Below are positions 1 to 64,000 of a stretch of 64,000 bases of DNA, piece after piece; position 1 is the stretch's first letter; each line of letters begins with the position of its first letter. Source of the stretch: a bacterium (lineage in GTDB: Bacteria; Zhuqueibacterota; QNDG01; JAGLOF01). The notes under the pieces are model-generated. The model was not told the DNA's origin and did not search any database. It was given only the letters and a program-made list of their open reading frames with translations. The stretch is taken from positions 1-64,000 of the forward strand of contig JAFGRY010000042.1 in the NCBI GenBank assembly GCA_016934955.1, in the 5' to 3' direction. Made by a program: the position numbers and the translations under genes.

Positions 1-900
1 ACCGGACGGATAGGACGGACCAACGATCTGAACAGTAAACTCTTTGTCCGGATCTGGTGTGACCCCGTTCCAGTCAACGGTCTTGGTCACCTGCAAAGCG
101 CCGAACTGTTCTTTTTCCTTAATACCCGCATCCCACTGGAGCTGACTCTCATTCTCGCCAAGAGTAATGTCGATGGTCTTTCCGGTGGAGGGATTGGCAT
201 CAGAATCGACGGTATCGTTACCGCCCTGGTCCTGCAGAGTGAACTCGTAGCCGGAAGGAAGATTACTGAATGTAACATAGTAAGTTCCGGGAGCGAGGTT
301 TGTAAAGAGATACCCGCCGCTGCCGTCAGTGGTCTGCTCGCCGACTTTATACTCATTGCCGCCGGTCTTGAGGAAAAGCTGAACAGTGACACCGGACTGG
401 CCGCTTTCGCCTGCATCCTGAATACCATCTTTGTCACTGTCTACCCAGACGTAATCTCCGATCTCGCTGTACTCACCGCAAAAGGCGTATGGGCCTAAAA
501 CGGTTGTGTTGGTGTACTCATTTGCAGCTTTGAAGCCGACATTGATGGTTGTAAGAGGGAAAATGCCGTCTAGTACAATAGTGTAACTTTTTGTTTCACC
601 ATCATCGAACCCGGTCAGAAATTTGATACCGGTGACTTTGGTGAACTGATCATATCCGTATTCGTACTCGGTTTCACCGGTGATGGAGAGAACGTGTTCA
701 CCGTTTGTGCACCACTCGAGCACCCAGTGGCTGAGGGCGGGTTGAGTGCCCGACGTTACGGAGTAGGTAAGCGTTGTCGTCATATCGGTGTAATCATACG
801 ACACGCCATTAAACTCGATGGAATGGGCATCCGCCGTTGTCGCCCCCAGTAATACGAACGACAATAGGCAGAACATCGTACATGCCAGCAGCTTTTTCAT
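1..900 (-). CDS. Secreted SdrD/Cna-B-type repeat domain surface protein (partial, runs off window start)
   Basis: Reverse-strand ATG at 898-900, open in frame to base 1. Signal peptide MKKLLACTMFCLLSFVLLGATTADA; SdrD B-like motif IGDYVWVDSDKDGIQDAGESGQSGVTVQLFL. Missed by the ORF track because it has no stop in the window. Confidence 0.85.
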   Translation of the reverse strand, partial: MKKLLACTMFCLLSFVLLGATTADAHSIEFNGVSYDYTDMTTTLTYSVTSGTQPALSHWVLEWCTNGEHVLSITGETEYEYGYDQFTKVTGIKFLTGFDDGETKSYTIVLDGIFPLTTINVGFKAANEYTNTTVLGPYAFCGEYSEIGDYVWVDSDKDGIQDAGESGQSGVTVQLFLKTGGNEYKVGEQTTDGSGGYLFTNLAPGTYYVTFSNLPSGYEFTLQDQGGNDTVDSDANPSTGKTIDITLGENESQLQWDAGIKEKEQFGALQVTKTVDWNGVTPDPDKEFTVQIVGPSYPSG

Positions 901-1006
901 TTTCTTCTCCCGCAGATGTGAGTATATTTTAGTTAGTTTCATATTATCTTTTTTTCCTTTTGTCCGTTATCTATATAAAGAATGGCTGAATTGACCAGTA
1001 ATTCTT

Positions 1007-1402
1007 TTACAGGTCTGTCTTGATATCCTCAAAACTCTCCAGTGAGCCTGCGATCGCGGTTACTTCGACTTCGCATTCCGTATTGAGCAGGCAGTACTCG
1101 GCCCCGGCATCGATGAAATCTTCACAGGTGTCCGTGTTGAGGTCATTGAGAATCACGATTATATTGAGACGGGGACGGATTGTCTTGAGAATCCGTAGCA
1201 GTTTAAACCGGTTTTCGTCACCGGGATCGATATCGATAAGAACGAGATGGACATCAACATTGAAAATGCTGAGTATAAGCTCTTCCTTCTCTTCGAGTAT
1301 CGTATACTTGATACCTACCTTTTCAAGCATTCCGATCAGCCGGGTGCGCAGCGAATCGTTGGAAGACAGGATAATCGCCTTTTTGGAGCTGACCGCATTC
1401 AT
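1007..1402 (-). CDS. Degenerate CheY-like receiver domain protein
   Basis: 131 aa; LVLIDIDPGDENRFKLLRILKTIRP and DAGAEYCLLNTE resemble a receiver fold, but the N-terminal acidic pair and the conserved Lys are not evident. Overlaps the upstream gene by 4 nt. Confidence 0.6.
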   Translation of the reverse strand: MNAVSSKKAIILSSNDSLRTRLIGMLEKVGIKYTILEEKEELILSIFNVDVHLVLIDIDPGDENRFKLLRILKTIRPRLNIIVILNDLNTDTCEDFIDAGAEYCLLNTECEVEVTAIAGSLESFEDIKTDL

Positions 1403-1821
1403 GCATTCACCTCCGTATGGCCGGCTGAACCGGTGCGCTCCTCAACGGCTGCACAGTCGGCCTGAGGGATGACAAGTTCGAGCATTTCCGTGAGAAGGGC
1501 GGGTACCAGCGGAAGCGAGAGCGTATATTGCATTCCGGCTTCCCTGAAGCGGGCAATATCGGATTTATCGATATCGCCGAAAAGGCCTATACACCGCATT
1601 TTCGGACGTACTTTCCTGAGAACAATAAATGTGCAAAAAGAGAGTTTTATATTCTCTTGCACAGGCAGAATCAAGGCATCGAATTCTTCCTCAAGCAGTT
1701 TTATCAGTGTATCCAGAGAGAGCAGAGAATAGGTTGATTGAATATTTTTCCCCGAAAATATTTCTTCGAATACCTGCTTCTCGGAGAGATTATTCAATAC
1801 TGTCAGGATTTTCGTACACAT
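1399..1821 (-). CDS. Degenerate receiver-like protein lacking an evident phospho-acceptor Asp
   Basis: 140 aa; FDALILPVQENIKLSFCTFIVLRKVRPKMRCIGLFGDIDKSDIARFREAGMQYTLSLPL resembles a receiver domain with the acceptor Asp replaced. Confidence 0.55.
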   Translation of the reverse strand: MCTKILTVLNNLSEKQVFEEIFSGKNIQSTYSLLSLDTLIKLLEEEFDALILPVQENIKLSFCTFIVLRKVRPKMRCIGLFGDIDKSDIARFREAGMQYTLSLPLVPALLTEMLELVIPQADCAAVEERTGSAGHTEVNA

Positions 1822-1888
1822 TTGATCTGACCCTCTCTATCCTGCGCACCATGACGAGAGCCGAAATTCGGCTGTGATACGTCATTCC

Positions 1889-1906
1889 AAGCCAAATGCG
1901 TACCAA
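1889..1906 (-). promoter_or_regulatory. Candidate sigma-54 (-24/-12) promoter
   Basis: Minus strand reads TTGGTACGCATTTGGCTT, close to TTGGCACG-N4-TTGCT with the required GG-N10-GC spacing. Lies about 70 nt upstream of the 1821 start and close to an NtrC-family activator gene. Confidence 0.5.
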
Positions 1907-2128
1907 ACAAAAAATATACATTTTATTACTTTATAAGCATATTTTTAAATACAAAATTAACAATAGCTTGTAATAAGCAAATATATTATATTTATTCAAT
2001 TATAATAATTTATTTAAAAGCAGTTGTGTTACCTTTTGGTTACACATAAAATGATGATTGTGGCTGTTCAGGCAGTAATTATGAAGGATTGAGATGTGTG
2101 GCGAGAAGTAAACAGTGGGTCAAAAAGG

Positions 2129-3511
2129 TTACATCTTGTGTTCGATGTCATATTCCTCCAGAATACGGTAAATGGATTTCCGGCTGATGCCGGCTGATTG
2201 GGCGACTTTTGAAATATTTCCCTGGTGTATGACAAGCAGCCGATCGAAGTATTCCTTGCTGAATCGTGTGAGACACTGCTTTTTGGCGTCGTGGTACCTC
2301 ATTTCGAGAAACGCCTCGGCGGCATTATCCGTTTTCTCCGGCCGCAGCGCCGAAGGCAGGTGTTCGTATTCTATATAATCGCTGTCCGCCATGGATATGA
2401 CACGCTGTATCACGTTTTCCACCTCCCTGACATTGCCCGGCCAGGTGTAACGGCGCAGCGCGTCCATTGCCGGCCCTGAAATGCCTTTGATCTCGACCGC
2501 GGCAAAGGGGTTGTATTTGGCGATGAAATGGTGAACAAGGAGAGGGATATCTTCCATGCGGTCCCTGAGAGGGGGAAGGTACACCGGAACGACATTGAGC
2601 CGGTAATAGAGATCCTCCCTGAATTTATTGGTTTTCACGGCGTCTTCGGGGTCTCTGTTGGTTGCCGAGATCACTCTGATGTCTACATCGATAAACGTTT
2701 TACCGCCGATCCGCCGGAACCGCCGCTCCTGGAGAACCCTGAGCAGCTTGGCCTGCATGTGGTAATCCATTTCCGTGATTTCATCGAGGAAGAGGGTGCC
2801 GCCGTCCGCCAGCTCAAATACGCCCGGTTTCGCCTGATAGGCCCCGGTGAAGGCCCCCTTCTCAAATCCGAAGAGCTCGCTTTCAAGGAGGGTTGCGGGA
2901 AAACCGACACAATCGACGGGAATGAACGGTTTGTCTTTGCGGGCGCTGAACGCGTGAATGTTTCGTGCGATCAGTTCCTTGCCGGTGCCGCTTTCTCCGA
3001 ATATGAGGACGTTCGTCCGGGACTGGCCCAGTTTCAGCACATTTTTGGCGATCTGCCGCATGATACTGCTTTCGTAGACGACATTGTTCAGTTTCGTCTG
3101 GGATTCGACTCTGGACTGGAGACTCGATATCTCTTTGCGGAGTGCCCGGTGTTTCAGCGCTTTTTCAATCGATATCTCCAGCATTTCCCTTGTGATCGGC
3201 TTCTGAAGAAAGTCGAACGCTCCGGCCTTCATCGCCTTAACGGCGAGATCTATCTTTCCCATACCGGTAAAGATGATCACCGGAATATCGGCATCCTGTT
3301 CGTTCACTGCGTGAAGAACATCGAATCCGTCGCCGTCAGGAAGAAAAAGATCGGTAAAGACAACCTCCAGGGAATCATTATGGATATGTTCCACTGCCTG
3401 TGCCCGATTGCTCACGGGAACACATTGATACCCCATTTCGGCGATGTGTTCGGTGCAGTGTTCAAGAATTATCGCGTTGTCTTCCGCAATCAGTATGTTA
3501 TCCATAATCAC
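2129..3511 (-). CDS. NtrC-family sigma-54-dependent response regulator (receiver, AAA+, Fis-type HTH)
   Basis: NILIAEDNAIILEHC and VFTDLFLPDGDG receiver; GESGTGKELIARNIH Walker A; ELFGFEKGAFTGA (GAFTGA); C-terminal HTH ISKVAQSAGISRKSIYRILEEY. Confidence 0.95.
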   Translation of the reverse strand: MIMDNILIAEDNAIILEHCTEHIAEMGYQCVPVSNRAQAVEHIHNDSLEVVFTDLFLPDGDGFDVLHAVNEQDADIPVIIFTGMGKIDLAVKAMKAGAFDFLQKPITREMLEISIEKALKHRALRKEISSLQSRVESQTKLNNVVYESSIMRQIAKNVLKLGQSRTNVLIFGESGTGKELIARNIHAFSARKDKPFIPVDCVGFPATLLESELFGFEKGAFTGAYQAKPGVFELADGGTLFLDEITEMDYHMQAKLLRVLQERRFRRIGGKTFIDVDIRVISATNRDPEDAVKTNKFREDLYYRLNVVPVYLPPLRDRMEDIPLLVHHFIAKYNPFAAVEIKGISGPAMDALRRYTWPGNVREVENVIQRVISMADSDYIEYEHLPSALRPEKTDNAAEAFLEMRYHDAKKQCLTRFSKEYFDRLLVIHQGNISKVAQSAGISRKSIYRILEEYDIEHKM

Positions 3512-3664
3512 CGCATGTAAAAAGCCAGGGATGAATAGTTCTCACGATAGTAATTGTATGGGGAAAAAAACGATACTATTAAAGTAACAAATTAATGACA
3601 TTAGTCAAGGAATTTCCAAGAAACACCTCCCCGGGGCCCTGTCCGCACATCCGGTGAGGCGGCA

Positions 3665-5038
3665 TCACCGGTGCCACTCGGGCAGCGGGTATCGATTTTT
3701 CGGTCTGCGTCCGTAAAAGAAGTCGTCCATGTGCAGGGCGATTCTGCGCGCCGCCGGATTTCTCCGTACGGCAATCCGCATCAGATTATGCAGCAGGGAG
3801 CCGGGATGTGAATAGGGACATACCTTGAGACAGATCGAACAGTCACTCCCCACCCTTCGCCAGTAGCTGAAACACGCTTCCTGGCTGCTCTGCCATTTTT
3901 CAACACCATTGATCAGCTGCTTGCCGTGCCGCTGAATGGCGCCCGAAGGACAGTTTACCGCGCATTTGCGACAAAATTCACAGAAATCCTGCACGCCGAA
4001 CTCTCTGGGGTTATCATGAAAAAGGGGCATATCGGTCGTCACCACCGCCAGCCTGACCCGGGGACCGTACTCCGGCGTGATAAGCAGCCCCAGTCTTCCC
4101 AGTTCGCCCAGTCCCGCATCCACCGCCACCGGAGGACAGAGCACCCGATAGTTACCGTCAACATGGGGCCGGGCGCTGTATCCCAGAGAACGGATATAGG
4201 AGGTCACGGCCAGCGCGGCGTTTCCGACTTTGAAATATTTGAAAGAGGATTCAGTCGTGGCGATATGGTGGGGTGCGTGCCGCACCATGCTATAATCCAT
4301 CTCAACGGCAAGCACCACCGCATGAGGGTGGTCACAGGTCACCGGTGATCCCCATTTCCCCGGAGAACGGCCTATGTGAGTGTAGACATTTGCGGGATCG
4401 AGGGGGCCTACACCGACGAGATCGGCACCGCTGTAGAGACTGAATCCTTTAATTCTGCGGGTATTTTCTTCAGGGTCGGACCTTACCGGCTCTTCGGAGG
4501 AATCTGTTTCGTCAAGCCGTTCATCCCTGAAAATCCTGTCCATCACCGCGAAAAGAGAGGAGCTGAACGGAGTGGTTTTTGCATTGTAGGTTACGGTGCC
4601 GGGTTCGTCTATATGGGGCATTGCCCGGATTTTCTCATCGACGGATTCCAGCTCAGGATGCGCGCGGTAAAATTCCCTGAATTCACCGGTGCCCGGTTTG
4701 AGCCGGTAAAAGCGGTGAAAAATGGCATCCCTCTCATCGATCCTCTTGCGGGAACCCGGAACGGACAGACCGGCAACGGTGCCGAAAGGGAGGAAGAGCA
4801 CAAGCACCGCCAGCAGCCCGGCGAGAACCATTCCGGCGACAGGCCAGCGGTACACGGGTTCAGGGTGTGCGGCAAGAAAAAGCGCGACCGCCGCCGCGGG
4901 TATGTACAGCGCAGCGGCAAGCAGCGCCGGCCGTTTCCGTCTCTCGCGGAGTGATGTCATGATAAACAGCAGTGCAGCGCCGCTGAAGACAACAATAGCT
5001 GCATATATGATGATGATGAAACAGGATTCAGCAGTCAT
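3665..5038 (-). CDS. Membrane-anchored reductive-dehalogenase-like 4Fe-4S protein
   Basis: Three hydrophobic N-terminal segments. GNAALAVTSYIRSLGYSARPHVDGNYRVLCPPVAVDAGLGELGRLGLLITPEYGPRVRLAVVTTDMPL matches the RdhA/QueG-like core. Clusters CEFCRKCAVNCPSG and DCSICLKVCPYSHPG. Confidence 0.8.
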   Translation of the reverse strand: MTAESCFIIIIYAAIVVFSGAALLFIMTSLRERRKRPALLAAALYIPAAAVALFLAAHPEPVYRWPVAGMVLAGLLAVLVLFLPFGTVAGLSVPGSRKRIDERDAIFHRFYRLKPGTGEFREFYRAHPELESVDEKIRAMPHIDEPGTVTYNAKTTPFSSSLFAVMDRIFRDERLDETDSSEEPVRSDPEENTRRIKGFSLYSGADLVGVGPLDPANVYTHIGRSPGKWGSPVTCDHPHAVVLAVEMDYSMVRHAPHHIATTESSFKYFKVGNAALAVTSYIRSLGYSARPHVDGNYRVLCPPVAVDAGLGELGRLGLLITPEYGPRVRLAVVTTDMPLFHDNPREFGVQDFCEFCRKCAVNCPSGAIQRHGKQLINGVEKWQSSQEACFSYWRRVGSDCSICLKVCPYSHPGSLLHNLMRIAVRRNPAARRIALHMDDFFYGRRPKNRYPLPEWHR

Positions 5039-5065
5039 TGCGCATGGCCTCCTGCATGCTCGGGA

Positions 5066-8000
5066 TTACGGGTTTTTTGACCGGTCAGACGATTGCCGTG
5101 CGATCTCTTCGATTCGTTCGAGAGCGAACTTTCCAAAATGGCTGCCAGGACCCTCTCTTTCTATGATCATTTCATACATACGCCGGGCCTTCTCCGGTTC
5201 ATCGAGCTTCTGATACGCCTGGCCGGCGTTATACAGGGCGGTTGCTTTCCAGGGCAGCGTGTTTGTCGGCTTTGAAAGATATGCGACTTTGAGATACTCG
5301 AACACGGCCTCCTGGAACAGCCCCATTGCGTCATAACACTGACCGAGCTTGTACTGCAGGCTGGTTTCCATTTGAGGATCGGCGTACGGTTTGAGATCCC
5401 TGTATATTTCGATGGCCCGCCGGTAATCATGCAGCTCAGTGTAAAAATCGCCGATCTTTTCCCGGTAATTCAGCACATCCGGCGCGTTCGGAAACCGGGC
5501 TATGTACTCACGCGCGGTGGCCATGGCCCCGTCGTAGAGCGCCTGTCCGGCCTGCGAATTCATCAAGCGGTTGTAGGCGATACGTGATATGTCCGGATCA
5601 GTGGCGATTTCCGTGGCTTTTCTGTAGGCGAACGTGGCGTTTGCGTACTGCTTCGAGTTATGGTAATGATCCCCGAGATTCAGATAGACTTCAGCCAGGA
5701 CCGGATGACCGGGATAGGTCGAAGGCATGGCGGTGAGCAGCGGCAGGGCCTCTTCGATCTGGTTCATTTTCAGATAGTTCTTGCCCAGCTCGAGACGGGC
5801 CTCGGGTTCGGCTTCACCGATATCCCGTTTGAGCATCTCCCTGAGAATCTCTACGGATTTGTCGAACTGTTTATCTTCAGCATACACTTTTGCCTTTTCC
5901 ATGCTGATTTCAGCGTTCAGCAACAGGAAATCCGGCAGCTGCCTGTAGGTCTTGACGAATGATGCGAGACGCGCGTCAGCGGTGGAAAACTGGTGCTGGC
6001 GATAGAGAACCGATATATAGCGAGCCGTGTAGACGGCTTTCAGACTGTCGTTGGCCGCCAGTTCTTCCGCGAGCGCAAAATCATGAGCCGCTTCCGGGTA
6101 GCGTCCTATCCGCAGGTGAATCGTTCCCCGTTCTTCGGCCACGGAGTCGGTCACCGCCTCGTTCGGGACCAGAGCAAGGTATCGCAGGGCGACCTCCTCT
6201 CTTCCGGCAAGCCGTTCTATCTCGGCCAGTCTCAGATACGCGTTCACCCGGATGCGTATCTCAGGCCCATTTCGCAGGAGGCGCAGATAGGCGTCGGCGG
6301 CACCGGCATAATCACCCAACTCTTTGCAGGCGGCCCCGAGACAGGACAGCAGTTCCCGGCGCATGGACGGCGTCCCGGGCACCAGTCCAGTCTCTGCGGC
6401 AACAGTTTCAAGACTGTCCCGGCGCAGGCTGGCGCGGCAGAAAGCCGCCGCTTCCTCAAAGCGTTCGGTCTGCAGTAAAAGAGGCGCGAGAAGGCGTACG
6501 GCTTTGGACGCCGATTCACTGTGGGGATACGTATTCAGGAGCTCTTTGAGAAGTGCGATGGCTGTTTCAGGGGCGCTTTCCCTGACCGCTTCCGCTCTTT
6601 CCAGGAATAATTCCGGCAGAAACGCGGATCGGGGATAGCGCATCCGGAGAACAGTGGAAAGAGAATCACCTGTCGGGATGAGACCGGCGGAAAAACAGAG
6701 CCGCGCATCGCGGAAGAGTGCCGCCTCGGCATCAGGGGTGTCAGAATACCTGCCGTGAACAACGGCGTACAGTTCCCGTGCCCTGGGCAGGGAATCGGCT
6801 TTTTCAAAGGCACGCCCGAGATTGAATATAATTCCCGGCGCGGCGGGAGTGTTTTCAAAACGGGTATAGAGGTCGAGGTATCCGTCAATATCGTCCTGTC
6901 CCCGCAGCTGCAGCCCGGCGAGACCCGCGGTCGCTGCATAGGGACCGTCAGGATAGCGCTCTCCCAGTTCCTGGAAAGCGATCGCCGCGCTGTCCGCCAG
7001 TTCAGGATCGCCGGTACGCCGGGCAAGCCGGCGGTACGACTCGGCGATCTGGTAGAGAGAAATTTCGGCGCGGGAACCTGAATCGGCGAGGGCGAGATAC
7101 GCACGGTGATACCCGATTGCGTCCCGATACCTGCCCATGGAATCGAAACAGAGGACCCCGATATCGTGCAGCATGTCGTGATCCGCCGATGAAGCGGCAT
7201 ACTGTCGCACAAGGTCGGTAAGACGCAGAAGGGATCTGCGCAGGCCCTCGACGGTGGTATACGATATATCTTCCAGGAGATCGGAGGCTCGTTTTCCCCA
7301 GATGGTCCAGGGCACGGTATCCCGCAGGCCGGAGAAGAGATGCATCGCCTCACGCTCACGTCCGGTTTCAGCCAGAAGCTCACCGTAGCGGAATCGGGCC
7401 TCCAGCGCTTCTCCGCTTCCCCGATATTCACTTATCACCCGCTGAAGCGAGGAAGCAGCCTCATCGGTAAGATCCCCCGAGGCGATAATGGCGGAGGCTT
7501 TGCTGAGAAGCACCCGCGGCAGCAGGGGATCGGCGGTAAAGGTGTCCGCGTACCGGTCGAGACATGCCACCGTCCGGGAATAGTCTCCGGCCGCTCTCCA
7601 GGCTGAAGCCGCTGTGAGGAGCATCCGGGGAAGCAGTTGCTGAGGGAAAAGGGAATCGCTGAGCAGTGAATCGAGACCGGCAGCGGCCCTGCGAGGCTGC
7701 TGCAGTGCAATGAGCGTACGAAAATAATTCCAGGCCGCCTCATTCGTTATACTCCGCGCGTCCGTTTCCAGCCCGGCGCGGCGGTAAGCGTCCGCTGCTT
7801 CCGTATACTGACCATTCTCGTAATATATATCGCCAAGCAGCTGCAGGGCCTCAGCCCGCAATGAGCCTTCAGGAGCGTTCGCGCCCGCAGCGGAACAGAG
7901 AGCTGCGGCCTCTTCCGTCATATTCAGCAAAACCAGGACCCGTGCCAGGCGCAGGGTCAGGCGGGCCGCGTCTCGCGAACCGCCCCCCTCACCCTGCAGC

Positions 8001-8719
8001 ATCCGTTCATAGAGAGCCCGCGCCGCCTCCCAGTCGGCGCGCTGTTCATAGACACGGCCGAGGACAAACGCCGCTTTAACCCCATCTCCCTCCCGCAGCG
8101 GAGATGCAATGAGGGAGGATGCCAGCGATTCGCACTCCTGAAATTTCCCCTGGGTAAAATAGATATCCAGCAGCAGGAATGTCGCGGACGACTGCAGCCC
8201 CTCTCCCGCAGCGGCGTTGAGCAATGATCTGATATAGGCTTCGGATTTGGCGAGCATGCCGATCTCCGCATAGAGCACGGCGGACCGGTAAAGGCACTGA
8301 TGCGCCGAATCGCTTTCCGGATAGTAGGCGAACACGCGGTAGCAGGCCTCCGCCGCTTTCCGGATGTCTCCCGCTTTTTCATAGCTTTCGGCGATCCGCA
8401 TCTGGGCGCGGGCGGCCAGGGGAGATTCCTCGAACCGGATAAGCAGCTGATAATACTCGTTGCGGGCGTCGGCGTACTGCCCTGTCTCGAGATAACATTC
8501 ACCGATACGGAAAAGCGCTTCCGGCATTTTGGCGCTTCCCGGAAAACGATCCGCAAACCGTTGATACTGGATCAGGGCAAGATCGAACAGGCCGTCTTCA
8601 AATAATTTGCCGCCGTAAGTAAATTCGGCAATCTCGTCCGGGATCTGACCGAACAGGCTTACAGCCGGGATCACTAACAACAGCGCGATATGAATAAAAC
8701 TGAATTTGGCGATTTTCAT
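5066..8719 (-). CDS. Large TPR-repeat (YbgF/BamD-like) envelope protein
   Basis: 1217 aa with signal peptide and many TPR units, e.g. ALFRIGECYLETGQYADARNEYYQLLIRFEESPLAARAQMRIAESYEKAGDIRKA. Confidence 0.85.
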   Translation of the reverse strand: MKIAKFSFIHIALLLVIPAVSLFGQIPDEIAEFTYGGKLFEDGLFDLALIQYQRFADRFPGSAKMPEALFRIGECYLETGQYADARNEYYQLLIRFEESPLAARAQMRIAESYEKAGDIRKAAEACYRVFAYYPESDSAHQCLYRSAVLYAEIGMLAKSEAYIRSLLNAAAGEGLQSSATFLLLDIYFTQGKFQECESLASSLIASPLREGDGVKAAFVLGRVYEQRADWEAARALYERMLQGEGGGSRDAARLTLRLARVLVLLNMTEEAAALCSAAGANAPEGSLRAEALQLLGDIYYENGQYTEAADAYRRAGLETDARSITNEAAWNYFRTLIALQQPRRAAAGLDSLLSDSLFPQQLLPRMLLTAASAWRAAGDYSRTVACLDRYADTFTADPLLPRVLLSKASAIIASGDLTDEAASSLQRVISEYRGSGEALEARFRYGELLAETGREREAMHLFSGLRDTVPWTIWGKRASDLLEDISYTTVEGLRRSLLRLTDLVRQYAASSADHDMLHDIGVLCFDSMGRYRDAIGYHRAYLALADSGSRAEISLYQIAESYRRLARRTGDPELADSAAIAFQELGERYPDGPYAATAGLAGLQLRGQDDIDGYLDLYTRFENTPAAPGIIFNLGRAFEKADSLPRARELYAVVHGRYSDTPDAEAALFRDARLCFSAGLIPTGDSLSTVLRMRYPRSAFLPELFLERAEAVRESAPETAIALLKELLNTYPHSESASKAVRLLAPLLLQTERFEEAAAFCRASLRRDSLETVAAETGLVPGTPSMRRELLSCLGAACKELGDYAGAADAYLRLLRNGPEIRIRVNAYLRLAEIERLAGREEVALRYLALVPNEAVTDSVAEERGTIHLRIGRYPEAAHDFALAEELAANDSLKAVYTARYISVLYRQHQFSTADARLASFVKTYRQLPDFLLLNAEISMEKAKVYAEDKQFDKSVEILREMLKRDIGEAEPEARLELGKNYLKMNQIEEALPLLTAMPSTYPGHPVLAEVYLNLGDHYHNSKQYANATFAYRKATEIATDPDISRIAYNRLMNSQAGQALYDGAMATAREYIARFPNAPDVLNYREKIGDFYTELHDYRRAIEIYRDLKPYADPQMETSLQYKLGQCYDAMGLFQEAVFEYLKVAYLSKPTNTLPWKATALYNAGQAYQKLDEPEKARRMYEMIIEREGPGSHFGKFALERIEEIARQSSDRSKNP

Positions 8720-8813
8720 GGCGGCCCACCCTCTTTACATCCCTGACATAGCAACAAGCCCTGACCCGTCGGACGGGGCAGGGCAGCGCTGTGTGCGGGA
8801 CATATGGAATCGG

Positions 8814-9971
8814 TTATTTCTTTTTCTTTTCTTCGTTCAGCAGCTTGCGCAGCCGATTCAGTTCGTTCTCGACCTCTTTACGCTCGGCCTGGAGCCGCTG
8901 CAGCTCCTCGTCGGCGGTCTCATCCGTTTCCTGCCCCTTGAGAATCTGATCGAGTATCCGCTGCCGCTTTTCCGCTTCGCTTTCCAGATATGATGTATCC
9001 GATGATCGGGATGAAATCGGCAGAAGACGGATATTCACTCCCAGCACACCCCGCCAGCCGGGATAATTGGGAAAATCCGCGTTCGGCGGCGGTCTCAGTG
9101 CGGTTTCAGCGTAATTGCTCAGATCCTCGCCGCTGGCAAGACGCAGGTCCACGCCCATGCTGAAGGTAAGCCACCGGTAGGGCGTATAGTACACACCGGC
9201 GGTGAAATAGGAGACAAACTCTCGGCTGTAGGCCGTTTCCGGGGGCCTGTTGATAAACGTCGTTGCGTTGATCTCGGCGGAGAAATCGAACGTCCCCGCC
9301 GGATAGCGGATACCGATCCCGGCGATCAGGTCTGAACTCATGGTCTGGGCCGTGGGATCGTCCGGATTATCCGTCAATTCGACACCGACGTCATTGTGAT
9401 TGAGGTAGCCGAGATTCGCGTGCAGGGACCAGCCTGTCTCGGGAAACATCACATTGCTATAATAAGAAGCAAGGGCCGTAAGCCCGATTTCCAGTTTTCC
9501 GGCCGAATATGGTTCGTAGATGATATTGTGCGTCGGTGCCGTTGGGATTCTCGCGTACAGCTGCCCGCCGAAAAGAAACGGACTTTCCAGAGGGCCGAAG
9601 GATGCGACTTTCATGCCGAGAAAAATATCGTCCGGGGCGTTTCCCTCACCGTCAAGCACGTTCCCTTTCTGGGTATTCGTATCCTGGTAAAAAATGGGAG
9701 TGACGAAGAGTTCAAGGTGGGAACTGGCGCCGAAATTCAGGGAACTCTTTCCCTGCACGTTCCAGAGCGTGAACGCGCGTCCGGTACCGCCGAACTGGGC
9801 GATCTTGCCGAAAAACCGCGTGCCCGTATAGAGCTGCATATGGCCCTTCGGCAGTACTTTGGCGGACCGTATATAGATCAGTCCATCTCCCCCGTCATAG
9901 GCGGGCAGACTGCCGCTGAACAGGAGAACCAGACCGGTGATCATCACCGTGACACGCACAGTTTTCTTCAT
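8814..9971 (-). CDS. Outer-membrane beta-barrel-like hypothetical protein with C-terminal coiled coil
   Basis: Start taken at internal Met (MKKTVRVTVMITGLVLLFSGSLPAYDGGDGL, signal peptide). Alternating strand-like sequence; charged C-terminus ELQRLQAERKEVENELNRLRKLLNEEKKKK. Confidence 0.7.
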   Translation of the reverse strand: MKKTVRVTVMITGLVLLFSGSLPAYDGGDGLIYIRSAKVLPKGHMQLYTGTRFFGKIAQFGGTGRAFTLWNVQGKSSLNFGASSHLELFVTPIFYQDTNTQKGNVLDGEGNAPDDIFLGMKVASFGPLESPFLFGGQLYARIPTAPTHNIIYEPYSAGKLEIGLTALASYYSNVMFPETGWSLHANLGYLNHNDVGVELTDNPDDPTAQTMSSDLIAGIGIRYPAGTFDFSAEINATTFINRPPETAYSREFVSYFTAGVYYTPYRWLTFSMGVDLRLASGEDLSNYAETALRPPPNADFPNYPGWRGVLGVNIRLLPISSRSSDTSYLESEAEKRQRILDQILKGQETDETADEELQRLQAERKEVENELNRLRKLLNEEKKKK

Positions 9972-10006
9972 TATCAATTCCCTCCAAAGGCGGTTATTGC
10001 ATGCAC

Positions 10007-10729
10007 TCACTGGATATACTGCTCCGCCACCAGGCGGTTCGCACGGTAGAGCGACTCGAAGGTACCCGCATCCGTCCACCACCCTTTCAGCATGGTGAAC
10101 GTCATCGCGTTGTCACGAATGTAAAGATTGTTGACATCGGTTATTTCCAGCTCGTTCCGTGCGGACGGCTCCAGGCCGTCGATAAATTCAAACACCTTGC
10201 CGTCATACATATAAATGCCGGTTACGGCATAGCGCGATTTGGGCTGTGCCGGTTTTTCCTCGATGGAGACGATTTTTCCGTCAACCAGTTCCGCGACCCC
10301 GAACCGTTCGGGATCGGGGACTTCCTTGAGCATGATCCGGGCACCGCTTCCCTGTTTTTCAAACTCCCGGATCGCTCCTGAAATATCGTCTTCGATGATG
10401 TTGTCTCCGAGAATCACGGTAATCGGCTCGTTATCGGCAAAATGCCGGGCAAGACCGAGCGCCTCGGCGATACCCCCTTCACCCTCCTGATAGGTGTAGT
10501 GAATATGCTCGAGTCCGAACATCCTGCCATTGCCCAGAAGACGCAGAAAATCACCGGCATTCTCACCGCCGGTAACCACGAGAATCTCCCTGATGCCGCC
10601 CTTGACCAGCGTCTCGATGGGATAATAGATCATCGGTTTGTTGTATATGGGCAGCAGATGTTTGTTCGTCACTTTCGTCAGCGGGTGAAGCCGGGTTCCC
10701 AGGCCCCCCGCCAGTACCACACCTTTCAT
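10007..10729 (-). CDS. Glucose-1-phosphate thymidylyltransferase (sugar nucleotidyltransferase)
   Basis: MKGVVLAGGLGTRLHPLTKVTNKHLLPIYNKPMIYYPIETLVKGGIREILVVTGG signature. Confidence 0.93.
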   Translation of the reverse strand: MKGVVLAGGLGTRLHPLTKVTNKHLLPIYNKPMIYYPIETLVKGGIREILVVTGGENAGDFLRLLGNGRMFGLEHIHYTYQEGEGGIAEALGLARHFADNEPITVILGDNIIEDDISGAIREFEKQGSGARIMLKEVPDPERFGVAELVDGKIVSIEEKPAQPKSRYAVTGIYMYDGKVFEFIDGLEPSARNELEITDVNNLYIRDNAMTFTMLKGWWTDAGTFESLYRANRLVAEQYIQ

Positions 10730-10742
10730 TCAGGCCTCGCTC

Positions 10743-11255
10743 CTATCGTCTGTTGTATTCATTGGCAATTGCGATAAAATAAAATATCTGGGCGAAAACC
10801 GTGAGCCTGCCCAGGAATTCAAACGTGGATTTTATCCAGTAGAATGTAGTCCCCCTGACAATCACCGTATCGCCGGGTTTGAGAAGCGGGATCAGCCGTT
10901 CATCGGCGGTATTGAGATATTTCTTTACATTGACCGGAATGACCATCCGCCCCGCTTTGGGGTCGGTACGAACGATCTTGATATCACTGACCTTCGCATC
11001 TTCCGATGGGCCTCCCGCGTATGAGAGAAGGGAGATGAGATCGGTTTTATTGGGGACATAATACTGCCCCGGCCTGGACACGAACCCCCAGACATTCACC
11101 GGAATGAGCAGCTGGTCATCGGTACCGAGATAATACACCGCCGCGTTTCGCTGACCGGGGAGTTCGGTCCGCTGCTGTCCCAGCACTGCGGCACCCGGCC
11201 GTAAAAAAGACAGCAGGACCGCGGCTGTTGTCAGCACATATGCGTAACGTTTCAT
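10743..11255 (-). CDS. SLBB-domain polysaccharide-export-like protein
   Basis: Signal peptide; VNVWGFVSRPGQYYVPNKTDLISLLSYAGGPSEDAKVSDIKIVR and LKPGDTVIV typical of Wza/SLBB proteins. Confidence 0.75.
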   Translation of the reverse strand: MKRYAYVLTTAAVLLSFLRPGAAVLGQQRTELPGQRNAAVYYLGTDDQLLIPVNVWGFVSRPGQYYVPNKTDLISLLSYAGGPSEDAKVSDIKIVRTDPKAGRMVIPVNVKKYLNTADERLIPLLKPGDTVIVRGTTFYWIKSTFEFLGRLTVFAQIFYFIAIANEYNRR

Positions 11256-11262
11256 ACATACC

Positions 11263-11985
11263 TCACTGGATCGTAAACGTAGCCCACTGGCTTTCAGATC
11301 CCGAGAATGACGTCGACGGGGTTATATCGACCCGCCACTGATACTCCCTTCCGCTCAGGAGGGAGTCGTACACCGCGTTCCCGTCGGCATTGTAGATCAC
11401 CGTTTCTATCCCGTGGCCGTAGGATGACTGGATCGCTGTCAGCCAGAGATGGTCACCGCTGGCCGCATCGACGAGACGGAGTATGTATCCCCCTTCGGTC
11501 GGATCGTTGGGGTCGAGCCAGGTGAAGCCGGGCCGCGCCGGATCGCTCTCCGGCACCAGGGAAAGGCCGGTCGCCTTTTTAACCAGCCGGTAGTTGACGG
11601 TGTCGGACGGTCCGCTCTCGAACCCGTCAGCGGACACCGCGGTTACATAATAAAAATACCGGGTGTAGAGACCGACGTCGCTGTCTTCATAGCAGGTACA
11701 GTCATAAGGCAGAACAGCGATCTTCGTAAAGGTCTCCGCAGATTCCACCGCCCGGTAGATAAAGTATTGCCGGACCAGTTCGTCGTCAGCCAGGTTCCAT
11801 TCGATGAATACGGCATCGGTTTCCGGGATCGCGTCGATACCCTGTTCCGTGACAGCGGTATCGGACACAGCGGGAACCATGCTGACGGCAGCCGGCTCCT
11901 CCCCGGAATTTTTGTTTGCAATAGTACAGCTAAAGATAAATAAAACCGGTAGTAAAAGCAAGGGAAAAGATGGCCGCAGTTTCAT
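11263..11985 (-). CDS. Fibronectin type III-like lipoprotein
   Basis: Lipobox LLLLPVLFIFSC; FN3-like VFIEWNLADDELVRQYFIYRAVES. Confidence 0.65.
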   Translation of the reverse strand: MKLRPSFPLLLLPVLFIFSCTIANKNSGEEPAAVSMVPAVSDTAVTEQGIDAIPETDAVFIEWNLADDELVRQYFIYRAVESAETFTKIAVLPYDCTCYEDSDVGLYTRYFYYVTAVSADGFESGPSDTVNYRLVKKATGLSLVPESDPARPGFTWLDPNDPTEGGYILRLVDAASGDHLWLTAIQSSYGHGIETVIYNADGNAVYDSLLSGREYQWRVDITPSTSFSGSESQWATFTIQ

Positions 11986-11995
11986 AGCTCGACTC

Positions 11996-13003
11996 TCATT
12001 TTAGTGACAGTGAACAGCTGATGCGGTGCAGCGTGTCAAGCTCATGCGAAAGCAGCGCATAATCCACCTGCACCCGCCAGATGCGTACTCCGGCACCGCA
12101 GCTGAAACGGCCGTTATCCATGCCCGCCCTCAACGCGAGCATCGAGAAGCCCATGTATTCGAATCCGAAACGATTGCCGGAGCGCGGACCGCTTTCCCGG
12201 TTCCACGAGATAGTGCAGGACCCGCGGAAAGCCCGCACCGGGTGGCTGTAGGCGGCGCCCCAGATGATCCGCGAGGGAATGGCGTCTTCACGGGCGGTGT
12301 TCCAGCTGAGGGTGGAACCGGCGATATCTTTCACCGCCCAGGACAGACTCGCTATACCGAACCGGTCATCGCTGAGAAAATCATTCATATGAATGCGGCA
12401 CATGGCGCCGATATCCACGCCCAGACCGCTGGCCTCTCCCTGTCCGAGTGTCTGCCTGAACCATTTCATGGTTACACCCAGGGGGACGTCGATCCTGACG
12501 CGGTGCATGCTCCACCCGAGATCGGCGATTATCTGGTTATGCAGTCCGAAAGTAAAAAAGAAGGCGTCCTCCACATCCTGAATATAGCCTTCCGGCACGC
12601 CGGTGGGGCGAAGCGAAGGATCGTGGAACCTTTCCCAGTAGGAATCGCCGTTGAGTTCGCTGTAGATGGGAATGTCGTCGACCGAGAGGCGAATCCAATT
12701 GACCGCGAGTACGGCACGCCGCCTCAGCGGCAGAGAACACCCCGCGTAATGGAAATGACCCAGCGGGTTCCGGATGCTGCCGAACTGCGGCCCGTACATG
12801 AAACTGAGCACAGGGGTATCGATCAGGGCCGTACCGGCCGGATTCCAGTAGAATGCGGTGCCGTCGGTGGAAAGGGGTGAAAAGGCGCCTCCCATGGCGA
12901 GCGTGCGGGCGCCGACACCGATGTTGAGAAACGATCGCGTGTGGTCGCCGGCATGCAGGGACAGCGGCAGCAGAAGCAGAAGATATGCTGATGGTAATTT
13001 CAT
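11996..13003 (-). CDS. PorV/PorQ (UPF0164)-like outer-membrane protein
   Basis: Signal peptide, then HTRSFLNIGVGARTLAMGGAFSPLSTDGTAFYWNPAGTALID, the conserved N-terminus of PorV/PorQ-type proteins. Confidence 0.8.
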   Translation of the reverse strand: MKLPSAYLLLLLPLSLHAGDHTRSFLNIGVGARTLAMGGAFSPLSTDGTAFYWNPAGTALIDTPVLSFMYGPQFGSIRNPLGHFHYAGCSLPLRRRAVLAVNWIRLSVDDIPIYSELNGDSYWERFHDPSLRPTGVPEGYIQDVEDAFFFTFGLHNQIIADLGWSMHRVRIDVPLGVTMKWFRQTLGQGEASGLGVDIGAMCRIHMNDFLSDDRFGIASLSWAVKDIAGSTLSWNTAREDAIPSRIIWGAAYSHPVRAFRGSCTISWNRESGPRSGNRFGFEYMGFSMLALRAGMDNGRFSCGAGVRIWRVQVDYALLSHELDTLHRISCSLSLK

Positions 13004-16000
13004 CGCAATTTCGCTATTTTTCCCGTATATTCTCTGGTAACGTGTGTTCCCGCTGCGGTAAGCCGGAAAAAGTAGACCCCGTTTGCCACATCCTCACCCC
13101 AGCTGTCATGACCGTCCCAGACAACCTCATGGTAATCGGCGCTGCCCATCTCCTCGGTCTCGAACGTTCGGATCAGGGTGCCTGCCACGGTATATATCTT
13201 GAGGCTGGTTCTTTTGGTGGCGGCGGTGAGCGTATAGGCGAATACGGTTTCCACTTTGAACGGGTTGGGATGATTGCCGAGGTAGTGCAGCTGCAGCTGT
13301 TCATCGACGATCATCTCAACCTCCGGGCTCACGGCACGATTGCCGTGCAGATCGGCGGCTTCCACCCGCAATGTGTGCCTGCCCGAAGACAGCGCGGGGC
13401 GGTAATTGATAACACAGCTGGAGGGATTTCCGGCCGAATCCGGCTCTATCCGCTGACTCCCGCTTACGACCGACCGGTCGAGATAGATGGTAATGCCGGC
13501 GCCGCGCCGGTCCACCCCGCCGTCGTCGCTGACGGTGATGAGAATTTCCGGCTCTTCGGGAACGTAGGCGCCGGAAGCCAGCAACTGATTTTTTACGGTG
13601 ATTTCGATACGGGGCGCGTCCGTGTCGGTCACGGTTCGCAGCTGAAACGCCCCTCCGAACAGGGATGAAGCGATCAGAACCGTCTCCGTTTCAGCGAAGA
13701 GCGGAAGAGCCGTCCAGACGCCTCCGGCCGTGTCATATCGGTACGGCTTCACGGCGGACAGGCTGTCAGGAGCCTGACGCGTGAAAAAGAGCTGCATAGG
13801 CGCCGCCAGTGTATCAGACGGCGTCAGGTGCATGGTGTACACTGCCGATCCGGCGGGATCGGCATGCATCGCGGCAGCCGCGGCTGGCGGGAGCGTACCC
13901 AGCGTCAACACTCCCCGGGATACGGCGGAGCCGGGGGGAATGCAGACGGCAAAGGCACTGTCCAGGGAGAGGGTATCTCCCTGCAGTGAGCCGTTCAGCG
14001 ATCCCGCTTCCGGCGTGACCTGGAACCGGTCCGCCCGCAGCGTTTTTGTAAGGCAATTGTTGCTGTAGCGCATTTCGGGCTCCGATGAATCGGGATTCAC
14101 GCACACGGACAGGGTCCAGGTTCCGGGATCGGGAGCATACGGCACAGTGGCAACCGATCCGCCGTATGCGGGAAGAGTGACGGCGGCTGTAGCGGAAAAC
14201 CCGGAGAGGGTATCGGAGAAGAGCACGGAAACCCCCTTCCGCTCCCCGGCTCCCGCATTGACGATTTCGGCACTGACCTCCGGCTCGCTGGTGCCGCTGA
14301 AATAGACATCCCGCACCAGGAAATCGGGGTCGCTGAGAATGCGGACCGCGATGGTGTCGCTGACTGATTCACGTCCGCTGCTGTTTACGGCGACGATGCT
14401 GAAGCTGACGAGGGTGCCTGCGGGAAAAGGTCCCAGCGGCTGTGCGGTTCGGTAATGGCCCGGCTGCATATCGGCGGCCATGCCGAGACTGTCGGGCGCC
14501 GGGGAGAGCACACGGCACCAGCAGCTGGTGACGCCTTTACTGTCCTCGACCGCCGCCCGTACGTAGAGCGTATCCCGTGACCCCGGTTCGGACGGCTCCA
14601 CTGTCAGCGAATCGAAATAACTGCTGTTGATGATAAAGGGAGCCCAGGTATGGGCCTGGTAACGGGATGATTCGTTCCAGACGTACAGCCTGGCACCGCC
14701 GCTCCCGTCCATATCGTCGGGAAGAGGCACCGCTCCCCGCCATGTTCTTCCGAGATCGCTGAATTCATGAATGGACAGGACCCGGTTGGCGGGAGTGATG
14801 ACTTCAACCAGCGCCCGGGACAGGGCTTCAGGCAGGTCGGCGGCAAACACCAGAGAATCAGTATCGGCGAGAGAATTGGAGGCCAGCACGGCGGGCTGTT
14901 TCACCGCAGGCGCTGCCAGACGCAGACCGGGATCGCCGAGGAGCGTATAGTGATGCACTTCCGTCGAGGGCAGATCCCCGGAAAACGCGGCAAGGTACCT
15001 GGTTTTCGCCTCTTTGATCATTGCTCCCAGCGGCATCGCCGGGAACTCACGCATCACCTCGTACAGTTCGGTAAGCATGTAATAATCGTTGTAGACCCAC
15101 CCCAGTCCGGTGGCGCCCCAGAACGCCACTGCTCCCGCTTCCGTATCCCGCAGCAGCGACTCCCCGAGGCTGAGGCGCGAACTGGAAAAATCACCGGTAA
15201 AACAGGTCATACTGGTCATAACCGCAAGCCGCTCCCGGTTTTCGAGCAGGTCCACGTCATCCAGGTCGAGCAGCCCGCCGTCTGACCAGATCGCGCCGCC
15301 GCCATGACCCCGGAAATTCACAAGCATGACCCCGTCCCGCAGGTGGCGCAGCAGATCCTCGGTGCCGCCGACATCCGGATCGCTGATAGCGCCCGCCAGG
15401 TAGAGCCGCTCGGGATGAAGTGCGGGCTGCATGGTGCTGCGTATCAGGGTTTCTGACTGTTCAAAGAAAATCCCTCCCGAGCCGCCGGCTCCGATCAGGA
15501 GATAGCGATTCATCCAGGGGGCGGGGGACGCCGATTCATACCCGACAATCTTGTCGACAACCAGCGACAGCTGCTCGGCCGAGATAACTGGAAGACGGCC
15601 GACGGCCATTTCCGGGATATCGTCATCACCCGCCAGGAGAGTGTACCAGTGGTCTGTGGCAGCCGCCCCGTATTTGACCGTCTGGGTGATCATCACCGGC
15701 ATATGGTGTCCTTCATTTTCCGGGGGAACGCGGTTGTTGACAAGCCCGTCGCCCACAAGCAGGAGAAAAAGATCATCACTCAGGCGCCGGTCATAGACGG
15801 CGCGCAGAAGCCGCCTGATCGCTTCCGGACTGCGGATGCTGAAATTGAACTCGTCATACACAGTCTGCAGGTCGGCAAGAAGCACCCGGTGGCCCTGGCT
15901 TTCCCGCAGATCGATCAGGGGCCGCAGGATCTCTTCGCCCAGCGTGTCCGAGGGATGAATAATCACGTAGTCGGCACCGGACAGTCTCGTCAGGATATCG

Positions 16001-17664
16001 CTCTGCGGCAGCAGCCGAATGGTATCCGGCTCGACCACAGCCGCGCCGGAACGGGCATGGTACACCGCGGAACCGCTGCTGATCTCATCCTCGAAAACAG
16101 CTGTATAGCTGACCACGCCGGAGGTGTCGGTCACCGCGGATATATCCGGCAGCAGAAAGCGGGTTCCCGGCTCACGGAAAATCTCGATTTCCGGGGACGA
16201 GAAGCCCTCCAGTTCAAAACGGCAGACACTGCCGATGCTGCTTTCCGGCGGTTGAAACCGCAGGTAGTCGGACTCGGTCCGCAGAAGCCGCGGATAGGTA
16301 ATTTCAAACCAGTCGAGCATTAGCTGCGAAAGCGGACCGTTGGGAGAGAGATTGGCGATTGACAATGTATTTGCGCCTTCCGCCAGGCTGGACGGACTGA
16401 CCTCCCGGGAAGTGAGGAGGATGTCGGTGATCCCGTCCCACTCTCCGGAGGCAGCCAGGGCGGAATTCAGGAACACGTCCACCCTGTTGGGACCGGTGAT
16501 GCTGGTCTGACCCCGCATCCTTATCCTGAATGCAATAGGGGTGACCGCATACGCGTCGGGATCTTCAATGGTGAAGGTGAACTCCCGCTTCTGCCCCCCC
16601 TGGATGGGCGGTGCATAGAGCCAGTAATCAGCATCGGCGACGTTTACCGCATAGGGCAGGCGGTGAAAATAGGCGTTCACTTCCTCATGCTGCGTGTACG
16701 GTGCCGAACGGGGATACCGTTTCTGTTCCCTGGGCACATCACGTTCCACCGCCTCTTCCTGCCCGAAACGGGGGCCGGGCACAGTCCGGTACTCCACAAG
16801 GTAGAGGCCCCGCTCGTCATAGATATCCAGGGATTTCAGTCCCTCCGCCCCGTAGCGCCAGTGCCGCTCACCGAAAAATTCGAGATAATCGTTCCTGGTG
16901 AAACGGCCGTCTTCATCGCCGTGCATGAACACGGGAATGGTCTTCCCGGCACAGGTGACGGTTATCCGGTCCGGATCGATACGGCTCAGATTCCAGCCGG
17001 CGTCTTTGAGCATGGCCGCGGTAACCCGCACCAGGCCCGCCCGGCTGACCGGTACGGCCAGGCGCGGCATCTCGTCATCATTTCCGGCGGAAAGAGGCGC
17101 AGGGGTCATTTCGGGGACCGGAAGGGGCGCCGCCTCATCGCGGTGTGCGGGAAACGCCCGCGGCGGCTCTCCTCTCTGAAGATCGGCCCCGTCAATGGTC
17201 ACGCTCAGTTCCGCCGGCACTGTCCCGTTCTTCGCCGGACCGCATTCGACATCGACACGGAAAAAGAACCGCCCGTCATGGTGCCCGAGAGGAGCCACCG
17301 TCCAGCGGGGAACATCGGATACATCCGGAGCGCCGTATTCAGCGGTGTCCGGAAGCGAGATGTCGAGTACCGGCCTGAGAGAGGATATCCGGGAACGGGG
17401 ATGCCGGGCGCTGATCCGCACGGTCACGGCGATGGAAGATTCAGACGCGGAGATATACAGCGACCGGCGGGTTACCGGCGCCAAAAAAAGATTGCCGCCC
17501 GCCGCAGCCGTCCCCCCGGGCAGCGGCAGGGAAATCTCCAGCCTGTTTTCCGGACCGCGGATGCCGGTGTGCCGGGGAGCACTGCCGAACAGGGGCAGGA
17601 GGGCCGGCAGCACGGCCGCCGGCAGGAGTATCCGCAGCAGATGAAATGTGGGTCTGTTGATCAT
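13000..17664 (-). CDS. C25 gingipain-like peptidase, PorU-like (T9SS-associated), with C-terminal sorting domain
   Basis: DYVIIHPSDTLGEEILRPLIDLRESQGHRVLLADLQTVYDEFN, LFLLLVGDGLVNNR, MLVNFRGHGGGAIWSDG, MTSMTCFTGDF; C-terminal HYLGNHPNPFKVETVFAYTL...GVYFFRLTAAGTHVTREYTGKIAKLR. Overlaps the PorV-like gene by 4 nt. Confidence 0.85.
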   Translation of the reverse strand: MINRPTFHLLRILLPAAVLPALLPLFGSAPRHTGIRGPENRLEISLPLPGGTAAAGGNLFLAPVTRRSLYISASESSIAVTVRISARHPRSRISSLRPVLDISLPDTAEYGAPDVSDVPRWTVAPLGHHDGRFFFRVDVECGPAKNGTVPAELSVTIDGADLQRGEPPRAFPAHRDEAAPLPVPEMTPAPLSAGNDDEMPRLAVPVSRAGLVRVTAAMLKDAGWNLSRIDPDRITVTCAGKTIPVFMHGDEDGRFTRNDYLEFFGERHWRYGAEGLKSLDIYDERGLYLVEYRTVPGPRFGQEEAVERDVPREQKRYPRSAPYTQHEEVNAYFHRLPYAVNVADADYWLYAPPIQGGQKREFTFTIEDPDAYAVTPIAFRIRMRGQTSITGPNRVDVFLNSALAASGEWDGITDILLTSREVSPSSLAEGANTLSIANLSPNGPLSQLMLDWFEITYPRLLRTESDYLRFQPPESSIGSVCRFELEGFSSPEIEIFREPGTRFLLPDISAVTDTSGVVSYTAVFEDEISSGSAVYHARSGAAVVEPDTIRLLPQSDILTRLSGADYVIIHPSDTLGEEILRPLIDLRESQGHRVLLADLQTVYDEFNFSIRSPEAIRRLLRAVYDRRLSDDLFLLLVGDGLVNNRVPPENEGHHMPVMITQTVKYGAAATDHWYTLLAGDDDIPEMAVGRLPVISAEQLSLVVDKIVGYESASPAPWMNRYLLIGAGGSGGIFFEQSETLIRSTMQPALHPERLYLAGAISDPDVGGTEDLLRHLRDGVMLVNFRGHGGGAIWSDGGLLDLDDVDLLENRERLAVMTSMTCFTGDFSSSRLSLGESLLRDTEAGAVAFWGATGLGWVYNDYYMLTELYEVMREFPAMPLGAMIKEAKTRYLAAFSGDLPSTEVHHYTLLGDPGLRLAAPAVKQPAVLASNSLADTDSLVFAADLPEALSRALVEVITPANRVLSIHEFSDLGRTWRGAVPLPDDMDGSGGARLYVWNESSRYQAHTWAPFIINSSYFDSLTVEPSEPGSRDTLYVRAAVEDSKGVTSCWCRVLSPAPDSLGMAADMQPGHYRTAQPLGPFPAGTLVSFSIVAVNSSGRESVSDTIAVRILSDPDFLVRDVYFSGTSEPEVSAEIVNAGAGERKGVSVLFSDTLSGFSATAAVTLPAYGGSVATVPYAPDPGTWTLSVCVNPDSSEPEMRYSNNCLTKTLRADRFQVTPEAGSLNGSLQGDTLSLDSAFAVCIPPGSAVSRGVLTLGTLPPAAAAAMHADPAGSAVYTMHLTPSDTLAAPMQLFFTRQAPDSLSAVKPYRYDTAGGVWTALPLFAETETVLIASSLFGGAFQLRTVTDTDAPRIEITVKNQLLASGAYVPEEPEILITVSDDGGVDRRGAGITIYLDRSVVSGSQRIEPDSAGNPSSCVINYRPALSSGRHTLRVEAADLHGNRAVSPEVEMIVDEQLQLHYLGNHPNPFKVETVFAYTLTAATKRTSLKIYTVAGTLIRTFETEEMGSADYHEVVWDGHDSWGEDVANGVYFFRLTAAGTHVTREYTGKIAKLR

Positions 17665-17676
17665 AGTCCGTCCCGG

Positions 17677-18462
17677 TTACCGTTTCGCGCTTCTCCGCAG
17701 CCCTTCCGTAATCGCATCGTGCAGCGTGTCATAATCGAGCCCCCGCACCATCTCGCCGCTTTCCACCAGGGAAATGGTCCCGGACTCCTCCGAAACGACG
17801 ATCACCAGGGCGTCAGACTCCTCGGTCATCCCGATGGCCGCCCGGTGCCTGGTGCCGTATTTATATTCGAGATTCGCGTTCTTGGAGAGGGGCAGGATGC
17901 ATTTCGCAGCCTCGATAATATCGCTCTGAATGATGACGGCGCCGTCATGCAGCGGTGAACGGGGATTGAAGATGGACACGATGAGAGCCGAGGAAACAAC
18001 GGACTGAATTTTGATTCCTGTTTCCGCTATCGACTTCAGGCCGATATCACGTACCAGCACGATGAGGCCGCCGTATCCCCGGCGTGACAGCTCGACCGTC
18101 CCCCTGACGATCTCGCTCACCACCAGATTGCGCTGCTCCTTGGTGAAGAACCGAATCAGCCGGCTCTGCCCCATGAGCGACAGCACCCGCCGCAGTTCCG
18201 GCTGAAAAAGGATGACAAACGCCAGCAGCCAGACGGTTTTCAGGCTGTCGAATATCCAGGACATGCCCCGCATGTTTAGCGCGTGGGTGATCATCGAGAC
18301 GAGCAGAATGATCAGCAATCCGATAAACATCTGAACAGCCCTGGTGCGGAACATGATATAGTACGTTTTATAGAGAATGTAGGCGACGAGCAGAATATCG
18401 AGAATATCGATGATTCCCACAGGAAGAAATCCGATTTGGAACAGGGTGAAATTCAGGTCCAT
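17677..18462 (-). CDS. cdaA: Diadenylate cyclase CdaA (DisA_N domain)
   Basis: Three N-terminal TM segments; LHDGAVIIQ and GTRHRAAIGMTEESDALVIVVSEESGTISL motifs. Confidence 0.95.
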   Translation of the reverse strand: MDLNFTLFQIGFLPVGIIDILDILLVAYILYKTYYIMFRTRAVQMFIGLLIILLVSMITHALNMRGMSWIFDSLKTVWLLAFVILFQPELRRVLSLMGQSRLIRFFTKEQRNLVVSEIVRGTVELSRRGYGGLIVLVRDIGLKSIAETGIKIQSVVSSALIVSIFNPRSPLHDGAVIIQSDIIEAAKCILPLSKNANLEYKYGTRHRAAIGMTEESDALVIVVSEESGTISLVESGEMVRGLDYDTLHDAITEGLRRSAKR

Positions 18463-18475
18463 ACGTTCGCTCCCT

Positions 18476-19300
18476 TTATGCTCTCAGGATCAGATCGGCG
18501 ATGACCGCGGCTTCTTTGGCGGCCCTGACATCGTGGACACGGATGATGTCCGCACCGTTGAGAATACAGGCGGTGTTCGCTGCGATGGTGCCGTGCAGGC
18601 GTTCGTCCTCGGGAAGATCGAGTGCCCAGCCGATGAATGATTTTCTCGACACACCGGCGAGGACCGGAAAGCCGAGGTCGCATATACGACGCAATTCTTT
18701 AATTATCTTAAAATTATCAGGACGCTTCTTTCCGAAGCCGATGCCCGGATCCACGATGATACTGTCCCCGGGTACTCCGGCGGAAATCGCCCTCGAGACC
18801 GACGTCCGCAATCCCGACACGATACCCTCCAGGACATCTCCCTCCATGGGCTCATCCTGCATCATTTTGGGAGTGCCGGCCATATGCATGAGAATGATCG
18901 GTACGCCCGCGGCCGCGGCGATCTCGGCCAGCTCAACATCGGCATTCAATCCGCTGATATCATTGATCATCGCCGCACCCGCCGCAAGGGCCCTGCGGGC
19001 CACCGCCGGTTTCACGGTGTCGATGGAGACAGGAACGGTGAGGCGGCCGGAAAGCTCCTCGATCACGGGGATGACACGCCGGAGCTCCTCCTCCACGGGG
19101 ACGGGATCCGCTCCCGGCCGCGATGATTCGCCCCCGATATCGATGAAATCGGCGCCATCCTCTTCCATCTCCAGGGCACGGCTGACCGCCGACTCCGGAT
19201 CGGCGTACCTGCCGCCGTCGAAAAAAGAATCAGGGGTAACGTTCAGTATGCCCATGATACAGGGCCGTTCAAATGTATAGGTGCGTCCTGCGATCTTCAC
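18476..19300 (-). CDS. folP: Dihydropteroate synthase
   Basis: IMGILNVTPDSFFDGGRY, IDIGGESSRPGA, INDISGL, DPGIGFGK, GVSRKSFIG. Confidence 0.96.
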   Translation of the reverse strand: MKIAGRTYTFERPCIMGILNVTPDSFFDGGRYADPESAVSRALEMEEDGADFIDIGGESSRPGADPVPVEEELRRVIPVIEELSGRLTVPVSIDTVKPAVARRALAAGAAMINDISGLNADVELAEIAAAAGVPIILMHMAGTPKMMQDEPMEGDVLEGIVSGLRTSVSRAISAGVPGDSIIVDPGIGFGKKRPDNFKIIKELRRICDLGFPVLAGVSRKSFIGWALDLPEDERLHGTIAANTACILNGADIIRVHDVRAAKEAAVIADLILRA

Positions 19301-19326
19301 CCTCTCCCCTCCTCCGGTGCGGTTCT

Positions 19327-20838
19327 CTAAAGCGTGTAGGTGGAATCGTTCAGTATCCGGTACAGCAGCCTGCGGGATTCTTCGGCGTAAGTATCGTCGA
19401 ATCCCGTTTTCTCCCGGATCCGGGCGCGTAACTGTTCAATTGCGCTGTCGCGCTGGCCCTGCCGGAAGAAAATTACTCCGAGATAGTAATGACTGTCCCT
19501 GTTTCCGTTCAGTTCCAGGGCCCGTTTGAAAAGACCGGCCGCCTGTTCGGGTTTTTCGTCGTTGAAATAGGCGATTCCGAGATTGTAAAAGGCATCACCG
19601 TAGTCGGGCCGAAGCGCCAGGATCCTTTCATAGGTGCTGATGATATTCAGCACGTCGTTCTTGAGTACATATATCTTGCCCAGCGCCATAAGCGCGTCGA
19701 TTGAATTCGGGTCAAGCTGCAGCAGCCGGCGATAGAGCCGGATCGCCTTATGGGGGAGATTGCGGAAATAATATGTTTCTCCGGCCGCGAGGACCGCGGT
19801 CACATCAGCCGGGTTGAGTTCGAGAATGCGCGTGTAGAGCGCCATCCTGCTGCGAAATCCCAGTTCGTGAATGCGCTTTTCATGGAGTCTGCTCAGCGCC
19901 ATGAGAGCGGCGGGATCGTTCCTGTCCAGGGAAAGCGCCTTTCCGAGATAATACTGTGCCTGGTTCCACTCTTCCCTGTACACGGCAATCGTACCAAGAA
20001 GGGTGAAGGCGTCTGCATCCGCCGTGTCCCTGGACGTATAGGACAGCAGCAACTGTTTTGCCCGCAGAAAGTCATCTTCGGCGAACCGCCCTTCAGCCTT
20101 TTTTGTGCAGCCCTCTGCGATGAGTGTTCTGGAGAGGCCCAGGACGACCTCGCCGACCCCCGGCTGAAGAGCATCCAGACGCGCGTATGTCGACAGGGCG
20201 GACGAGCGGCTGCCGAACAGCTCATTGCGGCGCGCTTCCCCCAGAAGCGCCCACTCCCTGCCGGACCGGAGACCGTACTCTGTTCCGGACGGTTGAACCG
20301 GCTCGTGAATCAGCCGGTTCGCGAGGCTGCTGAAAAAACGGCCGGGATCGTCGTAAAACAGGGTATCAGCATGGATATCCGGTTCCTGGGTCTCTCCGCC
20401 GCAGATTTCGCAGGCCAGCGCCATGCCGTTCCCGAGCGTGTCCCGTACCGATATCAGCACGGGTACGGTGACACCGGCGGCGGAAAAGAAGCGGGCGCAA
20501 TAGCCGGAGCTGAACAGAGAATCCGGTTCCACGGCCGCATTGAACCAGCTCATATCCTTGACGAGGACCGACCCGCCGGCACGCCGGCGAAGCGCGGTGT
20601 TCGCCATCAGGGCGACAGACGCATCCCGTTCACCGTATTGGTGCAGCGAGGGGATGACCGCAATGCTCTGCAGCGGCCGCCTGCGTGCCGCGTTAAAGAG
20701 CCCGAAAAGCACGAGAGCGGAGCTGAGGATGAGAAGCGTGTTACGAAGGTGCCGAAAGCGGTGCACACGCAAAAGAAGCACATATCCGAAAAAAAACAGT
20801 CCGGAGAATATCAGTGATATGGTGCCGACAGTATTCAA
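19327..20838 (-). CDS. TPR-repeat membrane protein
   Basis: N-terminal TM segments; TPRs such as YGDAFYNLGIAYFNDEKPEQAAGLFKRALELNGN. Confidence 0.8.
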   Translation of the reverse strand: MNTVGTISLIFSGLFFFGYVLLLRVHRFRHLRNTLLILSSALVLFGLFNAARRRPLQSIAVIPSLHQYGERDASVALMANTALRRRAGGSVLVKDMSWFNAAVEPDSLFSSGYCARFFSAAGVTVPVLISVRDTLGNGMALACEICGGETQEPDIHADTLFYDDPGRFFSSLANRLIHEPVQPSGTEYGLRSGREWALLGEARRNELFGSRSSALSTYARLDALQPGVGEVVLGLSRTLIAEGCTKKAEGRFAEDDFLRAKQLLLSYTSRDTADADAFTLLGTIAVYREEWNQAQYYLGKALSLDRNDPAALMALSRLHEKRIHELGFRSRMALYTRILELNPADVTAVLAAGETYYFRNLPHKAIRLYRRLLQLDPNSIDALMALGKIYVLKNDVLNIISTYERILALRPDYGDAFYNLGIAYFNDEKPEQAAGLFKRALELNGNRDSHYYLGVIFFRQGQRDSAIEQLRARIREKTGFDDTYAEESRRLLYRILNDSTYTL

Positions 20839-20899
20839 TCAATCCCCCTGGCCACGGGCTGCGCCGGGCACTGACCGGCCGACTGCGCCCGGAAAACTA

Positions 20900-22864
20900 T
20901 CATTCGGCTGTCTTTTGCCGAGAACGGGGTTTCCCCTTCGTTTTTGTCTCCGGCTCCGGCTGCCTCTTCTTTCCTGACGGCGCGGATTTGGGGCGCAGTG
21001 ACTCCCCGTTGAATATCTTTTCTATTTCCTCTCCGTCAAGGATCTCCCGCTCGAGCAGCGCCGCGGCAAGACGGTGCAGCGTGTCGATATTATTCTTGAT
21101 AAGGGTGCGGGCCCGTTTATCCGCATCGATAACGAGCTGCTTGACTTCCTTGTCGATGAGCACCGCGGTGGATTCGCTGTAGTCTCGATGCTGGGATATC
21201 TCCCTCCCGAGAAATATCTCCTCCGATTTCTTGCCGAAGGTTACCGGTCCGAGCGATTCACTCATCCCCCATTCGCAGACCATTTTCCGGGCCAGCTCGG
21301 TGCATCGCTCCAGATCGTTTCCGGCGCCGGTGCTCTGTTCATCAAAGACGATCATTTCGGCGGCTCTGCCCCCGAGCATATGTGCCATGATTCCCTGACA
21401 GTAGCTGCGGGTGTAATTATGTTTCTCGTCGATAGGGAGGAATGAGGTGACCCCCAGCGCCCTGCCCCGGGGAATGATCGTCACTTTATGAACCGGATCG
21501 GTGCCGGGAGTGAGTTTGGACACCAGCACATGTCCCGATTCATGATAGGCGGTGGTTCTTTTTTCATCTTCGGTGATGACCAGGCTTCTGCGTTCGGCAC
21601 CCATCATCACTTTGTCCTTTGCCTCTTCGAAATCGATCATTTGAACGTTTTTTCGGGCCCGCCGTGCAGCCAGAAGCGCCGCTTCATTCACCATATTTGC
21701 CAGGTCGGCTCCGGAGAAGCCCGGCGTTCCCTTGGCGAGAACATCGAGATTCACGTTCTTCGCCAGGGGTATTTTCCTCGTATGGACTTTGAGAATACCC
21801 TCCCTGCCCCGGACATCCGGGCGGTCGACCACCACCTGCCGGTCGAACCGTCCCGGCCTGAGCAGAGCCTGATCGAGCACATCGGGACGGTTGGTCGCTG
21901 CAATGAGAATGACTCCTTCATTGGTCTCGAATCCATCCATTTCCACCAGCAGCTGATTTAGCGTCTGCTCGCGTTCGTCATGGCCGCCTCCCAGACCCGC
22001 GCCCCGGCGCCGGCCCACCGCGTCGATCTCATCGATAAAAATGATGCAGGGGGCGTGTTTCTTGCCCTGTTCAAAGAGGTCTCTCACCCGGGAGGCCCCC
22101 ACACCAACGAACATCTCCACAAAATCCGCTCCTGAAATGGAGAAAAAGGGCACGCCCGCTTCTCCGGCGACCGCCTTGCCGAGAAGGGTCTTGCCCGTAC
22201 CGGGAGGGCCGAGCAGCAGCACCCCCTTGGGGATGCGTCCCCCCAGCGCCTGAAATTTCTCCGGCGCCTTCAGAAAATCGATAATTTCCGTCAGCTCCTG
22301 CTTCGCTTCATCAGCGCCGGCGACATCCTTGAAGGTCACTTTGGATATATTCTCCGAAAGCAGCCGGGCTTTGCTCTTGCCGAAACTGAAGATTCCCTTG
22401 GAACCGCCTCCCCCCTGCATGCGGCGCATGAGGAAAAAGTAGAGAAAAATGAAAAGAATCCAGGGGATAAGCGGCAGAAGATAGCCGAGCCAGCCTGCTG
22501 ATTTTTCCCTGAATTCATACTGGAGCCCCAGTTCGTCCCACCCGGAGACCATCTCTCTGTCGATAAAGGGCAGCGTCGTCTTGAACCGGGTAAAATCGAC
22601 GCTGACGTTGCCCTTCATGATACTGTCCGGATGTTTGAGAACGCCGTGAAAGTCGTTGTCGATGATCTCGGCGTTTAAAATCGCCTCTCCGGCCAGCAGC
22701 TGCTGGTATTTGGAGAACGGTATCTCCACCTCACCGTTCCTGCCGGAGTTGAATATGCTCACCATATAGATTATGCCGATGAAAACAATGATCCAGAAAA
22801 AGAGGGTTCTCGAGAGCTTTTTCCACTGAAATCTATCATCATCGGGCGCTTGTTTATCTGCCAT
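20900..22864 (-). CDS. ftsH: ATP-dependent zinc metalloprotease FtsH
   Basis: [51 protein letters not shown]; zinc-binding HESGH; SRH region. Confidence 0.97.
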
Positions 22865-22884
22865 CTGCTTCGTTCCTTTTAGCG

Positions 22885-24285
22885 TTATTGTCCATGGCCG
22901 GAAAGCGGCACGATTTCCGCCTTCAGAGTTTCCGTCGTACTTTCCGTGATTTTAAACCGGTCGTCGATGCGACACCCGACTACCCAGACGATGCGGCTTC
23001 CGCTGGTGAGGACCGGTATTCGGTCCCGTTGAAAAACCGGGATCTTTTCATCGGTAAAAAAATCCTGGATCTTTTTTTTCCGGTTCATGCCCAGCGGCAC
23101 AAACCGGTCACCGGGACGCACTGCCCTGAGCACCAGCGGCTCCTCGATCAGACCGCCGTCCAGGAACTCCAGGGATGTACCGGCCGGGAAAGGGGATCGC
23201 GGCGGTCCGGAGAGCGTGTCGATCCTGATCCGGAATCCGCACTCCGGAATATCATACCACGAACCGGCGGCAAGGTTCCTGGTTTTAACGTTCACCTCTC
23301 CGGTTCTGAAAGCCAGCCGGCCTGCGCTCTTGACGCAGGTGACGCCGCCGGTCAGTTCCAGGCGGCTGCCGGATGCACCGCGGCAGATCATCTCCCACAC
23401 CCGGTCGATTTCCTGATATCCGGGCGGATGACCGTCTGCGCTCAGGCGTGTCAGAATCCGAATCAGGAACCGCTTTTGAACGGCTTTAAGATAGGACATA
23501 AAATTATCAATATCAAGCATAATCTCCCCGCAGGAATCAGTCGTAATTGCTGTAGATTCCACATCTTGTGAAAGATGTAACAGACACTCGTCAACTTCGT
23601 GAAGAATGGAGGCTGTCCGGCACAGAGGCGGCACGGGATCGCTGTCGAACGTTTCCCTGATTGCCGGAATCAGCCGGTGCCGGATTCTGTTTCTGAGATA
23701 ATCGTCAGCCGCGTTTGTCTCATCCGTCATAAAGGAGAGGCCCCTCTCGGCGGTGTAGGCAAGAATGGCCCCCCGGGTGAGGGCGAGCATGGGATGGATG
23801 ACTGCGCTGCTTCGGGGTTTGATACCGCCGAGTCCGGCCGGTCCGGATCCGCGCATCAGGTTCATGATGACGGTTTCGGCCTGATCATCGGCATGGTGGC
23901 CGAGACTGATGCATGTATACCCCTCGGAAGACAGCAGACGGTAAAAAAACCGCATCCGCAGCTCCCGGGCCGCGGCCTCGATGGAAAGACCGTTGTCAGC
24001 GGCATGACGGCGCACATCACCCGTATCAGCATGATAGGGTATACCCGCACGGGCGGCGATTTCGGCACTGAAACGCTCGTCCCTGTCCGCTGTCTTTTCC
24101 CGCAGGCGGTGGTTGAAATGGGCTGCGGCAACCGAAAAACCGCGTATGCCTGCAAGCCGCAGCAGCAGGTCGAGCATGGCCACGGAATCGGCACCGCCGC
24201 TCAGGCCGGCAAGAACACGGTCACCCGCAGCGATAAGCCCGTTTCGGTCCACATAGTCGGCGAATGGGTCGAACAGGTCCGTCAT
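22885..24285 (-). CDS. tilS: tRNA(Ile)-lysidine synthetase
   Basis: [21 protein letters not shown] (SGGxDS PP-loop), [34 protein letters not shown]. Confidence 0.95.
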
Positions 24286-24299
24286 GAACCATTCCTTTC

Positions 24300-24333
24300 A
24301 AAAAAAAAGCCTTTCCGTATAACGAGAAAGGCC
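24300..24333 (-). terminator. Rho-independent terminator downstream of tRNA-Met
   Basis: Minus strand GCCTTTCTCGTTATACGGAAAGGC followed by a run of Ts. Confidence 0.8.
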
Positions 24334-24359
24334 GGTGCCGCATCGGGCGGTGATGGAAG

Positions 24360-24433
24360 TAGCGGTGCAGGGATTCGAACCCCGGACACGTGGATTATGA
24401 TTCCACTGCTCTAACCAGCTGAGCTACACCGCC
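24360..24433 (-). tRNA. tRNA-Met (anticodon CAU)
   Basis: Minus strand GGCGGTGTAGCTCAGCTGGTTAGAGCAGTGGAATCATAATCCACGTGTCCGGGGTTCGAATCCCTGCACCGCTA folds as a full cloverleaf; loop AT-CAT-AA. Elongator Met versus Ile-CAU not formally separated. Confidence 0.95.
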
Positions 24434-24567
24434 TTTTGAGGTAAAAAAGATAACGCATTCGCCGTCAAAAGTCAAGAGGTTTTCTTGCAGCGGCGGAACA
24501 ATCCGCCGCTGCGTCAATTCCGGATCACCCCTGCGCGACGAACATGTACCCGCCGGCGGGACCGCCC

Positions 24568-25902
24568 CTATTCACCCCCTATCTGCATCTCCCGGATCCG
24601 GAAAGTGGGTGCGGTAAAGGTCCGATTCAGATCGAGATCATCGGCTACCATATCGATTCCGGTGAGCATATCCCCGGCGGCGCCCGCAATGGTCAACCCC
24701 TTGACCGGAAAGCTGATCCTGCCGTTTTCGACCCAGAATCCGGAGGCGCCGCCGCTGAAATTGCCGTTTACAGGATTGATGCCGTACCCGGTCACTTCCC
24801 GCAGCACCAGTCCCCGTTTCGTGGACCTGATGATGTCGTCCGCGGATACGGTGCCGGCCTGCATGTAGAAATTATGGCTGCCGATCCCCGGAAGTGACGA
24901 GAATCCGCCCCTGGAGGCATTGCCGGTGCTTGCCGTTCCGGCCCGCGCGGCCACCATGGTATTGTACATAAATCCTTTGAGCACGCCGTTTTCAACGATC
25001 ACCCGCCGCTGTGTCGGCACACCTTCGCCGTCGAAAGGGAGGCTGGCCAGTCCTTTGGGCCGCCGTCCGTCATCGATGAGCGTTACGAGCGCTGACATGA
25101 TCGGCTGATCCAGTTTATCACCCAGGAAGCTGGCACCCTGCACCACCTGGTTCCCGTTCACCGCCGCCAGTACGCCGCCCAGGATCGATCCGGCGGCGTC
25201 CGGGTGCACAATGACCGGCGCTCTCTGGGTCCTTACAGGCCGGGGATCGAGCATGGACCAGGCTTTTTCCGCGGCCGCGGCCGCGATCTCCCGTTCCGGG
25301 GCAAGGTCCGCGAAGAACCGCCGGCCGCAGTATTCAGCTCCGTCACATTTCTGTTCGCCCTTCTCGGCAACCACCGAGACGCCGAGGAAACAGGCGCCTT
25401 CCCTGCACACCTGCACGAGGCCGTGAGTGTTTGCGATATATATTTGCCGCCCGCTCTCTCCGAAAGAAGCGCCGGCGCTCCTGGTGATGCGTGCATCGGC
25501 CATTGCCTGCTTCTCCAGCGAAACGGTCATGGCGATCTTTTTCTCGAGGGGAACGGCGGCGATCCCGGGGTCGTACAGCCCCTCCACCGTTCCCGCATCC
25601 GCCGGGGCCGGCAGCACATTGTACTCATCGGGGGTAGTGATCCGCGCCATGTCCACCGCCCGGTCCAGGGCGCTGTTACATGCGGCCTCGGACACATCGT
25701 TGCTGTGCGCGAATGCCATGGCTCCCCTGACGAACACCCGCACACCCACACCCTGGGAAGCGGCTTCCTGGACCGTTTCGACGTCACCGTTTCTGACTTC
25801 CACTGACAGGTCCCTTCCCGTCTCCAGGTATACTTCCGCGGCGTCGGCGCCCTTTTTCACCGCCGCCCTTACAGCTTTTTCCACAAATAATCTATAATCC
25901 AT
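24568..25902 (-). CDS. pmbA: TldD/PmbA family protein, PmbA (TldE)-like
   Basis: Modulator-of-gyrase family; GVGVRVFVRGAMAFAHSNDVSEAA, VIVHPDAAGSILGG, GFSSLPGIGSHNFYMQAG; paired with a TldD-like gene. Confidence 0.85.
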   Translation of the reverse strand: MDYRLFVEKAVRAAVKKGADAAEVYLETGRDLSVEVRNGDVETVQEAASQGVGVRVFVRGAMAFAHSNDVSEAACNSALDRAVDMARITTPDEYNVLPAPADAGTVEGLYDPGIAAVPLEKKIAMTVSLEKQAMADARITRSAGASFGESGRQIYIANTHGLVQVCREGACFLGVSVVAEKGEQKCDGAEYCGRRFFADLAPEREIAAAAAEKAWSMLDPRPVRTQRAPVIVHPDAAGSILGGVLAAVNGNQVVQGASFLGDKLDQPIMSALVTLIDDGRRPKGLASLPFDGEGVPTQRRVIVENGVLKGFMYNTMVAARAGTASTGNASRGGFSSLPGIGSHNFYMQAGTVSADDIIRSTKRGLVLREVTGYGINPVNGNFSGGASGFWVENGRISFPVKGLTIAGAAGDMLTGIDMVADDLDLNRTFTAPTFRIREMQIGGE

Positions 25903-25957
25903 GATACGGCTCCTTTTTCATCGACATGTGAGGGACAAAAACCGGATCGGTCTCGTG

Positions 25958-27493
25958 TCAGCCCGCCTTGCTTCCGCCCACATTGATTCCCCGCAGCCTG
26001 ACCGTGGGCTGACCGGCCGTGACTTCGGCCATCTGACCCTTGCCGCAGATACCGGGACCGAAGGCGAGATCGTTTCCGACCGCGTCGATACCCGAGATGA
26101 TATCCAGGCAGCTGCCGATGAGTGTTGCACCCTTGACGGGAACGGTGATCCTGCCGTTTTCAATGAGATAGACTTCGCGGCAGGTGAAATTGAACACGCC
26201 GGTGACCGGGTTGACGCTGCCGCCGCTGAGGCTCTTTACAAAGATCCCCCCGGGAGTGGAAGCGACGATATCGTCAGGATCACTGTCGCCGCCCTCAATA
26301 AAGGTGTTGGTCATCCGGGGAATCGGCAGGTACCGGAAGCTCTCCCTTCGTCCGTTGCCGGTGCGTTCGAGCCCGAGCTGGCGGGCGGAGAGAATGTCCG
26401 TCATGTACTTCTCGAGCACGCCGCTGCGAATGAGCACGTTGCGCTTCATCTGGGTGCCTTCGTCGTCGTAGTTGGTGGTGCCCCGGAAACTGGGAAGGGT
26501 GCCGTCATCGACCATGGTAAAGCAGTCACTGGCCACCTTCTGTCCCAGTCTGCCGGTGAAAGCGCCGATCTTTTTCGCGATATTGTCCGCTTCCAGAGGA
26601 TGTCCGACCGCCTCGTGCACGAGCACGCCCCCCCATCCGTTCTGCATGACCACATCCATTCTGCCGGCCGGACATTCCTGTGCGTCCAGCATAACCACCG
26701 CCTCTTTTGCCGCGGTGCGGGCGACCTCTTCGGGAGTGACCTCATCGAACATCTCGAATCCGGAATGGCGGCTGAGCCGCTCCCGGGCCATGTGCCGGGT
26801 GCCCTTGCCTTCGCTCATGACATTGACGATAAAAAAGAGAAGCGGCAGTTCATCGGTAAGCAGCAGCCCCTCACTGTTGGCGATGGTGCGCCCTCTGATC
26901 TCGTCATAGTAGGAGATGAGGGCGAGTTTTATAGCCGGGTCGAAATCGAGGGCCGCCTGGTTTGCCCTGCGCATGACATCGAGCCGCTTTCCATCGGCCA
27001 CGGCGGCAAGGGGCATATCGACGGTGACATAGGATTCCCTGCTGCTTTTCGTCACCGGTACAGGATCGGCGGGGGTGCCGCCCCGGGCGATAGCGGAAGC
27101 GATATCGGCCGCCCGGTGCAGTTTCTCCTCGCTGAGATCGTCCGTATAGGCATATCCGGTCTTGTCTCCGGACAGTACCCGCACCCCGGCTCCCTGGGTG
27201 ATCCCGAACACCGCATTCCTGAACTTCGATTCCTCCATGGATATGTGACGCACGATTCGCTTTTCGATGTACACCTCGGCGAAATCGCCTCCTTTGGCGA
27301 GCCCCCTCCGGATGGTGGAATCAAGCAGGCTCGGGTCCAGTTCCGTCCGCACGGATATTTCTTCGGCGGAGCTGCAGGAGGAAAGCCCCGACAGCAGCGC
27401 GGGGGTTACGGCCAGGGCCGCCCCTCCCCTGAGAGTTTTCGTCAGGAATTCCCGGCGGGGTATGTCACGCACCGAATACCATTGTCTCTTCAT
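25958..27493 (-). CDS. tldD: TldD-like metalloprotease
   Basis: GWGGVLVHEAVGHPLEADNIAKK contains the HExxxH-type TldD motif; GIFVKSLSGGSVNPVTGVFNFTCREVYLIENG. Possible Tat-type N-terminus RREFLTKTLRGG. Confidence 0.9.
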   Translation of the reverse strand: MKRQWYSVRDIPRREFLTKTLRGGAALAVTPALLSGLSSCSSAEEISVRTELDPSLLDSTIRRGLAKGGDFAEVYIEKRIVRHISMEESKFRNAVFGITQGAGVRVLSGDKTGYAYTDDLSEEKLHRAADIASAIARGGTPADPVPVTKSSRESYVTVDMPLAAVADGKRLDVMRRANQAALDFDPAIKLALISYYDEIRGRTIANSEGLLLTDELPLLFFIVNVMSEGKGTRHMARERLSRHSGFEMFDEVTPEEVARTAAKEAVVMLDAQECPAGRMDVVMQNGWGGVLVHEAVGHPLEADNIAKKIGAFTGRLGQKVASDCFTMVDDGTLPSFRGTTNYDDEGTQMKRNVLIRSGVLEKYMTDILSARQLGLERTGNGRRESFRYLPIPRMTNTFIEGGDSDPDDIVASTPGGIFVKSLSGGSVNPVTGVFNFTCREVYLIENGRITVPVKGATLIGSCLDIISGIDAVGNDLAFGPGICGKGQMAEVTAGQPTVRLRGINVGGSKAG

Positions 27494-27523
27494 CTGTGAC
27501 TCCTCTTTAGGTGGTAACGAAAT

Positions 27524-29716
27524 CTAAAAACTCCCATACAACCCGAGAGTATACGTGCGCATGGGCATAAGGTTGCTCTCCATGGGAGCGTAATTGTACT
27601 GCAGCAGATTGCGGATACCCGCCTGCAGACGGTACCGCGACAGCTGCAGCGAGACATCCAGATCGAGGAAATGCATGGGCACGCGTTCGTTGATGGGGTA
27701 GACTTTGACCTCGGCGATCCTGGATGCGTAGCGGTACCGTACCTGGCCGGTAAGGGGACCGCTTTTTATGAACCCGCCGGCGGTTCCCAGAACATTCGGC
27801 CGGTAGGGCAGCGGTTCACCGGTCTCCATGTTCTCATGGCCCATAGCCGTGAGACTCAGCTGGCAGCCGCTGCTGCAGGAGTGTCCCAGAAGACGCAGGC
27901 TCCCGCCCACATTCAGGGCGGCCTCGAATCCGTACACTCTCGCGTCAGGGACGTTCCGGAACTGGATGAACCCGCGGATGAGGTTCATGTGCGCTTCGAT
28001 GAGATCGTCATAGCGGGTGTAGAATCCCGAGATGTCAACACTGCAGTCGGCGGAGAAGAGGTGTCGGATCCCCACATCATAGGCACGGGAGCGCTCTGCG
28101 CGCAGGTCTTCGTTTTTTCGGATCGAGAAATTCATTATCGACAGTTCCAGAAACCGTTCCACCATGGTGGCGGCGCGAAAACCGCTTCCGGCCGATGCCC
28201 TGAGATAGGTCCCGGGCAACGGCTGCCAGTTGAGGCCGATGCGGGGGCTGAAGAGATCCTCGCCCGGCTTTTCTCTCAACTGATAGCGATCATACCGGAA
28301 GCCTGCGGTCAGCCGCAGCGCGGGTGTGACGGTCCACTCGTCCTGCAGATAGGGCCCCAGGGAATATCCGGAATGAGCGCCGAAATAACGGGTGCTGGCA
28401 GCGTCCTGCTGAAATTGAACACCGCCGGTAATCCGGTGCCCGGGACCCGGGATCCAGTGGGCCTGGAGTTCCGCCCCCTGTCCCAGGGCGGGGTTGAAAT
28501 CGGAAGGGGTGCCGAATTCGCTGCCCATGAGGGTTCGCACCAGCGAGGCCCGCACGTTAAGGGCACAGGCCGCGGAAACGGGAATATCGACTTTAGTGTA
28601 GAGGTTGAGCTGATTGGTGACCGCGTAGCTGTTTCTGCCGGCTTCATCGACTTCATACGGATCGTTCTGACTCTTCCACTGCACGAAATATCCCTGATCG
28701 TTCCGGTTGAATGAACCGTATCCTGTCCAGGTGATTCCCCCGGGAAAGAGATAGCTGAACCTGGCGGTGAAGGCCGACTTTTCAGCCCTGCCGAGCTCGT
28801 GGTATCCGGTCGTATAGAGGTATCCGGCTGACACCCGCATGCTGAACCGGCCGAACCGTTTCGCATAGCTGATATCGGGACGCACATAAAAAAGGCGGGA
28901 CGCATCGGTCCATTCCCACTCCCGGTACCAGGGTCTGTCGTATTTTCCGCTGTTCAGGGACAGACCGAGGCGGGCGGACGACTCAGGTGTCTTGGTGATC
29001 ACATTCACCACGCCGCCGAGGGCGCTGGCGCCCCAGAGCGTGGATCCGGCGCCCTTGAGCACTTCTATTCTTTTTACATCGAGCACCGGGATCATATCCC
29101 AGTTGAAGCCGCCGGTATCTGCGGCGTACACGGGTACGCCGTCCAGCAGGAGCAGCACCTTGTTTCCCGCCCCGAAGGTGTAGCCAGTGGATCCGCGAAT
29201 ATTCAGCTGATCGCCGACGAAATGGACGCCCGCGAGCTGCTCCAGGGACTGGACGAGGGTCATGGCATTCTGTCGTTCGATATCCCGGGCCGTGACCAGG
29301 GAAATGGATACGGGTGAACGGTTGAGTGTCTGTTCCGTCTTGCCGCCGATCACCACCACGGGATCGAGTTCGACCACGGTTTCCCTGAGGGAAAAATTCA
29401 CTGTTGTCACCGCATCGTCCCGTATCACCACCCCCTCAACTGTTTCCGTGGCATACCCGATGCGGGAGGCGATAACCGTGTAGGTCCCGGCCGGCAGCCG
29501 GCCCGTGCGATAGCCGCCGTCCTCCCTGCTGGCCGTTCCGAACAGGGTTCCGCTGACGATAATGTTTACGGAGGAAACGGCCCGTCCGGTAGCCGCATCG
29601 ATAACCCGGCCGCCGAGCACCCCCTGGGAGGCCAGGGGACGGGGTGCGGTCAGAAAAAAGACAACACCGAGCAGGATTCCGGGCGAAAGGCCCCGGTACC
29701 GTCCGAAAGAAGTCAT
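27524..29716 (-). CDS. TonB-dependent outer-membrane receptor with carboxypeptidase-like N-terminal domain
   Basis: GGRVIDAATGRAVSSVNIIVSGTLFGTASREDGGYRTGRLPAGTYTVIASRIGY; plug LNIRGSTGYTFGAGNKVLLLLDGVPVYAADTGGFNWDMIPVLDVKRIEVLKGAGSTLWGASALGGVVNVITK. Confidence 0.95.
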   Translation of the reverse strand: MTSFGRYRGLSPGILLGVVFFLTAPRPLASQGVLGGRVIDAATGRAVSSVNIIVSGTLFGTASREDGGYRTGRLPAGTYTVIASRIGYATETVEGVVIRDDAVTTVNFSLRETVVELDPVVVIGGKTEQTLNRSPVSISLVTARDIERQNAMTLVQSLEQLAGVHFVGDQLNIRGSTGYTFGAGNKVLLLLDGVPVYAADTGGFNWDMIPVLDVKRIEVLKGAGSTLWGASALGGVVNVITKTPESSARLGLSLNSGKYDRPWYREWEWTDASRLFYVRPDISYAKRFGRFSMRVSAGYLYTTGYHELGRAEKSAFTARFSYLFPGGITWTGYGSFNRNDQGYFVQWKSQNDPYEVDEAGRNSYAVTNQLNLYTKVDIPVSAACALNVRASLVRTLMGSEFGTPSDFNPALGQGAELQAHWIPGPGHRITGGVQFQQDAASTRYFGAHSGYSLGPYLQDEWTVTPALRLTAGFRYDRYQLREKPGEDLFSPRIGLNWQPLPGTYLRASAGSGFRAATMVERFLELSIMNFSIRKNEDLRAERSRAYDVGIRHLFSADCSVDISGFYTRYDDLIEAHMNLIRGFIQFRNVPDARVYGFEAALNVGGSLRLLGHSCSSGCQLSLTAMGHENMETGEPLPYRPNVLGTAGGFIKSGPLTGQVRYRYASRIAEVKVYPINERVPMHFLDLDVSLQLSRYRLQAGIRNLLQYNYAPMESNLMPMRTYTLGLYGSF

Positions 29717-30549
29717 TGGCCCGATCCCGCAGGAATGATGTTCCAGTCGGCCGTGATATCGATGCCGCCGAGATGCTCGCCGGCCTCGAGGCTCAGCTGC
29801 CCGTCATAGACTCCCAGAACCGTGAATTCGGTCATGGCATCTTCCTCGGCCAGCCAGAACACGGCGAGATAGTCGATGCCGCCATGCCGCACAGGGAGCG
29901 TGTAATCATAGGTATTGGCGGCGCTGTTATAGTGCGGGGATTCGGGGCCGATACTGAAGTCGATGGACTTGAGCCAGACAAGATAGTGGATGTCATCCTT
30001 CGGCTCGAACCGGTAGGCGGCAACCGCCGTGGCCTGGGTGTTTTTCGGAAAGGGACCGCCGAACCGGATGGTGCCGCTGATGGAGGCGTCCCGCTTCACC
30101 GTGTCCCAGTTGGCATAGAGGTCGATGCTGAATTCCGGCTCAGATTCAGAGAGGGTGAAGTCAAGGGGCGCGAGATTGTTTTCAGGATTGAGGGGCAGCC
30201 CGAGTATATCGGCGAAGTTGGACTCCGTATCCCGGTTATACCACCAGAGGCAGATGGCATCGTAATGACCGTAAGGCAGGACAATTTCAGCGTGTACGGT
30301 ATCCAGGCCGATGGGAAGGCTGTTGGGACTGTGATACATCTGGTTGATTGCCTGGGGAGGGAACTCCGGGGCGACACTGAGGTAGATACCCTGGGTGTTA
30401 TCAGGCGGATCATTACGGAAAATCACCCGGGCCTTCACCGTTCCCGGCAATGGCGCCAGTCCGTGGCTGATACGGCAGCCGCTCCAGACGATGACGGCGG
30501 CTGCCATGAGGCCGGCTGCGACGCGAAACAGTTTCACCGGTCCGGTCAT
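29713..30549 (-). CDS. Hypothetical lipoprotein
   Basis: N-terminal lipobox-like MAAAVIVWSGC; overlaps the TonB receptor start by 4 nt. Confidence 0.6.
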   Translation of the reverse strand: MTGPVKLFRVAAGLMAAAVIVWSGCRISHGLAPLPGTVKARVIFRNDPPDNTQGIYLSVAPEFPPQAINQMYHSPNSLPIGLDTVHAEIVLPYGHYDAICLWWYNRDTESNFADILGLPLNPENNLAPLDFTLSESEPEFSIDLYANWDTVKRDASISGTIRFGGPFPKNTQATAVAAYRFEPKDDIHYLVWLKSIDFSIGPESPHYNSAANTYDYTLPVRHGGIDYLAVFWLAEEDAMTEFTVLGVYDGQLSLEAGEHLGGIDITADWNIIPAGSGQ

Positions 30550-30555
30550 GCTGCC

Positions 30556-32304
30556 TCACCTCACCAGCGAGCACGTTTGCGTGAGAATGGTGTCGCCGTG
30601 GCGAAGCCTGCAGATATATATACCGCTTCCGAGAGGGCGGTGCTGTTCATCCCGCCCGTCCCAGTTGAGCGAGAGGGTACCGGGCGTGGCGTCTCCCGAA
30701 TAGAGCTGTCTCACCGCTTCGCCCCGCAGGTTGTACATGGTTACGGAGAGGAATCCGCGGCGGGGAATACTGCATCGGAAGACCGTTTCGCTGTTGAAAG
30801 GATTGGGATAATTCCGCGAGAGGAGATATCGTGCCGGCAGCGCGGCCCCCTCCTCTGCTGCCTGCATGCTTCGGGACTGGAGGGTGAACCGGCGAACGGC
30901 CGGGTGCGCCACCAGGGCGCCCATGATTGCGCCGTCGGCGCCATCCAGACCCGATTCGAGGAAATAGGCGGTAAATCCAAGCTCAAGATTGGCGCTGTTC
31001 TGGGCGAGCTGACGCAGCAGCACACCCTGGTCGCCGTAGGAAAGGGTGTCGCCGGTATCACCGCCGCGCACCCTCGTGCCATCGGCCTGATCACCGCTTT
31101 CGCTGTCATGATAGTAAAGCTGCACATCCTGCCAGGAGGTGTCGGTAAACGATACCCAGGTGAATACGGATCCCTGGACGCCGCTGGTCAGGGACCACTC
31201 GGCCACGGGCATATCCATATAGGTGTCCACCGGATCGGGCCCGCCGTCAATGAGGGTTCCCTGATTGCGGGGATTATAGAAACGCATGCCGGAGGCCGCT
31301 GCATTGAAATCCCAGGACTGGCGCAGCAGGTCGAGCTCTATGTATATGTCGTCATCTGTCTGATACATCGCCTTGAGCTCGTCGGGATCGAGACTGGCGC
31401 CGCCGCTGACCGTGCTTGACCAGGGATAGAAGACCGACTGGACGTAAAATGCGAGGTCGTCCAGCCTGGTGGTTCCGAACCGTATTGTCTGGCGGACTTC
31501 CCTGATCATCCGGACCACCGGGTCGTCGCTTGTCCTGTGATAAAAGCGGTCACCATCCGCGGCTGTATACAGATAGAGGTTGTCGCGCTCATTGGCGGAA
31601 GGGATGAAACTCCTGCCCATGATGATGGGGAATCCGGCCCCGAGATCGATAAGGCCGCTGAAACGCAATTTCTGGGTATCGAAGATGTCGACGCCGGTAC
31701 CCCAGGGCGGGTTGACGGCGATATCCCGCAGCACGCCGCTCACCGGATCGAAAGCGAGGACATACCGGTCGGTAGCGATACGCTGCTGCTGCATATCGTA
31801 GCTGAACACATAGGGACGGGGAACCTCGCAGGATCCGGCGGGGCAGCGGTAAAGGTAGGCATAGCGTCTGTCGGTATCGTCGTCAGGGCTGACAAGGGCG
31901 ATCTCGATCCTGGGGTGGCGGCTGCAGAGGGAATCGGCGGGCCAGTGGTTTCCGGCCTCATCACCGCAGTCGCCGATCATGAACGCCAGTTCATCATTGG
32001 AATCGAGCAGCCCGTCATCAGGAGCGAAATAGGTATAGCGAAGCACCGTATCGGGCAGACGGAACGGATCGGGGACGCGGGCCACCTCATCGATCTGAAA
32101 CGGCATTACCCGCCACGCATCAGGGCCGGCGTCATAGGCAAAAAGAAACAGTTCCTCCAGGGGCGCCCCGTTCAGGGCGGGGATCTCGATTCCCCGGATC
32201 ACGACGGGCTCGCAGATCCTCTCTTCCATCGTCGCCTGGGCCCGGCTGCTCACGGGCAGCAGCAGTGACAGGACGATGAGAACACGTGATGGCAGGTTCT
32301 TCAT
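30556..32304 (-). CDS. Secreted protein with T9SS type A-like C-terminal sorting domain
   Basis: Start taken at MKNLPSRVLIVLSLLLPVSSRAQA. C-terminus ARYLLSRNYPNPFNSETVFRCSIPRRGFLSVTMYNLRGEAVRQLYSGDATPGTLSLNWDGRDEQHRPLGSGIYICRLRHGD. Confidence 0.8.
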   Translation of the reverse strand: MKNLPSRVLIVLSLLLPVSSRAQATMEERICEPVVIRGIEIPALNGAPLEELFLFAYDAGPDAWRVMPFQIDEVARVPDPFRLPDTVLRYTYFAPDDGLLDSNDELAFMIGDCGDEAGNHWPADSLCSRHPRIEIALVSPDDDTDRRYAYLYRCPAGSCEVPRPYVFSYDMQQQRIATDRYVLAFDPVSGVLRDIAVNPPWGTGVDIFDTQKLRFSGLIDLGAGFPIIMGRSFIPSANERDNLYLYTAADGDRFYHRTSDDPVVRMIREVRQTIRFGTTRLDDLAFYVQSVFYPWSSTVSGGASLDPDELKAMYQTDDDIYIELDLLRQSWDFNAAASGMRFYNPRNQGTLIDGGPDPVDTYMDMPVAEWSLTSGVQGSVFTWVSFTDTSWQDVQLYYHDSESGDQADGTRVRGGDTGDTLSYGDQGVLLRQLAQNSANLELGFTAYFLESGLDGADGAIMGALVAHPAVRRFTLQSRSMQAAEEGAALPARYLLSRNYPNPFNSETVFRCSIPRRGFLSVTMYNLRGEAVRQLYSGDATPGTLSLNWDGRDEQHRPLGSGIYICRLRHGDTILTQTCSLVR

Positions 32305-32394
32305 ATGTATGTCCACACTTTTGACACCGCGTAACCCGCGCTGCTGCGCCGGATCGCGAAGCACCGGCCGCAGGGCGCAGGGAGGTAAATGAAA

Positions 32395-32429
32395 CCGGCC
32401 GGCACTGCAGCAGCTGCGGCGCCGGCCGG
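32395..32429 (-). terminator. GC-rich hairpin downstream of argF (possible terminator, no T-tract)
   Basis: Inverted repeat CCGGCCGGC (32395-32403) / GCCGGCCGG (32421-32429). Confidence 0.4.
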
Positions 32430-32448
32430 GTAAGATGGTACCGAATTA

Positions 32449-33447
32449 TCAGGCCAGCGTCGCAACCATAACCGCTTTGATGGTGTGCATCCTGTTCTCC
32501 GCTTCATCGAAAACAACGGACCGTTCGCTCTCGAACACCTCCTCGGTCACTTCCATCTCGGGAAGCCCGAATTTTTCCTGGATCTGCTTTCCCACGGTGG
32601 TGTCGGTGTTGTGAAAGGAGGGCAGGCAGTGCATGAAGACCGTGTCGGGCTTGCCGGTCCTGTCCATCATCGCCCGGTTCACCTGATAGGGCTTCAGCAG
32701 CTCGATCCGCTTTTCCCAGACATCGTCGGGTTCGCCCATGGATACCCAGACATCGGTGTAGATCACATCGGCGCCTTTCACTCCCCTGTCCACATCGTCG
32801 GTGATAGTGATTGTTGCGCCGGTCTCTTTGGCGATCTCTTTGCACTGTTTCACCAGAGCATCTGCAGGCTGAACGCTTTTCGGGGCCACGATGCGGAAAT
32901 CCATCCCCATCTTGGCGCCGCCGATCATAAGCGAGTTGGCCATATTGTTCCGGCCGTCGCCAGTGTAGACAAACGTGATTTCGTTGAGGGGACGTTTGAA
33001 TACCTCCATCACGGTCATGAAATCGGCCAGGATCTGGGTCGGGTGGTATTCATTCGTAAGCCCGTTCCAGACCGGCACGCCGGCATAGGCCGCCAGCTCT
33101 TCCACCACACTCTGCCCGAAACCGCGATACTCGATGCCGTCATACATGCGGCCCAGCACCCGGGCCGTGTCTTTCATCGTCTCTTTATATCCGATCTGAC
33201 TGCCGCTGGGACCGAGATAGGTCACATGAGCGCCCTGGTCCAGGGCCGCAACCTCAAAGGCGCAGCGGGTGCGGGTGGATGCTTTTTCAAAAATGAGGGC
33301 GATGTTCTTCCCTGTGAGCAGCTGCCGCTCGGTGCCGCTGTATTTGGCCTTTTTCAGGTCGATGGACAGGTCGAGCAGAAACTGAATTTCTTTGGGGGTG
33401 AAATCCAGAAGCGTAAGAAAGTGCCGGTTTTGAAGATTGAATGCCAT
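32449..33447 (-). CDS. argF: Ornithine carbamoyltransferase
   Basis: [43 protein letters not shown]. Confidence 0.93.
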
Positions 33448-33676
33448 CTGTGTCTCCGTAGGTTTTGTTCACGATTCTCACTGCAATATAGGGAAAATTT
33501 CAGGAAAACAAAATGGATTATTGGAGTTCATTCAGGAAAATCACAAAATCGACGAGGCGGCGCCGTTTCAGACAAACAGGTGCAGGCACCAACAGCCCGG
33601 GACTGTCTGCGGCACCGGCATCGGCACCGGACCGGATGTCACGCAGCATGCAAAACGGTCATTCCCTGTGTGCCGA

Positions 33677-33955
33677 TCACCAGTAGTGATACACAAGTTC
33701 ACGGCTAGTGCTTCGGTACACGCTGGCGACCTGATCCATCACTTCCTTTGACAACGGCGGCAGATCGGCAGCCTGCTCGAAAAACAGTTCCGAGGGGCGG
33801 TGACGGAACGTGTTGAAAATGATCTGGATGGATTGGACACGTGGATCCTCTGTGGCTTTGAGCGCTTTCTCTACCCGTTCCACACTGACGCCGTATTAGC
33901 GGACTGTTTTGCTGCCGACGAGGTGATCAAGCGACCTTTTTCAATAAAACAATAG
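33677..33955 (-). pseudogene. Aldo/keto reductase remnant (in-frame stop plus internal deletion)
   Basis: Continuous frame IEKGRLITLVGSKTVR*YGVSVERVEKALKATEDPRVQSIQIIFNTFRHRPSELFFEQA joined to a typical AKR C-terminus, LPPLSKEVMDQVASVYRSTSRELVYHYW. TAA at 33896-33898; the middle of the fold is missing. Confidence 0.65.
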
Positions 33956-33982
33956 CAGCCTGTATATTCGGCAATTCACGAT

Positions 33983-34495
33983 TTATATATATGTCCTCTC
34001 AAGTCTTGCATATTCTTTGGGTGTCCAGGTAGTGTCGTGTCCTGTCACACGGGCTTTTTGGCTTGCCAGCTGTTTTGTCAGCTCCCGATCATGGGATCTG
34101 AAGATCTCAATAGGTGTGTATACCAGGAGGACACCGGCACCGCAAAGAGCAACAGCGCTGATCATTCTCACAAACCCCATGAATTCCGCATCTTGCGGTA
34201 AAGAAAATCCGACTATACCAATTACCGCTGAAATTGGAAAAAACTTGAGAAAGGTGATGCATGCTTCCTTCCGGCATTCTTTCCTGAATGTACGGGTGCA
34301 CTTCTCACATATGTGAATATCGAAGGAGATGAGATCCCTGTAGCGGGATACAGTGGTTTCATTATGTAAAAGGGTAGTATGTTTGGATGTAGAGATGTGC
34401 TTTCCTGCGTACCATGTAAGGGTTTTCACACCCTTCACTTCTGCAGCGCATTTGTCACAAGTCATCATACTTTTATAAATCTTAGTATCCCCCAT
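33983..34495 (-). CDS. Hypothetical membrane protein with two CxxC motifs (zinc-ribbon-like)
   Basis: Start taken at MGDTKIYKSMMTCDKCAAEVKG; HICEKCTRTFRKEC; hydrophobic segments ITFLKFFPISAVIGIVGF and MISAVALCGAGVLLVYTPI. Confidence 0.55.
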   Translation of the reverse strand: MGDTKIYKSMMTCDKCAAEVKGVKTLTWYAGKHISTSKHTTLLHNETTVSRYRDLISFDIHICEKCTRTFRKECRKEACITFLKFFPISAVIGIVGFSLPQDAEFMGFVRMISAVALCGAGVLLVYTPIEIFRSHDRELTKQLASQKARVTGHDTTWTPKEYARLERTYI

Positions 34496-34539
34496 AATAG
34501 GCTCCTCCCTGCGGGAAAGACAGAAACGGGATCTTATAT

Positions 34540-34800
34540 TTAAACGGAGATCAGTTTTCGCCAGACAGCCACCCATTTTTGATTTTCAAATGTTAAAACA
34601 AACAGATCTTTTCCCGACTCATTATACGGTTTTCCATTCATCTCCCAGGTCAGAGTATAGGCATATGCGGTCGTCGCCGTACAGGTCGGCCGTGTCGAAA
34701 AAATTGACGATCTGTTCCATGCCTCTTTTTGCGCAGTCAGAGATTCGTTGTTATCTGCGTATACACGAGTGCCGCCGATGACCCAGACGGTGAAACTCAC
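34540..34800 (-). CDS. Short SnoaL/DUF4440-like C-terminal fragment (possibly degraded)
   Basis: AYAYTLTWEMNGKPYNESGKDLFVLTFENQKWVAVWRKLISV resembles the C-terminal half of SnoaL-like proteins. GTG start only; stop 14 codons upstream. Confidence 0.3.
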   Translation of the reverse strand: MSFTVWVIGGTRVYADNNESLTAQKEAWNRSSIFSTRPTCTATTAYAYTLTWEMNGKPYNESGKDLFVLTFENQKWVAVWRKLISV

Positions 34801-34961
34801 TCCGGAAATCCTCCAACCTGGACGGCCCAGGCAACGATACTACATTACTCTTCTTATGTGCTGTAAAACAGATACCTATCATACGCACCAATGGCCGCCA
34901 TATGACTGTGCACGCAATGGTGCGGCATCAGGGTGAACAGAATATATGGAGAGTGTTATTT

Positions 34962-35690
34962 TTACCAGATTCCCGGGATAAGACGGTAACGCACCCGTGA
35001 CGCATATTCGCGGTAGCCCGGAAGCTCGTCCTGAAGGGTACGGTCTTCCAGCGCCGTGCGGATACCGTTGAGTATGATTACCACGATGCACGGGATCGCG
35101 ACCCAGCGGGAACTGAAGAAGAACGGCGCAGCCATCCAGGCGGCGATTCCGCCCGCGTATCCCGGATGACGCACGACCCGGTACGGACCGGTGTCGATCA
35201 CGGCGTGGCCGCGATCGGTCTGAATCCGGACATGGGAGGAAAAGAACGGGTTGACCGTCATCGCCCAGGTACCGAGCATGCTGCCCGTAAAAATCAGGCA
35301 AAGCGCAATGATTTGGATGTAGTCGGGAAGATCTGGTGTCCACCCGAAACGCTCATCCAGCCCCGCGACGATCCAGGAAATAAACGGGCCGTAGATCGCT
35401 GTCACCGGCAGGAGCACCCTGTCCCAGGCTTTCACCCCCTCTCTCCGGCCGGCTTCGGCCCGCTCTTTCGCCATGTCGGGATATTTCAGGATGATGAGCG
35501 CCCGGCTGGACACGAGGACGGCCAGGGTCATGCCCGTATAGGCCCAGCCTTCCCACCAGCGAAGACGCCCCGCCGCAATGAAGAGCACCGCCAGCATGAC
35601 AAGTGTCGTTGCCAGAAAGCGGATGACCAGTGACCAGGGAATGAGGCCGGTCCCGTTCTCTTTGTCTTTTTGCTTCGATTGTGCATGCAT
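34962..35690 (-). CDS. Isoprenylcysteine carboxyl methyltransferase (ICMT/PEMT)-family membrane protein
   Basis: Multiple TM segments; C-terminal VIDTGPYRVVRHPGYAGGIAAWMAAPFFFSS and LQDELPGYREYASRVRYRLIPGIW. Confidence 0.85.
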   Translation of the reverse strand: MHAQSKQKDKENGTGLIPWSLVIRFLATTLVMLAVLFIAAGRLRWWEGWAYTGMTLAVLVSSRALIILKYPDMAKERAEAGRREGVKAWDRVLLPVTAIYGPFISWIVAGLDERFGWTPDLPDYIQIIALCLIFTGSMLGTWAMTVNPFFSSHVRIQTDRGHAVIDTGPYRVVRHPGYAGGIAAWMAAPFFFSSRWVAIPCIVVIILNGIRTALEDRTLQDELPGYREYASRVRYRLIPGIW

Positions 35691-35802
35691 CGTGTGCCTC
35701 GCAAACAGTCGTTGAGATCTACCTCGATGCTTCCCGGGCTTCCAGAAAAAATCACAGTGATGTCTGCACAGTCCGGTAAAATGACGTCTCCTCTATCACC
35801 TG

Positions 35803-36135
35803 TTACAAAACGACAACTGAATTATCCACACCGTGTGTACCTGAGGGAATATATTTGTCAGCTTCCCAGTCATTTTCCCATTTCTCATGATCAATCAGGT
35901 AGCGGTACTGATACTCTCTCCCGGTTTCCAGTTCCATAACCAGACTGAAAGACCCATCAGCCAGCTTTTTCATAGGATTCTCGTCGGGACGCCAGTCATT
36001 AAACTCTCCCGCTAACTGTACGGATTCAGCATTCCCAACTGCCTTTTTCGACATCCTGAAAGTCACTTTGCAGACCGGTCGATTTTTTAAGTAACGTTTT
36101 GTTAACGCCATGGTATCCCCCTGATAGAATTGCAA
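35803..36135 (-). CDS. CBM48/isoamylase early-set glycogen-binding domain protein
   Basis: VTFRMSKKAVGNAESVQLAGEFNDWRPDENPMKKLADGSFSLVMELETGREYQYRYLID. Confidence 0.85.
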   Translation of the reverse strand: MQFYQGDTMALTKRYLKNRPVCKVTFRMSKKAVGNAESVQLAGEFNDWRPDENPMKKLADGSFSLVMELETGREYQYRYLIDHEKWENDWEADKYIPSGTHGVDNSVVVL

Positions 36136-36412
36136 TTGATGCGGACAGCACTTCAGACCGTAATGAACAACGGTATCACAATCAGCGGAAAACTGCTGGA
36201 AAATCAGCTTTCACCGCTATCATGTCTGTGCCGGTAATATCAGAAAGTTTTATTATAAACTCACGATATGCCGGTTAGAATGTAATGAGATTTTTCAGAA
36301 AAAGCCACACATATCATAATACTTGAATCGAAATCCTGCAATTGATACCTTCCCCTGCGGCCGGATGATTGGATTGTGCACTATGGTCACTCTACCTGAA
36401 CGGGAGAATCCA

Positions 36413-38194
36413 CTATCCCGTAACTTTGACCTTAATGCCGGTTCTTTCGAAAATATCCTCGTACAGTTCAATATATTTCCGGGCCGTATCACGAATATTG
36501 AATTTTTGAGTGCTCTCCCTGATAATCCGCTCCAGCACCCTGCACTTGAACGGTTTGTCATGCCGCCAGAACCGCATTGCCTCGCTTATACCGTAGAGCA
36601 AACCATCTGAATTATACTCTTCAAACACAAAGCCGCTCCCTATGAGGCCATTATGTGAGAGATGATGAACCGTATCGGCCAGACCGCCGGTCTTGCGCAC
36701 TACCGGCGGCGTGCCGTATATCTGACCCACCACCTGGGGTGTCCCGCAGGGTTCATACAGCGAGGGCATCAGCACAAAATCACCTCCGGCCAGGCCCATC
36801 TGACTCAGTTTCCTCTCAAATGAACTGTAACGGACACGGTCAGGGAACTGTTCCTGCAGTTGCTTTGCCCGGGACACCAGCTCGGTATCCCCATTGGCAA
36901 CAATCGCAATCTGAATTCGCTCCCATGTGCAATCGGACATCAAAGCCGGGATAATCGCCAGGAGCAGTTCGAACCCTTTCTGCGGCCGGGCGATGCGTGA
37001 AGGCCAGAAAAAGACAGGTGCATCCGGATCGATACGCAGCCCCATCTGTTTCTGAAGCAATTCTTTGTTCCTGGCCTTCCCTTCCCCGAGGCAGAGCACG
37101 TCCTTGGCTTGATCCGGCTCATACCAGTAGTTGTATGCGATCAGGGGATCTACTCTGGGATCCGCTTGGCTGGTTGGTGCATTGCGTATTCCCGAGGCTC
37201 TTCCCTTTTCATATCGCTCGATCACGATCGAACGCATGTATTCAGACATCAGGTTGTACTCTTTGAAATAGCCTTCAACGATCTCCTTGAGAAAAGTCTT
37301 GCTGACTGTGTTGATATGGTCTGCGGCATAAAGGCCGGATGTCATAAAATCAACCCAGGGATCCTTGTTCATCAGCTGATCGAAGGTTCCGAAGCTTTTC
37401 GCCTTTTTATCATCAATGATCAGGTGCCGCCAGAACGGGCTGATATCAATACTTTTTTCCCTCAGTTTACTGACCTGATCATGCATGGTGAAGACATTGT
37501 GAAAAGTCATCAGGCTCTGCATGCGCAGACTGCGGGCGGCGGGTGGAATCAATCCGGTCATCCAGTCGTTGCAATGCACCAACACATGTTTGTAGCGGTT
37601 TTTCAGCCGCGGGAGCAGCCGAGAGATTACGCCCCGCATGAATGCGATTGCCCTTTTCAAATTAATATCATCAATTCCCACAGACTTGTCATCATACACC
37701 CGTCGGGCGAACTTGAATATATCATCGGTGATCATATGAATACGGCCGGTGGCCGTAATCGTCGTTCGCAGCAAGTTATAGTCGCGCTCGGTGATCTGCT
37801 TCAGGTCCTGGAAGAGCGATTTGTACTCCGGCAGAGTCACATGTACATTGACACCCTGTTCGTTCAGCTCAGTGATCAGAGCAGCGGAGATATCAGACAG
37901 TCCTCCTCCGTCGCCGGTAGTGATATAGTTGGCCAGAGAGCCCATATTTGCCGGCAGATGAACAATTTCCGGAGTAGCGACCAGGATGAGCGGGAGGCTG
38001 CGGTTGTAGAGTACGTAGGGCGGCTGAGCAGCGTCAATGATTTCACTGAGACCCGATCGTACTTGAGAACGTGTCTCCTGCCAGAGCTCGATCTGCGATA
38101 GAGAAGGTGTTTGAGAAACGAATTTCTTTTCAAATGTATCGAGTATCTTATTAACCCGTTTTTCAATCTTCCGCATTCGTTTTTCACTGTTCAT
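36413..38194 (-). CDS. GT5-like glycogen/starch synthase (variant N-terminal motif)
   Basis: N-terminal NMGSLANYITTGDGGGLSDISAALITELNEQGVNVHVTLPEY; C-terminal LMPSLYEPCGTPQVVGQIYGTPPVVRKTGGLADTVHH. Confidence 0.8.
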   Translation of the reverse strand: MNSEKRMRKIEKRVNKILDTFEKKFVSQTPSLSQIELWQETRSQVRSGLSEIIDAAQPPYVLYNRSLPLILVATPEIVHLPANMGSLANYITTGDGGGLSDISAALITELNEQGVNVHVTLPEYKSLFQDLKQITERDYNLLRTTITATGRIHMITDDIFKFARRVYDDKSVGIDDINLKRAIAFMRGVISRLLPRLKNRYKHVLVHCNDWMTGLIPPAARSLRMQSLMTFHNVFTMHDQVSKLREKSIDISPFWRHLIIDDKKAKSFGTFDQLMNKDPWVDFMTSGLYAADHINTVSKTFLKEIVEGYFKEYNLMSEYMRSIVIERYEKGRASGIRNAPTSQADPRVDPLIAYNYWYEPDQAKDVLCLGEGKARNKELLQKQMGLRIDPDAPVFFWPSRIARPQKGFELLLAIIPALMSDCTWERIQIAIVANGDTELVSRAKQLQEQFPDRVRYSSFERKLSQMGLAGGDFVLMPSLYEPCGTPQVVGQIYGTPPVVRKTGGLADTVHHLSHNGLIGSGFVFEEYNSDGLLYGISEAMRFWRHDKPFKCRVLERIIRESTQKFNIRDTARKYIELYEDIFERTGIKVKVTG

Positions 38195-38308
38195 CTTTTC
38201 ACTCCTCCATGGCTCCCGGAAAAAATCATTCCCCCGAATACCGGGATCGGGGAATCCGTACCGAATCCAGATTTTCCCGGCTCAAAAGAGTCGGCGGGAC
38301 AAGACCTC

Positions 38309-40435
38309 TTACCGGGCAATCAGAACGACGACGCTTCTCCCTCCCGCCTTGTAGAACTCCTGTTGTTTCAGCCGGGTGCCATGATCAGCCTCGAGAAAAT
38401 CCTTTCCAGGCGGCTCGGCCGTATCTACTATGCGATGCCAGTGCAAAGAATGGTGCTGCGGAAGCTTCATAACCATGGCCCGGCGGTAACTGTTAAAGAT
38501 AAAAAATAAAAAATACTGCCGCTTGTCACTGGCCGTTTCACTGCCGTCCAGCTGGAAAGCGATAGTCCGTTTTTTGTAATCATCCCAGGAAGGCGGCTGC
38601 AGGTTCCGCCCGAACCACTGGATGTCGGGAACATTGTTCCCGTTGAAATCAAATCCTGCTACGTAGGTTTTACTGAATCTTGTCAGAAACCTCTTTCGGA
38701 ACGCAATCGCTTTCCGGAAAAATTCATGGATATCCCCGTGTCGGGTGAGCCTGTCCCAGTCAAACCAGCTCAGGTCATTATCCTGGCAGTAGGCATTATT
38801 ATTACCATGCTGGGTACGCAGCATTTCGTCACCGCCCAGGATCATGGGGGTCCCCGCCGAAAAGAGAAGCAGGCAGATACTGTTTTTAATCAATCGCATT
38901 CTCATGAAAAGGACGCGCCGCAGGCTTGTCCGTCCTTCTCTGCCACAGTTCCAGGAGTAATTATCATTGGTGCCGTCCCGGTTCTCTTCCAGATTGTCTT
39001 CATTGTGCTTCCAGTTATAGCTGAACAGATCGTAGAGGGTGAAGCCGTCATGACAGGTAATAAAATTCACACTATGACACGGCTGCCGACCCGAACGTCT
39101 GAACAGGTCTTCCGAGCCGGTCACTCTCCCGCCAAGATCCCGAACCTGATTATAATCACCTCGGATGAAGCGGCGCGCCGTATCCCGAAATCTTCCGTTC
39201 CATTCCATCCAGGGGGCGGGAAACTGCCCCAGGCCGTATGTCATCAGGTCCCAGGGCTCGGCGATCAATTTGATCCGGCTCAGCATCGGATCACTGGAGA
39301 CGGCACGGAAAAACGATGCGGTGACATCAAGGCGGCCGTTCTGTTTGCCCAGTACGGTAGCCAGATCGAACCGGAATCCATCCACATGCATCTCTCTCAC
39401 CCAGTACCGGAGCGAATCGATAATGAGCCGCAGTACCTGAGGATGTCCTATATTGATCGTATTGCCTGTCCCGGTTTCATTTACATACCCCCGGGCCGGA
39501 CCGCCGTGGGCCGCAGCCAGCTGGTAATATGCCGGATTGTCTATCCCCCTGAAACAGAGGCTCGGCCCCATCTCGCTGCCTTCGCCTGTATGATTATATA
39601 CTACATCAAGAATGATCTCAATGCCCTCTTTATGCAGAGCCTTCACCAGTTCCTTGAATTCATCCACCTGACAGCCGTAGGAGCTGCCCGTGCCGAATCG
39701 CCAGCCCGGCGCGAAAAAACCGATGGTGTTATACCCCCAGTAATCGGTTAATCCCCTGCCGGCAAGGAACCCGGGATTGTAGGACTCCTGTACCGGCAGC
39801 AGCTCCACAGCATTGATCCCGAGTCTTTTCAGGTGGGGAATTTTTTCGATGAACCCCTTGAAAGTGCCGGGAGCATGCACCCGGGCGGATCGGTCTCTCG
39901 TAAATCCCCGTACATGCACTTCATATACAATAAGCTGTTCGCAGGGGATGCCGGGGTGCTTGTCATCCTCCCAGTCAAAGCTGTTTGCCAGGGCCACGCA
40001 TTTAGGCACCAGCCTGCCGTTATCTTCCTCACTGAACGACAGATCACCGGCGGCGTCATCTGGATTGTACCCCAGCAGCCGCGGATCGCCGTACGAAAAC
40101 GGGCCGGTCAGCGCCCTGGCATAGGGATCGATCAGCAGTTTATGGTGATTAAACCGGAGACCCTTTTCCGGGATATACGATCCCTTTACCCGGTACGCAT
40201 AAAGCTGGCCATGGCCGACACCGTGAACAACGACATGCCAGATGTCCTCGGTTTTATACGGGATACGGATACTATCGGTCGGCTCGTCTCCTGGATCATC
40301 ATAAAGCAGCAGATAGACCGCCTCTGCCGTTGAGGAAAAAATGGCGAATTGAATGCCATCCTCCCGGACCACCGCTCCCTGCGGATAGCTTTCACCCTTG
40401 GACAGTTTCTTGTTGGTTCGGTGTTCCAGTTTCAT
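38309..40435 (-). CDS. glgX: Glycogen debranching enzyme (GlgX/isoamylase type, GH13)
   Basis: Start taken at MKLEHRTNKK. YEVHVRGFTRD, DVVYNHTGEGSEMGP, DGFRFDLATVLG, LIAEPWD, NFITCHDGFTLYDLFSYNWKHN. Confidence 0.92.
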   Translation of the reverse strand: MKLEHRTNKKLSKGESYPQGAVVREDGIQFAIFSSTAEAVYLLLYDDPGDEPTDSIRIPYKTEDIWHVVVHGVGHGQLYAYRVKGSYIPEKGLRFNHHKLLIDPYARALTGPFSYGDPRLLGYNPDDAAGDLSFSEEDNGRLVPKCVALANSFDWEDDKHPGIPCEQLIVYEVHVRGFTRDRSARVHAPGTFKGFIEKIPHLKRLGINAVELLPVQESYNPGFLAGRGLTDYWGYNTIGFFAPGWRFGTGSSYGCQVDEFKELVKALHKEGIEIILDVVYNHTGEGSEMGPSLCFRGIDNPAYYQLAAAHGGPARGYVNETGTGNTINIGHPQVLRLIIDSLRYWVREMHVDGFRFDLATVLGKQNGRLDVTASFFRAVSSDPMLSRIKLIAEPWDLMTYGLGQFPAPWMEWNGRFRDTARRFIRGDYNQVRDLGGRVTGSEDLFRRSGRQPCHSVNFITCHDGFTLYDLFSYNWKHNEDNLEENRDGTNDNYSWNCGREGRTSLRRVLFMRMRLIKNSICLLLFSAGTPMILGGDEMLRTQHGNNNAYCQDNDLSWFDWDRLTRHGDIHEFFRKAIAFRKRFLTRFSKTYVAGFDFNGNNVPDIQWFGRNLQPPSWDDYKKRTIAFQLDGSETASDKRQYFLFFIFNSYRRAMVMKLPQHHSLHWHRIVDTAEPPGKDFLEADHGTRLKQQEFYKAGGRSVVVLIAR

Positions 40436-40436
40436 C

Positions 40437-43400
40437 TCATTTTCCAGGGCCGGACAGTGCATCCAGCATTTTTTCGACCTGATACCCCGCCTGCAGGGCA
40501 GTCTTCTTCAGATTGGACAATTTTTTCGTCTGACTGAATGCCGGATGCTCCAGGAGGGTGATCAGGAGGAGCATATCCAGCAGATACTCAAACGATTCTT
40601 TATGAAACCAGAGCAGATCATGATAACGGTGCACTCCCAGGTACCAGCGGGCAGATTCGTGACGAAAAAGCCGCCGCATGATTCCGGCGGGATCGACCCT
40701 GTCCGGTTCGATTCGAATTTCCGAAAGTATGTGAATCAGCTGAATGCTGCTGGATACCTCATCCCGGGTCAGTCCCGTCCCTTTAAATGCCAGCTCCAGA
40801 GCATGGCCGAATTGATACTCATCCAGCATGGCCCGGCTTCGGGCGCCGGCTTCCTCCTGCTGCGTCTGCAGGGATCCCAGATCGCCGCAGATAATCCAGC
40901 CCGCCAGAACAGCGCGGACAGGGAGACGCTTCTGCATAGACAGGAGCCGTTTGCTTTCCCGGACTAATCCTTTCGCTGTTACGGCGGGAACAGTCTCGAA
41001 ACGAATGAAACGGGAAAGCCGGGCAGCAGTCGATTTTTTCAGCGAAGCAAGTCCATCACTGTATCCGCTGAATACCGCGACCTCCTCAAAAAAGCTGTTA
41101 ACCAGGTGTATGAGCAGGCTGCTCTGAGCAAGTTCCGGTTCCTGTCCTCCGGTCAGCAGCCTCCGGAACGGTTCACTATGGAGCAAAGAACCGAGCTGAT
41201 CATGCATCGGTTTGAAGATCAGATCCCTTGCTACAGTATCGAGGTCGGGCACCCCGTGGCCGTCAAGGAAGGCCTCCAGCCGTGCATACTTCCCGTCGGT
41301 ATCCCTCACTTCCCGTATATCCAGAAAGACGTGGCACGTGAATGCCTCCAGGGAAACAAACAATCCCTCACTGCAGAGCAGGCTGCTCCGCCGTATATAG
41401 GTCAATCCCGACACCTGATCCCTGAACAGCACGTAGCAGTCGGGATCACCACTCAGGTTCAGACCGTCTTTCAGCACCCGCTGCTGTAAAATCTTCCCGC
41501 TTTCCCCGGCTGCATCCTCTGTCAGATATGCGGCCGAGGTTTTAATCCACCCAGATGTCCGGTCGTATGTATTGTGATAGACCACCAGACTGCGCTCTTC
41601 GCCCGCACGGTTGGAATAGGCAAACACGTTCTCATTGACTCCACCGTCTGCGGTATAAAAATCGTAAAGCAGAAAGTTTTCCACGCCGGAGAAGATCCAC
41701 CGCTTTCTCAGGACGGGGAAAATCTCCCGTTCGTGCCGTTCGACAAGGGAGTGATCCGGGCGCTCCTCCATCCGGGGATAGCGGTACTCCATGCCGTACT
41801 TCTCAGTGAAGCCCTCGATCTGTCCGTGGCCGAACATGGGCAGGCCAGGAAGGGTTGCCATCAGTATACACACCCCAAAATACTTGTCATCACGGCCAAA
41901 CTGGGCGATTGCCGTATCTTCATCCGGATTATTCATGAAGTTGACAAAGCGTTTTAATATTTCCGGATTGTATTCCAGGGTTTCCTTGATCACTCTCCTG
42001 TATCCGGCATTGTCTTCCATCTTCAGCATATTCATGAAAGCACTGTTGTACACTCGGTGCATCCCCAGGGTTCGGACGAAATAGCCTTCAAGCATCCAGA
42101 ATGCTTCAGCCAGCAGGAGCGTATCGGGCGCCTCTTCGGCGACCCGGTCTACAACCTCACGCCAGAATTCCACCGGCATGGCCCGGTTGAACTCTTCCAG
42201 GGAAATGGATTGACCGGCACGCGAAGGTATGGCCCCCCCGCTCCCCGGTTCCGGGTACCAGAGCCGTCTGATATGTTTCTTTACCAGGGTCATGGCCGCG
42301 TCCAGGCGGATAACCGGAAAATTCCTGGCCACGTGAATAATAGTCCTGATCACCGCCTCACGCGCAGCGGGATTGAGAAAATCAATCTGGGCTGTATCGT
42401 TCCAGGGCATACTGGTCCCGTCATTTCCATGATACAGGTACCGCACAGATCCCGTCGAATGATCAACACGTTTGAAGACAACCGCGGCATCGGTTCGGTC
42501 ATAATAGTGGCTCTCAAGATAAATACCGACTCTGCCGTCTTCGGACAGGTTGGGTCCTTCAAATTGATAGGAGGGATAAGGAGGTTCGTCCAGACCGATG
42601 AACCAGTCCGGATGTTCGATTACCCAGCGGGCATCGATGCCGACATGATTGGGCACCATATCTCCCGCCATGCGGATCCCCCGTCTCCAGGCTCGCTTCT
42701 TCAGGGCATGAAATGAATCCCAGCCCCCCAGGTCCTCGGAAATCTCATAATCGTTCAGGGAATACGCCGAGGCCTCTGCTTCAGAATTTCCGCAAAGATG
42801 TTTGATCTTTTTCGAAGCTGCGCTTCGCCTCCATATCCCGATAAACCAGAGCACGGTCAAGCCGCGCCTCGCCAGTTCATCAAGCTCCTCATCGGGTATG
42901 TCGTTCAGGTACCGGATCCAGCGGCCGTATTTCCGGGACAGCTGCTCCAGCCAGACGAACGCATTTTTTGCTATCATCACCACTTTTGGCATCCAGTCCA
43001 GATCTTTACTGAATGCTTCCGTCTCTTCCTCCAATTCCTTGTAGTGGGGAGGATGAATCGTTCCGTGTCCGGTTCCCAATCCGCCGAAACGGATGCGGTT
43101 CTCCTCTTCCAGCAGATCGAGACCGGAAAGGATCCGGGAAAGGAACGGACCGAGCAACGCACTCCATTTCTTCAGTATAAAAGAAAGCTGCCCGGGGAAA
43201 GAGGTCGGCGCCACTTTGACCGGCTCCAGCAGCAATTCAGGGATTGACTGGTTGTCTGGTCCGAACCGGGGCTGACCGTCAAAGAACTCGGCAAGCAATG
43301 ATATGAACTGTCGGTAGTCCGACCGGGCGGACAGTTCAGCCTCGTCGATCAGGTCCTGATATGGTGAAAAAGCCGGATTGCGGTTTGCGAGCCAGAGCAT

Positions 43401-43931
43401 GAGCAGTTCTTCCAGAAGCAGATGCCTGTTGGGAATGGCCTCTGTCCCGTAACTCAGATAATCCGCCGGCTCCTGCTCGTTGCGGTAGACACGCAGAGGA
43501 GGAAATAGATCGATAAAAATCTGCAGCACCCTGTCCACCACGTCTGTTCCCAGCCCTGCCTGGAGGTACTCCAGCAATCCGCCCAGTACGCCGGGGTGCT
43601 CCTCCCGGTACCGTCCGAGCAGCCAATGGTTGATCTCGTCAATGAGTCCCATGGCATGGATGTCGCCGCTGTGCACGGCCCGTTCCGGGAAACGGATCAC
43701 ATCCCGTTTGGCGTTCATTTGCTGTGCAAATTTCCGGACCATATAAAAATCGGCAAAAACCACGTTGCCGGAAAGCCCGTAAAGACCCTCATCAAATTGG
43801 TAGTAATCTCTGGCCTTACGCGATATGTGCAGCTCAAGCAGGGGTTTGTGAAAAATCCAGCTGTTCCAGGACTCATTGACAAGTCTGATCATGATAGTTT
43901 TCCGAATAGGAAGGATGTTTTTTGTCTTCAC
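40437..43931 (-). CDS. Large alpha-amylase-family (GH13-like) protein
   Basis: 1164 aa; MAGDMVPNHVGID, PVIRLDAAMTLVKKH, TLLLAEAFWMLEGYFVRTLGMHRVYNSAFMN, FVNFMNNPDEDTAIAQFG. Confidence 0.82.
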   Translation of the reverse strand: MKTKNILPIRKTIMIRLVNESWNSWIFHKPLLELHISRKARDYYQFDEGLYGLSGNVVFADFYMVRKFAQQMNAKRDVIRFPERAVHSGDIHAMGLIDEINHWLLGRYREEHPGVLGGLLEYLQAGLGTDVVDRVLQIFIDLFPPLRVYRNEQEPADYLSYGTEAIPNRHLLLEELLMLWLANRNPAFSPYQDLIDEAELSARSDYRQFISLLAEFFDGQPRFGPDNQSIPELLLEPVKVAPTSFPGQLSFILKKWSALLGPFLSRILSGLDLLEEENRIRFGGLGTGHGTIHPPHYKELEEETEAFSKDLDWMPKVVMIAKNAFVWLEQLSRKYGRWIRYLNDIPDEELDELARRGLTVLWFIGIWRRSAASKKIKHLCGNSEAEASAYSLNDYEISEDLGGWDSFHALKKRAWRRGIRMAGDMVPNHVGIDARWVIEHPDWFIGLDEPPYPSYQFEGPNLSEDGRVGIYLESHYYDRTDAAVVFKRVDHSTGSVRYLYHGNDGTSMPWNDTAQIDFLNPAAREAVIRTIIHVARNFPVIRLDAAMTLVKKHIRRLWYPEPGSGGAIPSRAGQSISLEEFNRAMPVEFWREVVDRVAEEAPDTLLLAEAFWMLEGYFVRTLGMHRVYNSAFMNMLKMEDNAGYRRVIKETLEYNPEILKRFVNFMNNPDEDTAIAQFGRDDKYFGVCILMATLPGLPMFGHGQIEGFTEKYGMEYRYPRMEERPDHSLVERHEREIFPVLRKRWIFSGVENFLLYDFYTADGGVNENVFAYSNRAGEERSLVVYHNTYDRTSGWIKTSAAYLTEDAAGESGKILQQRVLKDGLNLSGDPDCYVLFRDQVSGLTYIRRSSLLCSEGLFVSLEAFTCHVFLDIREVRDTDGKYARLEAFLDGHGVPDLDTVARDLIFKPMHDQLGSLLHSEPFRRLLTGGQEPELAQSSLLIHLVNSFFEEVAVFSGYSDGLASLKKSTAARLSRFIRFETVPAVTAKGLVRESKRLLSMQKRLPVRAVLAGWIICGDLGSLQTQQEEAGARSRAMLDEYQFGHALELAFKGTGLTRDEVSSSIQLIHILSEIRIEPDRVDPAGIMRRLFRHESARWYLGVHRYHDLLWFHKESFEYLLDMLLLITLLEHPAFSQTKKLSNLKKTALQAGYQVEKMLDALSGPGK

Positions 43932-44132
43932 ATCTTGTCACTCACTTTGCGTATAATGTACGGATAAAAGATATAAAAATCATTATTTTTATGTTAGAAT
44001 CGTTCTATTTCCCGGGGAGTGACCATACAATCGCGGGATCAGGGACAGGTCAACGGAGATTGTACACTACTATCCTGAATACATACAGGACACAAGAGGC
44101 GCATAAAACGGTGTCATTTCCAGAGCCCGCAT

Positions 44133-44177
44133 AAAAAAATCCCGGAGTGCCGCTGCCCGTCGGCTTTCTCCGGGATT
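44133..44177 (-). terminator. Rho-independent terminator downstream of the metallophosphoesterase
   Basis: Minus strand AATCCCGGAG...CTCCGGGATTTTTTT. Confidence 0.8.
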
Positions 44178-44200
44178 CTGTCACCCTGATGGTACGAGGG

Positions 44201-45178
44201 TTATTTTTTCCGTGAATACTGATAGATGATCTTCCCTTCCTTGTTGACGAAGGTGATGATCAGTTCATTGTCCTTCACCGTGCAGAGGGTAAATCCCGAG
44301 TCGTCGCTGCTGAACTGTTCGCCCTTGAGGTGCACCACCTCCCGGGTCTGGGAGGCGGATGTATTCACGAAGTAATCCACACCGGACCCAGCTGCGCGGA
44401 TATGCTGGAAATTATGAATGTGCCCGCCGATGGAGACATCGACATTGTGCTTGTCCAGGAGGGGCTGCAGCCGTTCCTGCAGATTGAGACGCTCCGACTC
44501 GCTCTTGGTGGTGCCTGCGTACACCGGGTGGTGTCCCATGACCATCTTCCATTTCGCGTCGGAGGCCGCAAGGGTCCGGTCGATCCAGTCGAGCTCAGTC
44601 TGCATGGACTGCATCGGCGCATCCCCGTGCACCACGTAGTCGTTCCGGTAGCGGTCGATCAGCGGCGCCGTATCTATATAGACCAGAAGAATGTCAGTAT
44701 CGTCGGTTACGCTCCAGGTCTGGGAATAGTACCGCCCCTCCATCATCCAGCGGCGGCTGACCGTGCCGTAGTCGAGCACCGCCTGGGTGTTTCCCCGGTA
44801 CTCGTGGTTGCCGAGTACGGGATACCACGGAAGCATGAGGGCGGGATGCTTGTACACCCACTCGAAATTGGTGAGCCAGAGAGGATCGTTCACCGACGCC
44901 ACCCCCCAGAAATGGTGCACATCACCCAGGGCTGCCACAAATTCAATACCAGTGATATCCGCGACTTCTCCCATCATTTCCGCCACTGCCCCCTGGTCGT
45001 AGTAGCCGTTCCGGCCGAAATCGCTTCCCATGAGAAACGTAAAATGGCCGTCCAGTTCAGCCAGGGTCCTGGCGTCTTTCGGCGGTACCGGCTGCGGCAC
45101 ACCCGCTGTCTGGGCGAGCAGAGCGCCCTGCACAACCATCAGCAGGACAAACGGCAGCAATGCATTACGCAGTTTCAT
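44201..45178 (-). CDS. Secreted calcineurin-like metallophosphoesterase
   Basis: Start taken at MKLRNALLPFVLLMVVQGALLAQTAG (signal peptide). GNHEY, MVMGHHPVY, DVSIGGHIHNFQH. Confidence 0.88.
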   Translation of the reverse strand: MKLRNALLPFVLLMVVQGALLAQTAGVPQPVPPKDARTLAELDGHFTFLMGSDFGRNGYYDQGAVAEMMGEVADITGIEFVAALGDVHHFWGVASVNDPLWLTNFEWVYKHPALMLPWYPVLGNHEYRGNTQAVLDYGTVSRRWMMEGRYYSQTWSVTDDTDILLVYIDTAPLIDRYRNDYVVHGDAPMQSMQTELDWIDRTLAASDAKWKMVMGHHPVYAGTTKSESERLNLQERLQPLLDKHNVDVSIGGHIHNFQHIRAAGSGVDYFVNTSASQTREVVHLKGEQFSSDDSGFTLCTVKDNELIITFVNKEGKIIYQYSRKK

Positions 45179-45299
45179 ACAATCTCCTCTGTTATACAGT
45201 ACTGATATTCCGGCAGAGCCGGAACGGCGTTTTCTATGGACACCCGCAATCTGTCCCGCGGTAAGCAGACACACGGGCAGGTTGCGGGCGATAGCCGGG

Positions 45300-46952
45300 T
45301 TAAAAGAGTGTCGCGGGATTGAGTATCCCCTGCGGATCGAGCGCATCTTTCACTTTCCGCATTTCGGCGATGTCCTTTCCTGAAAACATCACCTGGAAAA
45401 GCGGCTTCTTGATCCTTCCAATGCCGTGTTCACCGCTCACCGTGCCGCCCATGGCAACGACCTTTTCCGCCATGTCACGATAGAGCGCCTTGGCCGTTTT
45501 CAGTTCTTCCGTGTTCCGGGGCAGAATATTCACATGCAGATGGTTCTCTCCGATATGCCCGAATACCGCGTATTCAACCCCCGCCCCGTCGAGCACGGTG
45601 CGATACAGGTTCATGACATCGTCCAGGCGCTCATCGGAAACAGCAAAGTCGGTGCCGACCTTGTGCAGACCGGGCACCTCTTTCTGACGCTGTCCGATAA
45701 GGGTATTGACCGACTCGGGCAGGGCGTGCCGGAATTCGGTGATCTGTTCCCGCTCTTTTTCCGTCATGGCGCCCCACGTCTCGTCGATGGAGGAACGGCA
45801 CCGGGTCAGGATCTCTTCCCAGGCCATCACCACCTCATCCAGATCCTGCTCCCGGCACTCCTGTTCGAAGAATACGGCGGTACCCGCCGAGTCGCTGAAG
45901 GGCGGAATATGTGATCCCGCGCCGTCAGCCTCCCGCTTGTTCCGCAGGAGATCGAGGGAAGCGCCGTCAAAATATTCCAGGGCCGAGGGATGCACACTTG
46001 CTGATCCGCCGGCCTGGGCGGTACGAACCTCTTTTACAAAATCCACCGCGTCCTTTTCCGCGGGGAAAAATGCGACCGCCGCAAAAGTGAATTCCGGTTT
46101 TTTCTGAAGGGCCAGTTCCACTTCCGTGATGATACCCAGCGTTCCTTCCGAACCGATGAAATAATCGATGAGGTCCATGGGACGGGACACATAGTAGCCG
46201 GCGGCGTTCTTGATGCCGCTCAGCGAATAATCGGGGACCGGTATCTCCAGCCCGCCCCCCTCTTCCGTCTCAACCAGGAACGGCCCTTTCTCCTGTACAT
46301 ATGCGCCGCGGCGAAGGGCGAGCACCGCGCCGCCGGCCAGCACCACCCGCAGCCCCGTCACCCACACACGGGTCTGGCCGTACTTGTAGGAGCGGCCGCC
46401 CGAGGCATTGGTGGCCACGGTGCCGCCGATGTGGGCCGATTTTTCCGTTGGATCCACGGGATAGAACCAGTGTTCAGATTCTGCGGCAAACCGTGAAAAA
46501 GCCTCTTTTTCAGTATCTGTGATACACCCGCTCAGTTCGTTCAGGGAACCGCTTTCAAGCAGCTCCCTGAGGCCGTCGAGCGATAATCCGGGCTGTACGC
46601 GCACGCACCAGCGATCGGCCTCGTCATCCCGGCGCACCCCCAGAAAGCGGCTCATGTTCTCCAGTGACAGCAAGGCACCCCCCGAAGGCACCGCACCGCC
46701 GACGATACCGGTACGGGCTCCGGAAACCGTTACCGGCGTGCCCGCGGCCGACATCGTCCGCATGAATTCGCAGACCTGTTTCTCCGACCGGGGGAAAACG
46801 ATCACATCAACTCCTGATCCGCCGATACGGGATTCATCCGTGAGATAGGGCGCGTAACTTTCGAGAATCTCAGCGGCGCCGTCGATGCGCCTGAGCGGAT
46901 CACAATCAGGGAGGTCCCGGGCCGGGACAGTGCGTATGGGATGCATGCTCAT
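45300..46952 (-). CDS. FAD-binding (GlcD/D-lactate dehydrogenase-type) oxidoreductase
   Basis: VIVFPRSEKQVCEFMRTMSAAGTPVTVSGARTGIVGGAVP; AHIGGTVATNASGGRSYKYGQTRVWVTGLRVVLAGG; C-terminal FGHIGENHLHVNILP and SGEHGIGRIKK. Confidence 0.92.
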   Translation of the reverse strand: MSMHPIRTVPARDLPDCDPLRRIDGAAEILESYAPYLTDESRIGGSGVDVIVFPRSEKQVCEFMRTMSAAGTPVTVSGARTGIVGGAVPSGGALLSLENMSRFLGVRRDDEADRWCVRVQPGLSLDGLRELLESGSLNELSGCITDTEKEAFSRFAAESEHWFYPVDPTEKSAHIGGTVATNASGGRSYKYGQTRVWVTGLRVVLAGGAVLALRRGAYVQEKGPFLVETEEGGGLEIPVPDYSLSGIKNAAGYYVSRPMDLIDYFIGSEGTLGIITEVELALQKKPEFTFAAVAFFPAEKDAVDFVKEVRTAQAGGSASVHPSALEYFDGASLDLLRNKREADGAGSHIPPFSDSAGTAVFFEQECREQDLDEVVMAWEEILTRCRSSIDETWGAMTEKEREQITEFRHALPESVNTLIGQRQKEVPGLHKVGTDFAVSDERLDDVMNLYRTVLDGAGVEYAVFGHIGENHLHVNILPRNTEELKTAKALYRDMAEKVVAMGGTVSGEHGIGRIKKPLFQVMFSGKDIAEMRKVKDALDPQGILNPATLF

Positions 46953-46968
46953 GGTCAGCCTTTCCTCT

Positions 46969-48123
46969 TTACAACAGTGACGCTGTTCTGTTGGCAGTAT
47001 CCGGCAGTTTTTCAGTCCGGGGAATTCCGTCCGGAGCGACTACCAGATCCTCACCCGCGATGTCTGTCCAGCGGTAGAGCTGAAATGTCCTGTCGTCGGA
47101 CATGGCGACGAACAATCCGGCCGGGAAGGTTTCGTTCAGGACCGCGTTGGTCACATCGGAACCGTCGCTCTCCAAGGTCGATGTGTAGACGGTCTTCACC
47201 AGCGTATGCGTGTGGGGATCGTCCGGTTCCCCTTCCCGCTTGAAGATATTGAACCGGTTAGCCTGCTGATCGGACACCAGGATATAGCCGGTGCCCTCTT
47301 TGACAGTGTAGATGGAAATACCTTCGTGGTCACGGGCGAATCCCTCTGTCCCGAAGAGGGCCAGTTCTCTGTTCGCGTTCGGCGCGTCCGGGTCGGCCGC
47401 GTATTTGCGGATGCCGATGCATTCATCGGAGTAGTATACGTATCCCAGCTCGTCATCCACGGCGATGGCTTCGATCTCCTTGACGCCGCTGTAGGCACCG
47501 AATTCCCGCACTTTCACACCGCGTACCTGCCCGCCGCCGTCGTCTTCCAGGCGGTACTGCCAGAGATAGGTTCCGTCGATGGGGCCTTCCTTGCGGCCCA
47601 CAATGGCGAAAATCACCCCGTCCGAGGGGCGTTTGTAAAGAGCGATACCCATGGGCGCCCGCAGCGATTCACCCTCGAACACCGGGATCCCCCCGTTGTC
47701 GACCGGTGTCATGTCCGGGAGGCTGAATATCCGTAACGAATTGGTCAAGCGTTCCGTTGTCACCGCGATATCCGAGAAAACGCCGCCGAGGTTGAGGCCG
47801 TATTCGATGTCCACGTTATTCGGCCGCTTCAGGCCGCGTACCGTCTTTTCCTCGATGATCCGGCCGTCGAGATCGTACACATAGAGGGCGCCGTCTTCTT
47901 CCTTGTCCGTGCCGATGATCAGACTCAGGGCCGGGTCATCCGGATGCAGCCAGATAGCCGGGTCATCGGTGTCGTGGGCGGCCGGCTGTGTCACCACCGC
48001 AGGTTTCAGGGCGTGTTCGGCTATTGACGGTTTCTTTTCTCCGCAATTGACGATCAGCACCATGACAGCCGGCAGTATCACTGACGCCGCTGAAATGACT
48101 GATTTCATTTTCATAGACTTCAT
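46969..48123 (-). CDS. Beta-propeller phytase (3-phytase family), lipoprotein-like
   Basis: THDTDDPAIW-like HDTDDPAIWLHPDDPALSLIIGTDKEEDGALYVYDLDGRIIEEKTVRGLKRPNNVDIEYGL; EIEAIAVDDELGYVYYSDECIGIRKYAADPDA; DHEGISIYTVKEGTGYILVSDQQANRFNIFKREG. Confidence 0.93.
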   Translation of the reverse strand: MKSMKMKSVISAASVILPAVMVLIVNCGEKKPSIAEHALKPAVVTQPAAHDTDDPAIWLHPDDPALSLIIGTDKEEDGALYVYDLDGRIIEEKTVRGLKRPNNVDIEYGLNLGGVFSDIAVTTERLTNSLRIFSLPDMTPVDNGGIPVFEGESLRAPMGIALYKRPSDGVIFAIVGRKEGPIDGTYLWQYRLEDDGGGQVRGVKVREFGAYSGVKEIEAIAVDDELGYVYYSDECIGIRKYAADPDAPNANRELALFGTEGFARDHEGISIYTVKEGTGYILVSDQQANRFNIFKREGEPDDPHTHTLVKTVYTSTLESDGSDVTNAVLNETFPAGLFVAMSDDRTFQLYRWTDIAGEDLVVAPDGIPRTEKLPDTANRTASLL

Positions 48124-48173
48124 GCATTTCTCCTCGTTTAACGTTTACGTTCCCGTGTGCGGCCGGAGACCAA

Positions 48174-48203
48174 CCGGGGCCCGGCCCTGAAGCCGGACCC
48201 CGG
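48174..48203 (-). promoter_or_regulatory. Strong intercistronic hairpin between TonB receptor and phytase genes
   Basis: Plus strand CCGGGGCCCGGC (48174-48185), 6-nt loop, GCCGGACCCCGG (48192-48203). 12-bp stem with one wobble on the minus-strand RNA; no T-tract. Confidence 0.55.
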
Positions 48204-48215
48204 AATCGGGAAGGT

Positions 48216-51017
48216 CTAGAATGAATATTTGATGCCGCCCTGTATCCACCAGGAGTAAAATTCCCTCTGCACGGGTCTGTTGCTGATTCCCATGTAGTAG
48301 CGCAGCGGTGCGTTGTTCATGTTGATCGCCTGCACGTACGCCTGGGCGCCGCCCCAGACATTCTGGGTGAGGGAGATATCCCACTGAATGTGGTTGTCAT
48401 AGTAGATATCGTAATCCTCGTTTTCACCCAGCTCCTCGAGATACCTGCCGTGATAGTTCATGCCCACACGCCCCGAAAATCCGCCTTTTTCATAGCTGAG
48501 GGCGAAGTTGGCGGTGTTCGCCGCCTGGCCGGGAATGGTAACGTCATCACGGCCGCTGATGGAGGCGTTGGACGTGGTATAGGTGTAGTTCGCGTAGATA
48601 CCGAACCCGCTCATCCATCCGGGCAGGAAGGTGAGCTGCTGCTGCCAGTTGACTTCAAAGCCCATCAGGGTCGCTTCATCACCCTGAACCGCCTGGAACA
48701 CTTCATACCCGTCATATTCGCCGTCGTCGATTTCATAGTAGGACGGGAAAATGATGTCGTTCATCTTTTTGTAGAAGAGGCCGCCGGAGAAGACACCGAT
48801 ACCCTGGAAATAGTGCTCGCCCATAAGGTCCAGGTTCGTAGCGGTTGTGGGATTCAGTTCCGGATTTCCCATTTCGATCTCTTCGTCTTCCCTGAGAACG
48901 ATGCGGTACGGTACCAGGTCCTCGTAATTGGGGCGGGCGATACCGGTGGTGAAGGCGGCCCGCAGATTGGTGTTGGCCCCGGGTTTGAAGCGCACATGCA
49001 CCATGGGCAGGAAGTAATTGTAATCGTTTTTGTTGGTGCGGGAAATGGTCTGTTCGTAATCGCCGTCTTCATTGAAGACCACTTCGTTTCCGGTATATTC
49101 AATTTTCGTGAACTCATGCCGGAAACCGCCCAGCAGCATCCATTTACCGATGTTCATTGTGGTCATGGCATAGTAGGCGTAGACATCCTCCGACGCGTCG
49201 TAGGTGGCTCCGTCGGAGTCTTCCCTGAGGTTCTCCCCTTCCAGATTATCTGTGTCTACATTATCCTGGAACCAGTCGTAGATCTTGTCCGGATCAGGAG
49301 AGAGCGGCATGGGATACTTTCCGTCCATGTAATTATCGACTTTATAGGTGTCGGTGAACCGGCTCATGAGAAGATCACCGTCGCCCTCCCAGCCGTACTC
49401 CATGATGGTTTCCGCACGGTCTTTTTTCTTCATCAGGGCCTTGGCGCCCATTTTAAAGCTGGCGTTGTTGGCTCCAATGGCATAGGGTATCTCAACGTTG
49501 AATCCGCCCACAATGTCGCGGTCAGTGGTTTTTGTGTCATCAACCTCGAAGAGATCAAGTACGTAATTGGCGGGATCATATTCATATCCGGCACCGAGGT
49601 TGGTGACCGTCCACTGCGGGTGATTCACATCAGATGCATCCAGTGTCAGGTCTGCATCCTCATCCAGTTCGAAGACGCTCGTCAGGTAACGGGGTTCCTC
49701 TTCCATAGCGTAACTGTAGGAGAAACGATAATCGAGTTTGAACTTGTCAAACTGATGGTCACCGCCGGCCATAAAATTGGTCACCGACATGTTCTGGTCC
49801 CGGTCCTTCAGTTCCGACTCGAAGGTCGCTTCAGAAATACTTGTCGCAGTAAGGTAATCGCCCTTTTCCGGGCGGGCCATGAGCCCGCGCCGCTGTTCCC
49901 GGTCCTGATATTTTGAATAGATGCCGGTCAGGTAAAGCTTGTGTCCGTCTTTCGGCAGATAATCCAGAGACCCGGTCATGGTCATGCGGTTGCGCCTGAT
50001 GCTGTAAATCCGGGTGTCGATATTGCGAAGGGCGAAAGGAATTTCCGTCTCGTCTACCGTCTCTTCGTCGCCCCATTCGATTTCATTGTTCTGTGAGCCC
50101 CGATAATGACGGTTATAACTTCCACTGAGCATGAATCCCAGGTTTTTCTTGGCCCCGAACCGGTCGCCGAAAGTGAAGCTGCCCTGGTAGATACCCTTGC
50201 TGCTCATATCGTTGTACCCGCTTCCCAGGTTGAGCGTGAAAACCCGGCCCGGGTAATCGAGAGCGGTCTTGGTTTTCAGTTCCACGGCGCCGCCGATGGC
50301 GTTGCCGTCCATATCCGGCGTGATCGCCTTGGTGACTTCAATGGACTGCAGCTGGTCCGCCGACACAACGTCCAGCGCCACGGTACGTACACCACCCTCG
50401 GGAGATGGAATCTTCTCACCGTTGATGGTCATGGAGTTGAGACGCGGGGATGTTCCCCGGACCAGGACATACCGTCCTTCACCCTGATCCCTGGTCACGG
50501 AAACACCGGAAACCCGCTGCAGCACCTCCGCGGAGTTGACATCGGGGAAACGGTGCATCTCCTCTTCATCCACCACATTCTTGATATTGGGGGCCGTCTT
50601 CTGCTGATTCAGGGCCCGCACCTGTCCCTGCCGGATGCCGTACACCGTAACGGTTTCTCCCTCCACCGCCCGTTCCTTCAGTTCAATGTCCTTTACGAGC
50701 ATCAGGGGGCCGACGGTGACTTCGCTCCTGAATTCCTCATAGCCGATATAGGTCACCGCGATGGTGTATCTGCCCGGAGGCACGTCCAGCCGGTAGACAC
50801 CGTATCGATCCGTTGCCGTACCGAGCTGGGTTCCTTCAATGGCCACATTGGCGCCGGGAAGTGTCTTGCCGCTTCCGGCATCAGTCACTTTGCCCATGAC
50901 CGTGCCTTTGGTCTGCGCGAAAAGAGCGGTTCCATTGAAAAGAATCGCCAGCACGCAGATGACAGCGATCACCGGCAGCGCATAGCCGCTGTTGGAAATC
51001 TGCATATTCTTTCTCAT
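48216..51017 (-). CDS. TonB-dependent receptor (phytase-associated)
   Basis: Signal peptide; carboxypeptidase-like domain GKVTDAGSGKTLPGANVAIEGTQLGTATDRYGVYRLDVPPGRYTIAVTYIGYEE; plug domain RFPDVNSAEVLQRVSGVSVTRDQGEGRYVLVRGTSPRLNSMTINGEKIPSPEG. Confidence 0.95.
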   Translation of the reverse strand: MRKNMQISNSGYALPVIAVICVLAILFNGTALFAQTKGTVMGKVTDAGSGKTLPGANVAIEGTQLGTATDRYGVYRLDVPPGRYTIAVTYIGYEEFRSEVTVGPLMLVKDIELKERAVEGETVTVYGIRQGQVRALNQQKTAPNIKNVVDEEEMHRFPDVNSAEVLQRVSGVSVTRDQGEGRYVLVRGTSPRLNSMTINGEKIPSPEGGVRTVALDVVSADQLQSIEVTKAITPDMDGNAIGGAVELKTKTALDYPGRVFTLNLGSGYNDMSSKGIYQGSFTFGDRFGAKKNLGFMLSGSYNRHYRGSQNNEIEWGDEETVDETEIPFALRNIDTRIYSIRRNRMTMTGSLDYLPKDGHKLYLTGIYSKYQDREQRRGLMARPEKGDYLTATSISEATFESELKDRDQNMSVTNFMAGGDHQFDKFKLDYRFSYSYAMEEEPRYLTSVFELDEDADLTLDASDVNHPQWTVTNLGAGYEYDPANYVLDLFEVDDTKTTDRDIVGGFNVEIPYAIGANNASFKMGAKALMKKKDRAETIMEYGWEGDGDLLMSRFTDTYKVDNYMDGKYPMPLSPDPDKIYDWFQDNVDTDNLEGENLREDSDGATYDASEDVYAYYAMTTMNIGKWMLLGGFRHEFTKIEYTGNEVVFNEDGDYEQTISRTNKNDYNYFLPMVHVRFKPGANTNLRAAFTTGIARPNYEDLVPYRIVLREDEEIEMGNPELNPTTATNLDLMGEHYFQGIGVFSGGLFYKKMNDIIFPSYYEIDDGEYDGYEVFQAVQGDEATLMGFEVNWQQQLTFLPGWMSGFGIYANYTYTTSNASISGRDDVTIPGQAANTANFALSYEKGGFSGRVGMNYHGRYLEELGENEDYDIYYDNHIQWDISLTQNVWGGAQAYVQAINMNNAPLRYYMGISNRPVQREFYSWWIQGGIKYSF

Positions 51018-51343
51018 CCTTCTCCTCCCCTCATTTTGGGTTGGTATACTCTACATGGTGTTCAGTCTGCTCCTGCACGTGTGCGTTACTGACGGCACAT
51101 CTTCTCTGTCCCTATCACCTCCTCTCTGCGGCATTGCCGGTCGATGTTGAACAATGTCGGTATTCCAATCACCTCCTTTTCAGACTGCATTCACTGCCTG
51201 CTGTATGGATAGTATGAATTCCGTTTCAATTGTTGCATCGTCAAAGAGAAAACATAGCACATCACTGTTAGGATCGAATGAGAATTCTGTTCAATAATCG
51301 TAGCAAACACCGGCACGACAACACCGGACCGGCGCATGACGCG

Positions 51344-52240
51344 TCACATCGCATACTGTTCCCGAATCAGTGTTTCCACTTCCGCCACCGTGCGCAGAAT
51401 CGGTCCCTCCGTCTCCATTTTCAGGCTGGTGACCGCGGCGGCCCAGACAGCGGCGTCCCCTGCGGAGGCAGCGAGGCGCCTGGCCATGTAGGCGGCGATA
51501 CAGGTGTCCCCCCTGCCGCTGCGCCCGATGAGCTGTTTCGGGCGAAAGGGCGCCTCATACAGGGAGCTGCCGTCATACACTACCAGTCCGTCCCGGTGGG
51601 TCAGTACGATTTCCGAGGGACCGAATTCAGCCAGCTTTTTCACCTGCTCCTTCGGATCCGATTCGCCGGTCAGGGTTTTCCCCTCAACGATATCGGCTTT
51701 CAGCACATCGATGAGGGAGAGAATCTCCTCCTTGCCCTCCCAGGGATCGAAGACGAGGTTTTTATCTTCACCGATGATCCGGACGAACCCCTGGGCGTCC
51801 GCCACCACTTTACCCTCTTTCGCTTTTAATGCGCGGATCACTTCCACAGGCACTTCTCCCCGCACCGACGCATTGATCAGAAAGGCCCGGGCCTCCAGGG
51901 GCGTCACCTGATCGGGAGTAAACGATCCCGCGGTGGCCTCCACCGTGAGGATGCGGTTGTCCACATCGGCCGTGGGATAGTAAAGCCGCATGAGCGTCGA
52001 CTGGTTCGTGTACACAGGAAAGGGATCGACACCCAGCTTCACCAGCGCATCCACGACATGGGAATCGGCCCTGTCCAGCCGGGTGACGGCTGCGGTCCTG
52101 AGCCCCATCATGGCCGCCACATGACACCCGTAATTGAATCCGCCGCCGTCCACCACCCGGGTTCCGGCGGCGGAGACAATCGTGTCCTTTGTGTAATTAC
52201 CGATTATCACAAGATCATATTTCATCGTTTTCCCGGTCAC
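51344..52240 (-). CDS. iolK: PfkB-family sugar kinase, IolK/TM0415-like (inositol kinase candidate)
   Basis: GRSGRGDTCIAAYMARR PfkB signature. VVADAQGFVRIIGEDKNLVFDPWEGKEEILSLIDVLKADIVEGKTLTG and AAAVTSLKMETEGPILR closely match recalled Thermotoga TM0415. Confidence 0.75.
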   Translation of the reverse strand: MTGKTMKYDLVIIGNYTKDTIVSAAGTRVVDGGGFNYGCHVAAMMGLRTAAVTRLDRADSHVVDALVKLGVDPFPVYTNQSTLMRLYYPTADVDNRILTVEATAGSFTPDQVTPLEARAFLINASVRGEVPVEVIRALKAKEGKVVADAQGFVRIIGEDKNLVFDPWEGKEEILSLIDVLKADIVEGKTLTGESDPKEQVKKLAEFGPSEIVLTHRDGLVVYDGSSLYEAPFRPKQLIGRSGRGDTCIAAYMARRLAASAGDAAVWAAAVTSLKMETEGPILRTVAEVETLIREQYAM

Positions 52241-52258
52241 GAATAATCTCCTTATCGA

Positions 52259-53614
52259 CTAATCCCGCACTCTGGCCCGCCAGAGAGATGTGGCGAGAAT
52301 GATAGACAGTACCGACGATCCCACCCAGAAGAGAACGGGAATGCTGAAATCATAGGTGCGGACACTGTCCACAATGGTTGTTCCTTTTTCAATGAGCCAG
52401 CCGCTGATCCGCTCCTGGGTGGCTGCGGCCACATAACTGAAAATACCGATGAATCCCATAGCGGCGCCGGCCGCTTTCTTGGGAGCGATATCCACGGCAA
52501 AGAGACCGCCGAGAGCCGCCACCAGGCCGTTCAGGGAGAACCCGTAAAAGGCGAAGGCGATACTGGTCAGCCAGAGCTGATCGGCCGGGCCGAAAAAAAT
52601 GATGAGCAGGGACGATATCTCCAGCACTCCGCAGATGAGATTGACCGGGGGGCGCCGGGCGCCGAAGAGTTTATCCGAGATGAATCCGTAGGCGACCGCT
52701 CCGGCGATCCCGGCGGTGGTGCTGATGCCCAGCATGGAACCGGCCTTGACCAGGGAAAATCCCCGGGCCTCCTGCAGATAGAGAATGCCCCAGCCGTTGA
52801 TGGCGTAGCGGGTCATGTACATCATAGCGCTGGCCAGGGCCAGTACCCAGATAGCCGGCATTTTCAGGATCAGTTTCTGCGCCTGGGCCGTTTTCAGCGG
52901 TTTGCCCTCCGTATCGCTGATGGCAATGCCGTGATCATTCTTCCAGTCGGCGACTGACGGAAGGCCCAGCGTCTGCGGACGGTCACGCATGAAAATAAAC
53001 ATAACGATCGCTACAATGATACAGACCATGCCCGGGCCCCAGAACCCAAACTGCCAGCCGAACAGGCTCACCAGGGCCGCTGAACCCACAAAGGTCAGCC
53101 CTTCACCGATAGAGTGTCCCGTGCTCCAGATGCCGTAGTACCGGCCCCGCTCGCGGTTGCTGAACCAGTTGGAAAGCGAGACCACCCCGGACGGGGCGCC
53201 GAATCCCTGGAACCAGCCGTTTATCCCCCAGAGCACCGCCCACATCCAGAGATGCTCGCTGCGCCCCATGGCGAGATTGACGAGCGCGGACATGAGCACA
53301 CCGAATGATAAAAACCGGCGAATATTGGCATGATCGGCCAGAAATCCGTTGACCAGTTTACCGACCGCATACCCGTACAACAGCGCCGAACCGATGACCC
53401 CGAGCTGCTCCGCCGAAAAGATGCCGGTGTCGATGAGCGGTTTCTTGACCACTGAAAGTCCCAGCCTGCATGTGTAGGAGAATCCGTATCCGATACTGAT
53501 GCAGAGCATGATGGCGACCCGGTGACGCGCGTACATCCGGTTGATTTTTTCCTTGTCCTGAATCTGCGGTTTGTCTTCGCCCGTGGCAAAAAATCTGATC
53601 AAAGAGGTCATCAA
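52259..53614 (-). CDS. GlpT/UhpC-family organophosphate:phosphate antiporter-like MFS transporter
   Basis: GYGFSYTCRLGLSVVKKPLID, GWFQGFGAPSGVVSLSNWFSNRERGRYYGIWSTGHSIGEGLTF, MMYMTRYAINGWGILYLQEARGFS; family-conserved Arg and His positions retained. Confidence 0.88.
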   Translation of the reverse strand: MMTSLIRFFATGEDKPQIQDKEKINRMYARHRVAIMLCISIGYGFSYTCRLGLSVVKKPLIDTGIFSAEQLGVIGSALLYGYAVGKLVNGFLADHANIRRFLSFGVLMSALVNLAMGRSEHLWMWAVLWGINGWFQGFGAPSGVVSLSNWFSNRERGRYYGIWSTGHSIGEGLTFVGSAALVSLFGWQFGFWGPGMVCIIVAIVMFIFMRDRPQTLGLPSVADWKNDHGIAISDTEGKPLKTAQAQKLILKMPAIWVLALASAMMYMTRYAINGWGILYLQEARGFSLVKAGSMLGISTTAGIAGAVAYGFISDKLFGARRPPVNLICGVLEISSLLIIFFGPADQLWLTSIAFAFYGFSLNGLVAALGGLFAVDIAPKKAAGAAMGFIGIFSYVAAATQERISGWLIEKGTTIVDSVRTYDFSIPVLFWVGSSVLSIILATSLWRARVRD

Positions 53615-53656
53615 TTCTCTCCCATTTTTCTCATTCGAAGCGTTCGAGCAGTATGA

Positions 53657-55006
53657 TCAGTCCGCCACTTTCACTTTCCAGAGCGATGTTGCCAGTATCA
53701 GCGATACAATCGAAGTCCCGACCCAGAACAGGATGGGAGCATCAAAATTATAATGGCGAACACCGTCCACAATCTGCGTTCCCGCCTGAATCAGGACGCC
53801 GCTGATCTGTTCCTGCAGAGCGGCGCCGAGATAGCTGAACACGCCGATAAATCCCATGGCCGCGCCGCTGACCCGCTTGGGCGCGATATCGATGGCGAAG
53901 AGACCGCCCAGGGCCGCCAGAATGCCGCTGAGACTGAATCCATAGACGACAAACGCCGCGGTGAGGATTACGGCATTGCCGGACGGCGCGAAGAAAATGA
54001 CCAGCAGGGCCGCCACTTCCAGGAGCCCGTAGGCAAGGGTCACCGGGGGTCTGCGGGCCCTGAAGAGCTTGTCTGAAATGAAACCGTAGGCCGCGCAGCC
54101 GGCGATACCGGCGATGGTGTTGAGTCCCAGAATGCTGCCGGCTTCCACCAGCGTGTACCCCTTTGCCTCCTGCAGGTAGAGGATGCCCCAGCTGTTGATG
54201 GCGTAGCGGGTGGCGCTCATGGTGGCGCAGGCGAGCCCCAGCACCCACATGGCCGGCATTTTTAAAATCAGCAGCTGCATTCGTGTGGTGGACATGTTAT
54301 TTGTGTCGGCCTTCACCGCAGCGCCGTGATCATTCTTCCAGTCGGCAACGGGCGGCAGCCCGTAGGTCCCGGGTCTGTCCTGAAGGGCGAGGTAGAGGCT
54401 GACCGCCACGAGAACACAGAAGAGCCCGGGTCCGATGAAACCGGCCCGCCAGCCCCAGAGAGAAACGAGGGCGGCGGTGCCCACAAAGGTCAGTCCCTCT
54501 CCAATGGAGTGGGCCGTGCTCCAGATACCGTAATAGCGGCCCCGCTCACGGTTACTGAACCAGTGCGACATGGAAACCACGCTCGATGGAGACCCGAATC
54601 CCTGAAACCAGCCGTTGACCCCCCAGAGGAGTGCCCAGACAGTGAACCCCATGATCGAGCCCATTGCGAGGTTGATCAGGGCAGAGACAAGCAGTCCGAA
54701 GGAAAAATACTTCTTGATATTGGCATGGTCGGCGAGGAAGCCGTTGGTCAGCCTTCCGAACGCGTACGTATAGAAAAAGGCGGATCCGATAACGCCGAGC
54801 TGCTCCGGGGAGAGCAATCCGGCATCGATCACCGGCTTTTTGATCACCGACATCGCCAGTCTGCAGGTATAGGTGAACCCGTATCCCAGGGTAATGGCGA
54901 TCATGACGGCCAGTCGCTTCCTTCGGAAGAGACGGTCTATCAGCGCCTTATCCGTTATCCGCGGCTTGTCCGGTCCTGTCTTGAAAAAAACGAAGGGATT
55001 ATACAT
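53657..55006 (-). CDS. GlpT/UhpC-family organophosphate:phosphate antiporter-like MFS transporter (tandem paralog)
   Basis: GYGFTYTCRLAMSVIKKPVID, GWFQGFGSPSSVVSMSHWFSNRERGRYYGIWSTAHSIGEGLTF, ATRYAINSWGILYLQEAKGYT; strongly similar to the 52259-53614 product. Confidence 0.88.
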   Translation of the reverse strand: MYNPFVFFKTGPDKPRITDKALIDRLFRRKRLAVMIAITLGYGFTYTCRLAMSVIKKPVIDAGLLSPEQLGVIGSAFFYTYAFGRLTNGFLADHANIKKYFSFGLLVSALINLAMGSIMGFTVWALLWGVNGWFQGFGSPSSVVSMSHWFSNRERGRYYGIWSTAHSIGEGLTFVGTAALVSLWGWRAGFIGPGLFCVLVAVSLYLALQDRPGTYGLPPVADWKNDHGAAVKADTNNMSTTRMQLLILKMPAMWVLGLACATMSATRYAINSWGILYLQEAKGYTLVEAGSILGLNTIAGIAGCAAYGFISDKLFRARRPPVTLAYGLLEVAALLVIFFAPSGNAVILTAAFVVYGFSLSGILAALGGLFAIDIAPKRVSGAAMGFIGVFSYLGAALQEQISGVLIQAGTQIVDGVRHYNFDAPILFWVGTSIVSLILATSLWKVKVAD

Positions 55007-55021
55007 GGCCCGTCCGGTTTT

Positions 55022-56071
55022 TTATGCCCAGGGGTTCAGAACCATTTTCATGGCCTGCTTCGGCAGGTTCTTCCGGCCCGCCACATCCAGTCCAACTTTT
55101 TTAAAGGCCTCTATCGCGTCTTTCAGCGGTACGGTCTCCGTGAAAAACGGCCCCATGTCCATCTTTTCCGCTTCCAGCAGGCGAATGGCCGGCAGGATGG
55201 TGTTCTGTCCGATGTAGGTGCCGAGAATCTTGATAGCGTTTCGGGTGATCTGATAGGGCGTCACCGTCGCTTCAAAACTCGAGTCCATGCCGAATGCGAG
55301 AATTTTTCCGCCCGGCGTCACATACTCCAGGGCGCTGGCCAGCTGGGTGCCCACGGCGTCGATGACGATATCCGCCTTTTTCCCGCGGGTCATATCAAGC
55401 ACCGCGGCCTGAATATCCGTGCTGTCGGGATTATAGACGGCGAATCCCATGCTTTTTGCCAGATTGAACCGCCAGGGATCGATTTCGGTCACCAGCACCC
55501 GGGTCGCGACGTTCCGGGCCATGGATGCGAACAGGTAGCCGATGGGCCCGAATCCGAGAATCACCACCAGATCCCAGGGCTGCATCTGCACCGTGTTCAT
55601 GCCGTTGAGCACGGTGCCCAGGGTTTCGACCTGGGTGGCGGTGACGTCGTCCAGGGAGTCAGGAATTTTAAAGCAGACGTCTTCGGTTGCCAGACAGTAC
55701 TGGGCGTAGCCGCCGTTTTGAAACACGCCCAGAGTGCGGTTTTTCAATTCGACGCACTGGGAACTGATACCGTTGCGGCAGAAATCGCAGAGACCGCAGC
55801 GGGAATTGTTGTCCAGGGCGATCCGGTCGCCCGGTTTCACGGCTGTTACCTCGCTGCCCACTTCCACAACCGTTCCGTGAAATTCGTGGCCAAGCACCAC
55901 ATTCGCTTTCCAGGCGTGCTTGTCCTCGACTATTTTCACATCCGAACCGCAGATGCCGCAGAGGGCCACTTTCACGATTACCTGATTCGTTTTGGTGATC
56001 CGGGGCATGGGAATCGATTCAAACTCCACTTTCCACGGTTCCTTAAAGACCATTGCTTTCATGGTTTCCAT
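55022..56071 (-). CDS. Zinc-dependent medium-chain alcohol/polyol dehydrogenase
   Basis: CGICGSDVKIVEDKHAWKANVVLGHEFHGTVVEVG; structural Zn Cys cluster RCGLCDFCRNGISSQC; VVILGFGPIGYLFASMARN. Confidence 0.88.
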   Translation of the reverse strand: METMKAMVFKEPWKVEFESIPMPRITKTNQVIVKVALCGICGSDVKIVEDKHAWKANVVLGHEFHGTVVEVGSEVTAVKPGDRIALDNNSRCGLCDFCRNGISSQCVELKNRTLGVFQNGGYAQYCLATEDVCFKIPDSLDDVTATQVETLGTVLNGMNTVQMQPWDLVVILGFGPIGYLFASMARNVATRVLVTEIDPWRFNLAKSMGFAVYNPDSTDIQAAVLDMTRGKKADIVIDAVGTQLASALEYVTPGGKILAFGMDSSFEATVTPYQITRNAIKILGTYIGQNTILPAIRLLEAEKMDMGPFFTETVPLKDAIEAFKKVGLDVAGRKNLPKQAMKMVLNPWA

Positions 56072-56088
56072 ACAAGCCTCCGTCCCCC

Positions 56089-56895
56089 TCAGGGGAACAT
56101 AATGCGTAAATGTTCCATGGTTTTTCGGGATGCTGTTTCCGGATCGGGATTTGGGAGAATCTCCGCGGAAACATATCCCTCATATCCGTTACGGTACAGC
56201 GTATCCAGTACGGCCCTGAAGTCGATGTGGCCGGCGCCGGGATACCAGCGGTTTGAATCGGCCGCATGAAAATGGAACGTGTGCCCGGCGGCGTTTTCAA
56301 TAGACTGAAAAATGGATGGTTCCTCGATATTCATATGAAAAGTGTCGAGGAGCAGTCCGATCCGGGGAAGCCCGGTCTGTTTGATGAACGCCAGTGTCTC
56401 ACCCACCGTGCAGAGCAGGTCCGTTTCATAGCGGTTGATCGGCTCGATGGCCAGGCGGACATCCGGCCGGTGCTGCACACATTCGGCGAGACACTCGGCC
56501 GTATGCGCGAGCGCCGATTCCCGGGTTCCGCCCGGGGGTATCTTCCCCCGGACCAGCCCGACAATCACGACGGCGCCGAGATCGGCGGCCAGATCCATCT
56601 GCAGCCGCATGCGGTCCACGGCTTTTTTCCGGATCGCCCCCTCGGGATGGGTGAACGAGAGCCCCTCTTCTCCGTAGGCCTGGCCGGTTCCGATGGCCGG
56701 CACCTCCATCCCCGTCTCCTCGAGCAGGCGGTCGAGAAGATCCCGGTCGAGACTGCGGGGATCCCGGACGGCCAGCTCCACTCCGTCGTATCCGCGCGCA
56801 TGAATACCGCGGATATTCTCTTCGATGGCGCCCTTGTAGGCAAGAGCGCTGAAGGACGCCGGCTGAGTGGAAAGAACGATTGCCAGTTTCATCAA
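56089..56895 (-). CDS. iolO: TIM-barrel sugar isomerase/epimerase, IolO-like (5-keto-L-gluconate epimerase candidate)
   Basis: AIGTGQAYGEEGLSFTHPEGAIRKKAVDRM, AIEPINRYETDLL, LLLDTFHMNIEEPSI, HFHAADSNRWYPGAGHIDFRAVLDTLYRNGYEGYVSAEILP match recalled Thermotoga TM0416. Confidence 0.8.
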   Translation of the reverse strand: MMKLAIVLSTQPASFSALAYKGAIEENIRGIHARGYDGVELAVRDPRSLDRDLLDRLLEETGMEVPAIGTGQAYGEEGLSFTHPEGAIRKKAVDRMRLQMDLAADLGAVVIVGLVRGKIPPGGTRESALAHTAECLAECVQHRPDVRLAIEPINRYETDLLCTVGETLAFIKQTGLPRIGLLLDTFHMNIEEPSIFQSIENAAGHTFHFHAADSNRWYPGAGHIDFRAVLDTLYRNGYEGYVSAEILPNPDPETASRKTMEHLRIMFP

Positions 56896-58014
56896 TTACA
56901 GCCCCATCTTCCTGATGGCATAGATGGGACGCCATCCTTTGGTAAACGGCTCTTTCAGATAGGGCTTCATCTCCTCTTCCGTACGCATGGTGGTCTTTTC
57001 CAGGGGCGGGAATTTCCCGGCGGGATAGGCTTCAAGTATCTCGTCATGCAGCAGCGTCAGATAGGACAGTATGGCCGCGATGGTCCGCTTCGCCTTTTTT
57101 GCCGTGGCGATGGTAGGCCGGCCGACCACTCCTTCGGGAATGGACCCTATCTCCATGGGTCCGTGCCCCTGACCTTCCGACCAGCGGCAGGGCCGTCCAA
57201 AGGGATCGACCGCCTTGTCCATGTGACCATCGGGGAGGAATCCCTTGACCTTGGTTTCCTCGGCCAGGGACATCTCCACGTATTCCGGCGCCAGCAGCAG
57301 CATCACCGAGGTTTCAGCCTCGTCGGCATGGAAGAAATCATCATCCCAGTCGCCGCCCCGGTCCTTGGTGCGGAAAAATTCCCGTACGGCCCGGTGCCAG
57401 TCGATGGTGCGGAAGATGCCCGGCAGGTTCCAGGTTTTCTGCAGTTCCTGAATGGCCGCTTCCAGCAGCCAGGAGTGGCCGTGATTGTTGATGAGGATGA
57501 TCTTCCGGAACCCGTCGTTCCAGAGCCCCACCATGACATCGATGAGCATGCGCTTCAGCACCTCGTCTTCCAGGTGGATGGTGCCCGGCATGCCGATATG
57601 GTGATGGGGATGTCCGCCGTAATTCAGGGGTGTCCAGACCAGGTTGACCGGCGTGCCTTTTTTGGCGGTGTACCGGCGCACCCCTTCCAGAATCTGGGTC
57701 ACCATGAAAGTGTCCAGCGCGGTTACAGTGTGACGGCCGTGCAGTTCCGTGCATCCGATGGGCACGAATACGATGTCGTTTTTCTTCCGGTTCTCCACTA
57801 CTTTCTGCCGGATGGTGGTCTGTACATAGGTGCCCGGCTTGCCCAGCTCCGACGGCGAGGGAATGCCGTACTCGGCAAGGATGGCATCGACCTCTTTTTC
57901 CGACGCCTCCCATATCCGCTTTTTCAAACGCCCCACCGAGGTAGCTTCGAACTGGATATCGGCCCGGTTGGATTCAAGCCATGTACTCATTATGATACTC
58001 CTTTCTAATCGCAC
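56896..58014 (-). CDS. Creatininase-family hydrolase (candidate IolN diketo-inositol hydrolase)
   Basis: VFVPIGCTELHGRHTVTALDTFMVTQILEG, NYGGHPHHHIGMPGTIHLEDEVLKRMLIDVMVGLWNDGFRKIILINNHG; abuts the IolO-like gene. Confidence 0.8.
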   Translation of the reverse strand: MRLERSIIMSTWLESNRADIQFEATSVGRLKKRIWEASEKEVDAILAEYGIPSPSELGKPGTYVQTTIRQKVVENRKKNDIVFVPIGCTELHGRHTVTALDTFMVTQILEGVRRYTAKKGTPVNLVWTPLNYGGHPHHHIGMPGTIHLEDEVLKRMLIDVMVGLWNDGFRKIILINNHGHSWLLEAAIQELQKTWNLPGIFRTIDWHRAVREFFRTKDRGGDWDDDFFHADEAETSVMLLLAPEYVEMSLAEETKVKGFLPDGHMDKAVDPFGRPCRWSEGQGHGPMEIGSIPEGVVGRPTIATAKKAKRTIAAILSYLTLLHDEILEAYPAGKFPPLEKTTMRTEEEMKPYLKEPFTKGWRPIYAIRKMGL

Positions 58015-58033
58015 CGGTTCGTCCCGGTACTCG

Positions 58034-59221
58034 TTACGGTATGACAGTTATTTTCACTTCTTCCCGGTCGGTCTGCAACATGACCAGGTTCTCTTTGACC
58101 TCATCCAGGCCGATCTTCTTGGTGATGAGAGCTGATACATCCATGCCGGCGCTCATGGCGCTGATGACCCGGGGAAAGGTGCCGTGACCTGAATGTCCCT
58201 GGGCGCCGACCACCCGGGCGCGTCGCACCTGGAACACCTCTCCGTTGAGCGGAATGCGGTCATCGGCCCTGGCGACGATCACCACCGTGGCGTTGAGGGT
58301 CCGGCCCTCCCAGATCACTTTCTCCACATCGTTCCAGACGACGCTGGGCAGGCCCGTGGCTTCCAGGATGAGATCCGCGCCCATCCCTTTTGTGATCTCG
58401 AGCACCGCCTCCGCGGTTCTGGTGCTCGTGGGATCGAAGGTGTGGGTGGCGCCCATGTTCTCCGCCATCTTCCTTCGGGATGCCGATGGTTCCGAAAGGA
58501 TGACCGCCGTGGCCCCGGCCCGGCGCAGGATCGCGCAGGCGGCGATGCCCACGGGACCGCCGCCGAGAATCAGCACATTGTCCCCCGGACGAATCCCGCC
58601 GCCGCGCTCGATGACCGCATTATAGGCCACCGATGTCGGTTCGACCAGGCTGCCCAGTTCCCACATCTTCCCCTCTCCGTAGCGCTCTCGCAAATCCTCC
58701 AGGCTCCAGAGGTAGCGGGCATCCATTTTAATATATTTCGCATAGGCGCCGTCTACGGAAAATCCGATCTCCTGCAGATTTTCACAGTGGTTGGGAAACC
58801 CGTCGGCGCAGGGACGGCAGGCCGCGCACCAGACCATCTCTTCACTGCAGACCGGTTCGCCTTTCTCATAAGGTTTGCCGGTACGCTTGTTCAGGGCCGC
58901 GGACCCGGCTTCCACCACCGCTCCGGAAAATTCATGGCCCAGGGTACAGGGAAAAGCGGTAAGACCGGGATAGTAGATGTAGCCGTCGGTATCGGTCTGC
59001 AGCATGTGCACATCGCTGCCGCAGACACCGCAGGCCTTTACTTCGATCAGCACTTCGCTGGGACCGGGAACCGGCACCTCCTTTTCCACGATCTCGATAC
59101 GGGGATTCCGCCATACCTTGCTCCCCAGATAGGTGAGTTTCCCCTCGACATCCTTGGCCCCGAGGGTGAATTCCGGTCTTGGATCCCAATCGGCAAAATT
59201 ACATACAGTTTTCATGCCCAC
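58034..59221 (-). CDS. iolM: Zn-dependent dehydrogenase, IolM-like (scyllo-inosose 3-dehydrogenase candidate)
   Basis: WDPRPEFTLGAKDVEGKLTYLGSKVWRNP, CGVCGSDVHMLQTDTDGYIYYPGLTAFPCTLGHEFSGAVVEAG, RADDRIPLNGEVFQVRRARVVGAQGHSGHGTFPRVISAMSAGMD match recalled Thermotoga TM0412 along its length. Confidence 0.85.
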   Translation of the reverse strand: MGMKTVCNFADWDPRPEFTLGAKDVEGKLTYLGSKVWRNPRIEIVEKEVPVPGPSEVLIEVKACGVCGSDVHMLQTDTDGYIYYPGLTAFPCTLGHEFSGAVVEAGSAALNKRTGKPYEKGEPVCSEEMVWCAACRPCADGFPNHCENLQEIGFSVDGAYAKYIKMDARYLWSLEDLRERYGEGKMWELGSLVEPTSVAYNAVIERGGGIRPGDNVLILGGGPVGIAACAILRRAGATAVILSEPSASRRKMAENMGATHTFDPTSTRTAEAVLEITKGMGADLILEATGLPSVVWNDVEKVIWEGRTLNATVVIVARADDRIPLNGEVFQVRRARVVGAQGHSGHGTFPRVISAMSAGMDVSALITKKIGLDEVKENLVMLQTDREEVKITVIP

Positions 59222-59268
59222 TTCCTTTCGCTATACTATTCCGCGGGGAGCTGAATCCCGCGGTACGA

Positions 59269-60279
59269 TTAATAATCCGCCACCAGTACGATGCTGTTCC
59301 GGTGCAGAGAATCGGTGGCCGCGGCCGCAATCTGCAGGCCGGCGATCCCGTCATCTATGGTGATCATGGGTTCCTTGTCGTGAATCAGGTTCTCGAGAAA
59401 GTCATTCAGCTGATTAACGTAGGCATCACCGAACCGTTCGGGAAAATAGGGAACGACATCATGGGTAACGCCGGCCTTGGTCATGATATTGATGGCGGTA
59501 TCTCTGAGATATCCTGCCTGCACGGTACCCTCGGTACCCAGCACCTCCGCGCGGATATCATACCCGTAGACCCCGTTCCGGCTGATATCGATTTCTCCCA
59601 GTCTCCCGTTCTCGAAGGTCATTACCATGATCACGTTGTCGGTATCATGGACCTCCGCGATCTCCGGGTACGCCAGAATGCCGCCCACGGCGTAGACGCT
59701 CCTGACCTCCCCCATGTACCAGCGTGCGATGTCTATATCGTGAATGGCCATATCGAGAATCTGGCCGCCGCTGTTCTCCGGGGTCAGGTATTCCAGGCTC
59801 GGCCGGTAGGGATCCCGGGATGAGCCCCGGAAGACACAGGGGGTGCCGATGGTGCCCGCATCGATTTCCCGTTTTGCCGCGGCAAAGGCCTTGTCGAAGC
59901 GGCGCATATATCCCTGCTGATAAAATATGCCGGTTTTCTCAATAACGGACTTCATCTCCCGGGCATCAGCCAGATCGAGGGTCATGGGTTTTTCACAGAA
60001 GACCGGTTTTCCTTTTTCGGCCGCGTCTACGACGATTTCCCGGTGATTTACCGTTGTTGCGGTGACAATCACCGCATCGAGACTCAGGTCATCGTTGAGG
60101 TCTTGATGCCCCGTGTACCAGTTAGGCACATCGAATTTCTCCGCGCAGGTTTTCGCCCGTTCCGGGATCAGGTCAGCCACAGCCGCAAGATTGGCCCCCG
60201 GCACCCGTGTGCTGAGGAATTCCGCGTACATCGAACCCAGACGGCCGGTTCCGATGAGCCCCACATTGATTTTTTTCAT
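59269..60279 (-). CDS. iolG: Gfo/Idh/MocA oxidoreductase, IolG-like (inositol 2-dehydrogenase candidate)
   Basis: VGLIGTGRLGSMYAEFL Rossmann motif; FCEKPMTLDLADAREM; GYMRRFDKAFAAAKREIDAGTIGTP; GGQILDMAIHDIDIARWYMGE. Confidence 0.85.
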   Translation of the reverse strand: MKKINVGLIGTGRLGSMYAEFLSTRVPGANLAAVADLIPERAKTCAEKFDVPNWYTGHQDLNDDLSLDAVIVTATTVNHREIVVDAAEKGKPVFCEKPMTLDLADAREMKSVIEKTGIFYQQGYMRRFDKAFAAAKREIDAGTIGTPCVFRGSSRDPYRPSLEYLTPENSGGQILDMAIHDIDIARWYMGEVRSVYAVGGILAYPEIAEVHDTDNVIMVMTFENGRLGEIDISRNGVYGYDIRAEVLGTEGTVQAGYLRDTAINIMTKAGVTHDVVPYFPERFGDAYVNQLNDFLENLIHDKEPMITIDDGIAGLQIAAAATDSLHRNSIVLVADY

Positions 60280-60324
60280 GCATGCATCCTTTTCATTAGA
60301 ACCATATACACCGGAAGGCCGCTG

Positions 60325-61005
60325 TTACCAGCCCATCCGCTCAAAAAGAGACTCGAGATACCCCGCCCCGCCGGAATTGGCCTGGGGAAAGAAAATACCG
60401 GTCCATCCGTACGCCCGGCAGCGTACGATATTTTCAAACCGGTCATCGATGAACACCGTGCCGCCGTCCAGTCTTCCCAGCGCACCCGTGACGGCCCTGA
60501 ACATTTCAAACCCCGGGCTGTCCTTGACCGCACCCACCCGGCTGGAGGAGATGACCCTCTCCTCCGGGAAAAAGCGGTGAAGTCCGGCTTTCTGCATCTG
60601 TTTGCGAATCCAGAATTCATTGTTGTTGGAACAGATAGCCATGGGAATGCCCCGTTCCGCGACGGACTCAAGCAGGGCGGTCATTCCCGCCACCGGGCAT
60701 ATAAAATCATCGGTCATGGCAATGAGCTCATCGATTGAGAGGGACACCGGAAAACGGGAGCGGAACCGTTCCCAGTACTGCCGTTCCAGCGCTTCGGGTG
60801 TGTCCGTTTCGCTGCAGGGCCGAAGCTCGAATGCCCGCCAGAGAGCCGGGGCGAAGTCAGCCACTTCCTTCATATCGAGTCCGCAGACCGCCGCCACGCT
60901 CTTTTCCGGATCCAGCAGCAGGTGCTCCCAGACGTCCCGGACAAGCACACCGCCGATATCGAATACAACCGCCCCTATCGATGTCGTGTGAGGGTTCATC
61001 ATCAC
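60325..61005 (-). CDS. HAD-superfamily (subfamily IA-like) hydrolase
   Basis: AVVFDIGGVLV motif I; AICSNNNEFWIRKQMQKAGL; EERVISSSRVGAVKDSPGFEMF; GTVFIDDRFENI motif IV. Confidence 0.85.
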   Translation of the reverse strand: MMMNPHTTSIGAVVFDIGGVLVRDVWEHLLLDPEKSVAAVCGLDMKEVADFAPALWRAFELRPCSETDTPEALERQYWERFRSRFPVSLSIDELIAMTDDFICPVAGMTALLESVAERGIPMAICSNNNEFWIRKQMQKAGLHRFFPEERVISSSRVGAVKDSPGFEMFRAVTGALGRLDGGTVFIDDRFENIVRCRAYGWTGIFFPQANSGGAGYLESLFERMGW

Positions 61006-62003
61006 TCCTTCAGGTGGGCTTCAAGAACGATCTGATGGGGCGCCCTTTGGGGATTATTGATCGTATCGATAAGCACCTCAACCACTTTATCTCCCATGGT
61101 CTCCACCGGAAGCACCATGTGAGAGAGAGATTTTGAGGAAAACGGGTTCACTTCACCGTCACCGATAAAGGTCAGATCGATGTCTTCTGGTATTCTGACA
61201 CCGACTTCCGCGGCTGCCTTGTACACTCCCAGGGCCACGGAAAAACCGGCGGTGAAAATGATCTCCGGCAGCCGCCCGGACCGGTAGATCCGCATAAATC
61301 CTTCGTACCCGTGAGACTTGCTGAATCCGCCCTCGATAAGCCATTCAGGTTCGATGGCGAGCCCATGATCATGCATGGCGTCTCTGAACCCCTGCAGCCG
61401 GTCCCGGCCCACGGGATTGGTTGCATAACAGGCGAGATTGGCGATGTGTGAATACCCTTTCTCGATGGCGTGCTCGACGGTGCGGTACGCGGCCATGCGG
61501 TCATCGACCCGTACGCAGCTGACACCGGAAATATCGAGGATACGGTCGAACATCACCATCGGAATGCCCATGCGCGTCACCTTTTCGAACGCCGAGGGAG
61601 CGCTGGTGTTTTCAGTCACCGATACCAGCAGCCCGTCAACACGCATGGCCATCAGTGATTCGATGTGCTGCGCTTCCCGTTTCGGATCTTCATAGGAGAC
61701 CGCCAGCAGGACTTCATATCCGTTCCGGTACATGGCGTCATAAATCGCCTTGATAATAGTGGGATAGAAATAATCGGTGATTTTGGGGACCACCAGCCCG
61801 ATAATGTGCGACCGTCTGGACGAGAGGGAGCGGGCCATCATGTTGGGCGAATAACCGCGCTCTTCAGCGAGATCCCTGACCCGCTTTTTGGTCGCGGACG
61901 AAATATCCGGATGATCCCGCAGAGCCTTGGAAACGGTGACTCTGGATACACCAAGCTCGACGGCCAGATCATTCAGCGTTATCTGAGAGGGTTTCTTCAT
62001 CAT
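61002..62003 (-). CDS. LacI-family transcriptional regulator
   Basis: ITLNDLAVELGVSRVTVSKALRDHPDISSATKKRVRDLAEERGYSPNMMARSL HTH and hinge; periplasmic-binding-like domain. Start taken at 62003 or 62000 rather than the track start at 62087. Confidence 0.95.
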   Translation of the reverse strand: MMKKPSQITLNDLAVELGVSRVTVSKALRDHPDISSATKKRVRDLAEERGYSPNMMARSLSSRRSHIIGLVVPKITDYFYPTIIKAIYDAMYRNGYEVLLAVSYEDPKREAQHIESLMAMRVDGLLVSVTENTSAPSAFEKVTRMGIPMVMFDRILDISGVSCVRVDDRMAAYRTVEHAIEKGYSHIANLACYATNPVGRDRLQGFRDAMHDHGLAIEPEWLIEGGFSKSHGYEGFMRIYRSGRLPEIIFTAGFSVALGVYKAAAEVGVRIPEDIDLTFIGDGEVNPFSSKSLSHMVLPVETMGDKVVEVLIDTINNPQRAPHQIVLEAHLKE

Positions 62004-62058
62004 ATACGCCCCTGTCAACGGTCTGATCTGCCTGATGAGGTGATAATTAAACGATGAC

Positions 62059-62083
62059 TTAATCGGTAACTTTAACGGTAACT
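62059..62083. promoter_or_regulatory. Tandem imperfect repeat upstream of the LacI gene (candidate operator)
   Basis: Plus strand TTAATCGGTAACT (62059-62071) immediately followed by TTAACGGTAACT (62072-62083). Confidence 0.4.
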
Positions 62084-62190
62084 TCATGATAAAAAAACAT
62101 TCCTACATTGTCAAGGACATTTTTACGATATCAGGAAAAATTTTGTAATTACGCAAGCGATCCGCTATACGCTGTTCCAGCGATCGCGCG

Positions 62191-63408
62191 TTATGCGAAT
62201 GTTCCCTCCCGGTACCGCCGTATCAGTCCGGGGACGATCTCAAAAAGATCGCCCACCAGACCGATATCGGCGGTCCCGAAGATGGGAGCAGAAGGATTCT
62301 TGTCAATGGCGATTACGGTTTCCGCGGAGGACATGCCGACAACATGCTGAACAGCGCCGGAAATGCCGACCGCCACATAGAGTTTCGGGGCCACGGTCTT
62401 CCCGGTCTGCCCTATCTGCCGGTCCGCGGATATCCAGCCGGCATCAACGGCGGCCCGGGAAGCGGCGACGGTACCGCCCAGAACCTCGGCCAGATCGGCG
62501 AGCATGCGAAAGGAGTCAGGACCGCCCAGGCCCCTTCCTCCGGCAATGATGACATCCGAGGCGTTGAGATTGAGACCCCCTTCCTGCCGCCTGAGCACCG
62601 AATCGATCACCAGTCGGCTCGCCAGGTCTTCCCGGCCCGGTTCAAAGCGGACAATTTCCCCGCCGGCGCGCCCGGGATCGATCGGCGCCGCTTCCATAAC
62701 CCGGGGACGAACGGTGGCCATCTGGGGGCGATGTCCGGCACAGACAATACGCGCCATGATATTGCCGCCGAAGGCCGGCCGGGTCTGCAGCAGGTTGCCT
62801 GTTTCGGGATCTATCTCCAGACCGGTACAATCGGCGGTCAGTCCGGTTCCCAGCATGGTCGCGGCCCGGGGAATGAGGGCCCGCCCCACTGTCGTCGCCC
62901 CGGCCAGCACGATTTCCGGACGGTATGTTCGCACCAGCCGTACGAGAATACGGGCAAACGGCTCATCGCGGTAGAGACTCAGCTCCGGATGACCGGCCAG
63001 GATCACCCGGTCGGCGCCATGCAGAAAAAGCGGAGAGAGCCGTGACTCATCCATGTCCGCAAGGACAACCGCGGTGAGAACGGCGCCGCGGGAACGCGCC
63101 AGTCGCGCGCCGGCTCCCAGCAGCTCAAACACCACCGGGTGAAATGCGTCATCGACGGTTTCGGCGTACACCCAGACACCGGACCAGTCACCGGGATTCA
63201 CCGCCATCCGTGACGTCCGGATCAGCTCAATCGCCCCGGCCGGACATTGTTTCACGCAGGCGCCGCAGAGTGTGCAGACGGATTGGTCCACCGACGCGGT
63301 CCCGCCGCGCATTGACAGCGCCCCGAAGGGACAGGCCGGCAGACAGAGCTCACAGCCGGCACAGCGTTCCTCATGGATGATCAGACCGCTCGTGTTTCTG
63401 TCAGGCAT
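62191..63408 (-). CDS. etfA: Electron transfer flavoprotein alpha subunit with N-terminal 2x[4Fe-4S] ferredoxin domain
   Basis: CAGCELCLPACPFGAL and CTLCGACVKQCPAGAI; C-terminal GRGLGGPDSF, ASRAAVDAGWISADRQIGQTGKTVAPKLYVAVGISGAVQH. Start taken at MPDRNTSG. Confidence 0.93.
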   Translation of the reverse strand: MPDRNTSGLIIHEERCAGCELCLPACPFGALSMRGGTASVDQSVCTLCGACVKQCPAGAIELIRTSRMAVNPGDWSGVWVYAETVDDAFHPVVFELLGAGARLARSRGAVLTAVVLADMDESRLSPLFLHGADRVILAGHPELSLYRDEPFARILVRLVRTYRPEIVLAGATTVGRALIPRAATMLGTGLTADCTGLEIDPETGNLLQTRPAFGGNIMARIVCAGHRPQMATVRPRVMEAAPIDPGRAGGEIVRFEPGREDLASRLVIDSVLRRQEGGLNLNASDVIIAGGRGLGGPDSFRMLADLAEVLGGTVAASRAAVDAGWISADRQIGQTGKTVAPKLYVAVGISGAVQHVVGMSSAETVIAIDKNPSAPIFGTADIGLVGDLFEIVPGLIRRYREGTFA

Positions 63409-64000
63409 TGTCGTTCCCTCCCGGCGGCAGTGACACTGCTTGTACCCCGGCGATAAACGCGTCCGTAAGCAATCGGAGATCACCCCGTACGATCCGGCCG
63501 CCCTCCCGCTTCGGGGGCGCGAAGATGCCGTCCACCCAGGTGGGTGACCCGGTGAGTCCGCAGCGGCCGGGATCGGCCCCGATATCCCCCGCACCCCACA
63601 CGGTGACTCCGCTGTTTCGCGCGAACAGCTGCCGCCCGAGAGAAGGAAAGCGGGGAGCGTGTATATCCTTGACGACCGTCACCACACAGGGAAGAGACGA
63701 GGTCACGATGTCGGACCCCGATTCCGCGGACCGTTCCACGGTAATGGACCCGTTTCCCGACGAAACGATCCGTTTGGCGAAACAGATCTGCGGCCAGTCG
63801 AGCTGGGCCGCGATCCCGGGACCGACCTGGGCGGTATCGCCGTCAACCGCCTGTTTGCCGCAGAACACAAGGTCAACCTGCGAAAGCGCCCGCAGGCCCA
63901 TGGCCAGCGCGTAGGATGTTGCCAGAGTATCGGCTCCGGCAAAGGCCCGGTCGCTGAGAAGCACGCCCCTGTCGGCCCCCAGGGCCATGGCGGTACGGAG
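63401..64000 (-). CDS. etfB: Electron transfer flavoprotein beta subunit (partial at window end)
   Basis: LRTAMALGADRGVLLSDRAFAGADTLATSYALAMGLRAL, DLVFCGKQAVDGDTAQVGPGIAAQL; reading frame continues past base 64000. Confidence 0.92.
   Translation of the reverse strand, partial: LRTAMALGADRGVLLSDRAFAGADTLATSYALAMGLRALSQVDLVFCGKQAVDGDTAQVGPGIAAQLDWPQICFAKRIVSSGNGSITVERSAESGSDIVTSSLPCVVTVVKDIHAPRFPSLGRQLFARNSGVTVWGAGDIGADPGRCGLTGSPTWVDGIFAPPKREGGRIVRGDLRLLTDAFIAGVQAVSLPPGGNDNA

Follow-up and report, generated by a model that had tools for sequence, protein, structure and literature searches.

A putative inositol-phosphate utilisation locus joining a divergent beta-propeller phytase and a TonB-dependent receptor to Thermotoga-type inositol genes in KSB1-type bacteria

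The window, i.e. the whole stretch of 64,000 nucleotides analysed here, corresponds to positions 1-64,000 of its contig and belongs to a genome of 4.4 Mb in 52 contigs (G000) that is about 90% complete; whole-genome comparisons were made by family searches. According to the list of open reading frames and the family searches, fourteen genes, all on the - strand, run from position 62,087 down to 44,201. The first encodes a LacI-family regulator (61,002-62,087, with a coding start probably at about 62,003), whose orthologue in G041, a genome from another family, occupies the same place and is 79% identical. Upstream of this gene lies a sigma-70-like promoter (TTGACA-17-TATCAT, 11/12, 62,086-62,114, - strand), which is the top match in the region, where such matches are not more numerous than in shuffled sequences. 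The upstream flank (62,191-64,000, - strand) carries EtfA, with an N-terminal ferredoxin domain, and EtfB; EtfA is found in the same place in G041 and is part of the conserved synteny. The second gene encodes a HAD-superfamily hydrolase (60,325-61,005), present at this locus in G000 and G041 only, which is possibly a cytosolic inositol-phosphate phosphatase. At the other end, a terminator-like hairpin with a T-run (about 44,132-44,176, - strand) can be read from the sequence 3' of the last gene. An Rfam search of the 44-64 kb region gave no match. All the genes named in the original prediction lie where it had placed them, on the - strand, and its order, with the phytase, the TonB receptor and the metallophosphoesterase downstream of the inositol operon, is borne out, a gene for an FAD-linked dehydrogenase being additionally found among them.

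The inositol part of the locus begins with IolG, an inositol 2-dehydrogenase (59,269-60,279), which scores slightly under the cut-off of its model (TIGR04380, 335 bits for a cut-off of 355) and far better than with any other family. The next three proteins exceed their curated NCBIfam cut-offs: IolM, the scyllo-inosose 3-dehydrogenase (58,034-59,221; NF041097, 499 bits, cut-off 450), whose closest solved structure is 3ip1 (E = 3e-177); IolN, the 3-dehydro-scyllo-inosose hydrolase (56,896-58,014; NF041098, 321 bits, cut-off 245), which has a longer N-terminus than the model and compares with 523 bits for the form in G017; and IolO, the 5-keto-L-gluconate epimerase (56,089-56,895; NF041099, 325 bits, cut-off 300). 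As far as the account of Rodionova et al. 2013 in PMC12632266 goes, the inositol pathway of Thermotoga maritima consists of IolG, IolM, IolN and IolO together with the kinase TM0415. These matches support the presence of a Thermotoga-type IolG-IolM-IolN-IolO route in the window, with predicted enzyme activities. IolO is followed by a second zinc alcohol dehydrogenase, ADH2 (55,022-56,071), a distant relative of IolM (188 bits to the IolM model, below its cut-off), which the comparison of loci showed to be conserved together with the transporter and kinase genes described next.

Two MFS transporters of the OPA family (GlpT-like), OPA-1 (53,657-55,006) and OPA-2 (52,259-53,614), are best matched by the UhpC, PgtP and GlpT models. 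As in the GlpT and UhpT organophosphate:phosphate antiporters, R45, H165 and R269 are kept in both, and they are invariant in all complete homologues examined, R45 and R269 being the two arginines with which GlpT binds phosphate; K80 is also kept in OPA-2, and is replaced by arginine in OPA-1. Unlike those antiporters, both proteins fall below every equivalog cut-off. As they keep the phosphate-site residues of GlpT, inositol phosphates, and not inositol alone, are probably imported. The idea that the genome lacks an inositol ABC importer was dismissed, since such an importer sits just past the edge of the window; it is 58-71% identical to the importer found inside the iol locus of G037. The import of inositol or its phosphates, as first proposed, is therefore retained in a more specific form, with OPA transporters and a pyrophosphate-type kinase in the core of the locus and the ABC importer outside the window.

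This kinase, IolK (51,344-52,240), is a putative ribokinase-family (PfkB) inositol kinase of the TM0415 type, and TM0415 of T. maritima is its nearest solved structure. According to the relevant parts of the TM0415 structure study, the enzyme uses pyrophosphate instead of ATP, converting inositol and PPi to inositol monophosphate, and enzymes of this type are recognised by a five-residue signature (K171, F221, R229, R232 and M266, with an RXGRGD motif) (PMC5931981). In the alignment, the IolK of the window has all five of these residues. Its acceptor pocket keeps D11, Q141 and R145, with the changes N78 to L, S89 to L and L116 to S, so that the N/S/L set of TM0415 is replaced by L/L/S. The pyrophosphate signature is kept in all L/L/S-type homologues, one of which has a tryptophan in place of F221, and the L/L/S-type kinase is accompanied by OPA transporters in nearly every locus examined, L119 being the exception. 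Exactly the same L/L/S set is present in a Chloroflexi homologue (No. 49) that, in the part of the same study devoted to it, is PPi-dependent and phosphorylates inositol, its authors thinking that the genuine acceptor is another compound (PMC5931981).

The only large internal gap of the locus, of 326 bp (51,018-51,343, - strand), separates IolK from the TonB receptor gene. This tonB leader holds two copies of AGGAGGTGAT (51,114-51,123 and 51,168-51,177), and the leader in G041 likewise holds two similar copies of it. The TonB-dependent receptor (48,216-51,017; TIGR01782, 534 bits, cut-off 310) has an N-terminal carboxypeptidase-regulatory-like domain. It is followed by the beta-propeller phytase (BPP) gene (46,969-48,123; PF02333, 160 bits, cut-off 21, with a match ending at position 333 of the 375 of the profile), the FAD-linked dehydrogenase gene (45,300-46,952; D-LDH/GlcD/LctD-like, in the same place in G041) and the gene of a secreted TRAP-like metallophosphoesterase (44,201-45,346; PF00149), whose signal peptide starts from an internal methionine at about 45,181. 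The nearest structure to the latter is mammalian TRAP. The tyrosine of its GDxxY motif, a metal ligand, is replaced by histidine, and the remaining motifs covered by the alignment are kept; as this tyrosine is the one among the seven metal ligands that makes purple acid phosphatases purple, we rejected an assignment to TRAP or purple acid phosphatases proper and refer to the protein as TRAP-like only.

With regard to the BPP, the N-terminus, judged by eye, is that of a lipoprotein, as in its relatives. Its closest solved structures are the Bacillus phytases, and its AlphaFold2 model (pLDDT 90) has a Bacillus phytase as top fold match in the PDB (E = 6e-24, TM 0.74-0.81). We take the phosphate and calcium site of the Bacillus enzyme to comprise D55, D56, K76, N99-D102, R104, R122, Y159, K179, E211, E227, D258, E260, D308 and D314. 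The window BPP shares with the Bacillus alkaline phytases (3amr, 1h6l, 1poo) the fold and most of these residues, its subfamily keeping D55, D56, K76, N99, D102, R122, K179, E211, E227, D258, E260 and D314. In contrast, identity is about 28%, and in nearly all members of the subfamily Y159 is replaced by methionine, R104 by glutamate and D308 is absent, which leaves the Bacillus-type site incomplete. From its sequence, the window BPP is thus a member of a divergent (M159/E104) subfamily of the BPP fold family rather than a proven phytase, and activity on InsP6 is not assured given these three losses. A plasmid origin was rejected, the best plasmid matches listed being ordinary phytases with less than 31% identity. 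This divergent subfamily is the newest part of the locus.

The neighbourhood of the two halves was compared across 82 genomes of the KSB1/Calditrichia phylum; IolN occurs in 15 of them and a BPP in 27. In six genomes the two genes share a contig and strand and are no more than 20 kb apart, where chance would give 0.098 such genomes (P about 1e-9, assuming independence); this count treats the genomes as independent, and two of them (G037 and G051) belong to one genus and a third (G059) to the family of that genus. In a seventh genome, G041, the full order is present but interrupted by a contig break. By family, linkage is seen in five (f1, f7, f12, f18 and f19), f7 through G041 and f12 through G018, a genome whose BPP is of another type and whose gene set is reduced. 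Of the 13 genomes that have the window's BPP subfamily, 9 also have IolN (p = 9e-6); among the 14 genomes with other BPPs alone, one does (p = 0.96, no association). This subfamily-specific association is a useful internal control. Four genomes have the subfamily without IolN, and six have IolN without the subfamily. The original prediction would have failed if the two halves were not conserved together; the linkage found here, and its recurrence in Neomarinimicrobiota, confirm the observation of a combined phytase-inositol locus and support the proposal of one integrated system, from the BPP to inositol oxidation, as does the co-transfer described below.

Retrieval based on IolN gave 78 named loci. 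Those from Firmicutes, Spirochaetes and others have iol genes without BPP or TonB genes. In the Neomarinimicrobiota genome G083, one contig ends with ADH2 and OPA genes and another begins with IolK, two metallophosphoesterases, TonB and BPP. L064 and L066 carry classic BPP genes and a TonB receptor gene in divergent orientation to the iol operon, and L078, a Bacteroidales contig, has TonB and BPP genes ahead of IolM and IolN; the classic BPPs of these three loci have the full active site. The presence of classic and divergent BPPs at similar loci indicates that one genomic slot has been filled by different BPP subfamilies. Metallophosphoesterase genes are repeatedly found next to iol genes (L056, L060, L064 and L067). 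Among other neighbouring genes, a two-component system adjoins the TonB and BPP genes in G043, a CDP-alcohol phosphatidyltransferase gene adjoins the locus of G037, and L057 has an ORF that reads as glycerophosphodiesterase-like close to its iol genes.

G041 displays the same order from EtfA through to the metallophosphoesterase gene, its locus being split over two contigs whose junction falls within OPA-1, where four codons are lacking. As rpoB was not found in the incomplete window genome, GyrB was taken as yardstick. The cassette proteins share 71-93% identity between the window and G041, while identity is 65% for GyrB and 69% for the product of the gene adjacent to it. Among the 82 genomes of the phylum, no genome of the order of the window has IolN or a BPP. 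This higher identity suggests that the cassette moved as a unit, and, together with the distribution in the order, makes horizontal acquisition of the cassette as a whole the most likely explanation.

With respect to regulation, in most relatives the iol genes are preceded by a regulator resembling one read by Pfam as GntR with a sugar-binding domain, and in many loci the palindrome TTGT[AC]TA[GT]ACAA is found upstream of this regulator. In L066 and L072, two copies of this operator, some with one mismatch, lie in the divergent regions between the TonB and regulator genes. In the window genome, a GntR-type regulator and the operator are found just upstream of the window, with no copy before tonB. 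Within the window, we found no operator shared by the iol and tonB promoters, identified no LacI-type operator and found no Pho-box-like site. Judging from these sites, co-regulation of the iol genes with tonB and BPP is supported in the relatives and unproven in the window genome.

Genes that probably complete the pathway are found outside the window. Positions 64,223-79,426 of the contig encode, on the same strand, the GntR-type regulator, the ABC importer, a sugar kinase, a nickel hexonate epimerase-like protein and a 6-phosphogluconate dehydrogenase, as well as a mannonate oxidoreductase-like SDR, a UxaE-like epimerase, a LacI protein and GntP. Relatives of the nickel enzyme in groups 19 and 20 interconvert mannonate and gluconate (PMC7583248). 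A lower pathway through UxuA was rejected, since UxuA was not found in G000, G041, G037 and G043, in which the controls were detected. The enzymes present would instead be consistent with a route from tagaturonate through fructuronate, mannonate, gluconate and 6-phosphogluconate to ribulose-5-phosphate. A similar set is contiguous with IolN and IolO in L061. In G074, the set additionally holds a glucuronate isomerase, which suggests that it probably serves hexuronates too.

Based on these observations, we propose, with a probability of about 0.72, that the locus is a single horizontally mobile cassette through which inositol phosphates, phytate and the products of its degradation being the most likely ones, are utilised and channelled into carbon metabolism. 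The gene identities, conservation, co-transfer and key residues are read from the sequences, and from them we infer the substrate and the direction of transport. In vivo, phosphates would be stripped by the BPP lipoprotein, anchored at the cell surface, and by the secreted metallophosphoesterase, and the TonB receptor would take polyanionic inositol phosphates through the outer membrane. The two OPA antiporters would then bring in inositol monophosphate in exchange for phosphate, with the neighbouring ABC transporter bringing in free inositol. Cytosolic inositol would be converted by IolG, IolM, IolN and IolO to D-tagaturonate, which the UxaE-like epimerase, the mannonate oxidoreductase-like SDR, the nickel hexonate epimerase-like protein, the sugar kinase and the 6-phosphogluconate dehydrogenase would direct into the pentose phosphate pathway.

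The choice of phytate as substrate, made in the original prediction, stands only in part. The loss of Y159, R104 and D308 makes lower inositol phosphates equally compatible with the window BPP, and the locus could work as proposed on InsP1-InsP3 or on phosphodiesters, e.g. glycerophosphoinositol from the phospholipid head groups of dead cells. The suitability of OPA transporters for monophosphates and the glycerophosphodiesterase-like ORF of L057 would agree with such substrates. However, the same slot holds full-site classic BPPs in L064, L066 and L078, which points to phytate-type substrates for this type of locus, and we regard a restriction to lower inositol phosphates as possible but somewhat unlikely. 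A simple juxtaposition of the inositol operon with a BPP-TonB-metallophosphoesterase group devoted to phosphate scavenging appears very unlikely: the linkage far above chance, the subfamily-specific co-occurrence, the co-transfer, the same order in a separate phylum, the two operators in each of the divergent regions of L066 and L072 and the lack of a Pho-box-like match in the window all argue against it, even if BPP-TonB pairs without iol genes exist in Flavobacterium (PMC8115612) and Citromicrobium (PMC3400609), the two halves are separated by the 326-bp gap with no shared operator found in the window genome, and a two-component system lies beside the TonB and BPP genes of G043.

Another explanation concerns only the OPA transporters and the kinase, which could serve the synthesis or salvage of inositol phosphate, as an osmolyte or phospholipid head group, instead of catabolism, the inositol genes and the phytase being real. 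The formation of inositol monophosphate by TM0415-type kinases and the CDP-alcohol phosphatidyltransferase gene of G037 would be in line with this; in complete loci, by contrast, the kinase and OPA genes sit between the iol enzymes and the phytase, and searches of the window revealed no gene dedicated to inositol lipids or to an osmolyte, so that we find this explanation improbable. Within the catabolic reading that we favour, it is conceivable, if doubtful, that the OPA transporters import inositol monophosphate for phosphate and that IolK works in reverse, forming inositol and PPi from inositol phosphate and Pi. In that case, the final phosphoester bond of phytate would be saved as PPi, usable by a membrane pyrophosphatase, in a phosphorolytic instead of a hydrolytic use. 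A membrane pyrophosphatase is present in all 11 genomes tested; it is a common enzyme, and the standard free energies of a reversed PPi-type kinase are moderately unfavourable. The passages of the structure study on the PPi-dependent reaction report the forward direction alone (PMC5931981).

Several elements of the locus are known separately. In Flavobacterium, Fjoh_1367/1368 form a BPP-TonB receptor pair, both being induced by low Pi, with an enzyme predicted at the outer membrane (PMC8115612), and in Citromicrobium a BPP gene adjoins a TonB receptor gene (PMC3400609). The window shares with them the phytase gene beside the receptor gene, whereas those pairs are linked to phosphate starvation or stand alone and the window pair is tied to inositol catabolism and contains another BPP subfamily. 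Similarly, the window shares with the T. maritima pathway the IolM, IolN and IolO models, a TM0415-like kinase and, on the same contig, the UxaE-like and nickel hexonate epimerase-like genes, but differs in linking the pathway to a TonB receptor, a BPP, a metallophosphoesterase and OPA transporters. The logic resembles that of polysaccharide utilisation loci (SusC/D), in which a surface hydrolase lipoprotein, a TonB receptor, an inner-membrane importer, catabolic enzymes and a regulator are encoded together; in contrast, the substrate class in the window is inositol phosphate, and no SusD was recognised. In the literature searched, which included few subscription journals and therefore provides weak evidence, no description of a BPP and a TonB receptor together with IolM, IolN and IolO was found, in agreement with the original prediction, which knew of no such locus. 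As far as this search goes, a locus that combines a BPP-TonB pair, the Thermotoga inositol pathway, OPA transporters and a PPi-type kinase is undescribed.

Phytate constitutes a major pool of organic phosphorus, and the phytases of bacteria have mostly been studied as phosphorus scavengers. The conservation of the cluster across two phyla and its movement as a unit suggest that KSB1-type bacteria dephosphorylate plant-type inositol phosphates and consume them as food rather than for phosphorus alone. The locus gives a testable function to the divergent phytase subfamily and to the puzzling pyrophosphate-dependent inositol kinases, and provides a genomic marker for the phytate-carbon trait. Such a conserved and transferable locus would turn phytate into a carbon source for largely uncultured phyla.

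The intergenic leader that precedes the TonB receptor gene contains two perfect copies of AGGAGGTGAT (51114-51123 and 51168-51177), a sequence that is the complement of the 16S anti-Shine-Dalgarno. Two similar copies are found in G041, a genome from another family that carries the same cassette. Genome-wide, AGGAGGTGAT occurs 18 times, versus two occurrences of the reversed pattern.

With regard to redox enzymes, the cassette comprises a LctD/GlcD-like FAD dehydrogenase (45300-46952) and is flanked by EtfB and EtfA genes (62191-64000), the EtfA exhibiting a ferredoxin domain. Together, this set looks like a bifurcating hydroxyacid dehydrogenase linked to inositol catabolism. At another retrieved locus (L056:1832-5087), an EtfB-like ORF, EtfA and a FAD dehydrogenase are contiguous and lie immediately upstream of the iol regulator. 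On the contig of the cassette (C12:63500-83499, L191), a hexuronate/gluconate module comprises UxaE-like, SDR, Gnd, nickel hexonate epimerase-like and sugar kinase genes; a search for UxuA in this genome did not find it.

The divergent beta-propeller phytase subfamily is also present in four genomes in which IolN is absent (G012, G040, G077 and G081; L174-L177), and in three of these it is adjoined by a TonB receptor or a fragment thereof. In G043, the TonB-phytase genes are adjoined by a histidine kinase and an OmpR-type regulator (L024:8590-11073), which possibly sense phosphate or the substrate.

Close to the iol genes of L057, a glycerophosphodiesterase-like ORF, recognised by eye only, is located on the opposite strand (1785-2519) and bears on the reading in which the substrate is a lipid head group. 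A single iol locus from a Syntrophaceae genome (L119) carries two types of the inositol kinase IolK, with acceptor pockets L/L/S and N/V/L, and this pair is a helpful case for telling the functions of the two types apart.
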